Origin: Sulfurimonas sp. CG01_land_8_20_14_3_00_36_23
GTDB taxonomy: Bacteria > Campylobacterota > Campylobacteria > Campylobacterales > Sulfurimonadaceae
NCBI GenBank assembly: GCA_002781365.1
Contig: PETN01000057.1
Coordinates: 1 to 38,991, forward strand
Length of the DNA: 38,991 bases
Direction: 5' to 3'
In this document: piece after piece, positions 1 to 38,991 of the stretch
How the letters are laid out: every line of letters starts with the position of its first letter
Position numbering within the stretch: the first letter of the stretch is position 1
Made by a program: the position numbers and the translations under genes
The notes under the pieces: model-generated
Databases searched by the model: none
What the model was told of the DNA's origin: nothing
The model's input: only the letters and a program-made list of their open reading frames with translations

Positions 1-43
1 AAAAACTGCTAAAAAGAAAAAGTCAAATATTAAAAACTACTAA

Positions 44-595
44 CTTTTCAAACAAAGTTCTGTAAATGGACTTGTTCAGAGGGTTCAATTAAAAAATGAG
101 CTAGGGATTAACCTGATTTATCAACATAAATGGTATTTCTCCCCTGAGCCTTTTTTGGGTATACAGAGCAATATTGTTCCTATGATTGAGGGAACTTTAG
201 GAAATGTAAAAACGCAACTGAGTGCTGGTGCTCTGCTTAGGTTTGGTTGGAACCCTCTTAAAGATTTTGCTCCCGCTCCTATAGATGTTGGGGGAGAGAG
301 TGGAATCCCAATCCATGCACAATCTTCTTGTGACTTGAAGAGTCCTTGGAGCTTTACTTTTAATATAGCTTTCGCTGGTCAAGCTGTCGCGCATAATATT
401 TTTTTAGATGGCAATACCTTTGAGTCTACTCAGCATGTGGAAAAAGAGAACTTTATCTCCTCCGCATATTATGGATTTACTTTAAGATATAAACATTTTG
501 CGTTCAACTATGTCTTGGCGCGATATTCAAAGCAGTTTAAAACAGAAGAGAAAGAACATAGTTATGGTTCTATTTTAATCTCTTATATATATTGA
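44..595 (+). pseudogene. LpxR-like lipid A deacylase, broken C-terminal part
   Basis: The open frame resembles the C-terminal half of the outer-membrane lipid A 3'-O-deacylase LpxR (DUF2219 barrel): QLKNELG at about bases 86-106, a later GALLRFGWNPLKDF stretch, and alternating beta-strand-like segments ending in a tyrosine. About 183 codons remain where the family usually has about 300. An in-frame TAA lies at 41-43, and the only usable start is TTG at 155 without a ribosome site. A second frame (bases 3-62) ends in FSNKVL-stop exactly where the similarity begins, which fits a frameshift near base 60. The N-terminal half that carries the catalytic residues in Salmonella LpxR is not readable here; it may lie left of the window. 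The family call is by motif recognition and is moderately sure. Confidence 0.55.
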
Positions 596-698
596 TTTTC
601 AAGAGTTCATTGTTTTTTCAAAGTAGTTTTTTACGAGATTGAATTATTAAAAATTATAAGATATACTTTAAAAAATTGTGACAGTATCAGGACTCTTT

Positions 699-2318
699 AT
701 GTTAGGGATTATAGTTACCACTCTATTTATATCACTTTTAGCCAATATCGTATTAAAGAAGTTTGATCTCCCTACAATTATAGGCTATATAGTGACAGGG
801 ACAATCATCTCTTATCTGTTTGATTTGCATGTTGTCAATAATGATGAACTCAAAGAGATAGCAGAGTTTGGTATAGTCTTTTTAATGTTTACTATAGGAT
901 TGGAATTTTCTGTCAAAAACTTAAGAGAGATGAAGTACGAGGTTTTTGTAGTTGGCAGTACGCAAATTCTCCTTACAACTTTTATCCTCTTTCTTCTGGC
1001 TTTTTATCTCTTTAGTCTCGACAGGTATAGCGCTCTCATTATCGCTATGGCTGTGGCAATGTCCTCCACAGCGATTGTATTAAAAACGTTTAATGAGACA
1101 GGCGAAATCAACAAACAGTATGGTAAAAATGCCTTGGGTATTTTAATTATGCAAGACATCGCAGTGATTCCTATTTTGATTATTATTGGTGTTTTAAGCT
1201 CCCCAGAGAGCAATCTTGGAAGTATAGTTCTTGGTGTAGTCGCAGGGATTTTTATTCTGCTTGCTGTTTTGTATGTAGTTGGTAAATACCTCTTAGAACC
1301 TTTTTTTACAGAGATTGTAAAATCACGCTCTGATGAACTCTTTATAGGCTCCATTTTGTTTTTGGCAATAGGTGCATCTTATGGTGCGCACATGCTTGGC
1401 TTTTCCTACTCTTTAGGTGCTTTTGTCACAGGAATGCTCATAGCTGAGACAAAATACAAGCATCAAGCAGAAGCGGACCTTGTCCCTTTTCGTGACCTGC
1501 TTTTAGGTGTTTTCTTTATAACCGTTGGTATGCAAATCAAGTTTGATGTTCTATTTGCGTATGCTCATCTCATTCTATTTTTATTGATTGCAATTATGGC
1601 TATTAAATTCTCTATTATTTTTCTTATAACCAGAGCGAGCGAAATGAACAACAGAAGAACTAGTATAAAAACAGCATTTTCACTCATTCAGATTGGGGAG
1701 TTTGCCTTAGCTATTTTGGAGCTTGCACGCGCACACTCTCTTGTTCAGCCACCTTATGCTCAAGTGATGATTATAACCATAGTCCTCTCTATGATAAGCA
1801 CCCCCTTTATACTTAAAAACTTAAGCAAGTTAGCAGATAAACTCATAAAACAAGATATTGATGAAGAGGAAGTTCTTCCTTACAGTACCCCTCTTAACAA
1901 TCATGTTGTTGTGCTTGGTTATGGAGAATTTGGGCAAAGTGTTGTAGAAAAACTTAAAAGTGATGGAGAGTTTTATATAGTTATAGAGAACAATCCTGAT
2001 AGATTTTATCTAGCACAAAAAAATCGTGAACCTGTAATCTATGGCAATGCAGCCAATAGAGAGATTCTCAAAAAAGCCTTTATAGGGAGTGCAAAAAGAG
2101 TAATCATTGCAATAGATAATGCAAAAAAACTTCATCTCGTTTGTCAGATTATGCAAAAGGTAGTGCACAACGATAAGGTCATTATAAAAGTACACTCCAT
2201 CAAAGAGAAAAAAGTGTTGAATGATATGGGGTTTGTAAATATTATTGTTGAAAACGAAGAGACAAGTAAAGAGATACTAAACTATATGCAAGAGGGTTTT
2301 AGCTTTGATTTTCAATAA
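699..2318 (+). CDS. Kef-type monovalent cation/proton antiporter with RCK domain
   Basis: This is an inner-membrane CPA2 exchanger that likely moves K+ or Na+ against protons. Residues about 1-385 are a run of hydrophobic helices with family signatures such as LPTIIGYIVTG near the start, MSSTAIVLKTF, and QIGEFALAILELA. A cytoplasmic RCK/TrkA-N Rossmann domain follows from about residue 400 (HVVVLGYGEFGQSVVEKL), which binds nucleotide and gates the channel in this family. No TrkA-C domain is visible after it. The frame opens at GTG 678, but ATG 699 has AGGA at 689-692 six bases upstream and is preferred (539 residues). The 3' end overlaps the next gene by 14 bases. The class is firm; ion specificity cannot be read from sequence. 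Confidence 0.88.
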   Translation: MLGIIVTTLFISLLANIVLKKFDLPTIIGYIVTGTIISYLFDLHVVNNDELKEIAEFGIVFLMFTIGLEFSVKNLREMKYEVFVVGSTQILLTTFILFLLAFYLFSLDRYSALIIAMAVAMSSTAIVLKTFNETGEINKQYGKNALGILIMQDIAVIPILIIIGVLSSPESNLGSIVLGVVAGIFILLAVLYVVGKYLLEPFFTEIVKSRSDELFIGSILFLAIGASYGAHMLGFSYSLGAFVTGMLIAETKYKHQAEADLVPFRDLLLGVFFITVGMQIKFDVLFAYAHLILFLLIAIMAIKFSIIFLITRASEMNNRRTSIKTAFSLIQIGEFALAILELARAHSLVQPPYAQVMIITIVLSMISTPFILKNLSKLADKLIKQDIDEEEVLPYSTPLNNHVVVLGYGEFGQSVVEKLKSDGEFYIVIENNPDRFYLAQKNREPVIYGNAANREILKKAFIGSAKRVIIAIDNAKKLHLVCQIMQKVVHNDKVIIKVHSIKEKKVLNDMGFVNIIVENEETSKEILNYMQEGFSFDFQ

Positions 2319-2796
2319 GCGCAGAGTTTTTTTAAAAAGCTCTTTTTTAACTACTGCAGTGATTCTCTTCTCAGGGAGCAAGCTTTTTGGGGCAATCTCT
2401 CCGCTTGAAACACTCTCCTTGGTTCAAGAAGACCTGTTTCCACATGCCAAAGAGATAGGGATAAAGAGCGCAGAGTATCTCCTTCTCATTTTAGACCACA
2501 GCCGCATTACAGATGAAGAGAAAGCATTTATAAGAAACGGGGTTCAGTGGCTCAATGAAGAATCCCTCGCACGCTTTAAAAAAATCTACACAAAACTCTC
2601 CCCCGCGCAACGCCAAGAGATGCTTGAGACTATCTCTACAGAGAATTGGGGTGCGCGTTGGATAGAGAGTATGTTGACCTATATCTTAGAAGCAACACTT
2701 GGCGACCCAATCTATGGTGCAAACACAAAGGGTGCAGGTTGGAAATGGCTCCACCACACTTCGGGATTTCCTCGTCCTACAAAGGCATATCTATGA
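2305..2796 (+). CDS. Tat-exported small subunit, gluconate 2-dehydrogenase subunit 3 family
   Basis: A protein of 163 residues that starts with a twin-arginine-type signal (NKRRVFLKSS followed by a hydrophobic stretch). The mature part resembles the gluconate 2-dehydrogenase subunit 3 family, a small periplasmic partner that rides with a flavoprotein through the Tat pathway. Features include LVQEDLFPHAKEIG, a TENWGARWIESML segment and the C-terminal GWKWLHHTSGFPRP. The start is TTG 2305 with AGAGGG at 2291-2296. The gene shares an ATGA stop/start with the GMC dehydrogenase downstream, so the two are translationally coupled and probably form one enzyme. The DNA coding for FPHAKE is a copy of the repeated word described elsewhere. 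Confidence 0.78.
   Translation: MIFNKRRVFLKSSFLTTAVILFSGSKLFGAISPLETLSLVQEDLFPHAKEIGIKSAEYLLLILDHSRITDEEKAFIRNGVQWLNEESLARFKKIYTKLSPAQRQEMLETISTENWGARWIESMLTYILEATLGDPIYGANTKGAGWKWLHHTSGFPRPTKAYL
2437..2450 (-). repeat. copy of 12-base word TGGCATGTGGAA
   Basis: Exact copy, read on the plus strand as TTTCCACATGCCAA inside the small-subunit gene, where it codes Phe-Pro-His-Ala-Lys. Confidence 0.85.
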
Positions 2797-4448
2797 AATA
2801 CGATGTCTGTATCATCGGAAGCGGTGCAGGGGGCGCACCTATAGCCTACGAACTCTCCAACGCAGGGTTCAATGTAGTCGTTTTAGAAAAAGGCAAAGAG
2901 TACAAAGAGGAAGATTTCACTAAAGATGAAGTGGGTGTTTGTCGAAGAGAGATGTTTACTCCACCTCTCAAAGAGGAGCAGCATGTTATCAACGAGAGAG
3001 TGGAAGATGGAGGGATAACTCGGCATGTGGGAAGTGAGTCTGGCTGGAACTTTTGGAATGGTTCTATGGTAGGAGGCTCTTCTAATCTGATGAGCGGTTA
3101 TTTTCACAGAATGAAGCCCAACGACTTTAAACTTGAGAGTGTGTATGGAAAGATAGAGGGAGCCAATGTTGTCGATTGGCCTATTAGCTATGAGGATTTA
3201 GAACCCTATTATGAGAAGGTTGAAAGAGTTGTTGGAGTTTCAGGCAGAGTCACGAAACATAAATTTTCTGAGCCAAGAAGCACTCCAAACTTTCCACATG
3301 CCAAACTTGCAGAGAGTGGTGTTACGAAGTGGTTTGATTTGGCATGTGGAAATCTTGGATTTGAGAGCATTGCCACACCAAGAGCCATTTTACCTCTCAA
3401 TGCTCTTAACAGAAACGGCTGTTCTTACAGTAACTTTTGCGGAAGTTATGGCTGTGCAACGGGAGCTAAAGGAAGTGCGAGAGCTGCACTTTTACAAAGG
3501 TGTAAAGCAAAGATAATTACAGAGGCTTTTGTCTATAGGTTAGAGAGTGATGCAACTAAAATAACTTCGGCACACTACTACGATAAAGAGGGCATCTCAC
3601 ATGCCATAACTGCCAAGATATTTGTTCTTGCCGCACAAGCCATAGAGAGTTCGCGTCTGCTTCTTAACTCTAAAAACAGATATTTTAAAAACGGAATCGC
3701 GAACAACAGTAACCAAGTTGGAAAAAATCTTATATTCTCTGCGGGTGGTGCTGGAGAGGGTCGGTTCTATCATGAACATTTAACGCCCCAAGAGCAAAAA
3801 GATTTAATGCAACCTGGACTCTTTTTTAACCGCTCTTTACAGGATTGGTATGAGTATGAAGAGGGTGGGAAAAAGTACAAAGGGGGAACGATTGACTTTT
3901 TGTTTGAGCATGCAAATATTATCTCTCGTGCAAGAAGAGAACTCTATAAAGATGGAAAACTTATCTGGGGCGAAGCCTTGGCTAAGAAGATGTATCAATC
4001 GCTCACTACTTCAAGAGTTTTAACTTTTGAGGTTTTTAACGATTGGCTCCCAACAGATGGCTGTTTTGTGAGTGTGGATTCTGAGGTAAAAGATAAGTTC
4101 CACATGCCAGTAGGTGTCATAAATCTTTGGGGACATCCACATGATCTGAAGGTAGGAGAGCATCTCGCAAAGCAAGCCGCAAAAGTTTTAGAGAAGATGG
4201 GAGCGCAAGATATTTCCATGAGTATCTCCTCTTCTCCTCCTCCAAATCTAGTAGCAGGAGGTTGCAGGTTTGGAGATGACCCGAAAACATCCGTGCTAGA
4301 TAGAGAGTGCAGGGCGCATGAGTTAGAGAACCTCTATGTGAGTGATGCCTCTTTTATGCCAACAGGTGGGAGTGTTCCCTACACTTGGACGATTTACGCA
4401 AATGCTTTTAGGGTGGCAGATAGTATCTTAAAGCGAATCAAAAGTTAA
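2793..4448 (+). CDS. GMC-family FAD-dependent oxidoreductase (large subunit)
   Basis: The large flavoprotein subunit of a periplasmic sugar or alcohol dehydrogenase. At the N-terminus DVCIIGSGAGGAPIAYEL (from residue 4) is the FAD-binding fold. WNFWNGSMVGGSSNLMSGY is the GMC signature region. A cysteine-rich NGCSYSNFCGSYGCATGAKG lies in the middle, and the C-terminal NLYVSDASFMPTGG with a following YANAFRVAD is the GMC C-terminal motif. The open frame begins at 2646, but ATG 2793 overlaps the stop of the Tat-signal small subunit and gives a normal N-terminus (551 residues). No signal peptide is present, so export probably relies on the partner. The substrate is unknown. Three exact copies of the repeated 12-mer lie inside this gene. 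Confidence 0.88.
   Translation: MKYDVCIIGSGAGGAPIAYELSNAGFNVVVLEKGKEYKEEDFTKDEVGVCRREMFTPPLKEEQHVINERVEDGGITRHVGSESGWNFWNGSMVGGSSNLMSGYFHRMKPNDFKLESVYGKIEGANVVDWPISYEDLEPYYEKVERVVGVSGRVTKHKFSEPRSTPNFPHAKLAESGVTKWFDLACGNLGFESIATPRAILPLNALNRNGCSYSNFCGSYGCATGAKGSARAALLQRCKAKIITEAFVYRLESDATKITSAHYYDKEGISHAITAKIFVLAAQAIESSRLLLNSKNRYFKNGIANNSNQVGKNLIFSAGGAGEGRFYHEHLTPQEQKDLMQPGLFFNRSLQDWYEYEEGGKKYKGGTIDFLFEHANIISRARRELYKDGKLIWGEALAKKMYQSLTTSRVLTFEVFNDWLPTDGCFVSVDSEVKDKFHMPVGVINLWGHPHDLKVGEHLAKQAAKVLEKMGAQDISMSISSSPPPNLVAGGCRFGDDPKTSVLDRECRAHELENLYVSDASFMPTGGSVPYTWTIYANAFRVADSILKRIKS
3291..3305 (-). repeat. copy of 12-base word TGGCATGTGGAA
   Basis: Exact copy inside the GMC gene, plus strand TTTCCACATGCCAAA, coding Phe-Pro-His-Ala-Lys. 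The next copy follows 32 bases later in the opposite orientation. Confidence 0.85.
3338..3352 (+). repeat. copy of 12-base word TGGCATGTGGAA
   Basis: Exact copy inside the GMC gene, TTTGGCATGTGGAAA, here coding Leu-Ala-Cys-Gly-Asn. The reading frame differs from the neighbouring copy, so DNA and not protein sequence is conserved. Confidence 0.85.
4098..4109 (-). repeat. copy of 12-base word TGGCATGTGGAA
   Basis: Exact 12-base copy inside the GMC gene (TTCCACATGCCA), coding Phe-His-Met-Pro, yet another frame. Confidence 0.8.
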
Positions 4449-4519
4449 ACGACCCTAACAATGCTTTAATGTTTAAAGTGCAATAATATTTAATAGAAAA
4501 AAATACGAAGGAGTTCAAG

Positions 4520-4927
4520 ATGAAACGTTTAACATTAGCAAGTCTATTATTGAGCAGCATGCTTCTCGCAGGCATGGGCAATAATATGCCCGCATTTGGT
4601 GATTTCGACACGGATGGAAATGGTGAGGTAACGCAAGCGGAGTTTGAAAACACGCAACAAGAGCGTATCCAAACGAAAGAAGAGGCTGGCAGAATGACAC
4701 GAAATGCCACAAATGCAGCGGCTTTTAAAGATATTGATGTCAATAACGACGGTGTTATTAACGCAGTTGAATTTACAAATCATCAAAAAGTTCAGATGCA
4801 AGAGCGCATGAATCAAAACAGTAACGTAAGACAAGGTCAAGGTGCAGGTAAATGCGGCATGGGTCAAGGACAGGGAGCTGGTATGGGTCAAGGTGGCATG
4901 GGTCAAGGTCAAGGAAGAAACAGATAG
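4520..4927 (+). CDS. secreted EF-hand protein with Gly-Gln-Met tail
   Basis: A protein of 135 residues with a signal peptide (MKRLTLASLLLSSMLLAGMG) and two EF-hand calcium loops, DTDGNGEVTQAEF and DVNNDGVINAVEF. The C-terminal 35 or so residues repeat GQGxGMGQG-like units with one cysteine. It is probably a periplasmic calcium-binding protein of unknown role. The ribosome site is AAGGAG just upstream. It stands between the GMC dehydrogenase and the copper efflux operon with its own intergenic gaps on both sides, so it may be transcribed alone. The domain call is firm; the function is not known. Confidence 0.82.
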   Translation: MKRLTLASLLLSSMLLAGMGNNMPAFGDFDTDGNGEVTQAEFENTQQERIQTKEEAGRMTRNATNAAAFKDIDVNNDGVINAVEFTNHQKVQMQERMNQNSNVRQGQGAGKCGMGQGQGAGMGQGGMGQGQGRNR

Positions 4928-4961
4928 TCCTCTCCTGCACAAACACTACACACTTCTACTA

Positions 4962-4992
4962 TACAATACTCCTAAATTAACACTTTAGGAGT
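4962..4992 (+). promoter_or_regulatory. candidate promoter and operator or mRNA hairpin of the efflux operon
   Basis: A -10-like TACAAT (4962-4967) is followed by a perfect 9-base inverted repeat, ACTCCTAAA (4968-4976) and TTTAGGAGT (4984-4992), with a 7-base spacer. The right arm contains the ribosome site AGGAG (4987-4991) of the first gene, whose ATG is at 4998. As DNA this is a repressor site over the transcription start. As RNA it is a hairpin hiding the ribosome site. No -35 box is convincing. Confidence 0.45.
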
Positions 4993-4997
4993 TCCCT

Positions 4998-5381
4998 ATG
5001 AAACTATTATCCTTACTATTTACTTTAGCGCTTAGTCTGAGCGCTTTAAATGCCTCTGCTTTTGAACAAGAGGCTCAAAGTAGAGCTACAACTGTAAAAC
5101 TTAGCTCTGAAAAACCCTTAGTAGTTGGAAACAACACGATTGTTTTTCAGATTTTTAGAGATGGCAAAGCGACAAGCGGCGACACAGTTACCATCAAATC
5201 TTTTATGCCTGCAATGCCTGGAATGCCCTATATGGACTTCAAGGAAGCGGCGAAAGAGTTAGGCGATGGAAGGTATGAGTCGGTTGTAAACTTCTCAATG
5301 AGCGGTACATGGCAGATACATATCTTTATAACTTCTTCTGATGGAAAGAAGTATAGAGTTAAAACTTCAATAAATCTTTAA
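4998..5381 (+). CDS. YtkA/FixH-like periplasmic protein of the copper efflux operon
   Basis: A protein of 127 residues with a signal peptide (MKLLSLLFTLALSLSALNASA) and one immunoglobulin-like YtkA-type domain. It contains the methionine-rich FMPAMPGMPYMDF, which could bind Cu(I), and SMSGTWQIHIFI, a family signature. It starts the operon with the outer-membrane channel, the adaptor and the RND pump, and the next gene begins 11 bases on. A periplasmic copper-chaperone or sensor role is an inference from the methionines and the neighbours. A 9-base inverted repeat covers its ribosome site. Confidence 0.75.
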   Translation: MKLLSLLFTLALSLSALNASAFEQEAQSRATTVKLSSEKPLVVGNNTIVFQIFRDGKATSGDTVTIKSFMPAMPGMPYMDFKEAAKELGDGRYESVVNFSMSGTWQIHIFITSSDGKKYRVKTSINL

Positions 5382-5392
5382 AAGGGGTTTGT

Positions 5393-6592
5393 ATGCTTCG
5401 GATTTTCTCTCTCTGTTTTGCATTTACAGTTATGGTGCAGGCGCAAACTTTAGAGACGATTATAGAGAACTCTTTGGCCTCTCATAACTCACTCAAAAGC
5501 ATAGAACAAAAACTAAGTGCTTTGGATGATTCCTTGGAACTTACGCAAAACTTTGCAAATCCAGAACTTACTTTCAGTGTCAGCGATATACAGTTTAGTG
5601 ACCCAATGAGTCGCTCTGTTGAACCGATGCAGAATGAGGGTATTGCATTTAAACAGAAGATTCCTTACTTTGGAAAACGAGGTGCGAATGCTTCGTATGT
5701 GAATGCTAAAAAAAGCGTTGTTTACAGTTCACTAGAGATGGCAAAAACTGCCTTGGTTCGAGAGATAAAACTTACCGCTTACACAATCTGGGAGTTTGAA
5801 AAAGAGAGAGCTATTCTTGAAGAGTCACTAGAACTCAATCGTAAAAATATAGAGTTAGGCACTATCTACACGCTTAGCGAAAGTTCTCTTCATATGCAGA
5901 CGATGGGGATGAAACTTTTTCATTCGCAGTTGAAGATAAAGCGTAGTCGTATTGTGAGTATCTTAGGTGGGTTGTACGCAAAACTCTCCTATCTCGCCTC
6001 TATGAAAATAGATTCACTAGAGATGGATGCCAAAGTAACCGTGCCAAAGAGTCTTGAGCGCTATCTTGAACTTCTCTCTCAAAACAGATCCTACCAATAC
6101 AAATCGGCGCAAGTAGGTGCAAAAAGTGCATTTGCAGAGTTAAAAGAGTATGACTCCAAAATAGACCCTGTGGTACAACTTGGCTATTTTCACAGAGCCT
6201 CTTTTGAGGATTATCTGAGTTTTAGTATTGGAGCCTCTCTTCCTATCTATGGAAATGAGAGCCTTCGCGTGCAACAAGCAAGAAAAGAGCTTTTAGAGGC
6301 AAAGTTCGCAAAGAGTGATTTGTATGAAAAATTAAAATCTGACCTGCATAAGAGCTACGCACAACTTATAAATAGTTACGAGATATATAAGATACTCACA
6401 ACAGAGTCACTTCCGCAAGTAGAGCATATGTTTGAGCTTGCGGGTGCAAATATAAATAATGGGAAAAATCTTCTTAGCTTAACGAGTATGTTGGAGAAAA
6501 AATTAGATTTACAAGAGCAAAAAATCAGTGCTATCGCTTCTTACAAAAGAGCGCAGACCGAGATAGATGCCTTAGTAGGAGAGATAAAATGA
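5393..6592 (+). CDS. TolC-family outer-membrane efflux protein (CusC/CzcC type)
   Basis: The outer-membrane channel of a tripartite heavy-metal efflux system. It has 399 residues with a signal peptide ending in VMVQAQ and then the long coiled-coil helices of the TolC family (LEEKL/LELNRKNIELG patterns). KQKIPYFGKRG near residue 90 is typical of the CzcC/CusC branch. It lies between the YtkA-like gene and the adaptor. Its stop codon overlaps the ATG of the adaptor, so production is coupled. Family membership is firm, and the metal type is taken from CusA downstream. Confidence 0.87.
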   Translation: MLRIFSLCFAFTVMVQAQTLETIIENSLASHNSLKSIEQKLSALDDSLELTQNFANPELTFSVSDIQFSDPMSRSVEPMQNEGIAFKQKIPYFGKRGANASYVNAKKSVVYSSLEMAKTALVREIKLTAYTIWEFEKERAILEESLELNRKNIELGTIYTLSESSLHMQTMGMKLFHSQLKIKRSRIVSILGGLYAKLSYLASMKIDSLEMDAKVTVPKSLERYLELLSQNRSYQYKSAQVGAKSAFAELKEYDSKIDPVVQLGYFHRASFEDYLSFSIGASLPIYGNESLRVQQARKELLEAKFAKSDLYEKLKSDLHKSYAQLINSYEIYKILTTESLPQVEHMFELAGANINNGKNLLSLTSMLEKKLDLQEQKISAIASYKRAQTEIDALVGEIK

Positions 6593-7578
6593 GATATTTG
6601 ATACTTTGGATGGCACTTCTTGTTTTTGCACAAGCGGCAACCGTGGAGCAACTCTTCTCAGTTGAGACGGTTGAGGTAAAAAAGGTGACTACTGCAAAGA
6701 TACAGAAAAACTATGGCTATGTGAGAGTAGATGAGAGTTTAAGATATAGCGTAGCGCCTCGTTTTAGTGGTTTTGTTGAGACTCTCTATGCAGACACGCT
6801 CTATAAATATGTCCATGAGGGTGATGTCTTAGCAAGCGTCTATTCGCCTGAGGTTTTGAGTGCAAAAGAGGAGTACTTAGCCTCTTTGAAATATAACAAA
6901 ATACATAAAAGTATAGAGATGTTAGAGAGTTCAAGAGAGAAACTTCTTTTACTCAATGTGAGTCCAAAAGAGATAAAGAGTATAGAAGAGAGTATGAAAG
7001 TCTCAAAACAGACAGATATCTCTGCGCCAAAAAGCGGTTATGTTTTTGCTAAAAATATCTCGCATCTTGATGCCTTCAAAGCGACACAAAAACTTTTTGA
7101 GATAGTGAGTTTGGAGCGTGTTTGGGTGGAGATGCAACTCTATCAAAAAGAGCTTGCAACACTCGATGCATTAGACTCCTTTAAAGTTAAAGTGATTGGA
7201 ATTGAGGACTCCTTTGAGGCGAAGAAGGAGATTCTTTACCCGATGCTAAACACAAAAGAGACAACACTTACTCTAAGACTTAGTGTAAATAACAAGAAAA
7301 ATCTTTTAAAGGCGGGCATGTATGTAACCATAGAATCTCATGCCAAAGCAGAGGAGTATTTAATGCTTCCTTCCACTGCGGTGCTTAGAAAAAATGGTGT
7401 TTTTTATGCTTTTGTAGCTGGAGAGTATGAGGGTGAGTATGAACCAAAAGAGATAGAGGTAAAAGTTTTAGATGCCAAGAGATACAGTGTTATAAGAGGT
7501 TTAAAAGAGGGCGATGTAGTTGTAAACAATGCACTCTTTTTAATGGATTCAGACGCTCAAATCAATGGTACCTATTAG
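6589..7578 (+). CDS. cusB: periplasmic adaptor of heavy-metal efflux (CusB type)
   Basis: Membrane-fusion protein that links the RND pump to the outer-membrane channel. It has 329 residues with a short signal peptide. Barrel-sandwich halves are VAPRFSGFVETLYADT and DISAPKSGYVFAKNI, with a helical hairpin between them and C-terminal beta-barrel segments (LRLSVNNKKNLLKAGMYVTI). It is shorter than E. coli CusB and shows no separate heavy-metal-binding domain or methionine cluster at the N-terminus. It overlaps the channel gene by 4 bases, and the pump gene starts 10 bases after its stop. Confidence 0.85.
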   Translation: MRYLILWMALLVFAQAATVEQLFSVETVEVKKVTTAKIQKNYGYVRVDESLRYSVAPRFSGFVETLYADTLYKYVHEGDVLASVYSPEVLSAKEEYLASLKYNKIHKSIEMLESSREKLLLLNVSPKEIKSIEESMKVSKQTDISAPKSGYVFAKNISHLDAFKATQKLFEIVSLERVWVEMQLYQKELATLDALDSFKVKVIGIEDSFEAKKEILYPMLNTKETTLTLRLSVNNKKNLLKAGMYVTIESHAKAEEYLMLPSTAVLRKNGVFYAFVAGEYEGEYEPKEIEVKVLDAKRYSVIRGLKEGDVVVNNALFLMDSDAQINGTY

Positions 7579-7588
7579 GAGTGATGGG

Positions 7589-10500
7589 ATGATTGAAAAA
7601 CTCATAGAGCTGAGTGTTAGAAACAAGTTTCTTGTACTCACGCTGACACTCTTTTTTATATTCGCTTCTATCTATGCCATCAAAGAGACACCTATAGATG
7701 CACTTCCTGACCTCTCTCCTCCGCAGGTAATCGTTCAAATAGAGTGGAGTGGGCAAAGTCCTGAGATAGTTGAAGAGCAGGGAACCTACCCCTTAGTCTC
7801 TAAGTTTTTATCTATCTCCGACATAGAGACAGTGCGTGGTTTTTCTACCTATGGAAATGGTCTTGTATATATTATTTTTAAAGAGGGAACCGACCTCTAC
7901 TGGGCGAGAACAAGAGTTCTAGAACAACTCTCTACAGCGAGTTCTGAACTTCCTTCTTCTATGAAAGTCTCTCTTGGACCTGATGCTTCAGGTGTTGCTT
8001 GGGTCTATGAATATGCCCTTACTTCAAAAACAAAAACATTAGCGCAACTTAGAACCCTTCAAGACTACTACTACAAGTTTGCTCTTTTGGGGGTGGATGG
8101 AGTGAGCGAAGTCGCTTCTGTTGGTGGTTTTGTTCCTGATTATCAGATTGTCCTTAACAATGAGACGCTTGTTCAATACAACCTAAGTATCTCGGATGTC
8201 TCAAAAGTCATCAAAGCAAACAATAACGACACAGGCGGCAGAATCCTTCTTCAAAATGGGTATGAGTGGATGATTTCAGCCAAAGGGTATCTCAAAAGCT
8301 TAGAGGATATACGCTCTTTAGTTGTAAAGTCTGAGGGAGGGATTCCTCTGACCATCGGCGATATTGCCAGAGTTGAGGTGAGTAGTTCTATGAGAAGAGG
8401 GGTTGCTGATTTAAATGGACAAGGCGAGGTTGTTGGTGGCATAGTGATGCTTCGCTATGGTTCGGATGTCTATAAAAGTATCGAGAAAATCAAACAAAAG
8501 ATGCGTGAGCTTAAAGTGGAGGGAGTCGATGTTGTAACAACATACGACCGCTCAAGCCTCATCAAAAAAGCGGTAGATAACTTAGAGCATACGCTCTTAA
8601 AAGAGAGCCTTATAGTAGTCCTTGTAATTGGTATATTTTTACTCCATTTTCGCTCTTCACTCATAGTTCTCATCGTTTTACCTCTTACTCTTGGTTTAAC
8701 ATTTTTACTTATGAAACTTTTTGGTATCGGTTCAAACATTATGAGTCTAGGCGGAATCGCCATAGCGATTGGAGCGATGATTGATGCGAGTATCGTGATG
8801 ATTGAAAATGCGCACAAAGAGATACATAAACTCGAAGCGAAGCAGGGGAGTATATCGAATAAGGAGCGATTGGAGTTAATGATAAGTTCTTCTCAAAAAG
8901 TGGGTCGTCCTATCTTCTTTGCTCTTCTTTTAGTGGTGGTCTCCTTTTTACCGATTTTTGCGCTCTCTGGTCAGGAGGGGCAACTCTTTACTCCTTTAGC
9001 CTATACAAAAACCTTTGCTATGGCTGTGGGTGCAATCCTCTCTATCACTTTAGTTCCAGTACTGATGGTCTATTTTTTAAGAGGTAAAATCATCCCAGAA
9101 TCAAAGAACTTTTTAAATAGCTTTTTTATTTGGCTCTATACGCCTCTTTTGAAAATAAGTTTAAAACTGAAGTATCTCGTCTTTGCTCTTACTATCGCTT
9201 CGCTTCTCTATATCTATCCTCTGTATAAAAATTTTAACTGGGAGTTTATGCCTATGCTCAATGAGCAGACCTTTATGTATATGCCTGTAACCCCTTACGG
9301 AATTGGTGTGGATTTAAGTAAAGAGCTGACACAAAAGACAGATAAGATTTTAGCTTCCTTCCCTGAGGTAAAAACTGTTTTTGGAAAAGGAGGGCGTGCT
9401 ACTTCTGCAACAGACCCCGCACCACTGAGTATGATAGAGACAATTATTACACTTAAAGATGAGAGTGAGTGGCGTGAAGGGATGACATACAAAAAGCTGA
9501 TGGCGGAGATGGAAGCAGCCCTCAGAGTTCCAGGATTGGTAAACTCATGGACCTATCCGATTCGAGGCAGAATAGATATGCTCCTGAGTGGTATACGAAC
9601 CCCGCTTGGCATAAAGCTCTACTCCAAAGATATGAAGAACTTGGAGCGTTATGCAAAAGTTATTGAGCAAAAACTTCGTGCAAGTAACTTAACACAAAGT
9701 GTATTTGCAGATCAGGCGAGTGCTGGTTACTATCTTGATATTAAGATAGATGAAATCTCTCTTGCACGCTATAACCTCACTAAAAATGCGCTTTTAGAGT
9801 ATACCTCTTTAGCGATAGGCGGAATGCAAGTGGGAACTTTCTATAAAGGGATAGAGAGGTATCCGATAAGCCTCAGACTTGAAGAGAGTGAGAGAAGAAG
9901 CCTAGAGGATATAGAAAAGATTCAGATAAAAACTTCTCTTGGTTTTGTGCCACTCAGCACTTTTGCTGAAGTCTCCTACAGAGAGAGCTCTTCTGTTATA
10001 AAGAGCGAGATGGCGACACCTGTAATTTTCATATACATTACACCTAAAGAGGGGGTAAGCCCAAGTGATTATAAAGCAGATGCCCAAAAACTTCTACAGG
10101 AGTTAAATCTTCCTGCTGGAAGTTACATAGAGTGGGCGGGACAATCCGAGTATTTAGAGCGTGCAATGGCAAAGATAATTTGGATAGTTCCTGTGGTACT
10201 CCTTCTAATTTTAGCACTTATCTATATGGCTTTAAAAGATATTGTGGTGACTTTGATGATATTTTTTACGCTTCCTTTTGCTTTTTTAGGAGGGCTTATC
10301 TATATAGATTATTTGCACTTTAGTTTGAGTGTTGCAGTAATCGTCGGCTTTTTGGCACTTCTTGGAATCGCTGCGCAAACGGCAATCATCATGGTCATTT
10401 ATCTTCAAGAGAGTATCTCAGAGTCGCAACAAAGATTTGGAGCTGACTTTAGTGCAGAACATTTAAGAGAGGCTATCTATGAAGGGGCAGTGAAAAGAGT

Positions 10501-10699
10501 ACGACCTAAACTGATGACACTCTTTGCCATCTTGGCAGGACTCTTTCCTATTATGTTGAGTGATGGAGTGGGAAGTGAAGTGATGCAACGTATCGCCGCA
10601 CCAATGATAGGCGGAGTTATAAGTTCGGCAGTTTTGAGCCTTGTGCTCATTCCTGTACTTTATGAGATGTATATAAAAAGAAGTTTAAAAATATTTTGA
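7589..10699 (+). CDS. cusA: CusA-type Cu(I)/Ag(I) RND efflux pump
   Basis: Inner-membrane proton-driven pump that expels monovalent copper or silver through the CusCBA channel. It has 1036 residues and 12 expected transmembrane segments in the RND pattern. GGIAIAIGAMIDASIVMIEN (residues 388-407) is the transmembrane-4 signature of the copper/silver branch and carries the proton-relay Asp399. The three methionines that bind the metal in E. coli CusA (573, 623, 672) have counterparts at Met565 (YMPVT), Met615 (DPAPLSM) and Met664 (RIDML), all with the same offset of 8. The open frame reaches back to ATG 7565, but ATG 7589 has AGGAG at 7577-7581 and gives the standard MIEKLIELSVRNKF start. Last gene of the operon. 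Confidence 0.93.
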   Translation: MIEKLIELSVRNKFLVLTLTLFFIFASIYAIKETPIDALPDLSPPQVIVQIEWSGQSPEIVEEQGTYPLVSKFLSISDIETVRGFSTYGNGLVYIIFKEGTDLYWARTRVLEQLSTASSELPSSMKVSLGPDASGVAWVYEYALTSKTKTLAQLRTLQDYYYKFALLGVDGVSEVASVGGFVPDYQIVLNNETLVQYNLSISDVSKVIKANNNDTGGRILLQNGYEWMISAKGYLKSLEDIRSLVVKSEGGIPLTIGDIARVEVSSSMRRGVADLNGQGEVVGGIVMLRYGSDVYKSIEKIKQKMRELKVEGVDVVTTYDRSSLIKKAVDNLEHTLLKESLIVVLVIGIFLLHFRSSLIVLIVLPLTLGLTFLLMKLFGIGSNIMSLGGIAIAIGAMIDASIVMIENAHKEIHKLEAKQGSISNKERLELMISSSQKVGRPIFFALLLVVVSFLPIFALSGQEGQLFTPLAYTKTFAMAVGAILSITLVPVLMVYFLRGKIIPESKNFLNSFFIWLYTPLLKISLKLKYLVFALTIASLLYIYPLYKNFNWEFMPMLNEQTFMYMPVTPYGIGVDLSKELTQKTDKILASFPEVKTVFGKGGRATSATDPAPLSMIETIITLKDESEWREGMTYKKLMAEMEAALRVPGLVNSWTYPIRGRIDMLLSGIRTPLGIKLYSKDMKNLERYAKVIEQKLRASNLTQSVFADQASAGYYLDIKIDEISLARYNLTKNALLEYTSLAIGGMQVGTFYKGIERYPISLRLEESERRSLEDIEKIQIKTSLGFVPLSTFAEVSYRESSSVIKSEMATPVIFIYITPKEGVSPSDYKADAQKLLQELNLPAGSYIEWAGQSEYLERAMAKIIWIVPVVLLLILALIYMALKDIVVTLMIFFTLPFAFLGGLIYIDYLHFSLSVAVIVGFLALLGIAAQTAIIMVIYLQESISESQQRFGADFSAEHLREAIYEGAVKRVRPKLMTLFAILAGLFPIMLSDGVGSEVMQRIAAPMIGGVISSAVLSLVLIPVLYEMYIKRSLKIF

Positions 10700-10703
10700 T
10701 GCG

Positions 10704-10780
10704 TTTTGGCATGTGGAAATGTTTGGCATGTGGATTTAGAGTAAAAAGTTTGAAAGATATATATTTCCACATGCCAAAAA
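10704..10780. repeat. cluster of three copies of the 12-base word forming a 17-bp inverted repeat
   Basis: Directly after cusA there are two direct copies (10704-10719 and 10722-10737, the second with one mismatch in the 12-mer) and one inverted copy (10764-10780). The segments 10704-10720 and 10763-10779 are perfect complements over 17 bases with a 42-base loop. In RNA this would be a stable stem, but no U-run follows on the plus strand, so it is not a classical terminator. Confidence 0.8.
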
Positions 10781-10793
10781 AGAAGCATAAATG

Positions 10794-10895
10794 TTAGGCA
10801 TGTACTAAAGAAACAATTACAAAACTACTGATTGTAAGAAGTGAATCTTTCAACGTCTCAATTGCTATTATGATTTTTGAAGTTAATTTTTTCAT
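10794..10895 (-). CDS. 33-residue hydrophobic small protein
   Basis: A short frame beginning MKKLTSKIIIAIE and ending SSFVIVSLVHA. It is preceded by AAAGGATTAAAAATG, the same ribosome site and spacing used by the Cys-rich gene at 27800, which is the main reason to believe it. A positively charged N-terminus with a hydrophobic stretch suggests a single membrane segment. The frame can be extended upstream to 11024, but that start lacks a ribosome site. Function unknown. It lies alone between cusA and the ribosomal operon, on the opposite strand to both. Confidence 0.45.
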   Translation of the reverse strand: MKKLTSKIIIAIETLKDSLLTISSFVIVSLVHA

Positions 10896-11041
10896 TTTTA
10901 ATCCTTTATTCTCTTTTAATGTTTGAATTTTACTTGTGTGAAATGAAGAACAAATGAAGAAAAACTTATCTTTTAAATTTTTATCTTCCTTATAAAAAGG
11001 AAGTAAATTTAAAGAGAAATTCATTTTTAAGCCCTAAATCC

Positions 11042-11125
11042 TTGAATATCAGCGTTTGTTTTGGTACAATTCCGCTCGTTTAAAATAGTTGGGCAAGACC
11101 TAACGAGTTCTTTAGAAGGAAAAAC
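11042..11125 (+). promoter_or_regulatory. promoter and leader of the ribosomal protein operon
   Basis: TTGAAT (11042-11047) and TACAAT (11065-11070) are separated by 17 bases, a good sigma-70-type pair, so transcription should start near 11077. The leader of about 50 bases contains CTCGTT (11075-11080) and AACGAG (11102-11107), which can pair around a 21-base loop, and then the ribosome site AAGGA before rpsJ. The hairpin could serve L4-type feedback, but no sequence match to a known leader was made. Confidence 0.6.
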
Positions 11126-11437
11126 ATGGAAAAAATTCGTTTAAAATTGAAAGCTTATGATCATCGTGTACTTGATAGATCAGTGGCATCAATAGTTGAG
11201 GCTGTAAAGCGTACAGGTGCTGCAATTCGCGGTCCTATCCCTTTACCAACAAAGATTCGTAAGTATACAGTTTTGAAATCTGTTCATATTAACAAAAAAG
11301 CGCGTGAGCAATTTGAAATCCGTATGCACGCTAGAGTAATCGACATCGTATCTGCTACGCCAGAAACTGTTGATTCTCTAATGAAACTTGATCTTGCACC
11401 AGAAGTGGACGTTGAAGTTCGCTCTATGGATAAGTAG
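11126..11437 (+). CDS. rpsJ: 30S ribosomal protein S10
   Basis: First gene of the operon. 103 residues, the usual length. Conserved features are [11 protein letters not shown] at the start, [15 protein letters not shown] and the C-terminal VDVEVRS. S10 sits in the head of the small subunit and in other bacteria also joins NusB in antitermination. Ribosome site AAGGA; rplC follows after 8 bases. Confidence 0.97.
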
Positions 11438-11445
11438 GAGAGGTC

Positions 11446-12021
11446 ATGGAATATATTGTTGAAAAAATCGGCATGAGCCGTACTATCAGTGTACCAAGTA
11501 AACCAGTTACTCTATTAAGAGTTCTTGATATGAAGGTATGTGAAGTGAATGAAGGAACTGCGATTGTATCTTACAAAAGCGGTAAAAAAATGAATAAAGC
11601 AATCGAAGGTCAACAAAAGAAATACGATCTTCCATCTGAATTTAATCGTTTTGTTACTTTAGAAGTAGCAAATACTGAAGCTGGAGATGTAGATATAGCG
11701 CCATTAGCAGAAGCTAAAGCATTAAAAACTACTTTCAACACTAAAGGTCACGGTTTTACAGGTGCAATGGTACGTTGGAACTTCGGTGGTGGTCCTGCTG
11801 AGCATGGTCATAGATTTGGTCGTAGAACTGGTTCTATCGGTAATGCTGAGTGGCCAGGTCGTGTTATGAAGGGTAAGAAAATGCCTGGACAATACGGAAA
11901 TACAAAAAATAGTGTTAAGAATGAGATCGTTTCTTATGATGCTGAAAATAAAATCCTAGTGGTTGTTGGTTCAGTTTCTGGAGCTAACGGTGCTTTAGGT
12001 CGTGTAAAGGTAGCTAGATAA
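11446..12021 (+). CDS. rplC: 50S ribosomal protein L3
   Basis: L3 binds near the peptidyl-transferase centre. 191 residues, slightly shorter than in E. coli. Family signatures are [20 protein letters not shown] and [20 protein letters not shown]; the glutamine of MPGQYGN is the position methylated in E. coli. The stop overlaps the start of rplD by one base. Confidence 0.97.
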
Positions 12022-12635
12022 TGAGCGCAATAGTTTTAAATGAAAAATTAGAAAAAGCTTCTGAGTTAGCATTACCAGAGAGTTTTTCTGGTATTAATCC
12101 TCATAACTTGTACTTGTATGTAAAGTCTGCACAAGCTGCTATGAGAGCAAACAGTGCAACTGCTTTAACTCGTTCACAAGTTAGAGGTGGTGGTAAGAAA
12201 CCATGGGCTCAAAAAGGTGGCGGACGTGCTCGTGCTGGTTCTCGTCGTTCTCCAGTTTTCGTAGGTGGTGGTAAGGCATTTGGTCCTAAAAACAACCGTA
12301 ACTACGATTTAAAAGTGAACAAAAAGCAAAAAAAACTTGCTTTAAACTTTGCTTTGAATGAACATGCACAAAACGGCACATTGTTTATAGTTGATAGCCT
12401 TGAAGTTGTATCTGGAAAAACTAAAGATGCAAATGTAATTTTCAAGCAACTTAATCAAAGAGATGTACTAATCGTTAAATCTCTTTTAGATGAGCCAACA
12501 TATTTAGCTTTTGAGAACATCGCTGCTACTTATGTTATTGAATCTAATGAATTAAATGCTTTCTTAGCTGCTAACTATCGTTCAATCGTGATCGAAAAAG
12601 CAGTATGGGAAAGTTTGACAAGTGAGGCTAAGTAA
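12021..12635 (+). CDS. rplD: 50S ribosomal protein L4
   Basis: 204 residues. The long loop that enters the exit tunnel is clear: [20 protein letters not shown] followed by ARAGSRRSP. In E. coli L4 represses its own operon; whether it does so here is not visible. One-base overlaps on both sides show tight coupling with rplC and rplW. Confidence 0.97.
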
Positions 12636-12916
12636 TGGCTGATATTACAGATATTAAATCTATATTATATACAGAGAAGACTCTTGGAATGCAAGAAGAT
12701 GGTGTAATCGTTGTACAAACATCTCCTCGTATGACTAAAACAGGTCTTAAAGAGGTTTTTCGTGAGTATTTTGGAATTATTCCAAGTAACATTAACTCAT
12801 TGAATCAAAACGGAAAAGTAAAAAAATTCCGTGGTGTTGCAGGTAAACAAAATAACTTCAAAAAGTTTTATGTTACTCTACCTGAGGGTGCACAAATAGA
12901 AAGTTTGGCGGTGTAA
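12635..12916 (+). CDS. rplW: 50S ribosomal protein L23
   Basis: 93 residues. L23 stands at the tunnel exit and docks trigger factor and SRP. Features are the N-terminal ILYTEKTLG and VRKVN-like stretch [19 protein letters not shown]. It starts on the last base of rplD and ends one base before rplB. Confidence 0.96.
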
Positions 12917-12917
12917 G

Positions 12918-13763
12918 ATGGCAATAAAAACTTATAAACCAACCACTCCGTCTCGTCGTTTTATGACGAATGTTGATTCGAGCGAGATTACTGCAAAAGC
13001 AAGTGTTCGTTCATTACTTGTTAAACTTCCAACTACTGCTGGTCGTAACAATCATGGTCGTATCACATCTCGTCATAAACAAGCTGGTGCTAAAAAACTT
13101 TACCGTATCATCGATTTCAAAAGAAATAAATTTGATATTCCAGGTACTGTAAGCGCTATTGAATATGATCCATACCGTAACTGTCGTATCGCACTTATCA
13201 CATATGCTGATGGTGAGAAAAGATATATACTTCAACCAAAAGGTTTAAGTGTTGGTGATGTAGTTTGCGCTGCTGAATCTGGTTTAGATGTCAAACCTGG
13301 TAATGCAATGAAATTAAAAAGCATCCCAGTGGGTACTGTTGTTCATAACGTTGAGTTAAAAGTTGGCAAGGGTGGACAATTAGTTCGTTCTGCTGGTACT
13401 TCTGCTCAAATTATGGGCCGTGATGGTAAATATGTTTCTCTTCGTATGCCTTCTTCTGAAATGCGTTTAGTTTTAGGCGAGTGTATAGCGACTGTTGGTT
13501 CAGTTGGTAATGAAGAGTTCGGTAATATCGTTATCGGAAAAGCTGGTCGTCAGCGTCACTTAGGTATTCGTCCTCAAACTCGTGGTTCTGCAATGAACCC
13601 AATAGATCACCCACATGGTGGTGGTGAAGGTAAAACGAACTCAGGTCGTCATCCGGTTACTCCTTGGGGTAAACCAACTAAAGGTGCTAAGACTCGTCGT
13701 AATAAAGCAAGTAATAAACTTATTATTACTCGCCGTAAACCAAATGCAAAAAGGGTAGGCTAA
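12918..13763 (+). CDS. rplB: 50S ribosomal protein L2
   Basis: 281 residues, usual for the group. L2 helps join the subunits and supports the peptidyl-transferase centre. The most conserved part is [20 protein letters not shown] with the histidine of HPHGGGEG known to matter for activity, then the basic C-terminus [14 protein letters not shown]. Overlaps rpsS by one base. Confidence 0.98.
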
Positions 13764-14041
13764 TGGCTCGTTCAGTAAAAAAAGGTCCATTTGTTGATGA
13801 TCATTTAATGAAAAAAGTTGTTGCTGCGAAAGCAGAGAGCAATAAAAAACCTATTAAAACATGGTCTCGTAGAAGTACAATTCTACCTGACATGATTGGT
13901 TTAACAATGAATGTTCACAACGGACGTCAATTTGTTCCTGTATATGTTACAGAGAATCATGTTGGTTATAAATTAGGTGAATTCGCACCAACTCGTACAT
14001 TTAAGGGCCATAAAGGTTCTGTACAGAAAAAGGTAGGTTAA
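13763..14041 (+). CDS. rpsS: 30S ribosomal protein S19
   Basis: 92 residues. S19 lies in the head of the small subunit and pairs with S13. Signatures are [33 protein letters not shown] and the C-terminal [13 protein letters not shown]. rplV begins two bases after the stop. Confidence 0.98.
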
Positions 14042-14043
14042 TT

Positions 14044-14361
14044 ATGGCTAGAGCATTATTGAAATTTATCCGTGTTTCACCTATCAAATCTCGTCTTATT
14101 GCAAGAGAAATTCAAGGTATGAATGCTGAAAAAGCATTAGCAGCTTTAGAGTTTACTCCAAACAAAGCAGCAAAAATTATCGCTAAAGTACTTGCATCTG
14201 CAGTTGCTAACAGTGGTAGTGAAGCTGAAGATTGTGTAGTTACATCATGTCGTGTAGACAATGGTCCAGTACTTAAACGTTTCCGTCCACGTGCTCGTGG
14301 TATGGCGTCAGGTATTAGAAAACCAACTGCACATATATTAGTAGAAGTAGAGGGTAAATAA
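14044..14361 (+). CDS. rplV: 50S ribosomal protein L22
   Basis: 105 residues. L22 lines the exit tunnel; the tunnel hairpin is near [20 protein letters not shown], where macrolide-resistance changes occur in other bacteria. The start is [20 protein letters not shown]. One base separates it from rpsC. Confidence 0.97.
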
Positions 14362-14362
14362 T

Positions 14363-15073
14363 ATGGGTCATAAAGTTAATCCTATTGGTTTACGTCTTGG
14401 TATCAACAGAAATTGGGAGAGCCGTTGGTTCCCTAACTTTAAAACTGCAGCTGCAGATTTAGGTGAAGATCACAAGATTCGTACATATTTGAAAAAAGAG
14501 CTTTATTATGCTGGTGTTGCAAACATCATCATAGAAAGAACAGTTAAGAGACTTCGTGTAACTATCGTTGCTGCTCGTCCTGGTATCATTATTGGTAAAA
14601 AAGGTTCGGACATTGAGAAACTTAAAACTACTCTTCAAAAACTTGTTGGTAAAGCAATATCTTTAAACATCAAAGAAGAGAAAAAAGCGCAAACTTCAGC
14701 ACAACTTGTTGCTGAGAATGTAGCTACTCAGTTAGAGCGTCGTGTTGCTTTTAGACGTGCTATGAAAAAAGTTATGCAAGGTGCACAACGTTCTGGTGCT
14801 AAAGGTATTAAAGTTTCTGTATCTGGCCGTTTAGGTGGAGCAGAGATGGCTCGTACTGAATGGTATTTAGAGGGACGTGTTCCACTTCATACATTACGTG
14901 CAAAAATCGATTACGGTTTTGCTGAAGCACACACAACTTACGGTTGTATCGGTGTTAAAGTATGGATATTTAAAGGGGAAGTACTTACTAAAGGTATTCC
15001 TGCAGAAGCAAAAGAAGAAAATACAAACAAAGAGACGCGTCGTCCTAAGCGTGCTCCGAAAAAGGCTGAATAG
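14363..15073 (+). CDS. rpsC: 30S ribosomal protein S3
   Basis: 236 residues. The N-terminal [20 protein letters not shown] is typical, and a KH RNA-binding domain carries [18 protein letters not shown]. The C-terminal domain has GLGVKVWI-like [17 protein letters not shown] and ends in a basic, glutamate-rich tail. S3 guards the mRNA entry channel together with S4 and S5. Confidence 0.98.
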
Positions 15074-15075
15074 TT

Positions 15076-15501
15076 ATGTTGATGCCAAAAAGAACAAAAT
15101 ATCGTAAAGTAATGAAAGGTCGTAACCGTGGTTACGCTCGTTCAGGTTATAATTTAGCTTTTGGTGACATCGCTTTAAAAGCTGTAGAAGCTGGTCGTAT
15201 CAACTCTCGTCAAATAGAGTCTGCACGTATCTCTGCTACACGTCACATTAAAAGAAATGGTAAGATTTGGATTCGTGTATTCCCTGCTAAGCCATTAACT
15301 GCTAAGCCTCTTGAAACTCGTATGGGTAAGGGTAAAGGTTCAGTTGATCAATGGGTTATGAATATTAAGCCAGGTCGTATAATTTTTGAAATGGCTGGTG
15401 TTCCGCATGATATCGCTCGTGAAGCGTTAACTCTTGCATTACACAAGTTACCATTCAAAACTAAAATAATCACTGCGGAGATGAACAATGAAATATTCTG
15501 A
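15076..15501 (+). CDS. rplP: 50S ribosomal protein L16
   Basis: 141 residues. L16 contacts tRNA in the large subunit. Start [19 protein letters not shown] matches the family, so ATG 15076 is kept over ATG 15082. Further signatures are [20 protein letters not shown] and [13 protein letters not shown]. Its 3' end overlaps rpmC by 14 bases. Confidence 0.98.
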
Positions 15502-15676
15502 TTTAGCAGATAAAAATTCAGCTGAACTTCAAGCTATGCTTAAAGCTAGAAAGACTGAACTTTTTACTTTAAAAATTAAACAAAAGATGATGCAATTGAC
15601 TAACACTAATGAAATTAGTGTTGCGAAAAAAGATATTGCAAGAATCAATACTGCACTTACTGCAGTAGCAAACTAG
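15488..15676 (+). CDS. rpmC: 50S ribosomal protein L29
   Basis: 62 residues, two helices as usual: [20 protein letters not shown] and the C-terminal [16 protein letters not shown]29 is near the tunnel exit next to L23. The start lies inside rplP, so translation is coupled. Confidence 0.95.
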
Positions 15677-15685
15677 GGGACGGCG

Positions 15686-15934
15686 ATGACACATAAACGT
15701 GAAATTCAAGGTAAAGTAGTTACGATTGCAGGCGAAAAAACGGTATCTATCGTTGTTGAACGTCGTGTAATGCACCCTCGTTACCATAAAGTTGTAAAAC
15801 GTTTCAAAAAGTACTTAGTACATGATGAGCGTAATGAAGTAAAAGTTGGGGATGAGATTATTGCAATCGAATGTCGCCCACTTTCTAAGACTAAATCTTT
15901 TAGACTTAAAACAGTTGTATCAGGAGCACAATAA
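15686..15934 (+). CDS. rpsQ: 30S ribosomal protein S17
   Basis: 82 residues, an OB-fold protein that binds 16S rRNA early in assembly. Signatures are [19 protein letters not shown] and [19 protein letters not shown], then [14 protein letters not shown]. One-base overlap with rplN. Confidence 0.97.
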
Positions 15935-16302
15935 TGATACAAGGTTTCAGTCGTTTAAATGTAGCTGATAATACAGGTGCAAAAGAGATTATGTGTATTA
16001 AGGTACTTGGTGGTTCTAAGCGTCGTTATGCTTCAGTAGGTGATGTTATCATCGCTTCTGTAAAAAAAGCGACTCCAACTGCTAAAGTTAAAAAAGGTAA
16101 AGTTGTAAAAGCTGTTATCGTTAGAACTAAAAAAGAGATTCACCGTGAAAACGGTTCTTTAATCCGTTTTGATGACAATGCAGCAGTTATACTTGATGAC
16201 AAGAGAGAACCTATCGGTACTCGTATTTTCGGACCAATTGGTCGTGAAGTACGTTATGCTGGATTTATGAAAATTGTATCTCTTGCGCCGGAGGTTGTTT
16301 GA
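15934..16302 (+). CDS. rplN: 50S ribosomal protein L14
   Basis: 122 residues, the exact usual length. Signatures are [40 protein letters not shown] and the C-terminal [11 protein letters not shown]14 lies at the subunit interface. The TGA stop overlaps the rplX start as TGATG. Confidence 0.98.
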
Positions 16303-16532
16303 TGGCAAAGTTTAATTTCAAAAAAGGCGATACTGTAGAAATTATCGCTGGCGATGACCGTGGAACTAAGGCGACTGTATTAGCAGTTATGCCTAAGAAA
16401 AACAAGGTAATCGTAGAGGGTTGTAAAATTGCTAAAAAAGCAATTAAACCAACTGAAGATAACACTAAAGGTGGTCATATCAATAAAGAGATGCCTATAG
16501 ATGTTTCAAATGTACGTAAAGTGGAGGCATAA
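16302..16532 (+). CDS. rplX: 50S ribosomal protein L24
   Basis: 76 residues with the KOW motif at the N-terminus ([20 protein letters not shown]). The open frame could begin at TTG 16299, but ATG 16302 gives the normal [10 protein letters not shown] start and has GGAGG at 16290-16294. Shorter than E. coli L24, as is usual in this group. Confidence 0.95.
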
Positions 16533-16536
16533 TTAG

Positions 16537-17082
16537 ATGGCTCGTTTAAAAGAAAAATATTTAGGTTTAAAATCTGAATTACAAGCTGACCTTGGTATTA
16601 AAAACATTATGCAAGTTCCTCAAATAGATAAAATTGTTATCTCTGTAGGTGCTGGTTTTGCAATGAAAGATAACAAGCTTATTCAAAATATTGAAGACAC
16701 AATTACTAAAATTGCTGGTCAAAAAGCAACTACAGTAATCGCTAAAAAATCTGTTGCAGGTTTTAAAGTACGTGAAGGTATGCCAGTTGGTATTCGTGTT
16801 ACACTTCGTGGTGAAAACATGTATAACTTTTTAGATCGTCTAGTTTCTATTGCACTTCCTCGTGTGAAAGATTTCCGTGGTGTTCCAAGAAATGGTTTTG
16901 ATGGTCGTGGTAACTATAACTTTGGTCTTCAAGAACAACTTATTTTCCCAGAGATTAGTTACGATTCAATCATCCAAATTCATGGTATGAATATCACTGT
17001 TGTAACTACTGCTGGTTCTGATAAAGCAGCCTATACTCTTCTTGAGAAGATGGGAATGCCTTTCACTAAAGGGAGTAACTAA
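16537..17082 (+). CDS. rplE: 50S ribosomal protein L5
   Basis: 181 residues. L5 binds 5S rRNA and contacts P-site tRNA. Signatures are [33 protein letters not shown] and [20 protein letters not shown] with [11 protein letters not shown]. One-base overlap with rpsN. Confidence 0.98.
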
Positions 17083-17267
17083 TGGCTAAGAAGTCAATGA
17101 TAGCAAAAGCGAAAAGAACTCCAAAGTTTGAAGTACGTGGATATACAAGATGTCAAATCTGTGGTCGTCCTCACTCAGTACTTCGTGACTTTGGAATCTG
17201 TCGTGTATGTTTTAGAAAAATGGCAAATGAGGGATTAATCCCAGGTGTTAGAAAGTCTTCTTGGTAA
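17082..17267 (+). CDS. rpsN: 30S ribosomal protein S14, zinc-binding short type
   Basis: 61 residues, the short form with two CxxC pairs, CQIC and CRVC, that hold zinc. The long zinc-free form is typical of many Gammaproteobacteria, so this type helps place the organism. The C-terminal [11 protein letters not shown] is standard. Its stop codon sits in the loop of a 9-bp hairpin. Confidence 0.97.
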
Positions 17268-17332
17268 GCCAAGAAGAAACTCCTAATAATTAGCAGTCTA
17301 GTTTTAGACTTGCAACATAAGGAATATTATTT
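17256..17332 (+). promoter_or_regulatory. two hairpins in the rpsN-rpsH gap
   Basis: Hairpin 1 pairs TCTTCTTGG (17256-17264) with CCAAGAAGA (17269-17277) around the stop codon of rpsN. Hairpin 2 pairs GCAGTCTA (17293-17300) with TAGACTTGC (17305-17313), 8 bp with one bulged base. No U-run follows either, and rpsH has its own ribosome site TAAGGA at 17318-17323. This is the longest gap inside the operon. A processing site or an S8 feedback site are the obvious ideas; neither is proven. Confidence 0.5.
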
Positions 17333-17728
17333 ATGATTAATGATTTAGTAGCTGACGCGTTAACTCGTGTTCGTAATGCTGGTATGAGAAGATTAGCTGT
17401 TACAACTTTAGTACACTCTAAAAGTGTTGAAGCTTTAGCAAATATCTTAGTAGAAAAAGGTTATATTGATAGTTGTAATGTTATCGAAGATGGCGTTAAA
17501 AAAACTATCAAAGTTGTACTTAAGTACGATGAAAATGAAAGAACTGTAATTAATGAACTCAAAAGAATTTCTAAGCCAGGTCGTCGTGTTTACAAAGGTA
17601 AAGAAGAGATTAAAAGATTCAAAAATGGTTATGGAACTATTATTGTAAGTACATCGCATGGCGTACTACCAAATGACAAAGCTTACGAGCTTGGCATTGG
17701 TGGTGAAGTTATGTGTACGGTTTGGTAG
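17333..17728 (+). CDS. rpsH: 30S ribosomal protein S8
   Basis: 131 residues. S8 is a primary 16S rRNA binder and represses the spc operon in E. coli. Signatures are [18 protein letters not shown] at the start, [17 protein letters not shown] and [20 protein letters not shown] with GEVMCTVW at the end. It follows a 65-base gap with two hairpins. Confidence 0.98.
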
Positions 17729-17737
17729 GGAGATAAC

Positions 17738-18274
17738 ATGTCAAGAATTGGAAAATTACCTGTAGAATTTGCAGCTGATATTAATGTTAGTTCAAATGGA
17801 AATGTTATTACTTTTGCTAAAGGCAAAAATAGTGTTGACTTAGACACAAAAGGGAATGTAGCTTTCACTATTGAAGGAAACACTTTAACTTTTGCTAATT
17901 TGTCAGATGCCAAAGACCATAGAGCTTTCTGGGGAACTTACCGCGCACTTGCTGCAAACATAGTTACTGGTTTAACAACTGGTTATACTAAGCAACTAGA
18001 AATCAACGGTGTTGGTTATAGAGCTGCAGTAAACGGTAAAGTACTTAATTTACAACTTGGTTTCTCTCATGATATTAATTATGATTTACCAGATGTAATT
18101 GAAGCTAGTGTTGAAAAAAATGTGATTACTCTTAAAAGCCATGACAAGCAAACGCTTGGTCAAGTTGCTGCAGAAGTTAGATCATTCCGTCCACCAGAGC
18201 CTTACAAAGGTAAAGGTGTTAAGTATGTAGAAGAGCATATCGTGCGTAAAGCCGGTAAAACTTCTAAGAAATAA
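17738..18274 (+). CDS. rplF: 50S ribosomal protein L6
   Basis: 178 residues, two related RNA-binding halves. [11 protein letters not shown] at the start and [19 protein letters not shown] in the middle are typical, and the C-terminal [20 protein letters not shown] is the most conserved part. L6 lies near the GTPase centre. Confidence 0.98.
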
Positions 18275-18287
18275 GGGAGGAATATAA

Positions 18288-18644
18288 ATGAATGCTAAAG
18301 TATTAAAAAGCAAAGTTGCGAATCGTTTAAAGCGTAAGCGTCGTATCCGTGCAAAAATATCTGGTTGTGCTTCACTTCCTCGTGTTTCTGTATTTCGTTC
18401 AAATCGTTATTTAAGTGTACAAGCTATTGATGATGCAACTGCAACAACATTATGCGCACTACACTCAAAGTCGACTGGTCACAAATCAAACAGAGAAGGT
18501 GCTGCTGCACTTGGTGAGGCATTTGCTGCAACACTAAAAGCTGCAAACATTTCTGCAATTGTATTTGATCGTAATGGTTACCAATATCACGGTGTTATAG
18601 CTGCGTTTGGTGATGCACTTCGTGCTAACGAAATTAAGTTTTAG
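18288..18644 (+). CDS. rplR: 50S ribosomal protein L18
   Basis: 118 residues. L18 binds 5S rRNA with L5. Signatures are [20 protein letters not shown] followed by [17 protein letters not shown], and [20 protein letters not shown] at the end. Confidence 0.97.
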
Positions 18645-18650
18645 GGGCTG

Positions 18651-19094
18651 ATGATGGAAATCAATAGAGAAGATTTTGAAGAAGCGATTGTAAATATAGG
18701 TCGTGTAACAAAAGTTGTTAAAGGTGGACGTCGTTTTCGTTTCACTGCACTTATCGTAGTTGGTAACAAAAACGGTACTGTTGGATATGGTGTTGGTAAA
18801 GCGAAAGAGGTTCCAGATGCAATTCGTAAAGCAGTGGATGAAGCTTTCAAAAACTTAACTACTGTTAAGATTAAAGGTTCAACAATTGCACATGATATTG
18901 AGCATAAATATAATGCAAGTCGCATTTTATTAAAGCCAGCATCAGAAGGTACGGGTGTTATCGCCGGTGGAGCTGCTCGTCCAGTTCTTGAACTTTCTGG
19001 TATCAAAGATGTACTTACAAAGTCAATCGGTTCAAACAATCCAAATACACTTGTTCGTGCTACTATTGAAGCACTTTCAAGAATCAAAGGATAG
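18651..19094 (+). CDS. rpsE: 30S ribosomal protein S5
   Basis: 147 residues. The N-terminal double-stranded RNA-binding fold includes [20 protein letters not shown] and [17 protein letters not shown]; the C-terminal half has [21 protein letters not shown]5 takes part in decoding accuracy. Two adjacent ATGs (18651 and 18654) are both possible starts. Confidence 0.98.
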
Positions 19095-19097
19095 AAA

Positions 19098-19496
19098 ATG
19101 GGTATTGAAAATTTAACACCTGCAGAGGGTTCAACAGCTAATCGTAAGCGTGTTGGACGTGGACAAGGTTCTGGTACTGGTAAGACTGCTGCTCGTGGTC
19201 AAAAAGGTCAGAAATCTCGTACAGGTTACAAAAGAAAAAGAAACTTTGAGGGTGGACAACAACCACTTGCAAAACGTTTACCAAAAATTGGATTTACATC
19301 TCGTTATGTAAAACCATATGTAATCAATGTTGAAAAAGTGACTGATATTGCAGGATTGGCTGAAATAACTATGGAAACTATCCGTAGCGTTCATAAAATC
19401 TCTGCTACAGTTACTAAAGTTAAGTTAGTTGGTGCTACTGCGAAAGATTTAGTATCAAAAATCAAAGACGAAAACATTACAACTACTGGTAAATAA
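19098..19496 (+). CDS. rplO: 50S ribosomal protein L15
   Basis: 132 residues. The glycine/arginine-rich N-terminus includes [20 protein letters not shown] and [21 protein letters not shown]15 is a late assembly protein. secY follows after two bases. Confidence 0.97.
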
Positions 19497-19498
19497 TT

Positions 19499-20761
19499 GT
19501 GAATAAAAATCTAGTTAATAAGATACTTATTACAATCGGGTTTTTATTTATTTATCGCCTACTGGCATACGTGCCAGTTCCTGGCGTTGATACTGCTGTT
19601 ATAGCATCATTCTTCAACTCACATCAATCGGATGCACTAGGTCTTTTCAACATGTTCAGCGGAAACGCAGTTGAGAGATTATCTATCATTTCACTTGGTA
19701 TTATGCCTTATATCACTGCTTCTATTATTATGGAACTTTTAGCTGCAACATTCCCTACTCTTGGTCAAATGAAAAAAGAGAGAGATGGTATGGTGAAGTA
19801 CATGCAAATCATTCGCTATGCGACGATTGTAATTACTATTATACAAGCTGTTGGGGTAAGTGTTGGACTCCAAAGTTTGACAGGTCCAAGTGGAAATAGT
19901 GCTATATTAGCGGACCAAAATACGTTTATACTTCTTTCGGTTGTATCTATGTTAGCTGGAACAATGCTTCTAATGTGGATTGGTGAGCAGATTACTCAAA
20001 GCGGTATAGGTAATGGTATATCCCTTATTATCTTTGCGGGAATTGTTTCTGCAATACCAAGCGCTATAGGTCAAAGTGTTACAATGGTAAATACAGGTGC
20101 TATGAGTTTCTTAACTCTTGTTGCAATACTTGTACTTATATTTGCTACTGTTGCAGTTATCATCTATGTAGAGCTTGGTGAGCGTCGTGTTCCTGTTACT
20201 TACGCTAAGAAAACAATGATGCAAAACCAAAACAAAAGAGTGATGAACTACATCCCTATTAAAGTAAATCTTGCTGGTGTTATTCCAGTTATTTTTGCAA
20301 GTGCGATATTGATGTTCCCTATGACAGTTTTATCTAGTAGTACAAACCCTAATGTTCAGGCTGTAGCTGATATATTGAACCCTAATGGTTACTTTTTTCA
20401 GTTGTTAACTTTTCTTTTTGTTGTTTTCTTTGCATTCTTTTATGCTTCGATTACATTCAATGCAAAAGATATAGCTGACAATTTAAAAAGACAAGGTGGA
20501 TTTATCCCAGGTATTCGAACCGGTGATGCTACAAAAGAGTTTTTAAATGAAACTGCAAGTAGATTAACAGTTACAGGTTCACTCTATCTAGGTCTTGTTG
20601 CTACATTACCATTTATGATTATTCATGGAATGGGTGTAGGTTTCTTCTTTGGCGGTACAGCAGTTTTAATTGTTGTTCAAGTCGCATTAGACACAATGAG
20701 AAAAATAGAGGCTCAGATATATATGAGCAAATATGAAACATTAAGTGCAGTTGGTTTATAA
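19499..20761 (+). CDS. secY: SecY protein translocase channel
   Basis: Central channel of the SecYEG export machinery in the inner membrane. 420 residues and ten hydrophobic segments. Signatures are YRLLAYVPVPGVDTAVI after the first segment, FNMFSGNAVERLSIISLGIM, the cytoplasmic loop ERRVPVTYAKK, and KRQGGFIPGIRTGDATKEFL late in the protein. The start is GTG 19499, two bases after rplO. map begins two bases after its stop. Confidence 0.98.
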   Translation: MNKNLVNKILITIGFLFIYRLLAYVPVPGVDTAVIASFFNSHQSDALGLFNMFSGNAVERLSIISLGIMPYITASIIMELLAATFPTLGQMKKERDGMVKYMQIIRYATIVITIIQAVGVSVGLQSLTGPSGNSAILADQNTFILLSVVSMLAGTMLLMWIGEQITQSGIGNGISLIIFAGIVSAIPSAIGQSVTMVNTGAMSFLTLVAILVLIFATVAVIIYVELGERRVPVTYAKKTMMQNQNKRVMNYIPIKVNLAGVIPVIFASAILMFPMTVLSSSTNPNVQAVADILNPNGYFFQLLTFLFVVFFAFFYASITFNAKDIADNLKRQGGFIPGIRTGDATKEFLNETASRLTVTGSLYLGLVATLPFMIIHGMGVGFFFGGTAVLIVVQVALDTMRKIEAQIYMSKYETLSAVGL

Positions 20762-20763
20762 AA

Positions 20764-21522
20764 ATGGCCATAGCGCTTAGAAAATCTGACGAAATTGAAA
20801 AATTAAGAGCTGCTAACAAGATTGTTGGTGGTGCGTTAGACCTACTTCGAGCAAACACAAAAGTTGGAATTTCTTTAAAAGAGTTAGATGCTATGGCTGA
20901 GGATTATATACGCAGCCATGGTGCTAGACCCTCTTTTAAAGGTCTTTATGGCTTTCCAAATGCTGTTTGTACTTCACTCAACAAAGTTATCATTCATGGA
21001 ATACCAACAGATTACAGGCTCCAAGAGGGTGATGTAATTGGTTATGATATAGGTACAGAGCTAGACGGTTGGTTTGGTGATGCAGCTATTACAGTACCAG
21101 TTGGAACAATTACTCCAGAAGATGAAGCCTTGATTGCATGTGCAAAAGAGACACTTTTATATGCAATCAGTGAGATAAAAGAGGGTATGAGATTTAAAGA
21201 GCTCTCACTACTGATGGAAGAGTCTATTCTCTCTCGCGGTTTTGTACCTCTTTACAACTTTTGTGGTCATGGCATAGGTAAAAGACCTCATGAAGAGCCT
21301 GAGATTCCAAACTATCTCAATGGTCAGAATCCAAAGTCTGGTCCAAAGATTAAGAATGGAATGGTTTTTTGTCTTGAACCTATGATATGTCAAAAAAACT
21401 CTAAACCAATTATTTTAGAAAATAAGTGGGATGTTGTTAGTGCCGATGGTTTACGCGGTTCACACTATGAGCATACTGTTGCAGTTATCAACGGTAAAGC
21501 TGAAATTTTATCTCTCGCTTAG
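20764..21522 (+). CDS. map: methionine aminopeptidase type I
   Basis: Removes the first methionine from new proteins. 252 residues. The two-metal site is complete: Asp in GYDIGTELDGWFGDAAITV (two ligands), His in GHGIGKRPHEEPEIPNY, Glu in FCLEPMI, and the terminal Glu in SHYEHTVAV. It lies between secY and infA as in many bacteria. Confidence 0.97.
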   Translation: MAIALRKSDEIEKLRAANKIVGGALDLLRANTKVGISLKELDAMAEDYIRSHGARPSFKGLYGFPNAVCTSLNKVIIHGIPTDYRLQEGDVIGYDIGTELDGWFGDAAITVPVGTITPEDEALIACAKETLLYAISEIKEGMRFKELSLLMEESILSRGFVPLYNFCGHGIGKRPHEEPEIPNYLNGQNPKSGPKIKNGMVFCLEPMICQKNSKPIILENKWDVVSADGLRGSHYEHTVAVINGKAEILSLA

Positions 21523-21540
21523 AGAAGAAGAAGGATTAAA

Positions 21541-21759
21541 ATGGCTAAATCAGATGTTATCGAAGTAGATGGCAAGATTATAGAGGCTTTGCCAAATGCA
21601 ACATTTCGTGTTGAACTAGAAAATGGACATATTATTTTATGTCATATTGCAGGAAAAATGCGTATGCACTATATCAAAATACTTCCAGGTGATAAAGTTA
21701 AACTTGAACTAACACCGTATAGTCTTGATAAGGGACGAATCACTTACCGCTATAAATAA
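21541..21759 (+). CDS. infA: translation initiation factor IF-1
   Basis: 72 residues, the usual length. An S1-like OB fold with [20 protein letters not shown] and [20 protein letters not shown]; the C-terminal [11 protein letters not shown] is standard. IF-1 occupies the A site at initiation. It is the last gene of the operon and is followed at once by a terminator; rpmJ, rpsM, rpsK, rpsD, rpoA and rplQ do not follow here. Confidence 0.98.
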
Positions 21760-21760
21760 G

Positions 21761-21780
21761 AAGAGGTCACCCTCTTTTTA
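21761..21780. terminator. intrinsic terminator after infA, possibly bidirectional
   Basis: AAGAGG (21761-21766) and CCTCTT (21771-21776) form a stem with loop TCAC, followed by TTTTTA. On the minus strand the same stem is close to the stop of the rhodanese-like gene, so it may serve both converging units. Confidence 0.75.
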
Positions 21781-22656
21781 TCTAGTTTCCCATTTATACT
21801 TTACCATAGGAAGCGCTTCTATATTTCCCCACTCAAGCAGTGAAGCTTCATAAAGTTTTGCATTCTTAAAGCCCATTTTTTTATAGAGTATAAACCAATT
21901 CATAGATGCGCTCATCGCATTCTCTCCATAAATAACTATCTCATCCTCTTTTTTGAGCTCATGTCCATTGATAAATATAGCTTCAAGTACATCATCGCTT
22001 TGTATAGTAAAGTCAGTTAAAAACTTATCTTGATAGAAACTACTTTTGGCATGTGGAATATGTCCAATCTCTTTTATGTTGCCAGAGCGTGCAACTCCAT
22101 AATACTCGTGTGCAGATCTTGAATCGAGTAGTTTAATCTTAGAGCTATTTGCTTGAATATACTCTAAAGTAGCAAAAAATGCTGGTTGCTTTTCTACTAT
22201 GAAATTGCCATCACTGCGTGAAGGTTTCTCTGTCGAAGTTAACAGCTCATTTTCAAAAACCCATGCCATATAGCCACCATCTAAGATACTTACATTCTCA
22301 AAACCGTGTGAAATCAGGATAAAGGCTAAATAACTACAATAGAGAGTATTGACAGCTCCATTATGAGAGTAAAGAACAACTTGGCTCCCCTTGTTTATGC
22401 CAAGGCTTGTGAGTTCATCCTGAATCAACGCAGGAGCATTCATAAGCTTATAGGGGCTCTCTGGGTTAATAAATTTCAAGATATCCACATGCGTAGCTCC
22501 CTCAATATGACCTCTCATATAAAGAGCATAGGGACTTACATCTAAAACAAGTGTGTTCTCATTTTTGAGTGAATCTTTGAGTTCTGAGGGCTTTATAAAA
22601 GCATCGAGTGCAAAAAGATTCAATGTGAGTGTAATAATAAGTAAAATTTTCTTCAT
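21778..22656 (-). CDS. exported two-domain rhodanese-like protein without catalytic cysteine
   Basis: 292 residues with a signal peptide (MKKILLIITLTLNLFALDA). Two rhodanese domains: the first with LVLDVSPYALYMRGHIEGA and VVLYSHNGAVNT, the second with LLDSRSAHEYYG, IGHIPHAKSSF and EIVIYGENAMSAS. In active sulfurtransferases of this type the second domain has a YCxxG-like loop; here the cysteine position reads Gly (YGENAMSA). The first domain also has no cysteine there, as is normal. The fold is therefore kept but classical thiosulfate:cyanide transfer is unlikely. The open frame extends to 22716; ATG 22656 is chosen because it gives the signal peptide and lies just after the aroQ stop. It is the third gene of a minus-strand unit. 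Confidence 0.8.
   Translation of the reverse strand: MKKILLIITLTLNLFALDAFIKPSELKDSLKNENTLVLDVSPYALYMRGHIEGATHVDILKFINPESPYKLMNAPALIQDELTSLGINKGSQVVLYSHNGAVNTLYCSYLAFILISHGFENVSILDGGYMAWVFENELLTSTEKPSRSDGNFIVEKQPAFFATLEYIQANSSKIKLLDSRSAHEYYGVARSGNIKEIGHIPHAKSSFYQDKFLTDFTIQSDDVLEAIFINGHELKKEDEIVIYGENAMSASMNWFILYKKMGFKNAKLYEASLLEWGNIEALPMVKYKWETR
22044..22058 (+). repeat. copy of 12-base word TGGCATGTGGAA
   Basis: Exact copy inside the rhodanese-like gene, which is on the minus strand and reads it as Ile-Pro-His-Ala-Lys. Confidence 0.85.
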
Positions 22657-22663
22657 ATCAACG

Positions 22664-22957
22664 CTAAAATGAGTTAGAGTTTCTAAACTCTGAAATCTCT
22701 GTCTCAACCATCTCATTTATCATAATAGTGTAAAGCTCCGAAATCATGTTAGGAGATATTCCTAACTTGATAGCTTTGTTGCGTACTCTTTGAAGAATGA
22801 AGTTCACTCTTTCATTGGCTTTAACCTCTTCGATGCTATTTTTAAATTTAGCAGCTTGATGGACCAAGTGTGCTCTTTGTGAAATCATATCCACGAGTTG
22901 ATCGTCTATGAGGTCTATCTCTGTTCTTATCTCTTCTAGGGAGTTACATGTTTTCAT
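22664..22957 (-). CDS. chorismate mutase, AroQ type
   Basis: 97 residues, a short all-helical chorismate mutase that converts chorismate to prephenate for Phe and Tyr synthesis. The active-site Arg11, Arg28 and Lys39 fall at the same numbers as in the E. coli mutase domain (LEEIRTEIDLIDDQLVDMIS and AAKFK). The C-terminal MINEMVETE also fits. Ribosome site AAGGAT upstream. Isochorismate pyruvate lyase (PchB) has the same fold and cannot be fully excluded. It sits between a hypothetical gene and the rhodanese-like gene. Confidence 0.83.
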   Translation of the reverse strand: MKTCNSLEEIRTEIDLIDDQLVDMISQRAHLVHQAAKFKNSIEEVKANERVNFILQRVRNKAIKLGISPNMISELYTIMINEMVETEISEFRNSNSF

Positions 22958-22968
22958 TTTTTCTATCC

Positions 22969-23394
22969 TTACAGTGCTTGTGCTAAAAATGGATTGTCCG
23001 CTACTTCAATAGCTTTTCTTCCCTCATTGGAGGCTTTTTCATACTCACTTAAAAGGTAGGCTGCTTCTTGAAGTTTCTCTGCTATCTCTTTGTCTACTTT
23101 TTTCAAATTGTAACCGCATTGTACACCAAGTTCCTCTTCGCTGAGTTCAAAAAGCTCTTTTAAGGAGCGGTGGATTGCAACAATCTTCTCCATAAGAGAT
23201 AAACTTCTATTTCTTGCTTGTAAAAATGCAGGAGATTTTTGTATATACTCTTTCATATCATCTGGAGAGATGGATGCCATTTGGTTGAAGAGGTTTTCAT
23301 ACTCTTCGCACCTCTGTGCAAAATTTTGTGCCAAAATGAAGTTGGCTATTTTAGCTTGAAACTTTACATAATCATTTGAAAATTGCGCTTGCAT
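22969..23394 (-). CDS. conserved-looking hypothetical helical protein
   Basis: 141 residues, charged and predicted to be mostly helical, with no signal peptide and no motif I recognise. It contains LYLS-free stretches such as LSLMEKIVAIHRSLKELFEL and LQEAAYLLSEYEKASNEGRK. It has a ribosome site (AGGAAAGAG) and a -10-like TATAAT on the minus strand at about 23418-23423, so it probably heads the unit with aroQ and the rhodanese-like gene. Confidence 0.7.
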   Translation of the reverse strand: MQAQFSNDYVKFQAKIANFILAQNFAQRCEEYENLFNQMASISPDDMKEYIQKSPAFLQARNRSLSLMEKIVAIHRSLKELFELSEEELGVQCGYNLKKVDKEIAEKLQEAAYLLSEYEKASNEGRKAIEVADNPFLAQAL

Positions 23395-23471
23395 CTCTTT
23401 CCTCTTTTTTTAAAAACATTATACCAACCCTATTTAAAACTTCTGTTAACACTTTTGTAACTAAAGGGGTA

Positions 23472-23534
23472 TATAATCTCATTACGATTCTCCATATATA
23501 CTCTTCAACCTGACTCGTAAAGAGTATATTTTTT
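23472..23534 (+). ncRNA. candidate short RNA with its own promoter and terminator
   Basis: A consensus -10 TATAAT (23472-23477) on the plus strand is followed about 20 bases later by a perfect 10-bp stem, ATATACTCTT (23496-23505) and AAGAGTATAT (23520-23529), with a 14-base loop, then TTTTT. There is no reading frame between them and no plus-strand gene nearby. The transcript would be about 50 bases. No convincing -35 was found. Confidence 0.35.
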
Positions 23535-23559
23535 AAATTAAGTCTCATCTTGATGAGGC
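23535..23559 (-). terminator. weak terminator after the small membrane protein gene
   Basis: On the minus strand CTCATC and GATGAG pair around a short AA loop just after the TAA stop at 23560, followed by TTAATTT. The weak T-run limits confidence. Confidence 0.4.
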
Positions 23560-23682
23560 TTATCTCTCAATATCTTTATTGATATAAGCCAAATATCCAA
23601 CAACAACTACAAGTATGCCAAACATGACTCCCCAGATTAGCAAATCTCCACCACTTGCGGCTTTTTCAATACTCTCGTTCAT
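23560..23682 (-). CDS. 40-residue single-pass membrane protein at the end of the Mla-like operon
   Basis: Short frame beginning MNESIEKAASGGDL, then a clear hydrophobic segment LLIWGVMFGILVVVVGYLAY and a charged end NKDIER. ATG 23682 is 9 bases after the stop of the lipoprotein gene with TAAGGG upstream, and a hairpin follows the stop codon. It resembles the small inner-membrane subunits that accompany transporters. Function unknown. It is shorter than common annotation cut-offs and easy to miss. Confidence 0.65.
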   Translation of the reverse strand: MNESIEKAASGGDLLIWGVMFGILVVVVGYLAYINKDIER

Positions 23683-23691
23683 CGGGTGCCC

Positions 23692-24348
23692 TTACTCTTT
23701 AGAGTGAAGCAGGAGAAGCTTTTTTGCTATCTCTTTTTTTCTCTTCTCTTCTTCTGTATTTAGTAAAAGTTCGTTTAACCAAAAAAGAACCGCTTTTTTA
23801 TAGCCGTAAAAAGAGGCGCGCTCTAGTAGCTTCTCTCGAGTTGCATTTGTAAGATTCTCTTTTATCAAAGAGGCAGCAAGAAGTTGTGAAGTAATGGCTT
23901 CCATATTTAAAATATCCTCATTTGCACTTTTAAACTCTAAACTTTCCACATGCCAAACAAAGTTTTGATAGATTTTAGGAAGAAGTTGTATTTGAGCGCT
24001 TGTAAGCTTAGAGGTGAGTAAACTAAAATACGCATCCAAGGTTATATCATCTACAATATCTTTGATTACTTCATATTTTGGACATTTGCTAGTTTGTCCG
24101 ACTGAGATATTTAAAGCACACTCTCCCAAGTAGATAGTTGCTAAACTCTTTATATCAGAGCTTACTTTGGCATGCTCTAAGGCTCTGTTTAAGTCCGTTT
24201 TAGCGAGTGCATCTTTTGAAGATAAAAAGTTTGTTTTATAGGAGTCAAAACTGCTCGCACTCTCATATTGCCACTTGTTTGGTGCAGTTTTTGTTGCGCA
24301 TGCACTCAGCAGTAAAGCGAGTGTGAGGTAAAGGAGTGGTTTTATCAT
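23692..24348 (-). CDS. lipoprotein of the Mla-like transport operon
   Basis: 218 residues with a lipoprotein signal (LALLLSACATK; lipidated Cys near residue 17). The rest is mainly helical, without a recognised domain. It overlaps the MlaD-like gene by 4 bases, so it probably supports the same transport system, maybe at the outer membrane; in other organisms this place is held by an MlaA-like or PqiC/ABC-type lipoprotein. One exact copy of the repeated 12-mer lies within. Confidence 0.72.
   Translation of the reverse strand: MIKPLLYLTLALLLSACATKTAPNKWQYESASSFDSYKTNFLSSKDALAKTDLNRALEHAKVSSDIKSLATIYLGECALNISVGQTSKCPKYEVIKDIVDDITLDAYFSLLTSKLTSAQIQLLPKIYQNFVWHVESLEFKSANEDILNMEAITSQLLAASLIKENLTNATREKLLERASFYGYKKAVLFWLNELLLNTEEEKRKKEIAKKLLLLHSKE
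23943..23957 (-). repeat. copy of 12-base word TGGCATGTGGAA
   Basis: Exact copy inside the lipoprotein gene; on the coding strand it reads Trp-His-Val-Glu, a frame unlike the other copies. Confidence 0.85.
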
Positions 24349-25280
24349 GGCAGGGTGACCTCCGACTTTTTATCATCTTGGATAAGCGCATCTATCTTAT
24401 CTATGAGCTGATTTGATTTTTGCAAACCTGCGGCGATTTGCTCTTTTATCTCTACGACTTCACTATCTAAAGAGCCGACTGCTTTTACAGTTGCATCGAG
24501 TGCTTCGAGTTTCTGCTTCACATCTTTGAGAATGAGTTCAAGCTCTTTAACCGCTCCAGAGGAAGGGTGTATGATGTCCGCATCAAGAGTGGAGCTTATC
24601 TTACTTATATCTTGAGAGACACTATGAAGCTCTTTCATAAATTGTTTCGTTTCATGCAAGGCATTGATTAAACTTTGCGTAGAGTTTTTATCTCCAGTTA
24701 TAGTGGTTAAAAGCGCGTTGTCCTTCACTAAGTTAGAACTGAACTTCTCAATATTTTTGAGCGTCATCATAAGCTCAGAATCCTCTTTAGCTATATAGGT
24801 CGTAATGGAGTCTATAGAGTTTATAATATTGAGTATCTTGTTTACAGCAGGTTCAAGTTTGGTAATCATATCGTTTATATCATCACTGATAAAAATCTCA
24901 AGCGTTGAACCTGATGCAAGCGGTTTGCTTCCTGTTGGAGAGTAAACTTCAATATGCGCAGAACCAATAAGTGGTTTTCTGAGTGTTAAAACACTCTCTT
25001 TACTTATCCACTTTTTGTTATCTTGATTGACAGAGAAAGCCATAGTAACTGTTCCATTGTCCTGAAGCGCAATGTTGTCGATAACCCCTATATTGAAACC
25101 TGAAAATTTTAAAGGCATGCCAATATTGAAAGATTTCGCACTCTCTGTATTGAAGTAGAAGGTATATCTTTTATCAAAGGTTCCTTTCTCTTTAAGCAGA
25201 AAAAACATCGCTGTTGAGATAGCGATAAAAAAGATGACTACAAAGATACCTACTGCAAGTTTCATTTTACTATATGGCAT
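24345..25280 (-). CDS. MlaD-like MCE-domain lipid-binding protein
   Basis: 311 residues. An N-terminal membrane anchor (KLAVGIFVVIFFIAISTAMF) is followed by one MCE domain at about residues 35-115 (YTFYFNTESAKSFNIGMPLK, then GFNIGVIDNIAL). A long helical coiled region to the C-terminus could extend across the periplasm. In the Mla system such proteins form hexamers that carry phospholipid between membranes. It overlaps the genes on both sides. Confidence 0.85.
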   Translation of the reverse strand: MPYSKMKLAVGIFVVIFFIAISTAMFFLLKEKGTFDKRYTFYFNTESAKSFNIGMPLKFSGFNIGVIDNIALQDNGTVTMAFSVNQDNKKWISKESVLTLRKPLIGSAHIEVYSPTGSKPLASGSTLEIFISDDINDMITKLEPAVNKILNIINSIDSITTYIAKEDSELMMTLKNIEKFSSNLVKDNALLTTITGDKNSTQSLINALHETKQFMKELHSVSQDISKISSTLDADIIHPSSGAVKELELILKDVKQKLEALDATVKAVGSLDSEVVEIKEQIAAGLQKSNQLIDKIDALIQDDKKSEVTLP

Positions 25281-25615
25281 GATTTCTCCTTGTAGTGCAG
25301 TTCATTTATGACGCTATCTAGAATAAAAATATTTTTCTCGCTACCCAGTAACTTCAGCGTAGCGATAATGGGTTCAATATCTCTTAGATTACTAATTAAA
25401 GAGAATGGAGTAGTGATTATAACATCCGTAGCTTTACTCATAAGCGCTCTTATAAACATAACATAAAAAATTTCCACATCACTGCATTGGTTGAGTCTAT
25501 AGAGACCTATGTGACTGAGCCCTATCTTTTGGAGATACTCATTTGCCAACGCTTCAGCCTTCTCTCTGCCTAGCAACTCATGCACCTCTTTAATGAGCGC
25601 AATATTCTCAAGCAT
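25262..25615 (-). CDS. degenerate ABC ATPase (MlaF position) without P-loop
   Basis: 117 residues from ATG 25615. The same frame stays open for 43 more codons, back to a TGA at 25745-25747 inside the mlaE-like gene, and the similarity runs through the ATG (LISNLNMLENIALI, like the region after the Q-loop of ABC ATPases). No Walker A exists anywhere in the 160 codons. The signature and Walker B regions are blurred: LNQCSDVEIFYVMFIRALMS and VIITTPFSLI, where LSGGE and DEP would stand. No ATG, GTG or TTG start with a ribosome site covers the longer form, although GAGG at the mlaE end precedes an ATT. It could be a non-catalytic subunit or a decayed gene. Confidence 0.6.
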   Translation of the reverse strand: MLENIALIKEVHELLGREKAEALANEYLQKIGLSHIGLYRLNQCSDVEIFYVMFIRALMSKATDVIITTPFSLISNLRDIEPIIATLKLLGSEKNIFILDSVINELHYKEKSCHIVK

Positions 25616-25713
25616 ATTGAGGTTTGAGATAAGAGGCGTATCTTTAGAGATGAGCGCGTGACTCTCTAGCGTTTTTATATACTCTGGTATGAATTTGTAT
25701 CTTTGAAAGAGTT

Positions 25714-26502
25714 TTATAGTGATTGAATTAGTAATGATAACACCTCAATAAAAAATAGGGCAACAAAGAGTTTCACCATGCCGTTTAAGACCGAAATGGG
25801 AATGGCAGTGTATGCATTTTCTGTTTTTAATCCGCTATAAATAGGAATAAGCATTGTAACAAATCCAAAGGCGATACTCTTAAGAAGTAAAATAGCCAAA
25901 TCTTTTACTTCGATAGCATTTATAAGGAGATATTTATAGGTATGCAAGTCCATATTCATGTAAAAAAGTGTGAAAATATAGCCGCTGTTGAGCATGATAA
26001 TCGCAAATAAAATAGAGAGCGAAGTGACGCTGATAATACCACTGATGATACGGGGGAGAAAGAGATAATCGATTAAATCAATCTTGTACTCTCTTAGGGT
26101 ATTGAGCTCTTTATTGACATTCATCACGGCGATTTCTGTATTGATTGCAGTTCCAGAACGTAGTGCAATAAGCAGGGCTGTAAAAAAGGGTGAAAACTCA
26201 TCAATGACAAAAGTAATGATAATCGAGCCTATCTGCTCTTGGAGATTGTACTCGGTCGCGAGAACGATGACAACACCAATGATAACAGAACCAAAAAGAA
26301 AGGCCATCATAACAAACAGAGGTAATATCCCAACTGCCGTAAAGTAAATCTGTTTGGTTAAAACCATTCTCATTGCGGGGTTATAACTAAGGGGATTGAG
26401 CATATGGGTCAAACAGATAGAGGTGAATCTAAGTGCTTCATAAACAGATGAGAATGCATGAATTGTTTTCTCACCAACACTCTCTATCAATTTTATAAGC
26501 AT
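25714..26502 (-). CDS. MlaE-like ABC lipid transporter permease
   Basis: 262 residues, five or six hydrophobic segments. Family features are MLNPLSYNPAMRMVLTKQIY, ALLIALRSGTAINTEIAVMN with the conserved Glu, and FLPRIISGIISV, then GFVTMLIPIYSGL. It moves phospholipid at the inner membrane together with an MlaD protein. GTG 26511 opens the frame, but ATG 26502 has AAGGG at a good distance and is preferred. First gene of the unit mlaE-like, ATPase remnant, mlaD-like, lipoprotein, small membrane protein. Confidence 0.88.
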   Translation of the reverse strand: MLIKLIESVGEKTIHAFSSVYEALRFTSICLTHMLNPLSYNPAMRMVLTKQIYFTAVGILPLFVMMAFLFGSVIIGVVIVLATEYNLQEQIGSIIITFVIDEFSPFFTALLIALRSGTAINTEIAVMNVNKELNTLREYKIDLIDYLFLPRIISGIISVTSLSILFAIIMLNSGYIFTLFYMNMDLHTYKYLLINAIEVKDLAILLLKSIAFGFVTMLIPIYSGLKTENAYTAIPISVLNGMVKLFVALFFIEVLSLLIQSL

Positions 26503-26538
26503 GAGAAACACCCTTTGAAGTAGTTAAAAATATTATAG

Positions 26539-26745
26539 TTAGTTTGGCTTTATAATTTTCTTTATCTCTTTTGGAACATGGGCAAATGCTATCTTCTGCA
26601 TCCCTAACTTTACTCCATCATCATGTACCATAACATCAAGTTCAAGAGAACTTGGATAAAAGCGAATCACTTTGTAGGATACTTTGAGTATGTTAAATGT
26701 AATATTTTGGTCTGATAATTCGACACTTTTTTTCTTTTTTGCCAT
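26539..26745 (-). CDS. small hypothetical basic protein
   Basis: 68 residues, lysine-rich N-terminus (MAKKKKSVELSD) and C-terminus (PKEIKKIIKPN), with a middle that looks like beta strands. No known motif. GGAG ribosome site 5 bases before ATG 26745. It follows the CvfB-like gene by 2 bases, so the two share a transcript. Confidence 0.65.
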   Translation of the reverse strand: MAKKKKSVELSDQNITFNILKVSYKVIRFYPSSLELDVMVHDDGVKLGMQKIAFAHVPKEIKKIIKPN

Positions 26746-26747
26746 CT

Positions 26748-27596
26748 TTACTCCTTTATATATATGCCAGTATCTTTTACTAAAATTTGACCTTTGTCTT
26801 GGAGGTTTGTAAGTGAGCGTTTAAAATCTTTTTTACTCATTCCAAAAACATCTTTGATAAGTTCCGCATCACTTTTGTAGTTATAAGGCATACTTCCACC
26901 ATTCTCTGTTAAGAGGTCAAGCACTTTGTCTCCAGTAGATGCACTCTTTTTACTGCCTGGTTTTCGTAAATTGAGGTCGATATTTCCATCTTTTCTTATT
27001 GTCTTCACATAAGCAGTTTTTTCATCGCCGAGTTGAATATTTTCAAAAATCTCACTATGATAAATGAGACCTTCATATTTGTCATCCACGATACACTTAA
27101 AACCAAGTGGCGTTTTTGCAATTACAATAATTTTTACTTCGCTGTTTGTGCTCAGACCTTTGACACGTTTTTCAAAAAAATCACCAAGCTTTTCTGTGCC
27201 TACTAGGCGGTGTGTTCTCTCATCATACACTACACGTAAAAATCTCTTCTCACCAACTTTAAAAGGCTCTTTTTGGAACATGTTAGGGACAAGTAAATCT
27301 TTTGCCAAGCCCCAGTTCATAAAAGCACCAAAAGGGGCAACATCTACAACTTCAAAAAGTGCGTATTCGTTGAGCATAGCTGTGGGCTTGAGCGTTGTTG
27401 CGATGAGTCTATCTTCTGAGTCTGTGTATAAAAAGACTTCAAGCAGAGAGTCTTCTACCATTTCATCTGTTACATAAGCTTGGGGAAGAAGGACATCTTT
27501 GCCATCATAAGCCATTAAAAAGATGCCGTGGGGCGTGTGTCTGTCAACTCTTAAAATATTTAAAAGTCCTAGTTCTAAAAAGTCGTTTTGTCGCAT
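26748..27596 (-). CDS. CvfB-like S1-domain RNA-binding protein
   Basis: 282 residues of the CvfB/YitL type: several S1-like OB folds and a winged-helix end. Features are an N-terminal LNILRVDRHTPHGIFLMAY with DVLLPQAYV, the S1 block LFEVVDVAPFGAFMNWGLAK followed by DLLVPN, a third block with GFKCIVDDKYEGLIYHSEIF, and the C-terminal VFGMSKKDFKRSLTNLQDKG. In Firmicutes CvfB affects virulence gene expression; here the role is not known. Ribosome site AAGGAA. Confidence 0.83.
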   Translation of the reverse strand: MRQNDFLELGLLNILRVDRHTPHGIFLMAYDGKDVLLPQAYVTDEMVEDSLLEVFLYTDSEDRLIATTLKPTAMLNEYALFEVVDVAPFGAFMNWGLAKDLLVPNMFQKEPFKVGEKRFLRVVYDERTHRLVGTEKLGDFFEKRVKGLSTNSEVKIIVIAKTPLGFKCIVDDKYEGLIYHSEIFENIQLGDEKTAYVKTIRKDGNIDLNLRKPGSKKSASTGDKVLDLLTENGGSMPYNYKSDAELIKDVFGMSKKDFKRSLTNLQDKGQILVKDTGIYIKE

Positions 27597-27668
27597 GTTG
27601 TTTCCTTGGTATTTCCGTTTTAAGTTCTTGTGCTGTGCAGAAAAAAATTATCTTGACATTATACCCGC

Positions 27669-27697
27669 TTTGGCATGTGGAAATTTCCACATGCCAA
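27669..27697. repeat. perfect inverted pair of the 12-base word
   Basis: Two exact copies head to head, 27669-27683 and 27684-27697, form a palindrome with no spacer. It lies in the 200-base space between two divergent genes (CvfB-like and Cys-rich protein). Terminators are not needed there, so the pair is not explained as one. Confidence 0.88.
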
Positions 27698-27799
27698 TAT
27701 GTTTACATAATTCTTAACTATTTAGAGATGTCCAAGAAGTAAGAAAAGAAAAAGTCCATTTGGCTACTATTGCAAAAATTAAAATCAAAAGGATTAAAA

Positions 27800-28042
27800 A
27801 TGTTTAAAGTAGTAATAGAAAAAGAGTGTGGCTGTTTTCAAAGAAGTGATTTACAAAACAATTTAGCGTTTGCTTCAAAAGATGAGGCACTTATAAAAAC
27901 GCTTGAGATGAAAGATGATATGAATGATAATTTTTGCGGTAAACATAAGTTTAAAGTTCAAGAAGTAGGCAATGACTTTGTAATTGCTATGATGGATTCA
28001 ACTAGCAATGGTTGTTGTGGCGGAGGATGTGGTTCTCACTAG
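27800..28042 (+). CDS. small Cys-rich protein with CCGGGC tail
   Basis: 80 residues. Begins MFKVVIEKECGCFQRSDL and ends STSNGCCGGGCGSH; with FCGKHKF in the middle there are seven cysteines or so, which suggests metal or thiol binding. The frame opens at ATG 27770, but ATG 27800 has the typical AAAGGATTAAAA site. No family name is recognised with certainty. It stands alone and is followed by a hairpin. Confidence 0.7.
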   Translation: MFKVVIEKECGCFQRSDLQNNLAFASKDEALIKTLEMKDDMNDNFCGKHKFKVQEVGNDFVIAMMDSTSNGCCGGGCGSH

Positions 28043-28063
28043 TCCCTCTTTTTAAAGTGGCAT

Positions 28064-28123
28064 CTCCAAAAAAGCATTTTCCTCGCTTAAAGCGTGGAGC
28101 TTGTTTTGGAGAGTGATTTTTTG
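28064..28123 (+). terminator. terminator-like hairpin after the Cys-rich gene
   Basis: CTCCAAAA (28064-28071) pairs with TTTTGGAG (28104-28111), with an inner palindrome CGCTTAAAGCG (28084-28094), followed by a short T-run in AGTGATTTTTT. Confidence 0.55.
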
Positions 28124-28150
28124 GAACCAATAGGGAACCCTATTTATTGT

Positions 28151-28353
28151 ATGCTTGTTATTTTTATATTTCAAATAAGTTTACACGCTTCTATTGAACT
28201 GACACCTACAGAAACAAACTTCATCAAAAAGATAAACTAAATCCAAATAGTGCATTTGCGACGTTAACGGATGAAGAGATAGCATTGGTATTTGCATTAA
28301 GAGCTAAAAATCATAAGAAGTTTCAAACGACAAAAAAGAAGCGAATCCGATAA
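28151..28353 (+). pseudogene. short broken reading frame, unknown
   Basis: ATG 28151 opens 29 codons with a signal-peptide-like start (MLVIFIFQISLHASIELTP) and stops at 28238-28240. An overlapping second frame continues to TAA 28351 with DEEIALVFALRAKNHKKFQ. Neither half has a ribosome site. The two may be one frameshifted gene; no family was recognised. Confidence 0.25.
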
Positions 28354-28499
28354 ATTTTTTTGTTATGATACTCTAGGTTCTCTTCTACTGGTAAAATGGT
28401 AGCTTTTCTTAAATTTCTTTCGTATTCTTTATTCATCATCTTCCATTTCACTCGGATAAGTAAAACAGAAGAGTTGCAGAAGAGAAAAAGGGTGTTTTA

Positions 28500-29090
28500 T
28501 TATAACTTTTGAATGTAGGTTGTTAATACTCCAAAACTTTTTTGCAGTGTGTTTATATTGTTAAATGCTTTTGCACTGCCTATACTCCCTTCGATGGAGG
28601 AGATGATAAAGAGCGCTTGTTCATTTGCTTTGAAGTCCGTTTTTGTTTGTTTTAGTATTTGCGCTTTTGTGAGTGCTTTTTCAATAGAGTCTTGCCAGCG
28701 ACTATAGACACTTTGCAGATATTGAAAAAATGCTTCATCTTTATCACTCATATCTAACACAAAATTACTAAGTGGACAACCATGTTTAATCTTTAAAATT
28801 TTTTTTTCATCTGCGAACATAGCAAGGTAATCGTTGATTTGGTTGATAAGCGTTTCTATTGGCGCATCACTCTCTTCAAATGGTGCTATCCAATGAGCTT
28901 CAAGTAGCATCTCTAGGTAGTGTTGCATCGTCGCTAACACCAAACGATTTTTACTATCAAAGTGGTAGTACATTGCACCTTTTGTTACATTGGCTATTTT
29001 CAGTATATCCATTAAACTCGTAGCGCAATATCCTTTTTGGTATAAGAGCTCAAAAGTGATATCTACAAGAAGTTTTTCTGTTTTTTTCAT
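28500..29090 (-). CDS. TetR-family transcriptional regulator
   Basis: 196 residues. The N-terminal helix-turn-helix is clear: FELLYQKGYCATSLMDILKI and ANVTKGAMYYHFDSKNRLVL. The C-terminal ligand domain has LKIKHGCPLSNFVLDMSDKD, found in a TetR group that often controls redox or drug-resistance genes. It follows the diiron oxidase gene on the same strand but has its own promoter with a palindrome over the -10 box, so self-repression is likely. The ribosome site is weak. Confidence 0.87.
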   Translation of the reverse strand: MKKTEKLLVDITFELLYQKGYCATSLMDILKIANVTKGAMYYHFDSKNRLVLATMQHYLEMLLEAHWIAPFEESDAPIETLINQINDYLAMFADEKKILKIKHGCPLSNFVLDMSDKDEAFFQYLQSVYSRWQDSIEKALTKAQILKQTKTDFKANEQALFIISSIEGSIGSAKAFNNINTLQKSFGVLTTYIQKL

Positions 29091-29129
29091 TTTTTCATTT
29101 TTCTTTATTTTAAGTTATTGCTAATTCTT

Positions 29130-29161
29130 TCGATTATATCGATTTTATAAAAAGGAGTCAA
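29130..29161 (-). promoter_or_regulatory. promoter of the TetR gene with overlapping palindromic operator
   Basis: On the minus strand TTGACT (29156-29161) and TATAAT (29133-29138) are 17 bases apart, a near-consensus promoter. The 13-base palindrome TCGATTATATCGA on the plus strand (29130-29142; TCGAT, ATA centre, ATCGA) covers the -10 box, a fitting place for TetR self-repression. Confidence 0.65.
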
Positions 29162-29172
29162 GAGAGACTCCT
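29149..29172 (-). terminator. terminator of the diiron oxidase gene
   Basis: On the minus strand AGGAGTC and GACTCCT (plus 29166-29172 and 29153-29159) form a perfect 7-bp stem with a 6-base loop followed by a T-run. It starts 10 bases after the stop codon and contains the -35 box of the TetR promoter. Confidence 0.8.
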
Positions 29173-29182
29173 CTTTCATGAT

Positions 29183-30379
29183 TTAGGCTGAGAGTTTCGC
29201 AATTGCTTGCATTATTGCGGTTTGTGTTTCTACATTTTCAAAGGAACCATGATGATGTAGTTGTTTAAACGCGCCATCCTCTTTGATAAACAGGCGAGAT
29301 GTTCTAAAACCAACATCCATAATTACTCCATCGATTGACATTGTGCCACGTTCTCGACCAACGGCTGAAAAACCATTTTCCAAATTAGTTATTTCAATAT
29401 CATAATACTCTACATCTATATCTATTTTTGAATTGAAAAGTGCATCATGCGAAGAAATAATATTCTCAAAAGCACGTGTAATCCCACCTAATGGACTTGT
29501 AAATGCTGCTCTCGTATCTCTGCTCCAGTTATTTTTCATTTTTGTAATATTCGCATTGTTGAGAGCATTGTAATACTCACTTAATGCTTTATACTCAGGG
29601 GATAACTGACTCATCTCTTTTCCATTTATAACAGATGTTTTAGTATATTTTGAATCACAAATCTTTTCTAGTTCATCCCATATTGTTGCTCGAATACTTA
29701 AAGAGTCTTTGACTGCTTCATCTATCTCACTATGTTGATTTTCAGTAGTATTCATACATAAAACTACTGTTGCATCATCACTATGTTCTTGGTCCCGCTC
29801 CCCGTGTCTCTCCCAAAAGTCCATATTGATGTTACTGCCAAAAGATTTTTTAATCCCATTTACTAAATATGGAAAGTTATTTGGAATAGTAAGCTCTCCT
29901 CCATAACCTAACCATGCGCAACCAATTGCAAAATGTTTATTTGCAACAGCATCATAGATTGTGTTGTTTAAAACTCTAATACTAGAGATAGTAGGTGTCT
30001 GTTCAAGCATAGCCTGCGTTATACCTATGGAGTCTAACATTTTTAAATACAAAATTGGATGTGACTCGTTTAAATTGTTGTGTCCCATCTCCTCATATAA
30101 ATTGTCCATAAGCATAAATCTACTTTTTATGTCTGGAGCGTTACCCATCAGTTTGCATATAGCCGCAGTGAAAGGCATGACAATCTTTCCAAATTGTTTT
30201 AGTACAAATATAACACCCTCTTGAGTATAACTACCTGATGCTAGTTTTTTTAAAAATACATGATTAAATACCTCATGATTTAACATTTTTTTTTCAAGCT
30301 CTTCTAAAAACTTTTTATTGTTTTTATAGTTGCCACTTGATAGTTCTTCTACACCGTATGGGGTTGTTAAATACTCCAT
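29183..30379 (-). CDS. haem-oxygenase-like diiron oxidase fused to an NTF2/SnoaL-like domain
   Basis: 398 residues from ATG 30379, chosen over ATG 30391 because GGAG stands 6 bases before it. Residues about 20-260 are of the iron-containing redox enzyme type (PqqC/CADD/HDO fold). Possible metal ligands are Glu97 and His107 (LYEEMGHNNLNESH), Glu162 (GYGGELTIP), and His192, Asp196 and His199 in ERHGERDQEH, the last three with the HxxxDxxH spacing of CADD. From about residue 285 a SnoaL/NTF2-like domain follows (FENIISSHDALFNSKIDIDV, and GFRTSRLF). Such oxidases act on small carboxylic or amino acids; the substrate here is unknown. It is flanked by two regulators. Confidence 0.75.
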   Translation of the reverse strand: MEYLTTPYGVEELSSGNYKNNKKFLEELEKKMLNHEVFNHVFLKKLASGSYTQEGVIFVLKQFGKIVMPFTAAICKLMGNAPDIKSRFMLMDNLYEEMGHNNLNESHPILYLKMLDSIGITQAMLEQTPTISSIRVLNNTIYDAVANKHFAIGCAWLGYGGELTIPNNFPYLVNGIKKSFGSNINMDFWERHGERDQEHSDDATVVLCMNTTENQHSEIDEAVKDSLSIRATIWDELEKICDSKYTKTSVINGKEMSQLSPEYKALSEYYNALNNANITKMKNNWSRDTRAAFTSPLGGITRAFENIISSHDALFNSKIDIDVEYYDIEITNLENGFSAVGRERGTMSIDGVIMDVGFRTSRLFIKEDGAFKQLHHHGSFENVETQTAIMQAIAKLSA

Positions 30380-30411
30380 TTCATTCTCCATTTATTTAAA
30401 ATTCAAAGCGG

Positions 30412-30440
30412 ATTATGACGGATAGCTTTATAATCAACAA
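30412..30440 (-). promoter_or_regulatory. promoter of the diiron oxidase gene
   Basis: On the minus strand TTGTTG (30435-30440) and CATAAT (30412-30417) are 17 bases apart, about 30 bases before the start codon. On the plus strand TTTATAAT near 30427 may serve the divergent regulator, so the two promoters overlap. Confidence 0.5.
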
Positions 30441-30494
30441 GAGTCATTATTGCCATATCTAATGCTGTAAATGACAAAAAAGGGGAAGATATAT

Positions 30495-31484
30495 ATGATG
30501 AACAGAAAACAAAGTGATGGATGCATTAAGGTTGCAATAGTGAACTATGAACATGCGTTAGCATCCGCAATAATAGGCATAGTAGATATATTGGCGATTG
30601 TCAATAACTTTTGTCTAGATAAATCATCTAGCCGTAAATTTGATGTAAAAATATTACATACTCATTTATCTACAAAGAACTTTAACATGTCCATAGATTT
30701 TCCAAGTGAGCCACTCAATGACCAAGAATCTTTTGATCTAATCATAGTCCCACCTTTAATCGACTTAGAGCATAAATTTAACACAAGTCAGCAATTACTC
30801 AACTGGCTACAACTCATGCATAATAAAGGTAATTGTATTAGTTCTGTCTGTGTGGGTGCATATATACTAGCCCAAGCAGGGTTACTCAATGGTAAAAAAG
30901 CAACCTGTCATTGGGTCATAGAACAAAAACTAAAACAGGATTACCCAAAGATTAAGTTAGAAATAGACCAAATTGTAATAGACGATGATAATGTGATTAC
31001 AGCAGGGGGAGTTACAGCGTATATAGATTTATGTTTATACATCGTTAGAAAGTTCATATCTATAGAAATAGCCTATGTCTGTGCAAATTATTTAGGTGTA
31101 GATGCAGGTAGGAGTAGTCAACAGCATTATAAAAATTTATCCAATATAGCAACACATAATGATAAAGATATTGAGCTTTTGAATGTCTGGCTCAAAAAGA
31201 ACTTTTCAAAGAGCATATCATCAAGTGATATGGCAAAGAGAATGCATACAAGTGAAAGGACATTCATTAGAAAATTTAAAAAAGCTACAGGAGAGTTACC
31301 CAATAAGTACATTCAAAAGTTACGCGTTCAAAAAGCAAAACATCTACTCATCACTACGAATGATAGTTTTGAATATATAACATACTTGGTAGGTTATACA
31401 AATACTTCTACTTTTAGAAAACTCTTCAAAGAGATGACAGGCTTAAATCCTGGGGTTTACAGGGAATACTTTATGGTGAAATAA
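30495..31484 (+). CDS. GlxA-type transcriptional regulator (DJ-1/PfpI plus AraC domain)
   Basis: 329 residues. The N-terminal DJ-1/PfpI-like half carries the nucleophile-elbow cysteine in CISSVCVGAYILAQAG and GKKATCHW. The C-terminal half has two AraC helix-turn-helix units (ISSSDMAKRMHTSERTFIRK and YITYLVGYTNTSTFRKLFKE, then MTGLNPGVYREYF). The frame opens at 30471, but AGGGGA (30481-30486) favours ATG 30495. It is divergent from the diiron oxidase gene and likely controls it in response to a small molecule. Confidence 0.88.
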   Translation: MMNRKQSDGCIKVAIVNYEHALASAIIGIVDILAIVNNFCLDKSSSRKFDVKILHTHLSTKNFNMSIDFPSEPLNDQESFDLIIVPPLIDLEHKFNTSQQLLNWLQLMHNKGNCISSVCVGAYILAQAGLLNGKKATCHWVIEQKLKQDYPKIKLEIDQIVIDDDNVITAGGVTAYIDLCLYIVRKFISIEIAYVCANYLGVDAGRSSQQHYKNLSNIATHNDKDIELLNVWLKKNFSKSISSSDMAKRMHTSERTFIRKFKKATGELPNKYIQKLRVQKAKHLLITTNDSFEYITYLVGYTNTSTFRKLFKEMTGLNPGVYREYFMVK

Positions 31485-31507
31485 AGAGTGATAGTTCACA
31501 GCAAAAA

Positions 31508-31620
31508 AAGTTTCCCATTCGTGGCATGTAAGTGATGCTTAATCGAGATTTGGAAGAGCTTTATGAGGTAGAGACAAAAGTTTTTAATCAAGCACTAAAA
31601 AGAAACGAGAACAGATTTCT
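31508..31620 (+). pseudogene. ORF6N-domain phage-type protein, fragment
   Basis: One frame reads FPIRGM, a TAA stop (31529-31531), then VMLNRDLEELYEVETKVFNQ and ALKRNENRF. This is the start of the ORF6N domain found in phage anti-repressor-like proteins, where IRGxxVML is continuous. The match ends at about 31618, and a stop follows at 31631. So it carries an internal stop and a 3' deletion joined to an IS3 remnant. Confidence 0.7.
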
Positions 31621-31717
31621 GCTCATGCTCTGAATAATCCCATGTTCTTTGGGACTGTAAATCTTTGTGTGCATAAGAAGCGTATTGGCTTCCTCTATCT
31701 GCATGCCAGATAAGACC
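31610..31717 (-). mobile_element. IS3-family transposase (orfB) remnant
   Basis: On the minus strand the frame from 31717 reads GLIWHADRGSQYASYAHKDL, the rve/DDE region of IS3-type transposases with its catalytic Asp. After a frameshift, the other frame continues KEHGIIQSMSRN, which in intact transposases follows about ten residues later. Nothing else of the element is left. It abuts the ORF6N remnant. Confidence 0.7.
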
Positions 31718-31740
31718 TCTTTACTCTTTTACTATGTCTA

Positions 31741-32025
31741 TTAAGCAAATTTTCCAAGTAAAGTAAGAACAACGCCTCCAAACTCTTGCGCGTTTGCGAC
31801 TATTTTATTTATCTTATCGTTTCTACTTTCAGATGATTTTACTATTTCCATTAATGCTAAGAGTTTTTTTACATCGGCAGATTCAGGAAACAGCTCATTT
31901 ATCTCCGCTTCACTCATCGTTGTAAGTGAAGTGATTTTAGATGCTAGTTTAGTGTCGGTTGCATCAGCACTACTATCTATGATTACGTCTAGTTGGTCCT
32001 TAAATTGGTCCTCTTGTGTTGACAT
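31741..32025 (-). CDS. hypothetical protein paired with a lipoprotein
   Basis: 94 residues, acidic, mostly helical (ADVKKLLALMEIVKSSESRN, ending FGGVVLTLLGKFA), no signal peptide and no known motif. AAGGAT ribosome site. The gene starts 14 bases after the stop of the lipoprotein gene, so the two form one unit on the minus strand. Confidence 0.6.
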   Translation of the reverse strand: MSTQEDQFKDQLDVIIDSSADATDTKLASKITSLTTMSEAEINELFPESADVKKLLALMEIVKSSESRNDKINKIVANAQEFGGVVLTLLGKFA

Positions 32026-32039
32026 TTTTTATCCTTATT

Positions 32040-32693
32040 TTATAGTGAATCTTTAAGAGAGTTGATTTGAGAGATAAAAGCTTCGGCTTTATCGACTTTT
32101 TGCGAAACATTTTTGCCCTTTTGTAGTAACTCTGAAACAATGTTGTCAGTTGTATCAATTGCCTTTGAAATTTTTATGTCTGTCATCCCAAGCATATCCA
32201 AGTATCTATTTCTATTTTGTTCTACCTCAGATGCCGATAGTAAAAAACTGCTTATACTGCTGTTTATCGCTCTTGCTTGAGAATATTCACTTCTTATGGA
32301 GTTTGCTATCTTTTGCTCCAAGATAGTAAGAGGCTCCATCAGCTCTACCCTTTTAGAATTTATTTTGTTTTGTAGTTTTTTACCTACAGTTACAAGAAAA
32401 TCCAACCTTTTTTCTTTATTGTTCCCCTGTACAATACTGTTCCAAGCACTTGAGACTATCTGATTGGAAAAAAATGTTTCAGTAAAGGTTGGCACCCATT
32501 CACTCTCTAAAAATGTATCAACATCTTTTCTCTTATGATCAAAAAATCTATGAAGAAGTTTTATGTTTGCATCTTCTATTGCTGATATTCTTTTACCAAG
32601 TTCTATAGACAACTCTGGCGCCTCAGGCGGTATAGAAGCACACCCGACAAACAAGAAAGCTATCAACAACATAGCTAGTTTTTTTACCATCAT
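32040..32693 (-). CDS. lipoprotein of unknown function with long helices
   Basis: 217 residues with a lipoprotein signal (AMLLIAFLFVGCAS). The mature part is nearly all helix and coiled-coil-like, e.g. NRYLDMLGMTDIKISKAIDT and VDKAEAFISQINSLK. No family is recognised. AGGTG ribosome site; ATG 32690 directly after is an equal choice. It is followed by the 94-residue acidic gene. Confidence 0.65.
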   Translation of the reverse strand: MMVKKLAMLLIAFLFVGCASIPPEAPELSIELGKRISAIEDANIKLLHRFFDHKRKDVDTFLESEWVPTFTETFFSNQIVSSAWNSIVQGNNKEKRLDFLVTVGKKLQNKINSKRVELMEPLTILEQKIANSIRSEYSQARAINSSISSFLLSASEVEQNRNRYLDMLGMTDIKISKAIDTTDNIVSELLQKGKNVSQKVDKAEAFISQINSLKDSL

Positions 32694-33047
32694 CTTTCAC
32701 CTCTTTGTTTTGCATAATTGTATCTTAATTGATAAAAAAACAACCAATTGGTATTTTTAAATATTGAATTATTTTATTTAAGCATAGTAAATCACATATA
32801 GTAAGTATCTAGCATAAATAAATAGGCTTAAAGTATCAAGTGTTACAATATGTTATAGGTTTTATTATTTAATGTTAATTGGTATGTTAGTGATATTTAT
32901 GAAACTTTAATTCTGTTAGAATACTGAACAGTTTTTTTGTCTGATGTGTGTTTAAAGTAAATAGTATGTCTAGTTTTAATAATCAAAAAGAAATAGTGAA
33001 ACTTATTATAAAGGTTGTTATTTATAACTCAAGGAGATTCTTTTGAT
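32694..33047. other. 354-base AT-rich divergent gap before the modification operon
   Basis: Lies between the divergent lipoprotein gene and the operon that begins at 33048, so promoters for both are expected. On the minus strand TACAAT near 32715 may serve the lipoprotein; on the plus strand TAGAAT in TTCTGTTAGAATACTG near 32915 may serve the operon. CCAATTGG near 32744 is a short palindrome. No reading frame and no repeat of note. Confidence 0.5.
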
Positions 33048-33758
33048 ATGAACAAAAAACAAAGTTTTTTAGAGTTGCCATTTGAGTTTGATACAGCTAG
33101 ATTAATAGACGATTTAGCTGTAGTTTCATCTGATGATTGGGTTGATCACCAAAACAGAAGTGCTTATGATGGCTCATGGCATGTTACCTCTCTTACTTCA
33201 ACAAATGGCACTACGAAACAGATTGTGGCATTTGAAAATCAAACCTATTACGATACCCCACTCCTTAAAAAAACCACATACATCAAAAGTGTTCTAGATA
33301 CATTTCAGACAAAAATAGAGGCTGTTCGATTTATGAAATTAGGTGCAAATTCTACTATTAAAGAACATACTGACAGAGGCTCGTGTTTTGATGAAGGATA
33401 TGCTCGCATACATATCCCAATAACTACAAACAGTGATGTTGAGTTTATACTAAATGGCATAAAAACAAAAATGGATATAGGCAAATGTTACTACATAGAT
33501 GCAGATGCTCCACATAGTGTAGTTAACTCTGGAAATAGCGAAAGAGTTCATCTTTTAATCGACTGTCACATAAATAAGTGGATGAAAGATATATTTAAAA
33601 AAGCCGGATTTATTGAAAAAACATATAAGTATGATGACAAAAGTATCAATGATGCAAATGTAGATGAAATCATCTCCTCATTAAAAGCACTCAATACTGA
33701 AATATCATTAAATATGGCACAAAAACTTGAAGAAAAAAAGGATTATTATGTCTCTTGA
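33048..33758 (+). CDS. aspartyl/asparaginyl beta-hydroxylase family dioxygenase
   Basis: 236 residues, Fe(II)/2-oxoglutarate oxygenase of the Asp/Asn-hydroxylase family (also LpxO-like and Asp/Arg-hydroxylase-like members). The iron-binding triad is visible as HTD in IKEHTDRGSCFDEGYARIHI, then His in DADAPHSVVNSG, with the oxoglutarate Arg in SERVHLLID. No membrane segment, so hydroxylation of a soluble amino acid or peptide is more likely than lipid A. ATG 33048 is chosen over 33015; AAGGAG lies at 33031-33036. Its end overlaps the next gene by 11 bases. Confidence 0.85.
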   Translation: MNKKQSFLELPFEFDTARLIDDLAVVSSDDWVDHQNRSAYDGSWHVTSLTSTNGTTKQIVAFENQTYYDTPLLKKTTYIKSVLDTFQTKIEAVRFMKLGANSTIKEHTDRGSCFDEGYARIHIPITTNSDVEFILNGIKTKMDIGKCYYIDADAPHSVVNSGNSERVHLLIDCHINKWMKDIFKKAGFIEKTYKYDDKSINDANVDEIISSLKALNTEISLNMAQKLEEKKDYYVS

Positions 33759-34686
33759 TCAAATAATTTTTACAGAATGTAATGCAATGGTTAAATATGC
33801 ATTGGGCAAAGGTTTAAAAATACCGAATGAAATAGTTGAAAATATTCAAAAATGTGAACATGGTATCGTAGCAACTGTTGATTCTACCGAGCAAAAAGAC
33901 CCAAATATATCTGAGTGTATAGTTTTGTTAAATCAAGTACATTCTCAGCTTAGTAAAATCGTAGCACCTGCTAAACCAAAAACATTAGCGTTATTTGAAA
34001 AAGAAGAAAAAGATACTTTTGTAAAATTTTTAGGACCTGTTCCTTTGGTTCGTCGTATGATGCTGATTGCAATATTCTCATTAATTGCATTGGTTGGATT
34101 AAGTAGTTCTACTTACGTCAATGGAGATCCTAGCTCATTCGGATTAACCACTAACTCTGGCACATCCTTATTGGTCAATCAACTCTTTTTAATGAGTGCT
34201 GCATCTATTGGGACATCCTTTGCAGCTCTTTTTCAAGTAAATGACTATATTAAAAATGCAACATATGATTCAATGTACGAATCAACATATTGGGTACGTT
34301 TTGTTTTGGGATTATTAGCCGGAACTATGTTGGCTACACTGATTCCGATAGAAAGCCTTGGAGATGCAAATAGTACAACTAATGGTTTTGGTAGACCACT
34401 GTTATCTCTTGTAGGTGGATTTTCTGCATCGGTAGTATTTCGTGTACTGACAAGATTGACTACAGCTATTGAGTCGGTTTTTCAAGGTGATGTTAAAGAG
34501 GTCCTCGCATCTCAAGAAATCACAAACAATATGAAGCTTGAACAGCAAAATATTCAAAATAAACTACAGCTTCTCAATCAGCTAAAGACCCTTCAAAGCA
34601 GTATGAACGCAGGCAGTGATTCAAAAGCTCTCATCGATGAGCTAAATCAGATACAAAACAGCTTATTAGATAACGATGGAAAATAA
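33748..34686 (+). CDS. membrane protein of unknown function with C-terminal coiled coil
   Basis: 312 residues. A soluble N-terminal part (about 1-100) is followed by hydrophobic segments at MMLIAIFSLIALVGL, LFLMSAASIGTSFAALFQV, FVLGLLAGTMLATLI and LLSLVGGFSASVVFRVL. A glutamine-rich coiled coil (NKLQLLNQLKTLQ) closes the protein. No family recognised. AAAGGATTATT precedes ATG 33748, inside the hydroxylase gene. Its place inside the operon suggests anchoring, sensing or export for the modification enzymes; this is only inferred. Confidence 0.7.
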   Translation: MSLDQIIFTECNAMVKYALGKGLKIPNEIVENIQKCEHGIVATVDSTEQKDPNISECIVLLNQVHSQLSKIVAPAKPKTLALFEKEEKDTFVKFLGPVPLVRRMMLIAIFSLIALVGLSSSTYVNGDPSSFGLTTNSGTSLLVNQLFLMSAASIGTSFAALFQVNDYIKNATYDSMYESTYWVRFVLGLLAGTMLATLIPIESLGDANSTTNGFGRPLLSLVGGFSASVVFRVLTRLTTAIESVFQGDVKEVLASQEITNNMKLEQQNIQNKLQLLNQLKTLQSSMNAGSDSKALIDELNQIQNSLLDNDGK

Positions 34687-35617
34687 TCGAATGTCTATAT
34701 TTAGCTTAAGCCAACAACAAAAAGATGAATACTTTACCAAAGGCTACACATCAATAAAGAATGGAGTATCGCCAGAACTCTTAAAACGTCTTCAAAATAT
34801 GGCTGATAACTTTGAAAAAAACATTATGAATGCTTATAAAAATAATAAAGAGACTCTTGGAGCATGTATAGCAGAATCTAAAAATACTCAACATCTTATC
34901 CGTTATAATGATATTCATGGAGTGGATTGGGATACTACGCTTGATCTGTTAGCATCTCCAGCAATGATGGCAATTTTTAGAGATATTTGTGGAAAAAATG
35001 CTGTCCCATTACAAGTAGATCTACTTTATAAACAGCCTCTATCTGACTCCATTGTACTTTGGCATCAAGATGCACCACATAGTAGAGCATACCCTTATAT
35101 AAATGTTGGGATATATCTTGATGATTCAAATAGAGAAGATGGATGTTTACGTTATGTTCCAAATACACAGCATGAAAAACAAGATATAGAAAAATTGTCA
35201 CAAAAGTTTGGCTGGGATATTCCAAACTCTGTAGAATTCCCTGCGAAAGCAGGTGATATTAATCTCCATGACATGATGATTTTACATGGCTCAAAACCTA
35301 AAAAACACTCAAATGTAAGACGGACTATTTATGTTGAAATTCGCCCATATGATGGGATTATTGGTGATGATTCTCAATCTTCTGAGTGGGCAGAGTTACG
35401 TCGTAGATTTATGGGACTTGTTCTAAGACGAGCTAATCCATCAGATTGGCCACAAGAGTGGATGTCTGAGTATCCAACTGATCTTAAAAGTGACAATGAG
35501 GAGATAAAAACTATTTTACAAATGTGGGAGCCGCCAGTTGGAGCAAATTATGCGGTATTTCCAGTAATTCATGAAAACTATCCAGTACCTGCAGATATGA
35601 GGATTTCCAGTGAGTAA
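34676..35617 (+). CDS. PhyH-family Fe(II)/2-oxoglutarate dioxygenase, first copy
   Basis: 313 residues (or 308 from ATG 34691; both starts have weak ribosome sites). The phytanoyl-CoA dioxygenase fold is shown by the HxD of VLWHQDAPHS, GDINLHDMMILHGSKPKKHS with the distal His, and Arg in RRTIYVEIRP. Family members hydroxylate small molecules, e.g. ectoine or lipids. It overlaps the genes on both sides, so it is part of one operon. The substrate is unknown. Confidence 0.85.
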   Translation: MENNRMSIFSLSQQQKDEYFTKGYTSIKNGVSPELLKRLQNMADNFEKNIMNAYKNNKETLGACIAESKNTQHLIRYNDIHGVDWDTTLDLLASPAMMAIFRDICGKNAVPLQVDLLYKQPLSDSIVLWHQDAPHSRAYPYINVGIYLDDSNREDGCLRYVPNTQHEKQDIEKLSQKFGWDIPNSVEFPAKAGDINLHDMMILHGSKPKKHSNVRRTIYVEIRPYDGIIGDDSQSSEWAELRRRFMGLVLRRANPSDWPQEWMSEYPTDLKSDNEEIKTILQMWEPPVGANYAVFPVIHENYPVPADMRISSE

Positions 35618-36611
35618 TGAACTTTTTCAGAGTGACTACAAAGGCAAACTTGGCATCGCACATCTTCCAAGAGTTTACTCAAAAATAAAACAAGACCTTC
35701 ATGGGAAAAGAAAAAAGATTGATAAAAATGAGTGGACGCAAGATTTGATAGTGTTAGATACTCTCAACTTAGGTACTTATGAGCCTTTAGAATTTATATG
35801 TAGCACGAATGCTTCTTTAGAAGAGTTTGAAAATTGGATATTAGAAAAAAATGGTGGCATGATTGAAAAGAGTGTTATTGACAAAATTAACCGAGCTATT
35901 TTATCTGATGTAAGTGAAGATTTTACTCCAATAAAAACAGTTTTAACAGAGCATGATTTAGAGTTTTTTGATGCATATGGCTATGTGATTGTTAAAAATG
36001 CCATTAGCAAAGAAGATTGTCAAAATACTATTAGTGCTATAGAGGAGTTTATAGGCTTGGATTTGAGTATTCCAGCTAATTGGTATAAGATAAATAGTGG
36101 ATTCTGGATAAAGATGTACCATCATGTTGCGCTTAAACAAAACAGAGAAAGTGAAAAAATAAAAATTGCATATCAACAACTTCTACACTCTAGTAACCTT
36201 TTTAACTCTCATGATAGAGTAAGCATAAATCCTCCTGAAACAGACTCTTTTAAGTATAGAGGTTCAAAGCTACATTGGGACGTAAGCTTGGATACTCCTA
36301 TGCATTTTGGTTTACAAGGCTTGTTATATCTAACAGATGTAAAAGAGAATGGCGGTGCTTTTTCTTGTGTACCTGGGTTTCATAAAAAAATAGACCTTTG
36401 GTTAGAACAATTTGAAGATAAATCACAAGCTCGTGATTTTGATCTGCATAGCTTAGGTGTTAAACACATTAGTGCCAATGCAGGTGATTTTATTATTTGG
36501 GATGACAGATTACCTCACGGTGCAACACCAAATAGAGATACTACCCCAAGAATCGTGCAATATATAAATTTCTATTCACCTAATAAAAACTACAGTGATA
36601 ACTGGAAATAA
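35610..36611 (+). CDS. PhyH-family Fe(II)/2-oxoglutarate dioxygenase, second copy
   Basis: 333 residues, GTG start at 35610 with GAGGA upstream, overlapping the first PhyH gene by 8 bases. After about 105 N-terminal residues with no match, the PhyH domain begins (FFDAYGYVIVKNAISKEDCQ). Iron ligands are HxD in SKLHWDVSLD and His in WDDRLPHGATPN, with Arg in PRIVQYINF. It is clearly different in sequence from the first copy, so the two should act at different steps or sites. Confidence 0.85.
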   Translation: MSNELFQSDYKGKLGIAHLPRVYSKIKQDLHGKRKKIDKNEWTQDLIVLDTLNLGTYEPLEFICSTNASLEEFENWILEKNGGMIEKSVIDKINRAILSDVSEDFTPIKTVLTEHDLEFFDAYGYVIVKNAISKEDCQNTISAIEEFIGLDLSIPANWYKINSGFWIKMYHHVALKQNRESEKIKIAYQQLLHSSNLFNSHDRVSINPPETDSFKYRGSKLHWDVSLDTPMHFGLQGLLYLTDVKENGGAFSCVPGFHKKIDLWLEQFEDKSQARDFDLHSLGVKHISANAGDFIIWDDRLPHGATPNRDTTPRIVQYINFYSPNKNYSDNWK

Positions 36612-36615
36612 AAAA

Positions 36616-38817
36616 ATGGAACATAAACCTATTTATATTCTTGGAACAAACCTATCTCATGATGGTAGCAGTTGTCTTTTAAAAGATGGTGAAATTGTTG
36701 CTGCTATAGAAAAAGAGCGAATTACAAGAGTAAAACATGATGGGGGAAATGATTTTTCAACTGTTAAGTATTGTCTTGAAAAGGAAGGAATAACTATAGA
36801 AGATATCTCTTTAATAGTTCAAAATGCAAATTTCGAAAAAGATGAAATAGAGATAGATAGATATAAAGGAGATAGGTTTTTTAAAAAAGATATCAAAGTT
36901 CCCATTGTAACTATCTCACACCATTTAGCCCATGCTTATAGTGCTCTAGGTAGTTCCAATTTTGAAAGTTGCAATGTCGTAGTTATCGATGGCTGTGGAA
37001 GTCCTTTTGCACAATGTGATGATGTTGAATGTGAAACTTTACCAACCAAAGAGCATATCTTGCATACGCCAGAAAACTTTTGGTGTGAAAAAATGAGTAT
37101 CTATAAATATGATAGTAACAATGGATTAAAACCACAAATAAAAGAGTTTTCTGAGTTTAGTCACACAAGAAGAGAAGAGAACTTTTCTATGCCGACAACC
37201 ATACACTCAATTGGCGGTGTTTATCAACTTGTGAGCAACTACTGTTTTGGAAATATGGATGATGTAGGAAAACTCATGGGCTTAGCTCCCTATGGTAGGG
37301 TAAACCAATTTAATGAAAAGATATTTGAACTTAAAGAAGGAAGAGTTTTTAACGATTTTAGTTGGCAGAGATTTTTAGATAAGCCTTTTAGCTCTTATGA
37401 TAATTTTAAAAATGATTTTCAGCACTATGCAGATATAGCATATTGTGTACAAGATGAGACCGAAAAAGCATTGGTCTATACTTTTAAATATCTTGAAAAA
37501 AAGTTTCCAAATGAGAACTGGGCATATGCTGGCGGTGTAGGACTAAATGCTGTGGCAAATGCAAAGATTCTATCAAAAACAGATATCAAAAATCTATATA
37601 TTCAGCCAGCTGCAGGAGATAATGGTATAGCTTTAGGATGTGCTTTTTATGGATGGAGAAAGATTTTAAAACAGCCCTTTAAGAAACATGATGGAAGTAG
37701 TAATTTTGGTAAAAAATATATAAAGCAAGATATTTATGAAGATGTTCGATTACAGATAGTTCAAGTACAAAACTATATTGAAAAAACGGCAGAACTTCTA
37801 TCTCAAGGAAAAATTATCGCTTGGTTTGACAATGGAAGCGAATTTGGACCAAGAGCTTTAGGATATAGAAGCATCTTAGCAGATCCTACAAAAAAAGGTG
37901 TAAAAGATTTTATCAATAAAGAGATAAAAAAAAGAGAAGATTTTAGACCCTTCGCACCTGCTATTATCAAAGAGGAAGTTAGCAAATACTTTAAAAATGA
38001 TATGGAGAGTCCCTATATGATTTTAGTCAATCCTATGAGAGAAGAGTATCAAGAGCTTTTGTCAAATGTAGTTCATAAAGATGGAACATCAAGAGTACAA
38101 ACTGTTGAGAGTCATACAAACCCCAATTTTTACTCTCTTTTAAAAAGTTTTGGAGAAAAAAACTCAATGCCTATATTACTAAATACCTCTTTCAATAAAA
38201 AAGGGATGCCTATTGTAGAAACTCTAAAAGAAGCAGTTGCATTTTTCAAAGAGGTTCCCATTGATTATCTTGTCTTGGATGGAGCTATTTTTTCCAAAAT
38301 AGGGATGAAAATGAATGATTTAAACTTTAACGACAAGGTAACACAAAAAATAGTTGATTTTATTTTACAAATAGGTCTGCCTGTTTTTAAAGAGACAATC
38401 AAAGAAGAGACTTTTTTACCTGGAGTTCTTGTTAGAAATGGTGGACTGGCTATAGATGAAGAGAGATTGCTTTATCCGGGGGACTTACTTCATGAAGCAG
38501 GACATTTAGCAACTTTAACACCACAAAAAAGAGTAGAAGTTTATAACGATGTAAGTAAAAATGCTGGGGATGAGTTAGTAACACTAGCATGGTCTTATGC
38601 TGCTGCTAAATACCTTAATCTTGAGCTCAATATTTTATTTCATGACAACGGTTATAAAGGTGATTCTTCATGGTTAGTTGAACACTATAGAAACGGTGGG
38701 GAAATGGGTTTACCTCTTTTGGAATGGATGGGGTTGTCTTATGGTTATAAGCGAGCAGAAAAAGAAAAAGTTCAATCATTTCCTGCAATGCAAAAATGGT
38801 TAAGAGATGTAATATGA
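36616..38817 (+). CDS. NodU-type O-carbamoyltransferase with extra C-terminal HExxH domain
   Basis: 733 residues from ATG 36616, 4 bases after the second PhyH gene. The N-terminal Kae1-like half has ILGTNLSHDGSSCLLKDGEI, the metal site SHHLAHAYSAL, KLMGLAPYGR and AGGVGLNAVANAKI. The carbamoyltransferase C-terminal half has FGPRALGYRSILADPTKKG, RPFAPAI and LLNTSFNKKGMPI. Such enzymes move carbamoyl from carbamoyl phosphate to a hydroxyl. The family normally ends near residue 565. Here about 170 further residues carry VRNGGLAIDEERLLYPGDLL, HEAGH (His626-His630) and FHDNGYKGDSSWL, a domain also known to me as a stand-alone unknown protein. The fusion is unusual. Confidence 0.85.
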   Translation: MEHKPIYILGTNLSHDGSSCLLKDGEIVAAIEKERITRVKHDGGNDFSTVKYCLEKEGITIEDISLIVQNANFEKDEIEIDRYKGDRFFKKDIKVPIVTISHHLAHAYSALGSSNFESCNVVVIDGCGSPFAQCDDVECETLPTKEHILHTPENFWCEKMSIYKYDSNNGLKPQIKEFSEFSHTRREENFSMPTTIHSIGGVYQLVSNYCFGNMDDVGKLMGLAPYGRVNQFNEKIFELKEGRVFNDFSWQRFLDKPFSSYDNFKNDFQHYADIAYCVQDETEKALVYTFKYLEKKFPNENWAYAGGVGLNAVANAKILSKTDIKNLYIQPAAGDNGIALGCAFYGWRKILKQPFKKHDGSSNFGKKYIKQDIYEDVRLQIVQVQNYIEKTAELLSQGKIIAWFDNGSEFGPRALGYRSILADPTKKGVKDFINKEIKKREDFRPFAPAIIKEEVSKYFKNDMESPYMILVNPMREEYQELLSNVVHKDGTSRVQTVESHTNPNFYSLLKSFGEKNSMPILLNTSFNKKGMPIVETLKEAVAFFKEVPIDYLVLDGAIFSKIGMKMNDLNFNDKVTQKIVDFILQIGLPVFKETIKEETFLPGVLVRNGGLAIDEERLLYPGDLLHEAGHLATLTPQKRVEVYNDVSKNAGDELVTLAWSYAAAKYLNLELNILFHDNGYKGDSSWLVEHYRNGGEMGLPLLEWMGLSYGYKRAEKEKVQSFPAMQKWLRDVI

Positions 38818-38991
38818 AAGTATCACTTGAGGAAAAAATAAAAAATGTAAGTGTTAAACCTCAAATAGATGCACATCAAAGCTTTTTATTATCATTATAT
38901 GGATCAACGAGAGAGGATGAACTTACTATGAGTTCATTAAATGAATTAGAAAAAAGAGCCTTTATAAAACAGCAATTTAGATTAAAAGAGG
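38814..38991 (+). CDS. GNAT-family N-acetyltransferase, 5' part
   Basis: Starts at ATG 38814 inside the stop of the carbamoyltransferase gene (ATGA) and runs off the window. The visible 59 residues include HQSFLLSLYGSTREDEL and RAFIKQQFRLKE, the typical N-terminus of a GNAT group with FLxxLYxSTRxxEL and QF near residue 55. Acetyl transfer to an amino group is expected. The acetyl-CoA motif lies outside the window, so the call rests on the N-terminus only. Confidence 0.6.
   Translation, partial: MKVSLEEKIKNVSVKPQIDAHQSFLLSLYGSTREDELTMSSLNELEKRAFIKQQFRLKE

Follow-up and report, generated by a model that had tools for sequence, protein, structure and literature searches.

The window, by which we mean the whole stretch of 38,991 nucleotides analysed, holds ten exact copies of an uptake-like word and an eleventh with a single change (Table 1), the number that the first-pass annotation had given, although its coordinates were 0–3 bases off. 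The weaker copies it had placed near 431 and 3021 are also present, with two changes each. Allowing up to two mismatches, the window contains 17 matches, against a mean of 2.77 and a maximum of 8 in 100 shuffles. All peptides that had been read from the genic copies occur in the window’s open reading frames, and the word is kept at the DNA level, appearing in all frames, in coding and intergenic DNA and in inverted pairs. As had been noticed, it is absent from the ribosomal operon (10766–22048) and from 27686 to the window end. Core and accessory DNA were compared for one stretch, the word-free 28–39 kb region: among 31 genomes, a sample without other species of its dialect (D1), the one gene tested there is confined to the home genome.

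Table 1. Positions of the uptake-like word in the window.
Feature	Position	Strand	Context
Exact word	2438..2449	-	codes FPHAK
Exact word	3292..3303	-	codes FPHAK
Exact word	3340..3351	+	codes LACGN
Exact word	4098..4109	-	codes FHMP
Exact word, intergenic	10707..10718	+	left arm of long hairpin with 10765-10776; fold z -6.94
One-change word (last base differs); 10-base core GGCATGTGGA kept	10724..10735	+	
Exact word, intergenic	10765..10776	-	right arm of hairpin with 10707..10718
Exact word	22047..22058	+	codes IPHAK in minus-strand gene
Exact word	23944..23955	-	codes WHVE
Exact word, intergenic	27671..27682	+	left arm of 12-bp perfect inverted pair; fold -20.5 kcal/mol, z -5.56
Exact word, intergenic	27685..27696	-	right arm of inverted pair with 27671..27682

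Across the 2.43 Mb genome of this sulphur-oxidising bacterium, assigned by GTDB to Sulfurimonas, TGGCATGTGGAA is present in 625 copies (300 on the plus and 325 on the minus strand), whereas the reversed control word gives 0 on either strand; the word is thus not the local repeat family that had been considered as the contrary outcome. The motif, TTTGGCATGTGGAAATT, has a sharp core and is asymmetric rather than palindromic. In 339 kb, the core GGCATGTGGA occurs 123 times, against 0.35 copies expected from a Markov background, alongside 36 words with one mismatch. Ninety-two of the 123 copies lie wholly within predicted genes and use all six reading frames; the remaining 31 lie partly or wholly outside genes, where 8.5 were expected (p 2e-10). 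The intergenic inverted pairs described by the first-pass annotation are common and fold as hairpins. Such hairpins would also be produced by copies of a small mobile element (a REP, MITE or inverted-repeat family), but homology among the copies ends at about 17 bp, and this lack of flanking homology contradicts a mobile origin; the copies are, moreover, mostly single and genic, in all frames, and different words stand at the same sites in other species. We consider that origin extremely improbable. The hairpins and the excess outside genes are equally features of regulator binding sites or transcription terminators, a very unlikely explanation given a majority of wholly coding copies and about 600 copies per genome on either strand. 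Terminator use of the paired words looks secondary, by analogy with the USS of H. influenzae, whose paired copies are described as terminators. Finally, a short, frequent and non-palindromic word could have a polar role, like that of Chi or of chromosome-segregation guides (KOPS), but its orientation is strand-neutral within single contigs (41 plus and 44 minus copies in contig C1, in 54 runs against 43.4 expected), and inverted pairs are common. The random local orientation contradicts a polar role, for which we see next to no likelihood.

Relatives carry other words, namely TACATGTA, TAGCATCTA, C/TGCGTTTA and TGCGTGAG. Four words are mutually exclusive: with assignment by one stated threshold, 35 of 75 genomes carry one of them and 0 of 75 carry two. 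The dialects are clade-bound, one per genome, and on the tree their labels require 12 changes for 43 rows, or 17 for 49 rows once unlabelled species are included (shuffled mean 32). At places orthologous to D1 sites of the donor genome G000, the four other dialects often have their own word, in register: the core of the species’ own class is found in 18 of 108 alignments for D3, 9 of 55 for D4, 6 of 58 for D2 and 12 of 39 for D5, against 0.7–2.3% for the own core in control windows and 0 or 1 for other cores. Positional homology was not seen for the D2b dialect (0 of 16 alignments with donor G000, and likewise 0 of 66). Because own words stand at orthologous sites in register, the dialects look, on sequence comparison, like one inherited system. 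The genome-wide occurrence of the word, together with the presence of the relatives’ other words at the same places, makes it look like a self-recognition label for DNA uptake.

Words of this kind were also found in G250, G302, G315 and G005 in a search of 20 kb (two shorter) in each of 20 genomes, a search of limited sensitivity, as G016 was missed although its word is present genome-wide. Repeated blocks were seen in G203 and G206 in the same search. Among 150 genomes examined for other families of the class, f10 is the only one outside the home family in which TACATGTAR is raised.

The word has decayed in G148, in which comEC is split, and in G143, which gives no ComEC match. In four intact species the one-mismatch excess per exact copy lies between −0.08 and 0.15, but it reaches 2.19 in G148 and 1.14 in G143, and orthologous word sites are intact in 115 of 181 alignments among D1 species and in 6 of 83 in G148. 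Within the 39–119 kb searched in each, G148 and G143 hold remnants of the window’s word only, and no replacement dialect was found in these two or in G091, G047, G059, G073 and G089. Both comEC halves of G148 are open frames, so the word may have begun to decay before the gene was split; the two genomes may also be one lineage. Other genomes speak against a simple dependence of the word on comEC. In G091, ComEC is intact, with no stop, yet the word has decayed (34 full words), and G047, G059, G073 and G089 match ComEC intact but yielded no word in the DNA searched. The comEC of G001 is interrupted by one in-frame stop, and TGCGTGAG words persist in that genome; on account of this stop, we hold the uptake-word reading slightly less firmly.

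An alternative is a chromosomal, highly iterated word with no part in DNA uptake, whether HIP1-like, bound by a nucleoid protein or serving as a methylation or repair mark. HIP1 of cyanobacteria is one palindromic octamer and very frequent; it is like the words described here in being short and very frequent, and unlike the window’s word, which is asymmetric. The retention of words in G001 speaks for a chromosomal function, and the TACATGTA dialect (D3) is itself palindromic (TTTACATGTAAA in G250 and G315, CTTACATGTAAG in L172). However, the window’s word and the remaining dialects lack this symmetry and stand in register at shared sites, and the word has decayed in both genomes with a split or missing comEC. 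Overall, we regard a purely chromosomal function as unlikely.

Of the competence genes that the first-pass annotation had proposed to look for, ComEC and prepilins were found. ComEC is matched in 83 of 84 genomes, and G000 has an Msh/Cts-like cluster with a secretin, an ATPase and T2SSF, and prepilins too. A FimT/GspH-like orphan minor pilin, a name that is a reading of its sequence (Pfam gives a sub-threshold N_methyl match only), is common in these genomes: of 46, 38 hold a full or partial orthologue, 6 give no more than a short N-terminal prepilin match and 2 give none; in the word-bearing G103, G145 and G002 the match is of the short kind. It is comparable to Legionella FimT, a DNA-binding minor pilin for which, in the portion of the source available, DNA binding is reported with no preferred word. 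The FimT/GspH-like protein is one candidate receptor. Covariation of pilins with dialect was examined at several loci. The pilin pair adjoining priA does not covary with dialect (partial r.04, p.24, for one and.05, p.12, for the other; in a second test, -.08, p.73, and.13, p.13). The FimT-like pilin does covary: relative to the neighbour gene, r is.227 in 23 genomes (p.004), and relative to DnaB+ComEC+PriA it is.243 in 15 (p.012). So do MshD, MshO and MshQ, with r.32–.37 over 55 pairs, with FimT at r.19 (p.09) on those genomes; MshP was left out, as a different gene (177–180 aa) had been taken in some genomes. Non-pilin controls are associated with dialect too: r is.36 for the neighbour gene NB,.42 for ComEC,.33 for PriA and.006 for DnaB, and, over 43 rows,.17 for ComEC,.15 for PriA and.03 for DnaB. 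The covariation test is therefore confounded by descent, and no receptor is claimed from the association of the FimT-like, MshD, MshO and MshQ pilins.

Taken together, we assign a probability of about 0.78 to the reading, drawn from sequence data, that this Sulfurimonas lineage uses TTTGGCATGTGGAAATT as its uptake word, within a DUS-type system in Campylobacterota, which would be the third lineage to have one. Those of the checks suggested at the outset that were run (genome-wide count, relatives, Markov background, search for ComEC and prepilins) each gave the outcome expected of an uptake word, an interpretation that the mutually exclusive words, the positional homology and the word’s decay in G148 and G143, whose comEC is split or missing, support. 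In natural transformation, word-bearing DNA would be bound by a surface receptor, most likely one of the minor pilins of the Msh/Cts-type pilus, and pulled in, with one strand passed into the cell by ComEC. Word-bearing fragments would enter and recombine more often, so that intact copies would spread and damaged ones be replaced by molecular drive. A shift in receptor specificity would convert the existing sites to another dialect where they stand, as positional homology suggests, and after loss of uptake the words would decay like their surroundings, as seen in the two genomes.

According to a recent paper, Neisseriaceae and Pasteurellaceae are the only families with known uptake words (PMC12616744, 2025). 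In the open PMC literature, no uptake sequence described for Campylobacterota, Sulfurimonas or Sulfurospirillum was found, in line with the earlier statement that none was known for the phylum; a query for DNA uptake sequences in Epsilonproteobacteria returned a review on pathogens, and among the matches listed for the literal words, the papers look unrelated. As far as the available portions of the sources describe it, the DUS of Neisseriaceae (receptor ComP) is likewise a 9–12 base word in hundreds to thousands of copies on both strands, with several clade-bound dialects, and gains few copies when one mismatch is allowed (+21% in K. oralis; here, 36 on 123). The words described here differ in belonging to an unrelated phylum, in sequence and in having one palindromic dialect, unlike either DUS or USS; the present analysis also sets dialects side by side at orthologous sites, for which no counterpart was met in the material available on DUS. 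The USS of Pasteurellaceae (predicted receptor ComN/PpdA) shows, in the sections at hand, the same kind of distribution, with two dialects tied to clades; the words are different, there are at least five dialects here, and G000 has the Msh/Cts-like secretin–ATPase cluster.

We think it fairly probable that self-recognition in transformation evolved independently a third time, in Campylobacterota, as a system that covers two or more families (the one containing Sulfurimonas and another that is probably Sulfurospirillaceae) and five or more dialects, whose origin may have been a palindromic word. In this reading, many inherited sites would be rewritten together in place at each receptor change, and the dialect would set the partners for gene exchange. 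If so, the trait evolved again in a distant phylum, and free-living test species are gained. Dialects at orthologous sites make the long debate between molecular drive through biased uptake and selection acting on the word countable, and a single site becomes traceable across several dialects and through loss. The boundaries between dialects would then predict the boundaries of gene flow among these bacteria.

The 12-letter word TGGCATGTGGAA, a candidate uptake word, occurs in the window in the ten exact copies and the single-change copy that the first-pass annotation had reported; with up to two mismatches allowed, 17 matches were found against a shuffle mean of 2.77. The over-representation holds genome-wide, with 300 + 325 copies in the home genome (G000; 2,427,617 bases on 102 contigs) and 0 for the reversed control word. 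The shape of the word was read from 338,991 bases of this genome (the window, 220 kb of contig C1 and 80 kb of C6), in which its sharp inner core, GGCATGTGGA, has 123 copies where 0.35 would be expected, and the complete 12-mer has 88; the profile consensus is TTTGGCATGTGGAAATT, with background level outside. In the same sample, first-base one-mismatch neighbours of the core number 29, and those at all other positions number 7 against 9.1 expected: damaged copies are almost absent. Wholly within genes lie 92 of the 123 core copies, covering all six frames and read most commonly as FPHA and LACG, and the other 31 compare with 8.5 expected (genes called with our own script; coding fraction.931). 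Orientation is random within contigs (41+/44- in C1). Neighbouring words at most 60 bp apart form 12 pairs, of which eight are convergent and inverted, six of these intergenic. Inverted pairs between genes, as initially described, were thus recovered; two pairs of the window are listed in the table, and one inverted pair on C1 has a fold z of -6.21. USS terminators are treated in PMC5217627, in passages that make no mention of Sulfurimonas. The claimed absence of the word from the ribosomal operon also held. From the word-free 28-39 kb of the window, a single stretch, one gene was sought in 31 genomes, among which the home genome was the sole representative of D1, the dialect of the window's word; only the home genome had it.

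Across the 200 genomes of the family sample, the window's word has at least one copy in 55 and at least 283 copies in only seven, all within the genus: 762 in G142, 671 in G105, 625 in G000, 408 in G151, 404 in G103, 400 in G144 and 283 in G135. G169 follows with 115, six genomes have 11-47, and the remaining 186 have 0-5. Other words were sought in the relatives' own sequence and then counted genome-wide in 75 of the 200 genomes, with strands summed and the reversed pattern as control. YKGCGTTTA reaches 393-1386 copies in six genomes (controls 21-90) and TAGCATCTA 201-615 in six (controls 28-40). TACATGTAR counts run from 291 to 1257 for 12 Sulfurimonas and from 1097 to 3083 for four other genera, with controls at 22-67; as the core of this word is palindromic, a single place can be scored twice, which applies to the control as well as to the word. 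The strand imbalance of TACATGTAR is larger in G064 (629 forward and 491 reverse copies) than in the other genomes with high counts. With carriers defined by more than 200 copies and more than 4x the control (at least 283 for the 12-mer), exactly one of the four words is carried by 35 of the 75 genomes and two words by none. A fifth word, TGCGTGAG, was seen in local sequence only (G001, L133-L135, L140). In f10, a family outside that of the home genome whose members are probably Sulfurospirillum, three genomes have 2398-2941 copies of TACATGTAR, and two more have 177 and 29; its TACATGTAR-type word is the perfect palindrome TTTACATGTAAA, and the palindrome TTACATGTAA has 7-13 copies per 20 kb in stretches L320, L321 and L322. 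Among other repeats, a block, ACTGTTGTAG, is repeated 36 times in L110, where it may form a CRISPR array, and another block occurs 15 times in L118. A literature search returned no report of an uptake word for Campylobacterota, in line with the first-pass annotation, to which none was known. DUS dialects, and how they agree with phylogeny, are described in PMC3630211.

When placed on a DnaB-ComEC-PriA tree (49 rows, G151 left out), the dialect labels require 17 changes against a shuffled mean of 32, and 12 once the six species in which no word was found are removed; the window's word falls in two separate species groups. In a positional test, D1 words with 200-bp flanks from a donor genome were aligned to other species (without L132 and L167, second copies of G140 and G019), and the word was read at the aligned place. 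With G000 as donor, a species' own core stood there in 18/108 cases for dialect D3 (control windows 0.7%), 9/55 for D4 (1.5%), 6/58 for D2 (1.5%) and 12/39 for D5 (2.3%); D2b gave 0/16, and 0/66 with all six donors. Foreign cores were met 0 or 1 time with this donor, and species in which no word was found had a core, that of D3, at 2/69 places. Summed over the six donors, with sites and species occurring repeatedly, own cores number 62/407 (D3), 30/189 (D4), 21/259 (D2) and 42/142 (D5), foreign cores at most 5/407 (D4 core in D3 species), and cores in species without a word 4/262. Orientation matches that of the D1 word in 28/30 (D4), 42/42 (D5), 20/21 (D2) and, for near-palindromic D3, 43/62. 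Behind these counts stand only 12 different sites of G000, or 39 when all donors are taken together; five of the 12 show two or more dialects, and many of the sites cluster around priA, as this locus was covered in a large number of species. At one aligned site, G000 has CATTGGCATGTGGAAACT, G087 CCTTAGCATCTACAAACT and L152 CTCTTGCGTTTACTAACT. Since own cores stand at aligned D1 places, the words are homologous by position, and they appear to change in place.

Prepilins, candidate DNA receptors for which a search had been proposed, were present in 16/16 genomes searched. One pair adjoins priA, close to comEC, and a minor set accompanies a 1372-aa protein and is presumably Msh-like, judged from gene order. 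An orphan FimT/GspH-like prepilin was found in full or in part in 38 of 46 genomes, with a short N-terminal match only in G103, G168, G123, G129, G145 and G002 and no match in G169 and G192, some of these being fragmented drafts. The FimT-like gene starts within 250 bases of the contig start in 13 drafts and lies at a contig end in G000 (L251 and contig ends of other drafts), as if a repeat such as an rRNA operon followed it; where drafts lack the gene, a gap in the assembly may be the reason. A shorter paralogue (173-198 aa frames) stands beside the longer one in some genomes. FimT is reported to bind DNA (PMC8897410). An association with dialect that went beyond descent was found for no pilin.

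Positions of features in the home genome and its relatives
Genome or stretch	Position	Feature	Remark
window	10707-10776	word pair	fold z -6.94
window	27671-27696	inverted word pair	-20.5 kcal/mol, z -5.56
window	33015-38817	word-free run; genes resembling dioxygenases and carbamoyltransferases, as judged by eye	may be acquired DNA; includes the gene with a match in 1 of 31 genomes
G000 C6	11609-21019	T2SSF, T2SSE with MshEN, AAA ATPase, secretin	resembles Cts transformation genes of Campylobacter jejuni
L104 (G148)	11449-20837	comEC split by an insert of ~8.1 kb with several unidentified genes	insert possibly an element targeting comEC
L104 (G148)	13436-13972	ORF for second FimT-like prepilin	within the insert
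G097 C1	269222	shorter FimT-like paralogue	
G141 C1	1772738	shorter FimT-like paralogue	
G115 C1	1672123	shorter FimT-like paralogue	
G137 C1	664331	shorter FimT-like paralogue	
G073 C1	460485	shorter FimT-like paralogue	
G151 C43		shorter FimT-like paralogue	
G095 C31		shorter FimT-like paralogue	

The transformation protein ComEC was matched in 83 of 84 distinct genomes, with no match in G143 (99% complete). Short open frames were seen in G148 (255 aa), G009 (297 aa) and, at contig ends, G142 and G192; in G148 the gene is split, residues 1-171 and 166-416 lying apart. Full words left number 47 in each of G148 and G143. G148 is placed among D1 species on the tree, and G143, without a tree row, by its remnant words and a FimT-like pilin resembling that of G148. 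The one-mismatch excess per exact core copy is -0.02 in G000, 0.15 in G142, 0.06 in G103 and -0.08 in G135; it is 2.19 in G148, 1.14 in G143 and 1.83 in G091. The orthologous word is intact in 115/181 alignments between D1 species (pairs counted in both directions; identity.858 in the word,.752 in the flank), 6/83 in G148 (.781 and.780, as expected of unconstrained sites), 0/66 in G091 (.709 and.749) and 0/15 in G123, a D3 species; G143 had 0 aligned sites. With G142 as single donor, 23/40 were intact in D1 species vs 4/43 in G148. A simple link between comEC and the word is opposed by G091, in which the word has decayed despite an intact ComEC, and by the complete genome G001, which has one in-frame stop within its comEC match (L221) yet retains TGCGTGAG words. 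The two halves of comEC in G148 remain open frames; uptake loss may therefore have started at another place, with the split a later event.

The sequence evidence that these words constitute an uptake-word system with dialects is strong, and we put the probability of this reading, with its presumed uptake and putative receptor, at about 0.78.

Follow-up and report, generated by a model that had tools for sequence, protein, structure and literature searches.

The window, by which we mean the whole analysed stretch of 38,991 nucleotides, ends in six genes on the same strand, each overlapping its neighbour or lying no more than 4 bases from it. They begin about 12 kb past the ribosomal-protein/SecY operon of the window, and their parts are as follows.

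33048-33758, + strand: AspH, an Asp_Arg_Hydrox-family Fe(II)/2OG oxygenase with an ATG start (PF05118, 9e-16)
33748-34686, + strand: membrane protein of ~312 aa, an open reading frame
34676-35617, + strand: PhyA, a PhyH-family Fe(II)/2OG oxygenase (PF05721, 4.3e-20)
35610-36611, + strand: PhyB, a second PhyH-family oxygenase with a GTG start (PF05721, 1.7e-11 over residues 120-315)
36616-38295, + strand: carbamoyltransferase (CT), with the NodU/TobZ-type O-carbamoyltransferase domains Carbam_trans_N/_C (PF02543, 3.8e-36; PF16861, 9.9e-65)
38296-38817, + strand: HExxH domain, the C-terminal part of the CT fusion (boundary approximate)
38814-38991, + strand: GNAT acetyltransferase, N-terminal 59 residues, cut by an assembly gap (C-terminal part at 95-292 of contig C40, see below)

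A ribosome-binding site (AAGGAG, ~33031-33036) stands upstream of the AspH ATG. The AspH and membrane protein genes overlap by 11 bases, the membrane protein/PhyA and PhyA/PhyB gene pairs each overlap as well, and the CT fusion (36616-38817) overlaps the GNAT gene (from 38814) at ATGA. A 4-base gap separates PhyB from the CT ATG, and an alternative GTG at 36595 would give an overlap here too. The Pfam matches of the operon genes are far above chance level. The open reading frames bear out an earlier note on this DNA, which had described six genes overlapping or spaced by at most 4 bases. Its three Fe(II)/2-oxoglutarate oxygenases are upheld by the PF05118 match and the two PF05721 matches with HxD...H sites, its NodU-type carbamoyltransferase by PF02543, PF16861 and alignment with TobZ and GdmN, and its acetyltransferase start by matches, at E 4e-10, of the 59 residues to complete GNATs that belong to a single subfamily. 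Further left in the window, a - strand gene (29183-30391) fuses a heme-oxygenase-like (PF14518) domain to a SnoaL-like domain and is divergent from a DJ-1/PfpI-AraC regulator at 30471.

The window breaks off within the GNAT gene since its contig, C68 (one of the 102 pieces of a 2.43 Mb genome), gives way to a run of Ns just past 38991; the contig itself ends at 39219. In Ruegeria and Pontibrevibacter, the GNATs that the fragment matches adjoin a trio of 'tail fiber' genes, and in Pseudoalteromonas AspH adjoins genes for Collar-domain (PF07484) proteins, here called collars. We therefore searched the organism's own genome for collars and found three, all on a single contig, C40, which opens with the C-terminal portion of a GNAT. 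Across the genome, a GNAT subfamily profile matches C68 at 38844-38987 (model 14-60) and C40 at 95-292 (model 98-163); its two remaining matches, scored over model 83-155, are different GNATs. Both features of the subfamily are found, on two contigs: the N-terminal LY-x-STR-x-DEL region on one and the C-terminal acetyl-CoA binding half on the other, with ~34 middle residues falling in the gap. These complementary pieces, together with the parallel loci described below, lead us to infer that C40 very probably follows C68. Short non-fitting stretches at the ends of both contigs count against the join. On C68, the ~170 bases after the Ns (39051-39219; L002 4051-4220) hold the end of an unrelated frame (...LVNNEISTALILFSRLEKEYGINENQLKLGTWDDWIN...), match nothing elsewhere in the genome and show no GNAT resemblance; they may be a mis-scaffolded end.

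On C40 the GNAT end is followed by the three collars, a TPR-arginine methyltransferase, a subtilase, a TIGR03032 protein, a RhuM-like protein and an adhesin, and from the methyltransferase through the adhesin each gene overlaps the next. The collars end in FPSQN, FPSRN and FPSRN, and their N-termini display by eye no obvious signal peptide. The C-terminal half of the TPR protein is the arginine methyltransferase (E 5e-15 to PRMT7), and the TIGR03032/DUF4915 protein matches its family at 1e-108. The adhesin, cut by the contig end, carries an apparent signal peptide and repeats and is Ig/cadherin-like; its first 486 residues have no Pfam match, and 245 of its residues are 58% identical to an adhesin next to a GNAT-collar pair in a genome of the same order (G223). 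C40 thus holds collar ends of the [FY]P-x-R(x) type by a large secreted repeat protein, the hallmark of what we call collar-adhesin loci, and C68 is linked to it via the split GNAT and the parallels. The earlier note had proposed extending the sequence to the right and had suggested that the scaffold might be encoded there; the continuation, with its three collars, large secreted adhesin and further enzymes, supports this. As in the window, where the note had seen no NRPS, PKS or glycosyltransferase, none is present among the C40 genes. No scaffold enzyme or precursor peptide was found among the operon genes on C68 and C40, a search that very short precursor genes could escape.

The collar proteins match phage tail families, CT matches the phage carbamoyltransferase family phrog_1601 (5.6e-123) and the RhuM-like protein matches PDC-S05, all of which would suit a prophage remnant or a phage-defence island whose collars are tail parts. 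We hold this to be very improbable, and the gene content largely refutes it: on C40 and in the operon we identified no other gene for phage structure, packaging or lysis, nor any further tail, head or packaging gene of a prophage or contractile tail system by the collars. Moreover, the collar ends are of the non-phage [FY]P-x-R type, and the neighbours are adhesins, not tail genes. The RhuM/Bro-N-like protein itself (C40 (L017) 5900-6760), encoded between TIGR03032 and the adhesin, matches the candidate defence family PDC-S05 at 1.6e-102.

Comparable loci occur in unrelated genomes. In G040, of the same order and another family, AspH, methyltransferase, formyltransferase, collar and a 1903-aa Ig/cadherin protein abut in this order on one strand, the AspH being an orthologue (45% identical) that heads the operon. 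The Pseudoalteromonas piscicida group (L011/L022) likewise has an AspH orthologue at the head, followed by methyltransferase, GNAT, DUF6916, three collars, subtilase and adhesin; its subtilase and that of C40 are 37.5% identical over 304 residues. This locus resembles ours in uniting AspH, GNAT, three collars, subtilase and adhesin in one neighbourhood, but its operon lacks the CT fusion and the PhyH pair and has an extra DUF6916, and its methyltransferase, like that of G040, bears a weak resemblance to arginine methyltransferases. Pseudoalteromonas CF6-2 has methyltransferase, formyltransferase, collar and giant Ig protein genes, with a stand-alone HExxH gene adjacent and divergent. In the gammaproteobacterium G579 a NodU-type CT, HprK-like, sulfotransferase, AsnB (asparagine-synthase-like), GNAT and collar genes lie together, and in G692 AsnB, HprK-like, sulfotransferase and AspH-sulfotransferase fusion genes lie by a collar. 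The loci on the Ruegeria TM1040 megaplasmid and a Pontibrevibacter plasmid share with ours three collars with the same C-terminal motif, the same GNAT subfamily and an adjoining giant repeat (Ig-like) protein, but have neither oxygenases nor carbamoyltransferase, and their collars are annotated merely as 'tail fiber protein'.

Of the 23 collar loci ending in [FY]P-x-R or similar, 9 have a member of the GNAT subfamily within 6 kb, as against none of the 14 with other, mostly phage-type, C-termini (hypergeometric estimate ~0.007), the loci having been drawn by PF07484 alone in two surveys in which our own genome and the survey centre were left out and part of the matches were fetched. Most surveyed collar loci have neither AspH nor CT. 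No other collar operon found contains a relative of PhyA, PhyB, the membrane protein or the CT-HExxH fusion, but a NodU-type CT without the HExxH fusion does occur in another collar locus.

The AspH iron site (H107/D109/H156) is invariant in an alignment of AspH relatives. An alignment of four AspH sequences gave no stretch usable for scanning, and a scan with a two-sequence alignment matched in Pseudoalteromonas alone. AspH is rare, being present in 12 of 321 gammaproteobacteria. It stands at the head of collar loci, or next to them, in four separate lineages among those examined, one of which is a biased draw, as it was the centre of the collar survey itself. AspH-sulfotransferase fusions in other gammaproteobacteria lie mostly away from collar genes, so the presence of AspH is not by itself a predictor of collar loci. 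On a Diaphorobacter plasmid (L019 12001-14987), such a fusion is followed by TIGR03032 and is divergent from an IPTL-CTERM protein; here the AspH/TIGR03032 pairing adjoins a large sorted protein, with no collar gene.

The HxD and distal H of PhyA align with three solved oxygenases. A full-length relative, 42% identical, is encoded ~10.5 kb from the Pseudoalteromonas AspH-collar operon, and none was found in the other 59 genomes nearest in kinship. PhyB shows by eye the iron motif HWD ... H and ~100 additional N-terminal residues, and has no PDB relative at E 0.1. Relatives of the membrane protein occur in Burkholderia and Paracoccus, and around them there are none of the queried operon genes and no collar genes; a single-sequence structure prediction of this protein was of poor quality.

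TobZ, GdmN and further O-carbamoyltransferases can be aligned with CT over its full length, and the alignment takes in the HD close to the N-terminus and HHLAHA. With both Carbam_trans domains, the N-terminal HD and the HHxAHA metal motif, it is a NodU/TobZ-type O-carbamoyltransferase, predicted to use carbamoyl phosphate and ATP for carbamoyl transfer to an acceptor hydroxyl or amine. It shares with NodU, TobZ and GdmN the full Kae1-like and YrdC-like halves and the conserved motifs, but differs from them in the HExxH fusion and in a genomic setting that is not one of Nod-factor or antibiotic synthesis. A scan of 84,980 species genomes with CT alone returned no relative. The last ~170 residues of the fusion form a separate conserved domain with an invariant LHEAGH and no Pfam match; its structure prediction was of poor quality. 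This domain is encoded stand-alone in Pseudoalteromonas and Comamonas and is absent from all other of the 397 genomes in our phylum sample. This absence, together with the lack of PhyA matches in the 59 nearest genomes, suggests that the enzyme set was probably acquired horizontally. Saxitoxin-like clusters combine a NodU-type CT with oxygenases and a GNAT; we set this likeness aside, since the oxygenases and GNAT here are of other families and no SxtA-type gene was identified. On a Piscinibacter plasmid (L008 8346-15432), a 1112-aa carbamoyltransferase protein adjoins TfuA-like, DUF6445, GNAT and DUF692 genes, a set resembling a peptide-modification cluster with a NodU-type carbamoyltransferase.

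Several of these kinships would fit enzymes that produce or tailor a free small molecule (an amine, a short peptide or a modified amino acid), with the collar and adhesin genes co-transcribed and the substrate unrelated to them. The closest solved structure to AspH is the free L-proline cis-4-hydroxylase (PDB 4p7w, 2.4e-10), with a further weak match to a non-proteinogenic amino acid hydroxylase model; for PhyA there is a match to EvdO1, a protein of everninomicin biosynthesis; and TobZ and GdmN, which CT matches, are antibiotic O-carbamoyltransferases. Neither the operon of the window nor C40 encodes a scaffold-making enzyme, however, and AspH, GNAT and methyltransferase recur by collar and adhesin genes in unrelated genomes, which makes this explanation unlikely. 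Decoration of sugars, either on a surface glycan or on a glycan attached to the adhesin, with carbamoyl, acetyl and formyl groups placed as NodU does on Nod factors, appears to us decidedly unlikely. NodU-type CTs, sugar N-formyltransferases and GNATs often act on sugars, and two of the related loci have sulfotransferases; yet among the operon genes we identified neither a glycosyltransferase nor a sugar-nucleotide enzyme, and the set includes a protein arginine methyltransferase.

What is common to nearly all AspH or methyltransferase loci is the collar proteins and a large secreted protein, whereas the modifying enzymes vary from locus to locus. This pattern is most simply explained if one of these proteins is the substrate of the enzymes. 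We consider it somewhat better than an even bet that the six genes are the left half of a ~14-gene operon for a cell-surface protein system and its decorating enzymes, in the order AspH, membrane protein, PhyA, PhyB, CT-HExxH, GNAT, three collars, TPR-arginine methyltransferase, subtilase, TIGR03032, RhuM-like and adhesin. Counting against this reading are the ill-fitting contig ends, the missing GNAT middle, the weak arginine-methyltransferase likeness in Pseudoalteromonas and G040, the lack of PhyA, PhyB, membrane protein and CT-HExxH relatives in the other collar operons, the scarcity of AspH and CT at collar loci in general, and the collar N-termini without an obvious signal peptide. The gene content, the split GNAT and the recurrence of AspH, GNAT, methyltransferase, formyl- or carbamoyl-transferase and subtilase by collar and adhesin genes are seen directly; from these we infer a protein substrate, its identity and the chemistry of each step. 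The targets of AspH, PhyA and PhyB would be residues of the collar proteins or of the adhesin, whose hydroxylation could create acceptors for CT; CT would carbamoylate a hydroxyl (or an amine), GNAT would acetylate an amine, the methyltransferase would methylate an arginine and the subtilase would trim or process an exported protein. The C-terminal arginine of the collars is present with or without a methyltransferase gene and so is not a demonstrated methylation target. The scaffold is most likely a protein, decoration of a cell-surface protein being favoured over a free small molecule, and the multi-step tailoring by hydroxylation, carbamoylation and acetylation that the earlier note had put forward is plausible.

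All parts belong to known families, and the function is a prediction. In the open-access library searched we found no description of collar-adhesin loci with modifying enzymes and nothing relevant on collar-domain clusters, TIGR03032, MdpB or bacterial PRMT; within that library, the note's statement of knowing no described pathway of such make-up stands. Throughout the bacteria searched, Collar-domain 'tail fiber' genes turn up repeatedly outside phages, annotated merely as phage parts, and our comparison associates them with large adhesins, a single GNAT subfamily and varying modifying enzymes. It also provides several orphan oxygenases, the NodU-type carbamoyltransferases and TIGR03032 with a candidate substrate. 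We tentatively suggest that phage-tail-derived collars or the adjoining adhesin may be multiply modified by an interchangeable enzyme cassette, through hydroxylation, carbamoylation, acetylation and arginine methylation, and in related loci formylation or sulfation. If so, this would be a protein modification system of a previously undescribed kind, unusually rich for a bacterial cell surface, and would include, to our knowledge, the first O-carbamoylated hydroxy-residue in a surface protein.

The adhesins of related loci bear cadherin-like, Calx-beta and Big_9 repeats, as does BapP of Pseudoalteromonas tunicata, a calcium-dependent adhesin type with cadherin-like/Calx-beta and BIg_9 repeats (PMC12153261). 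The main text of the BapP paper makes no mention of collar or tail-fibre genes (PMC12153261). The C40 adhesin, truncated at the contig end, differs from BapP in having no Pfam match over its first 486 residues. In close relatives of the present organism (L075 6514-14039 and L076 9614-13676) a single collar gene lies by large proteins, instead of a GNAT-type locus; in L075 a large protein stands on either side of the collar gene, the first with a TPS secretion domain.
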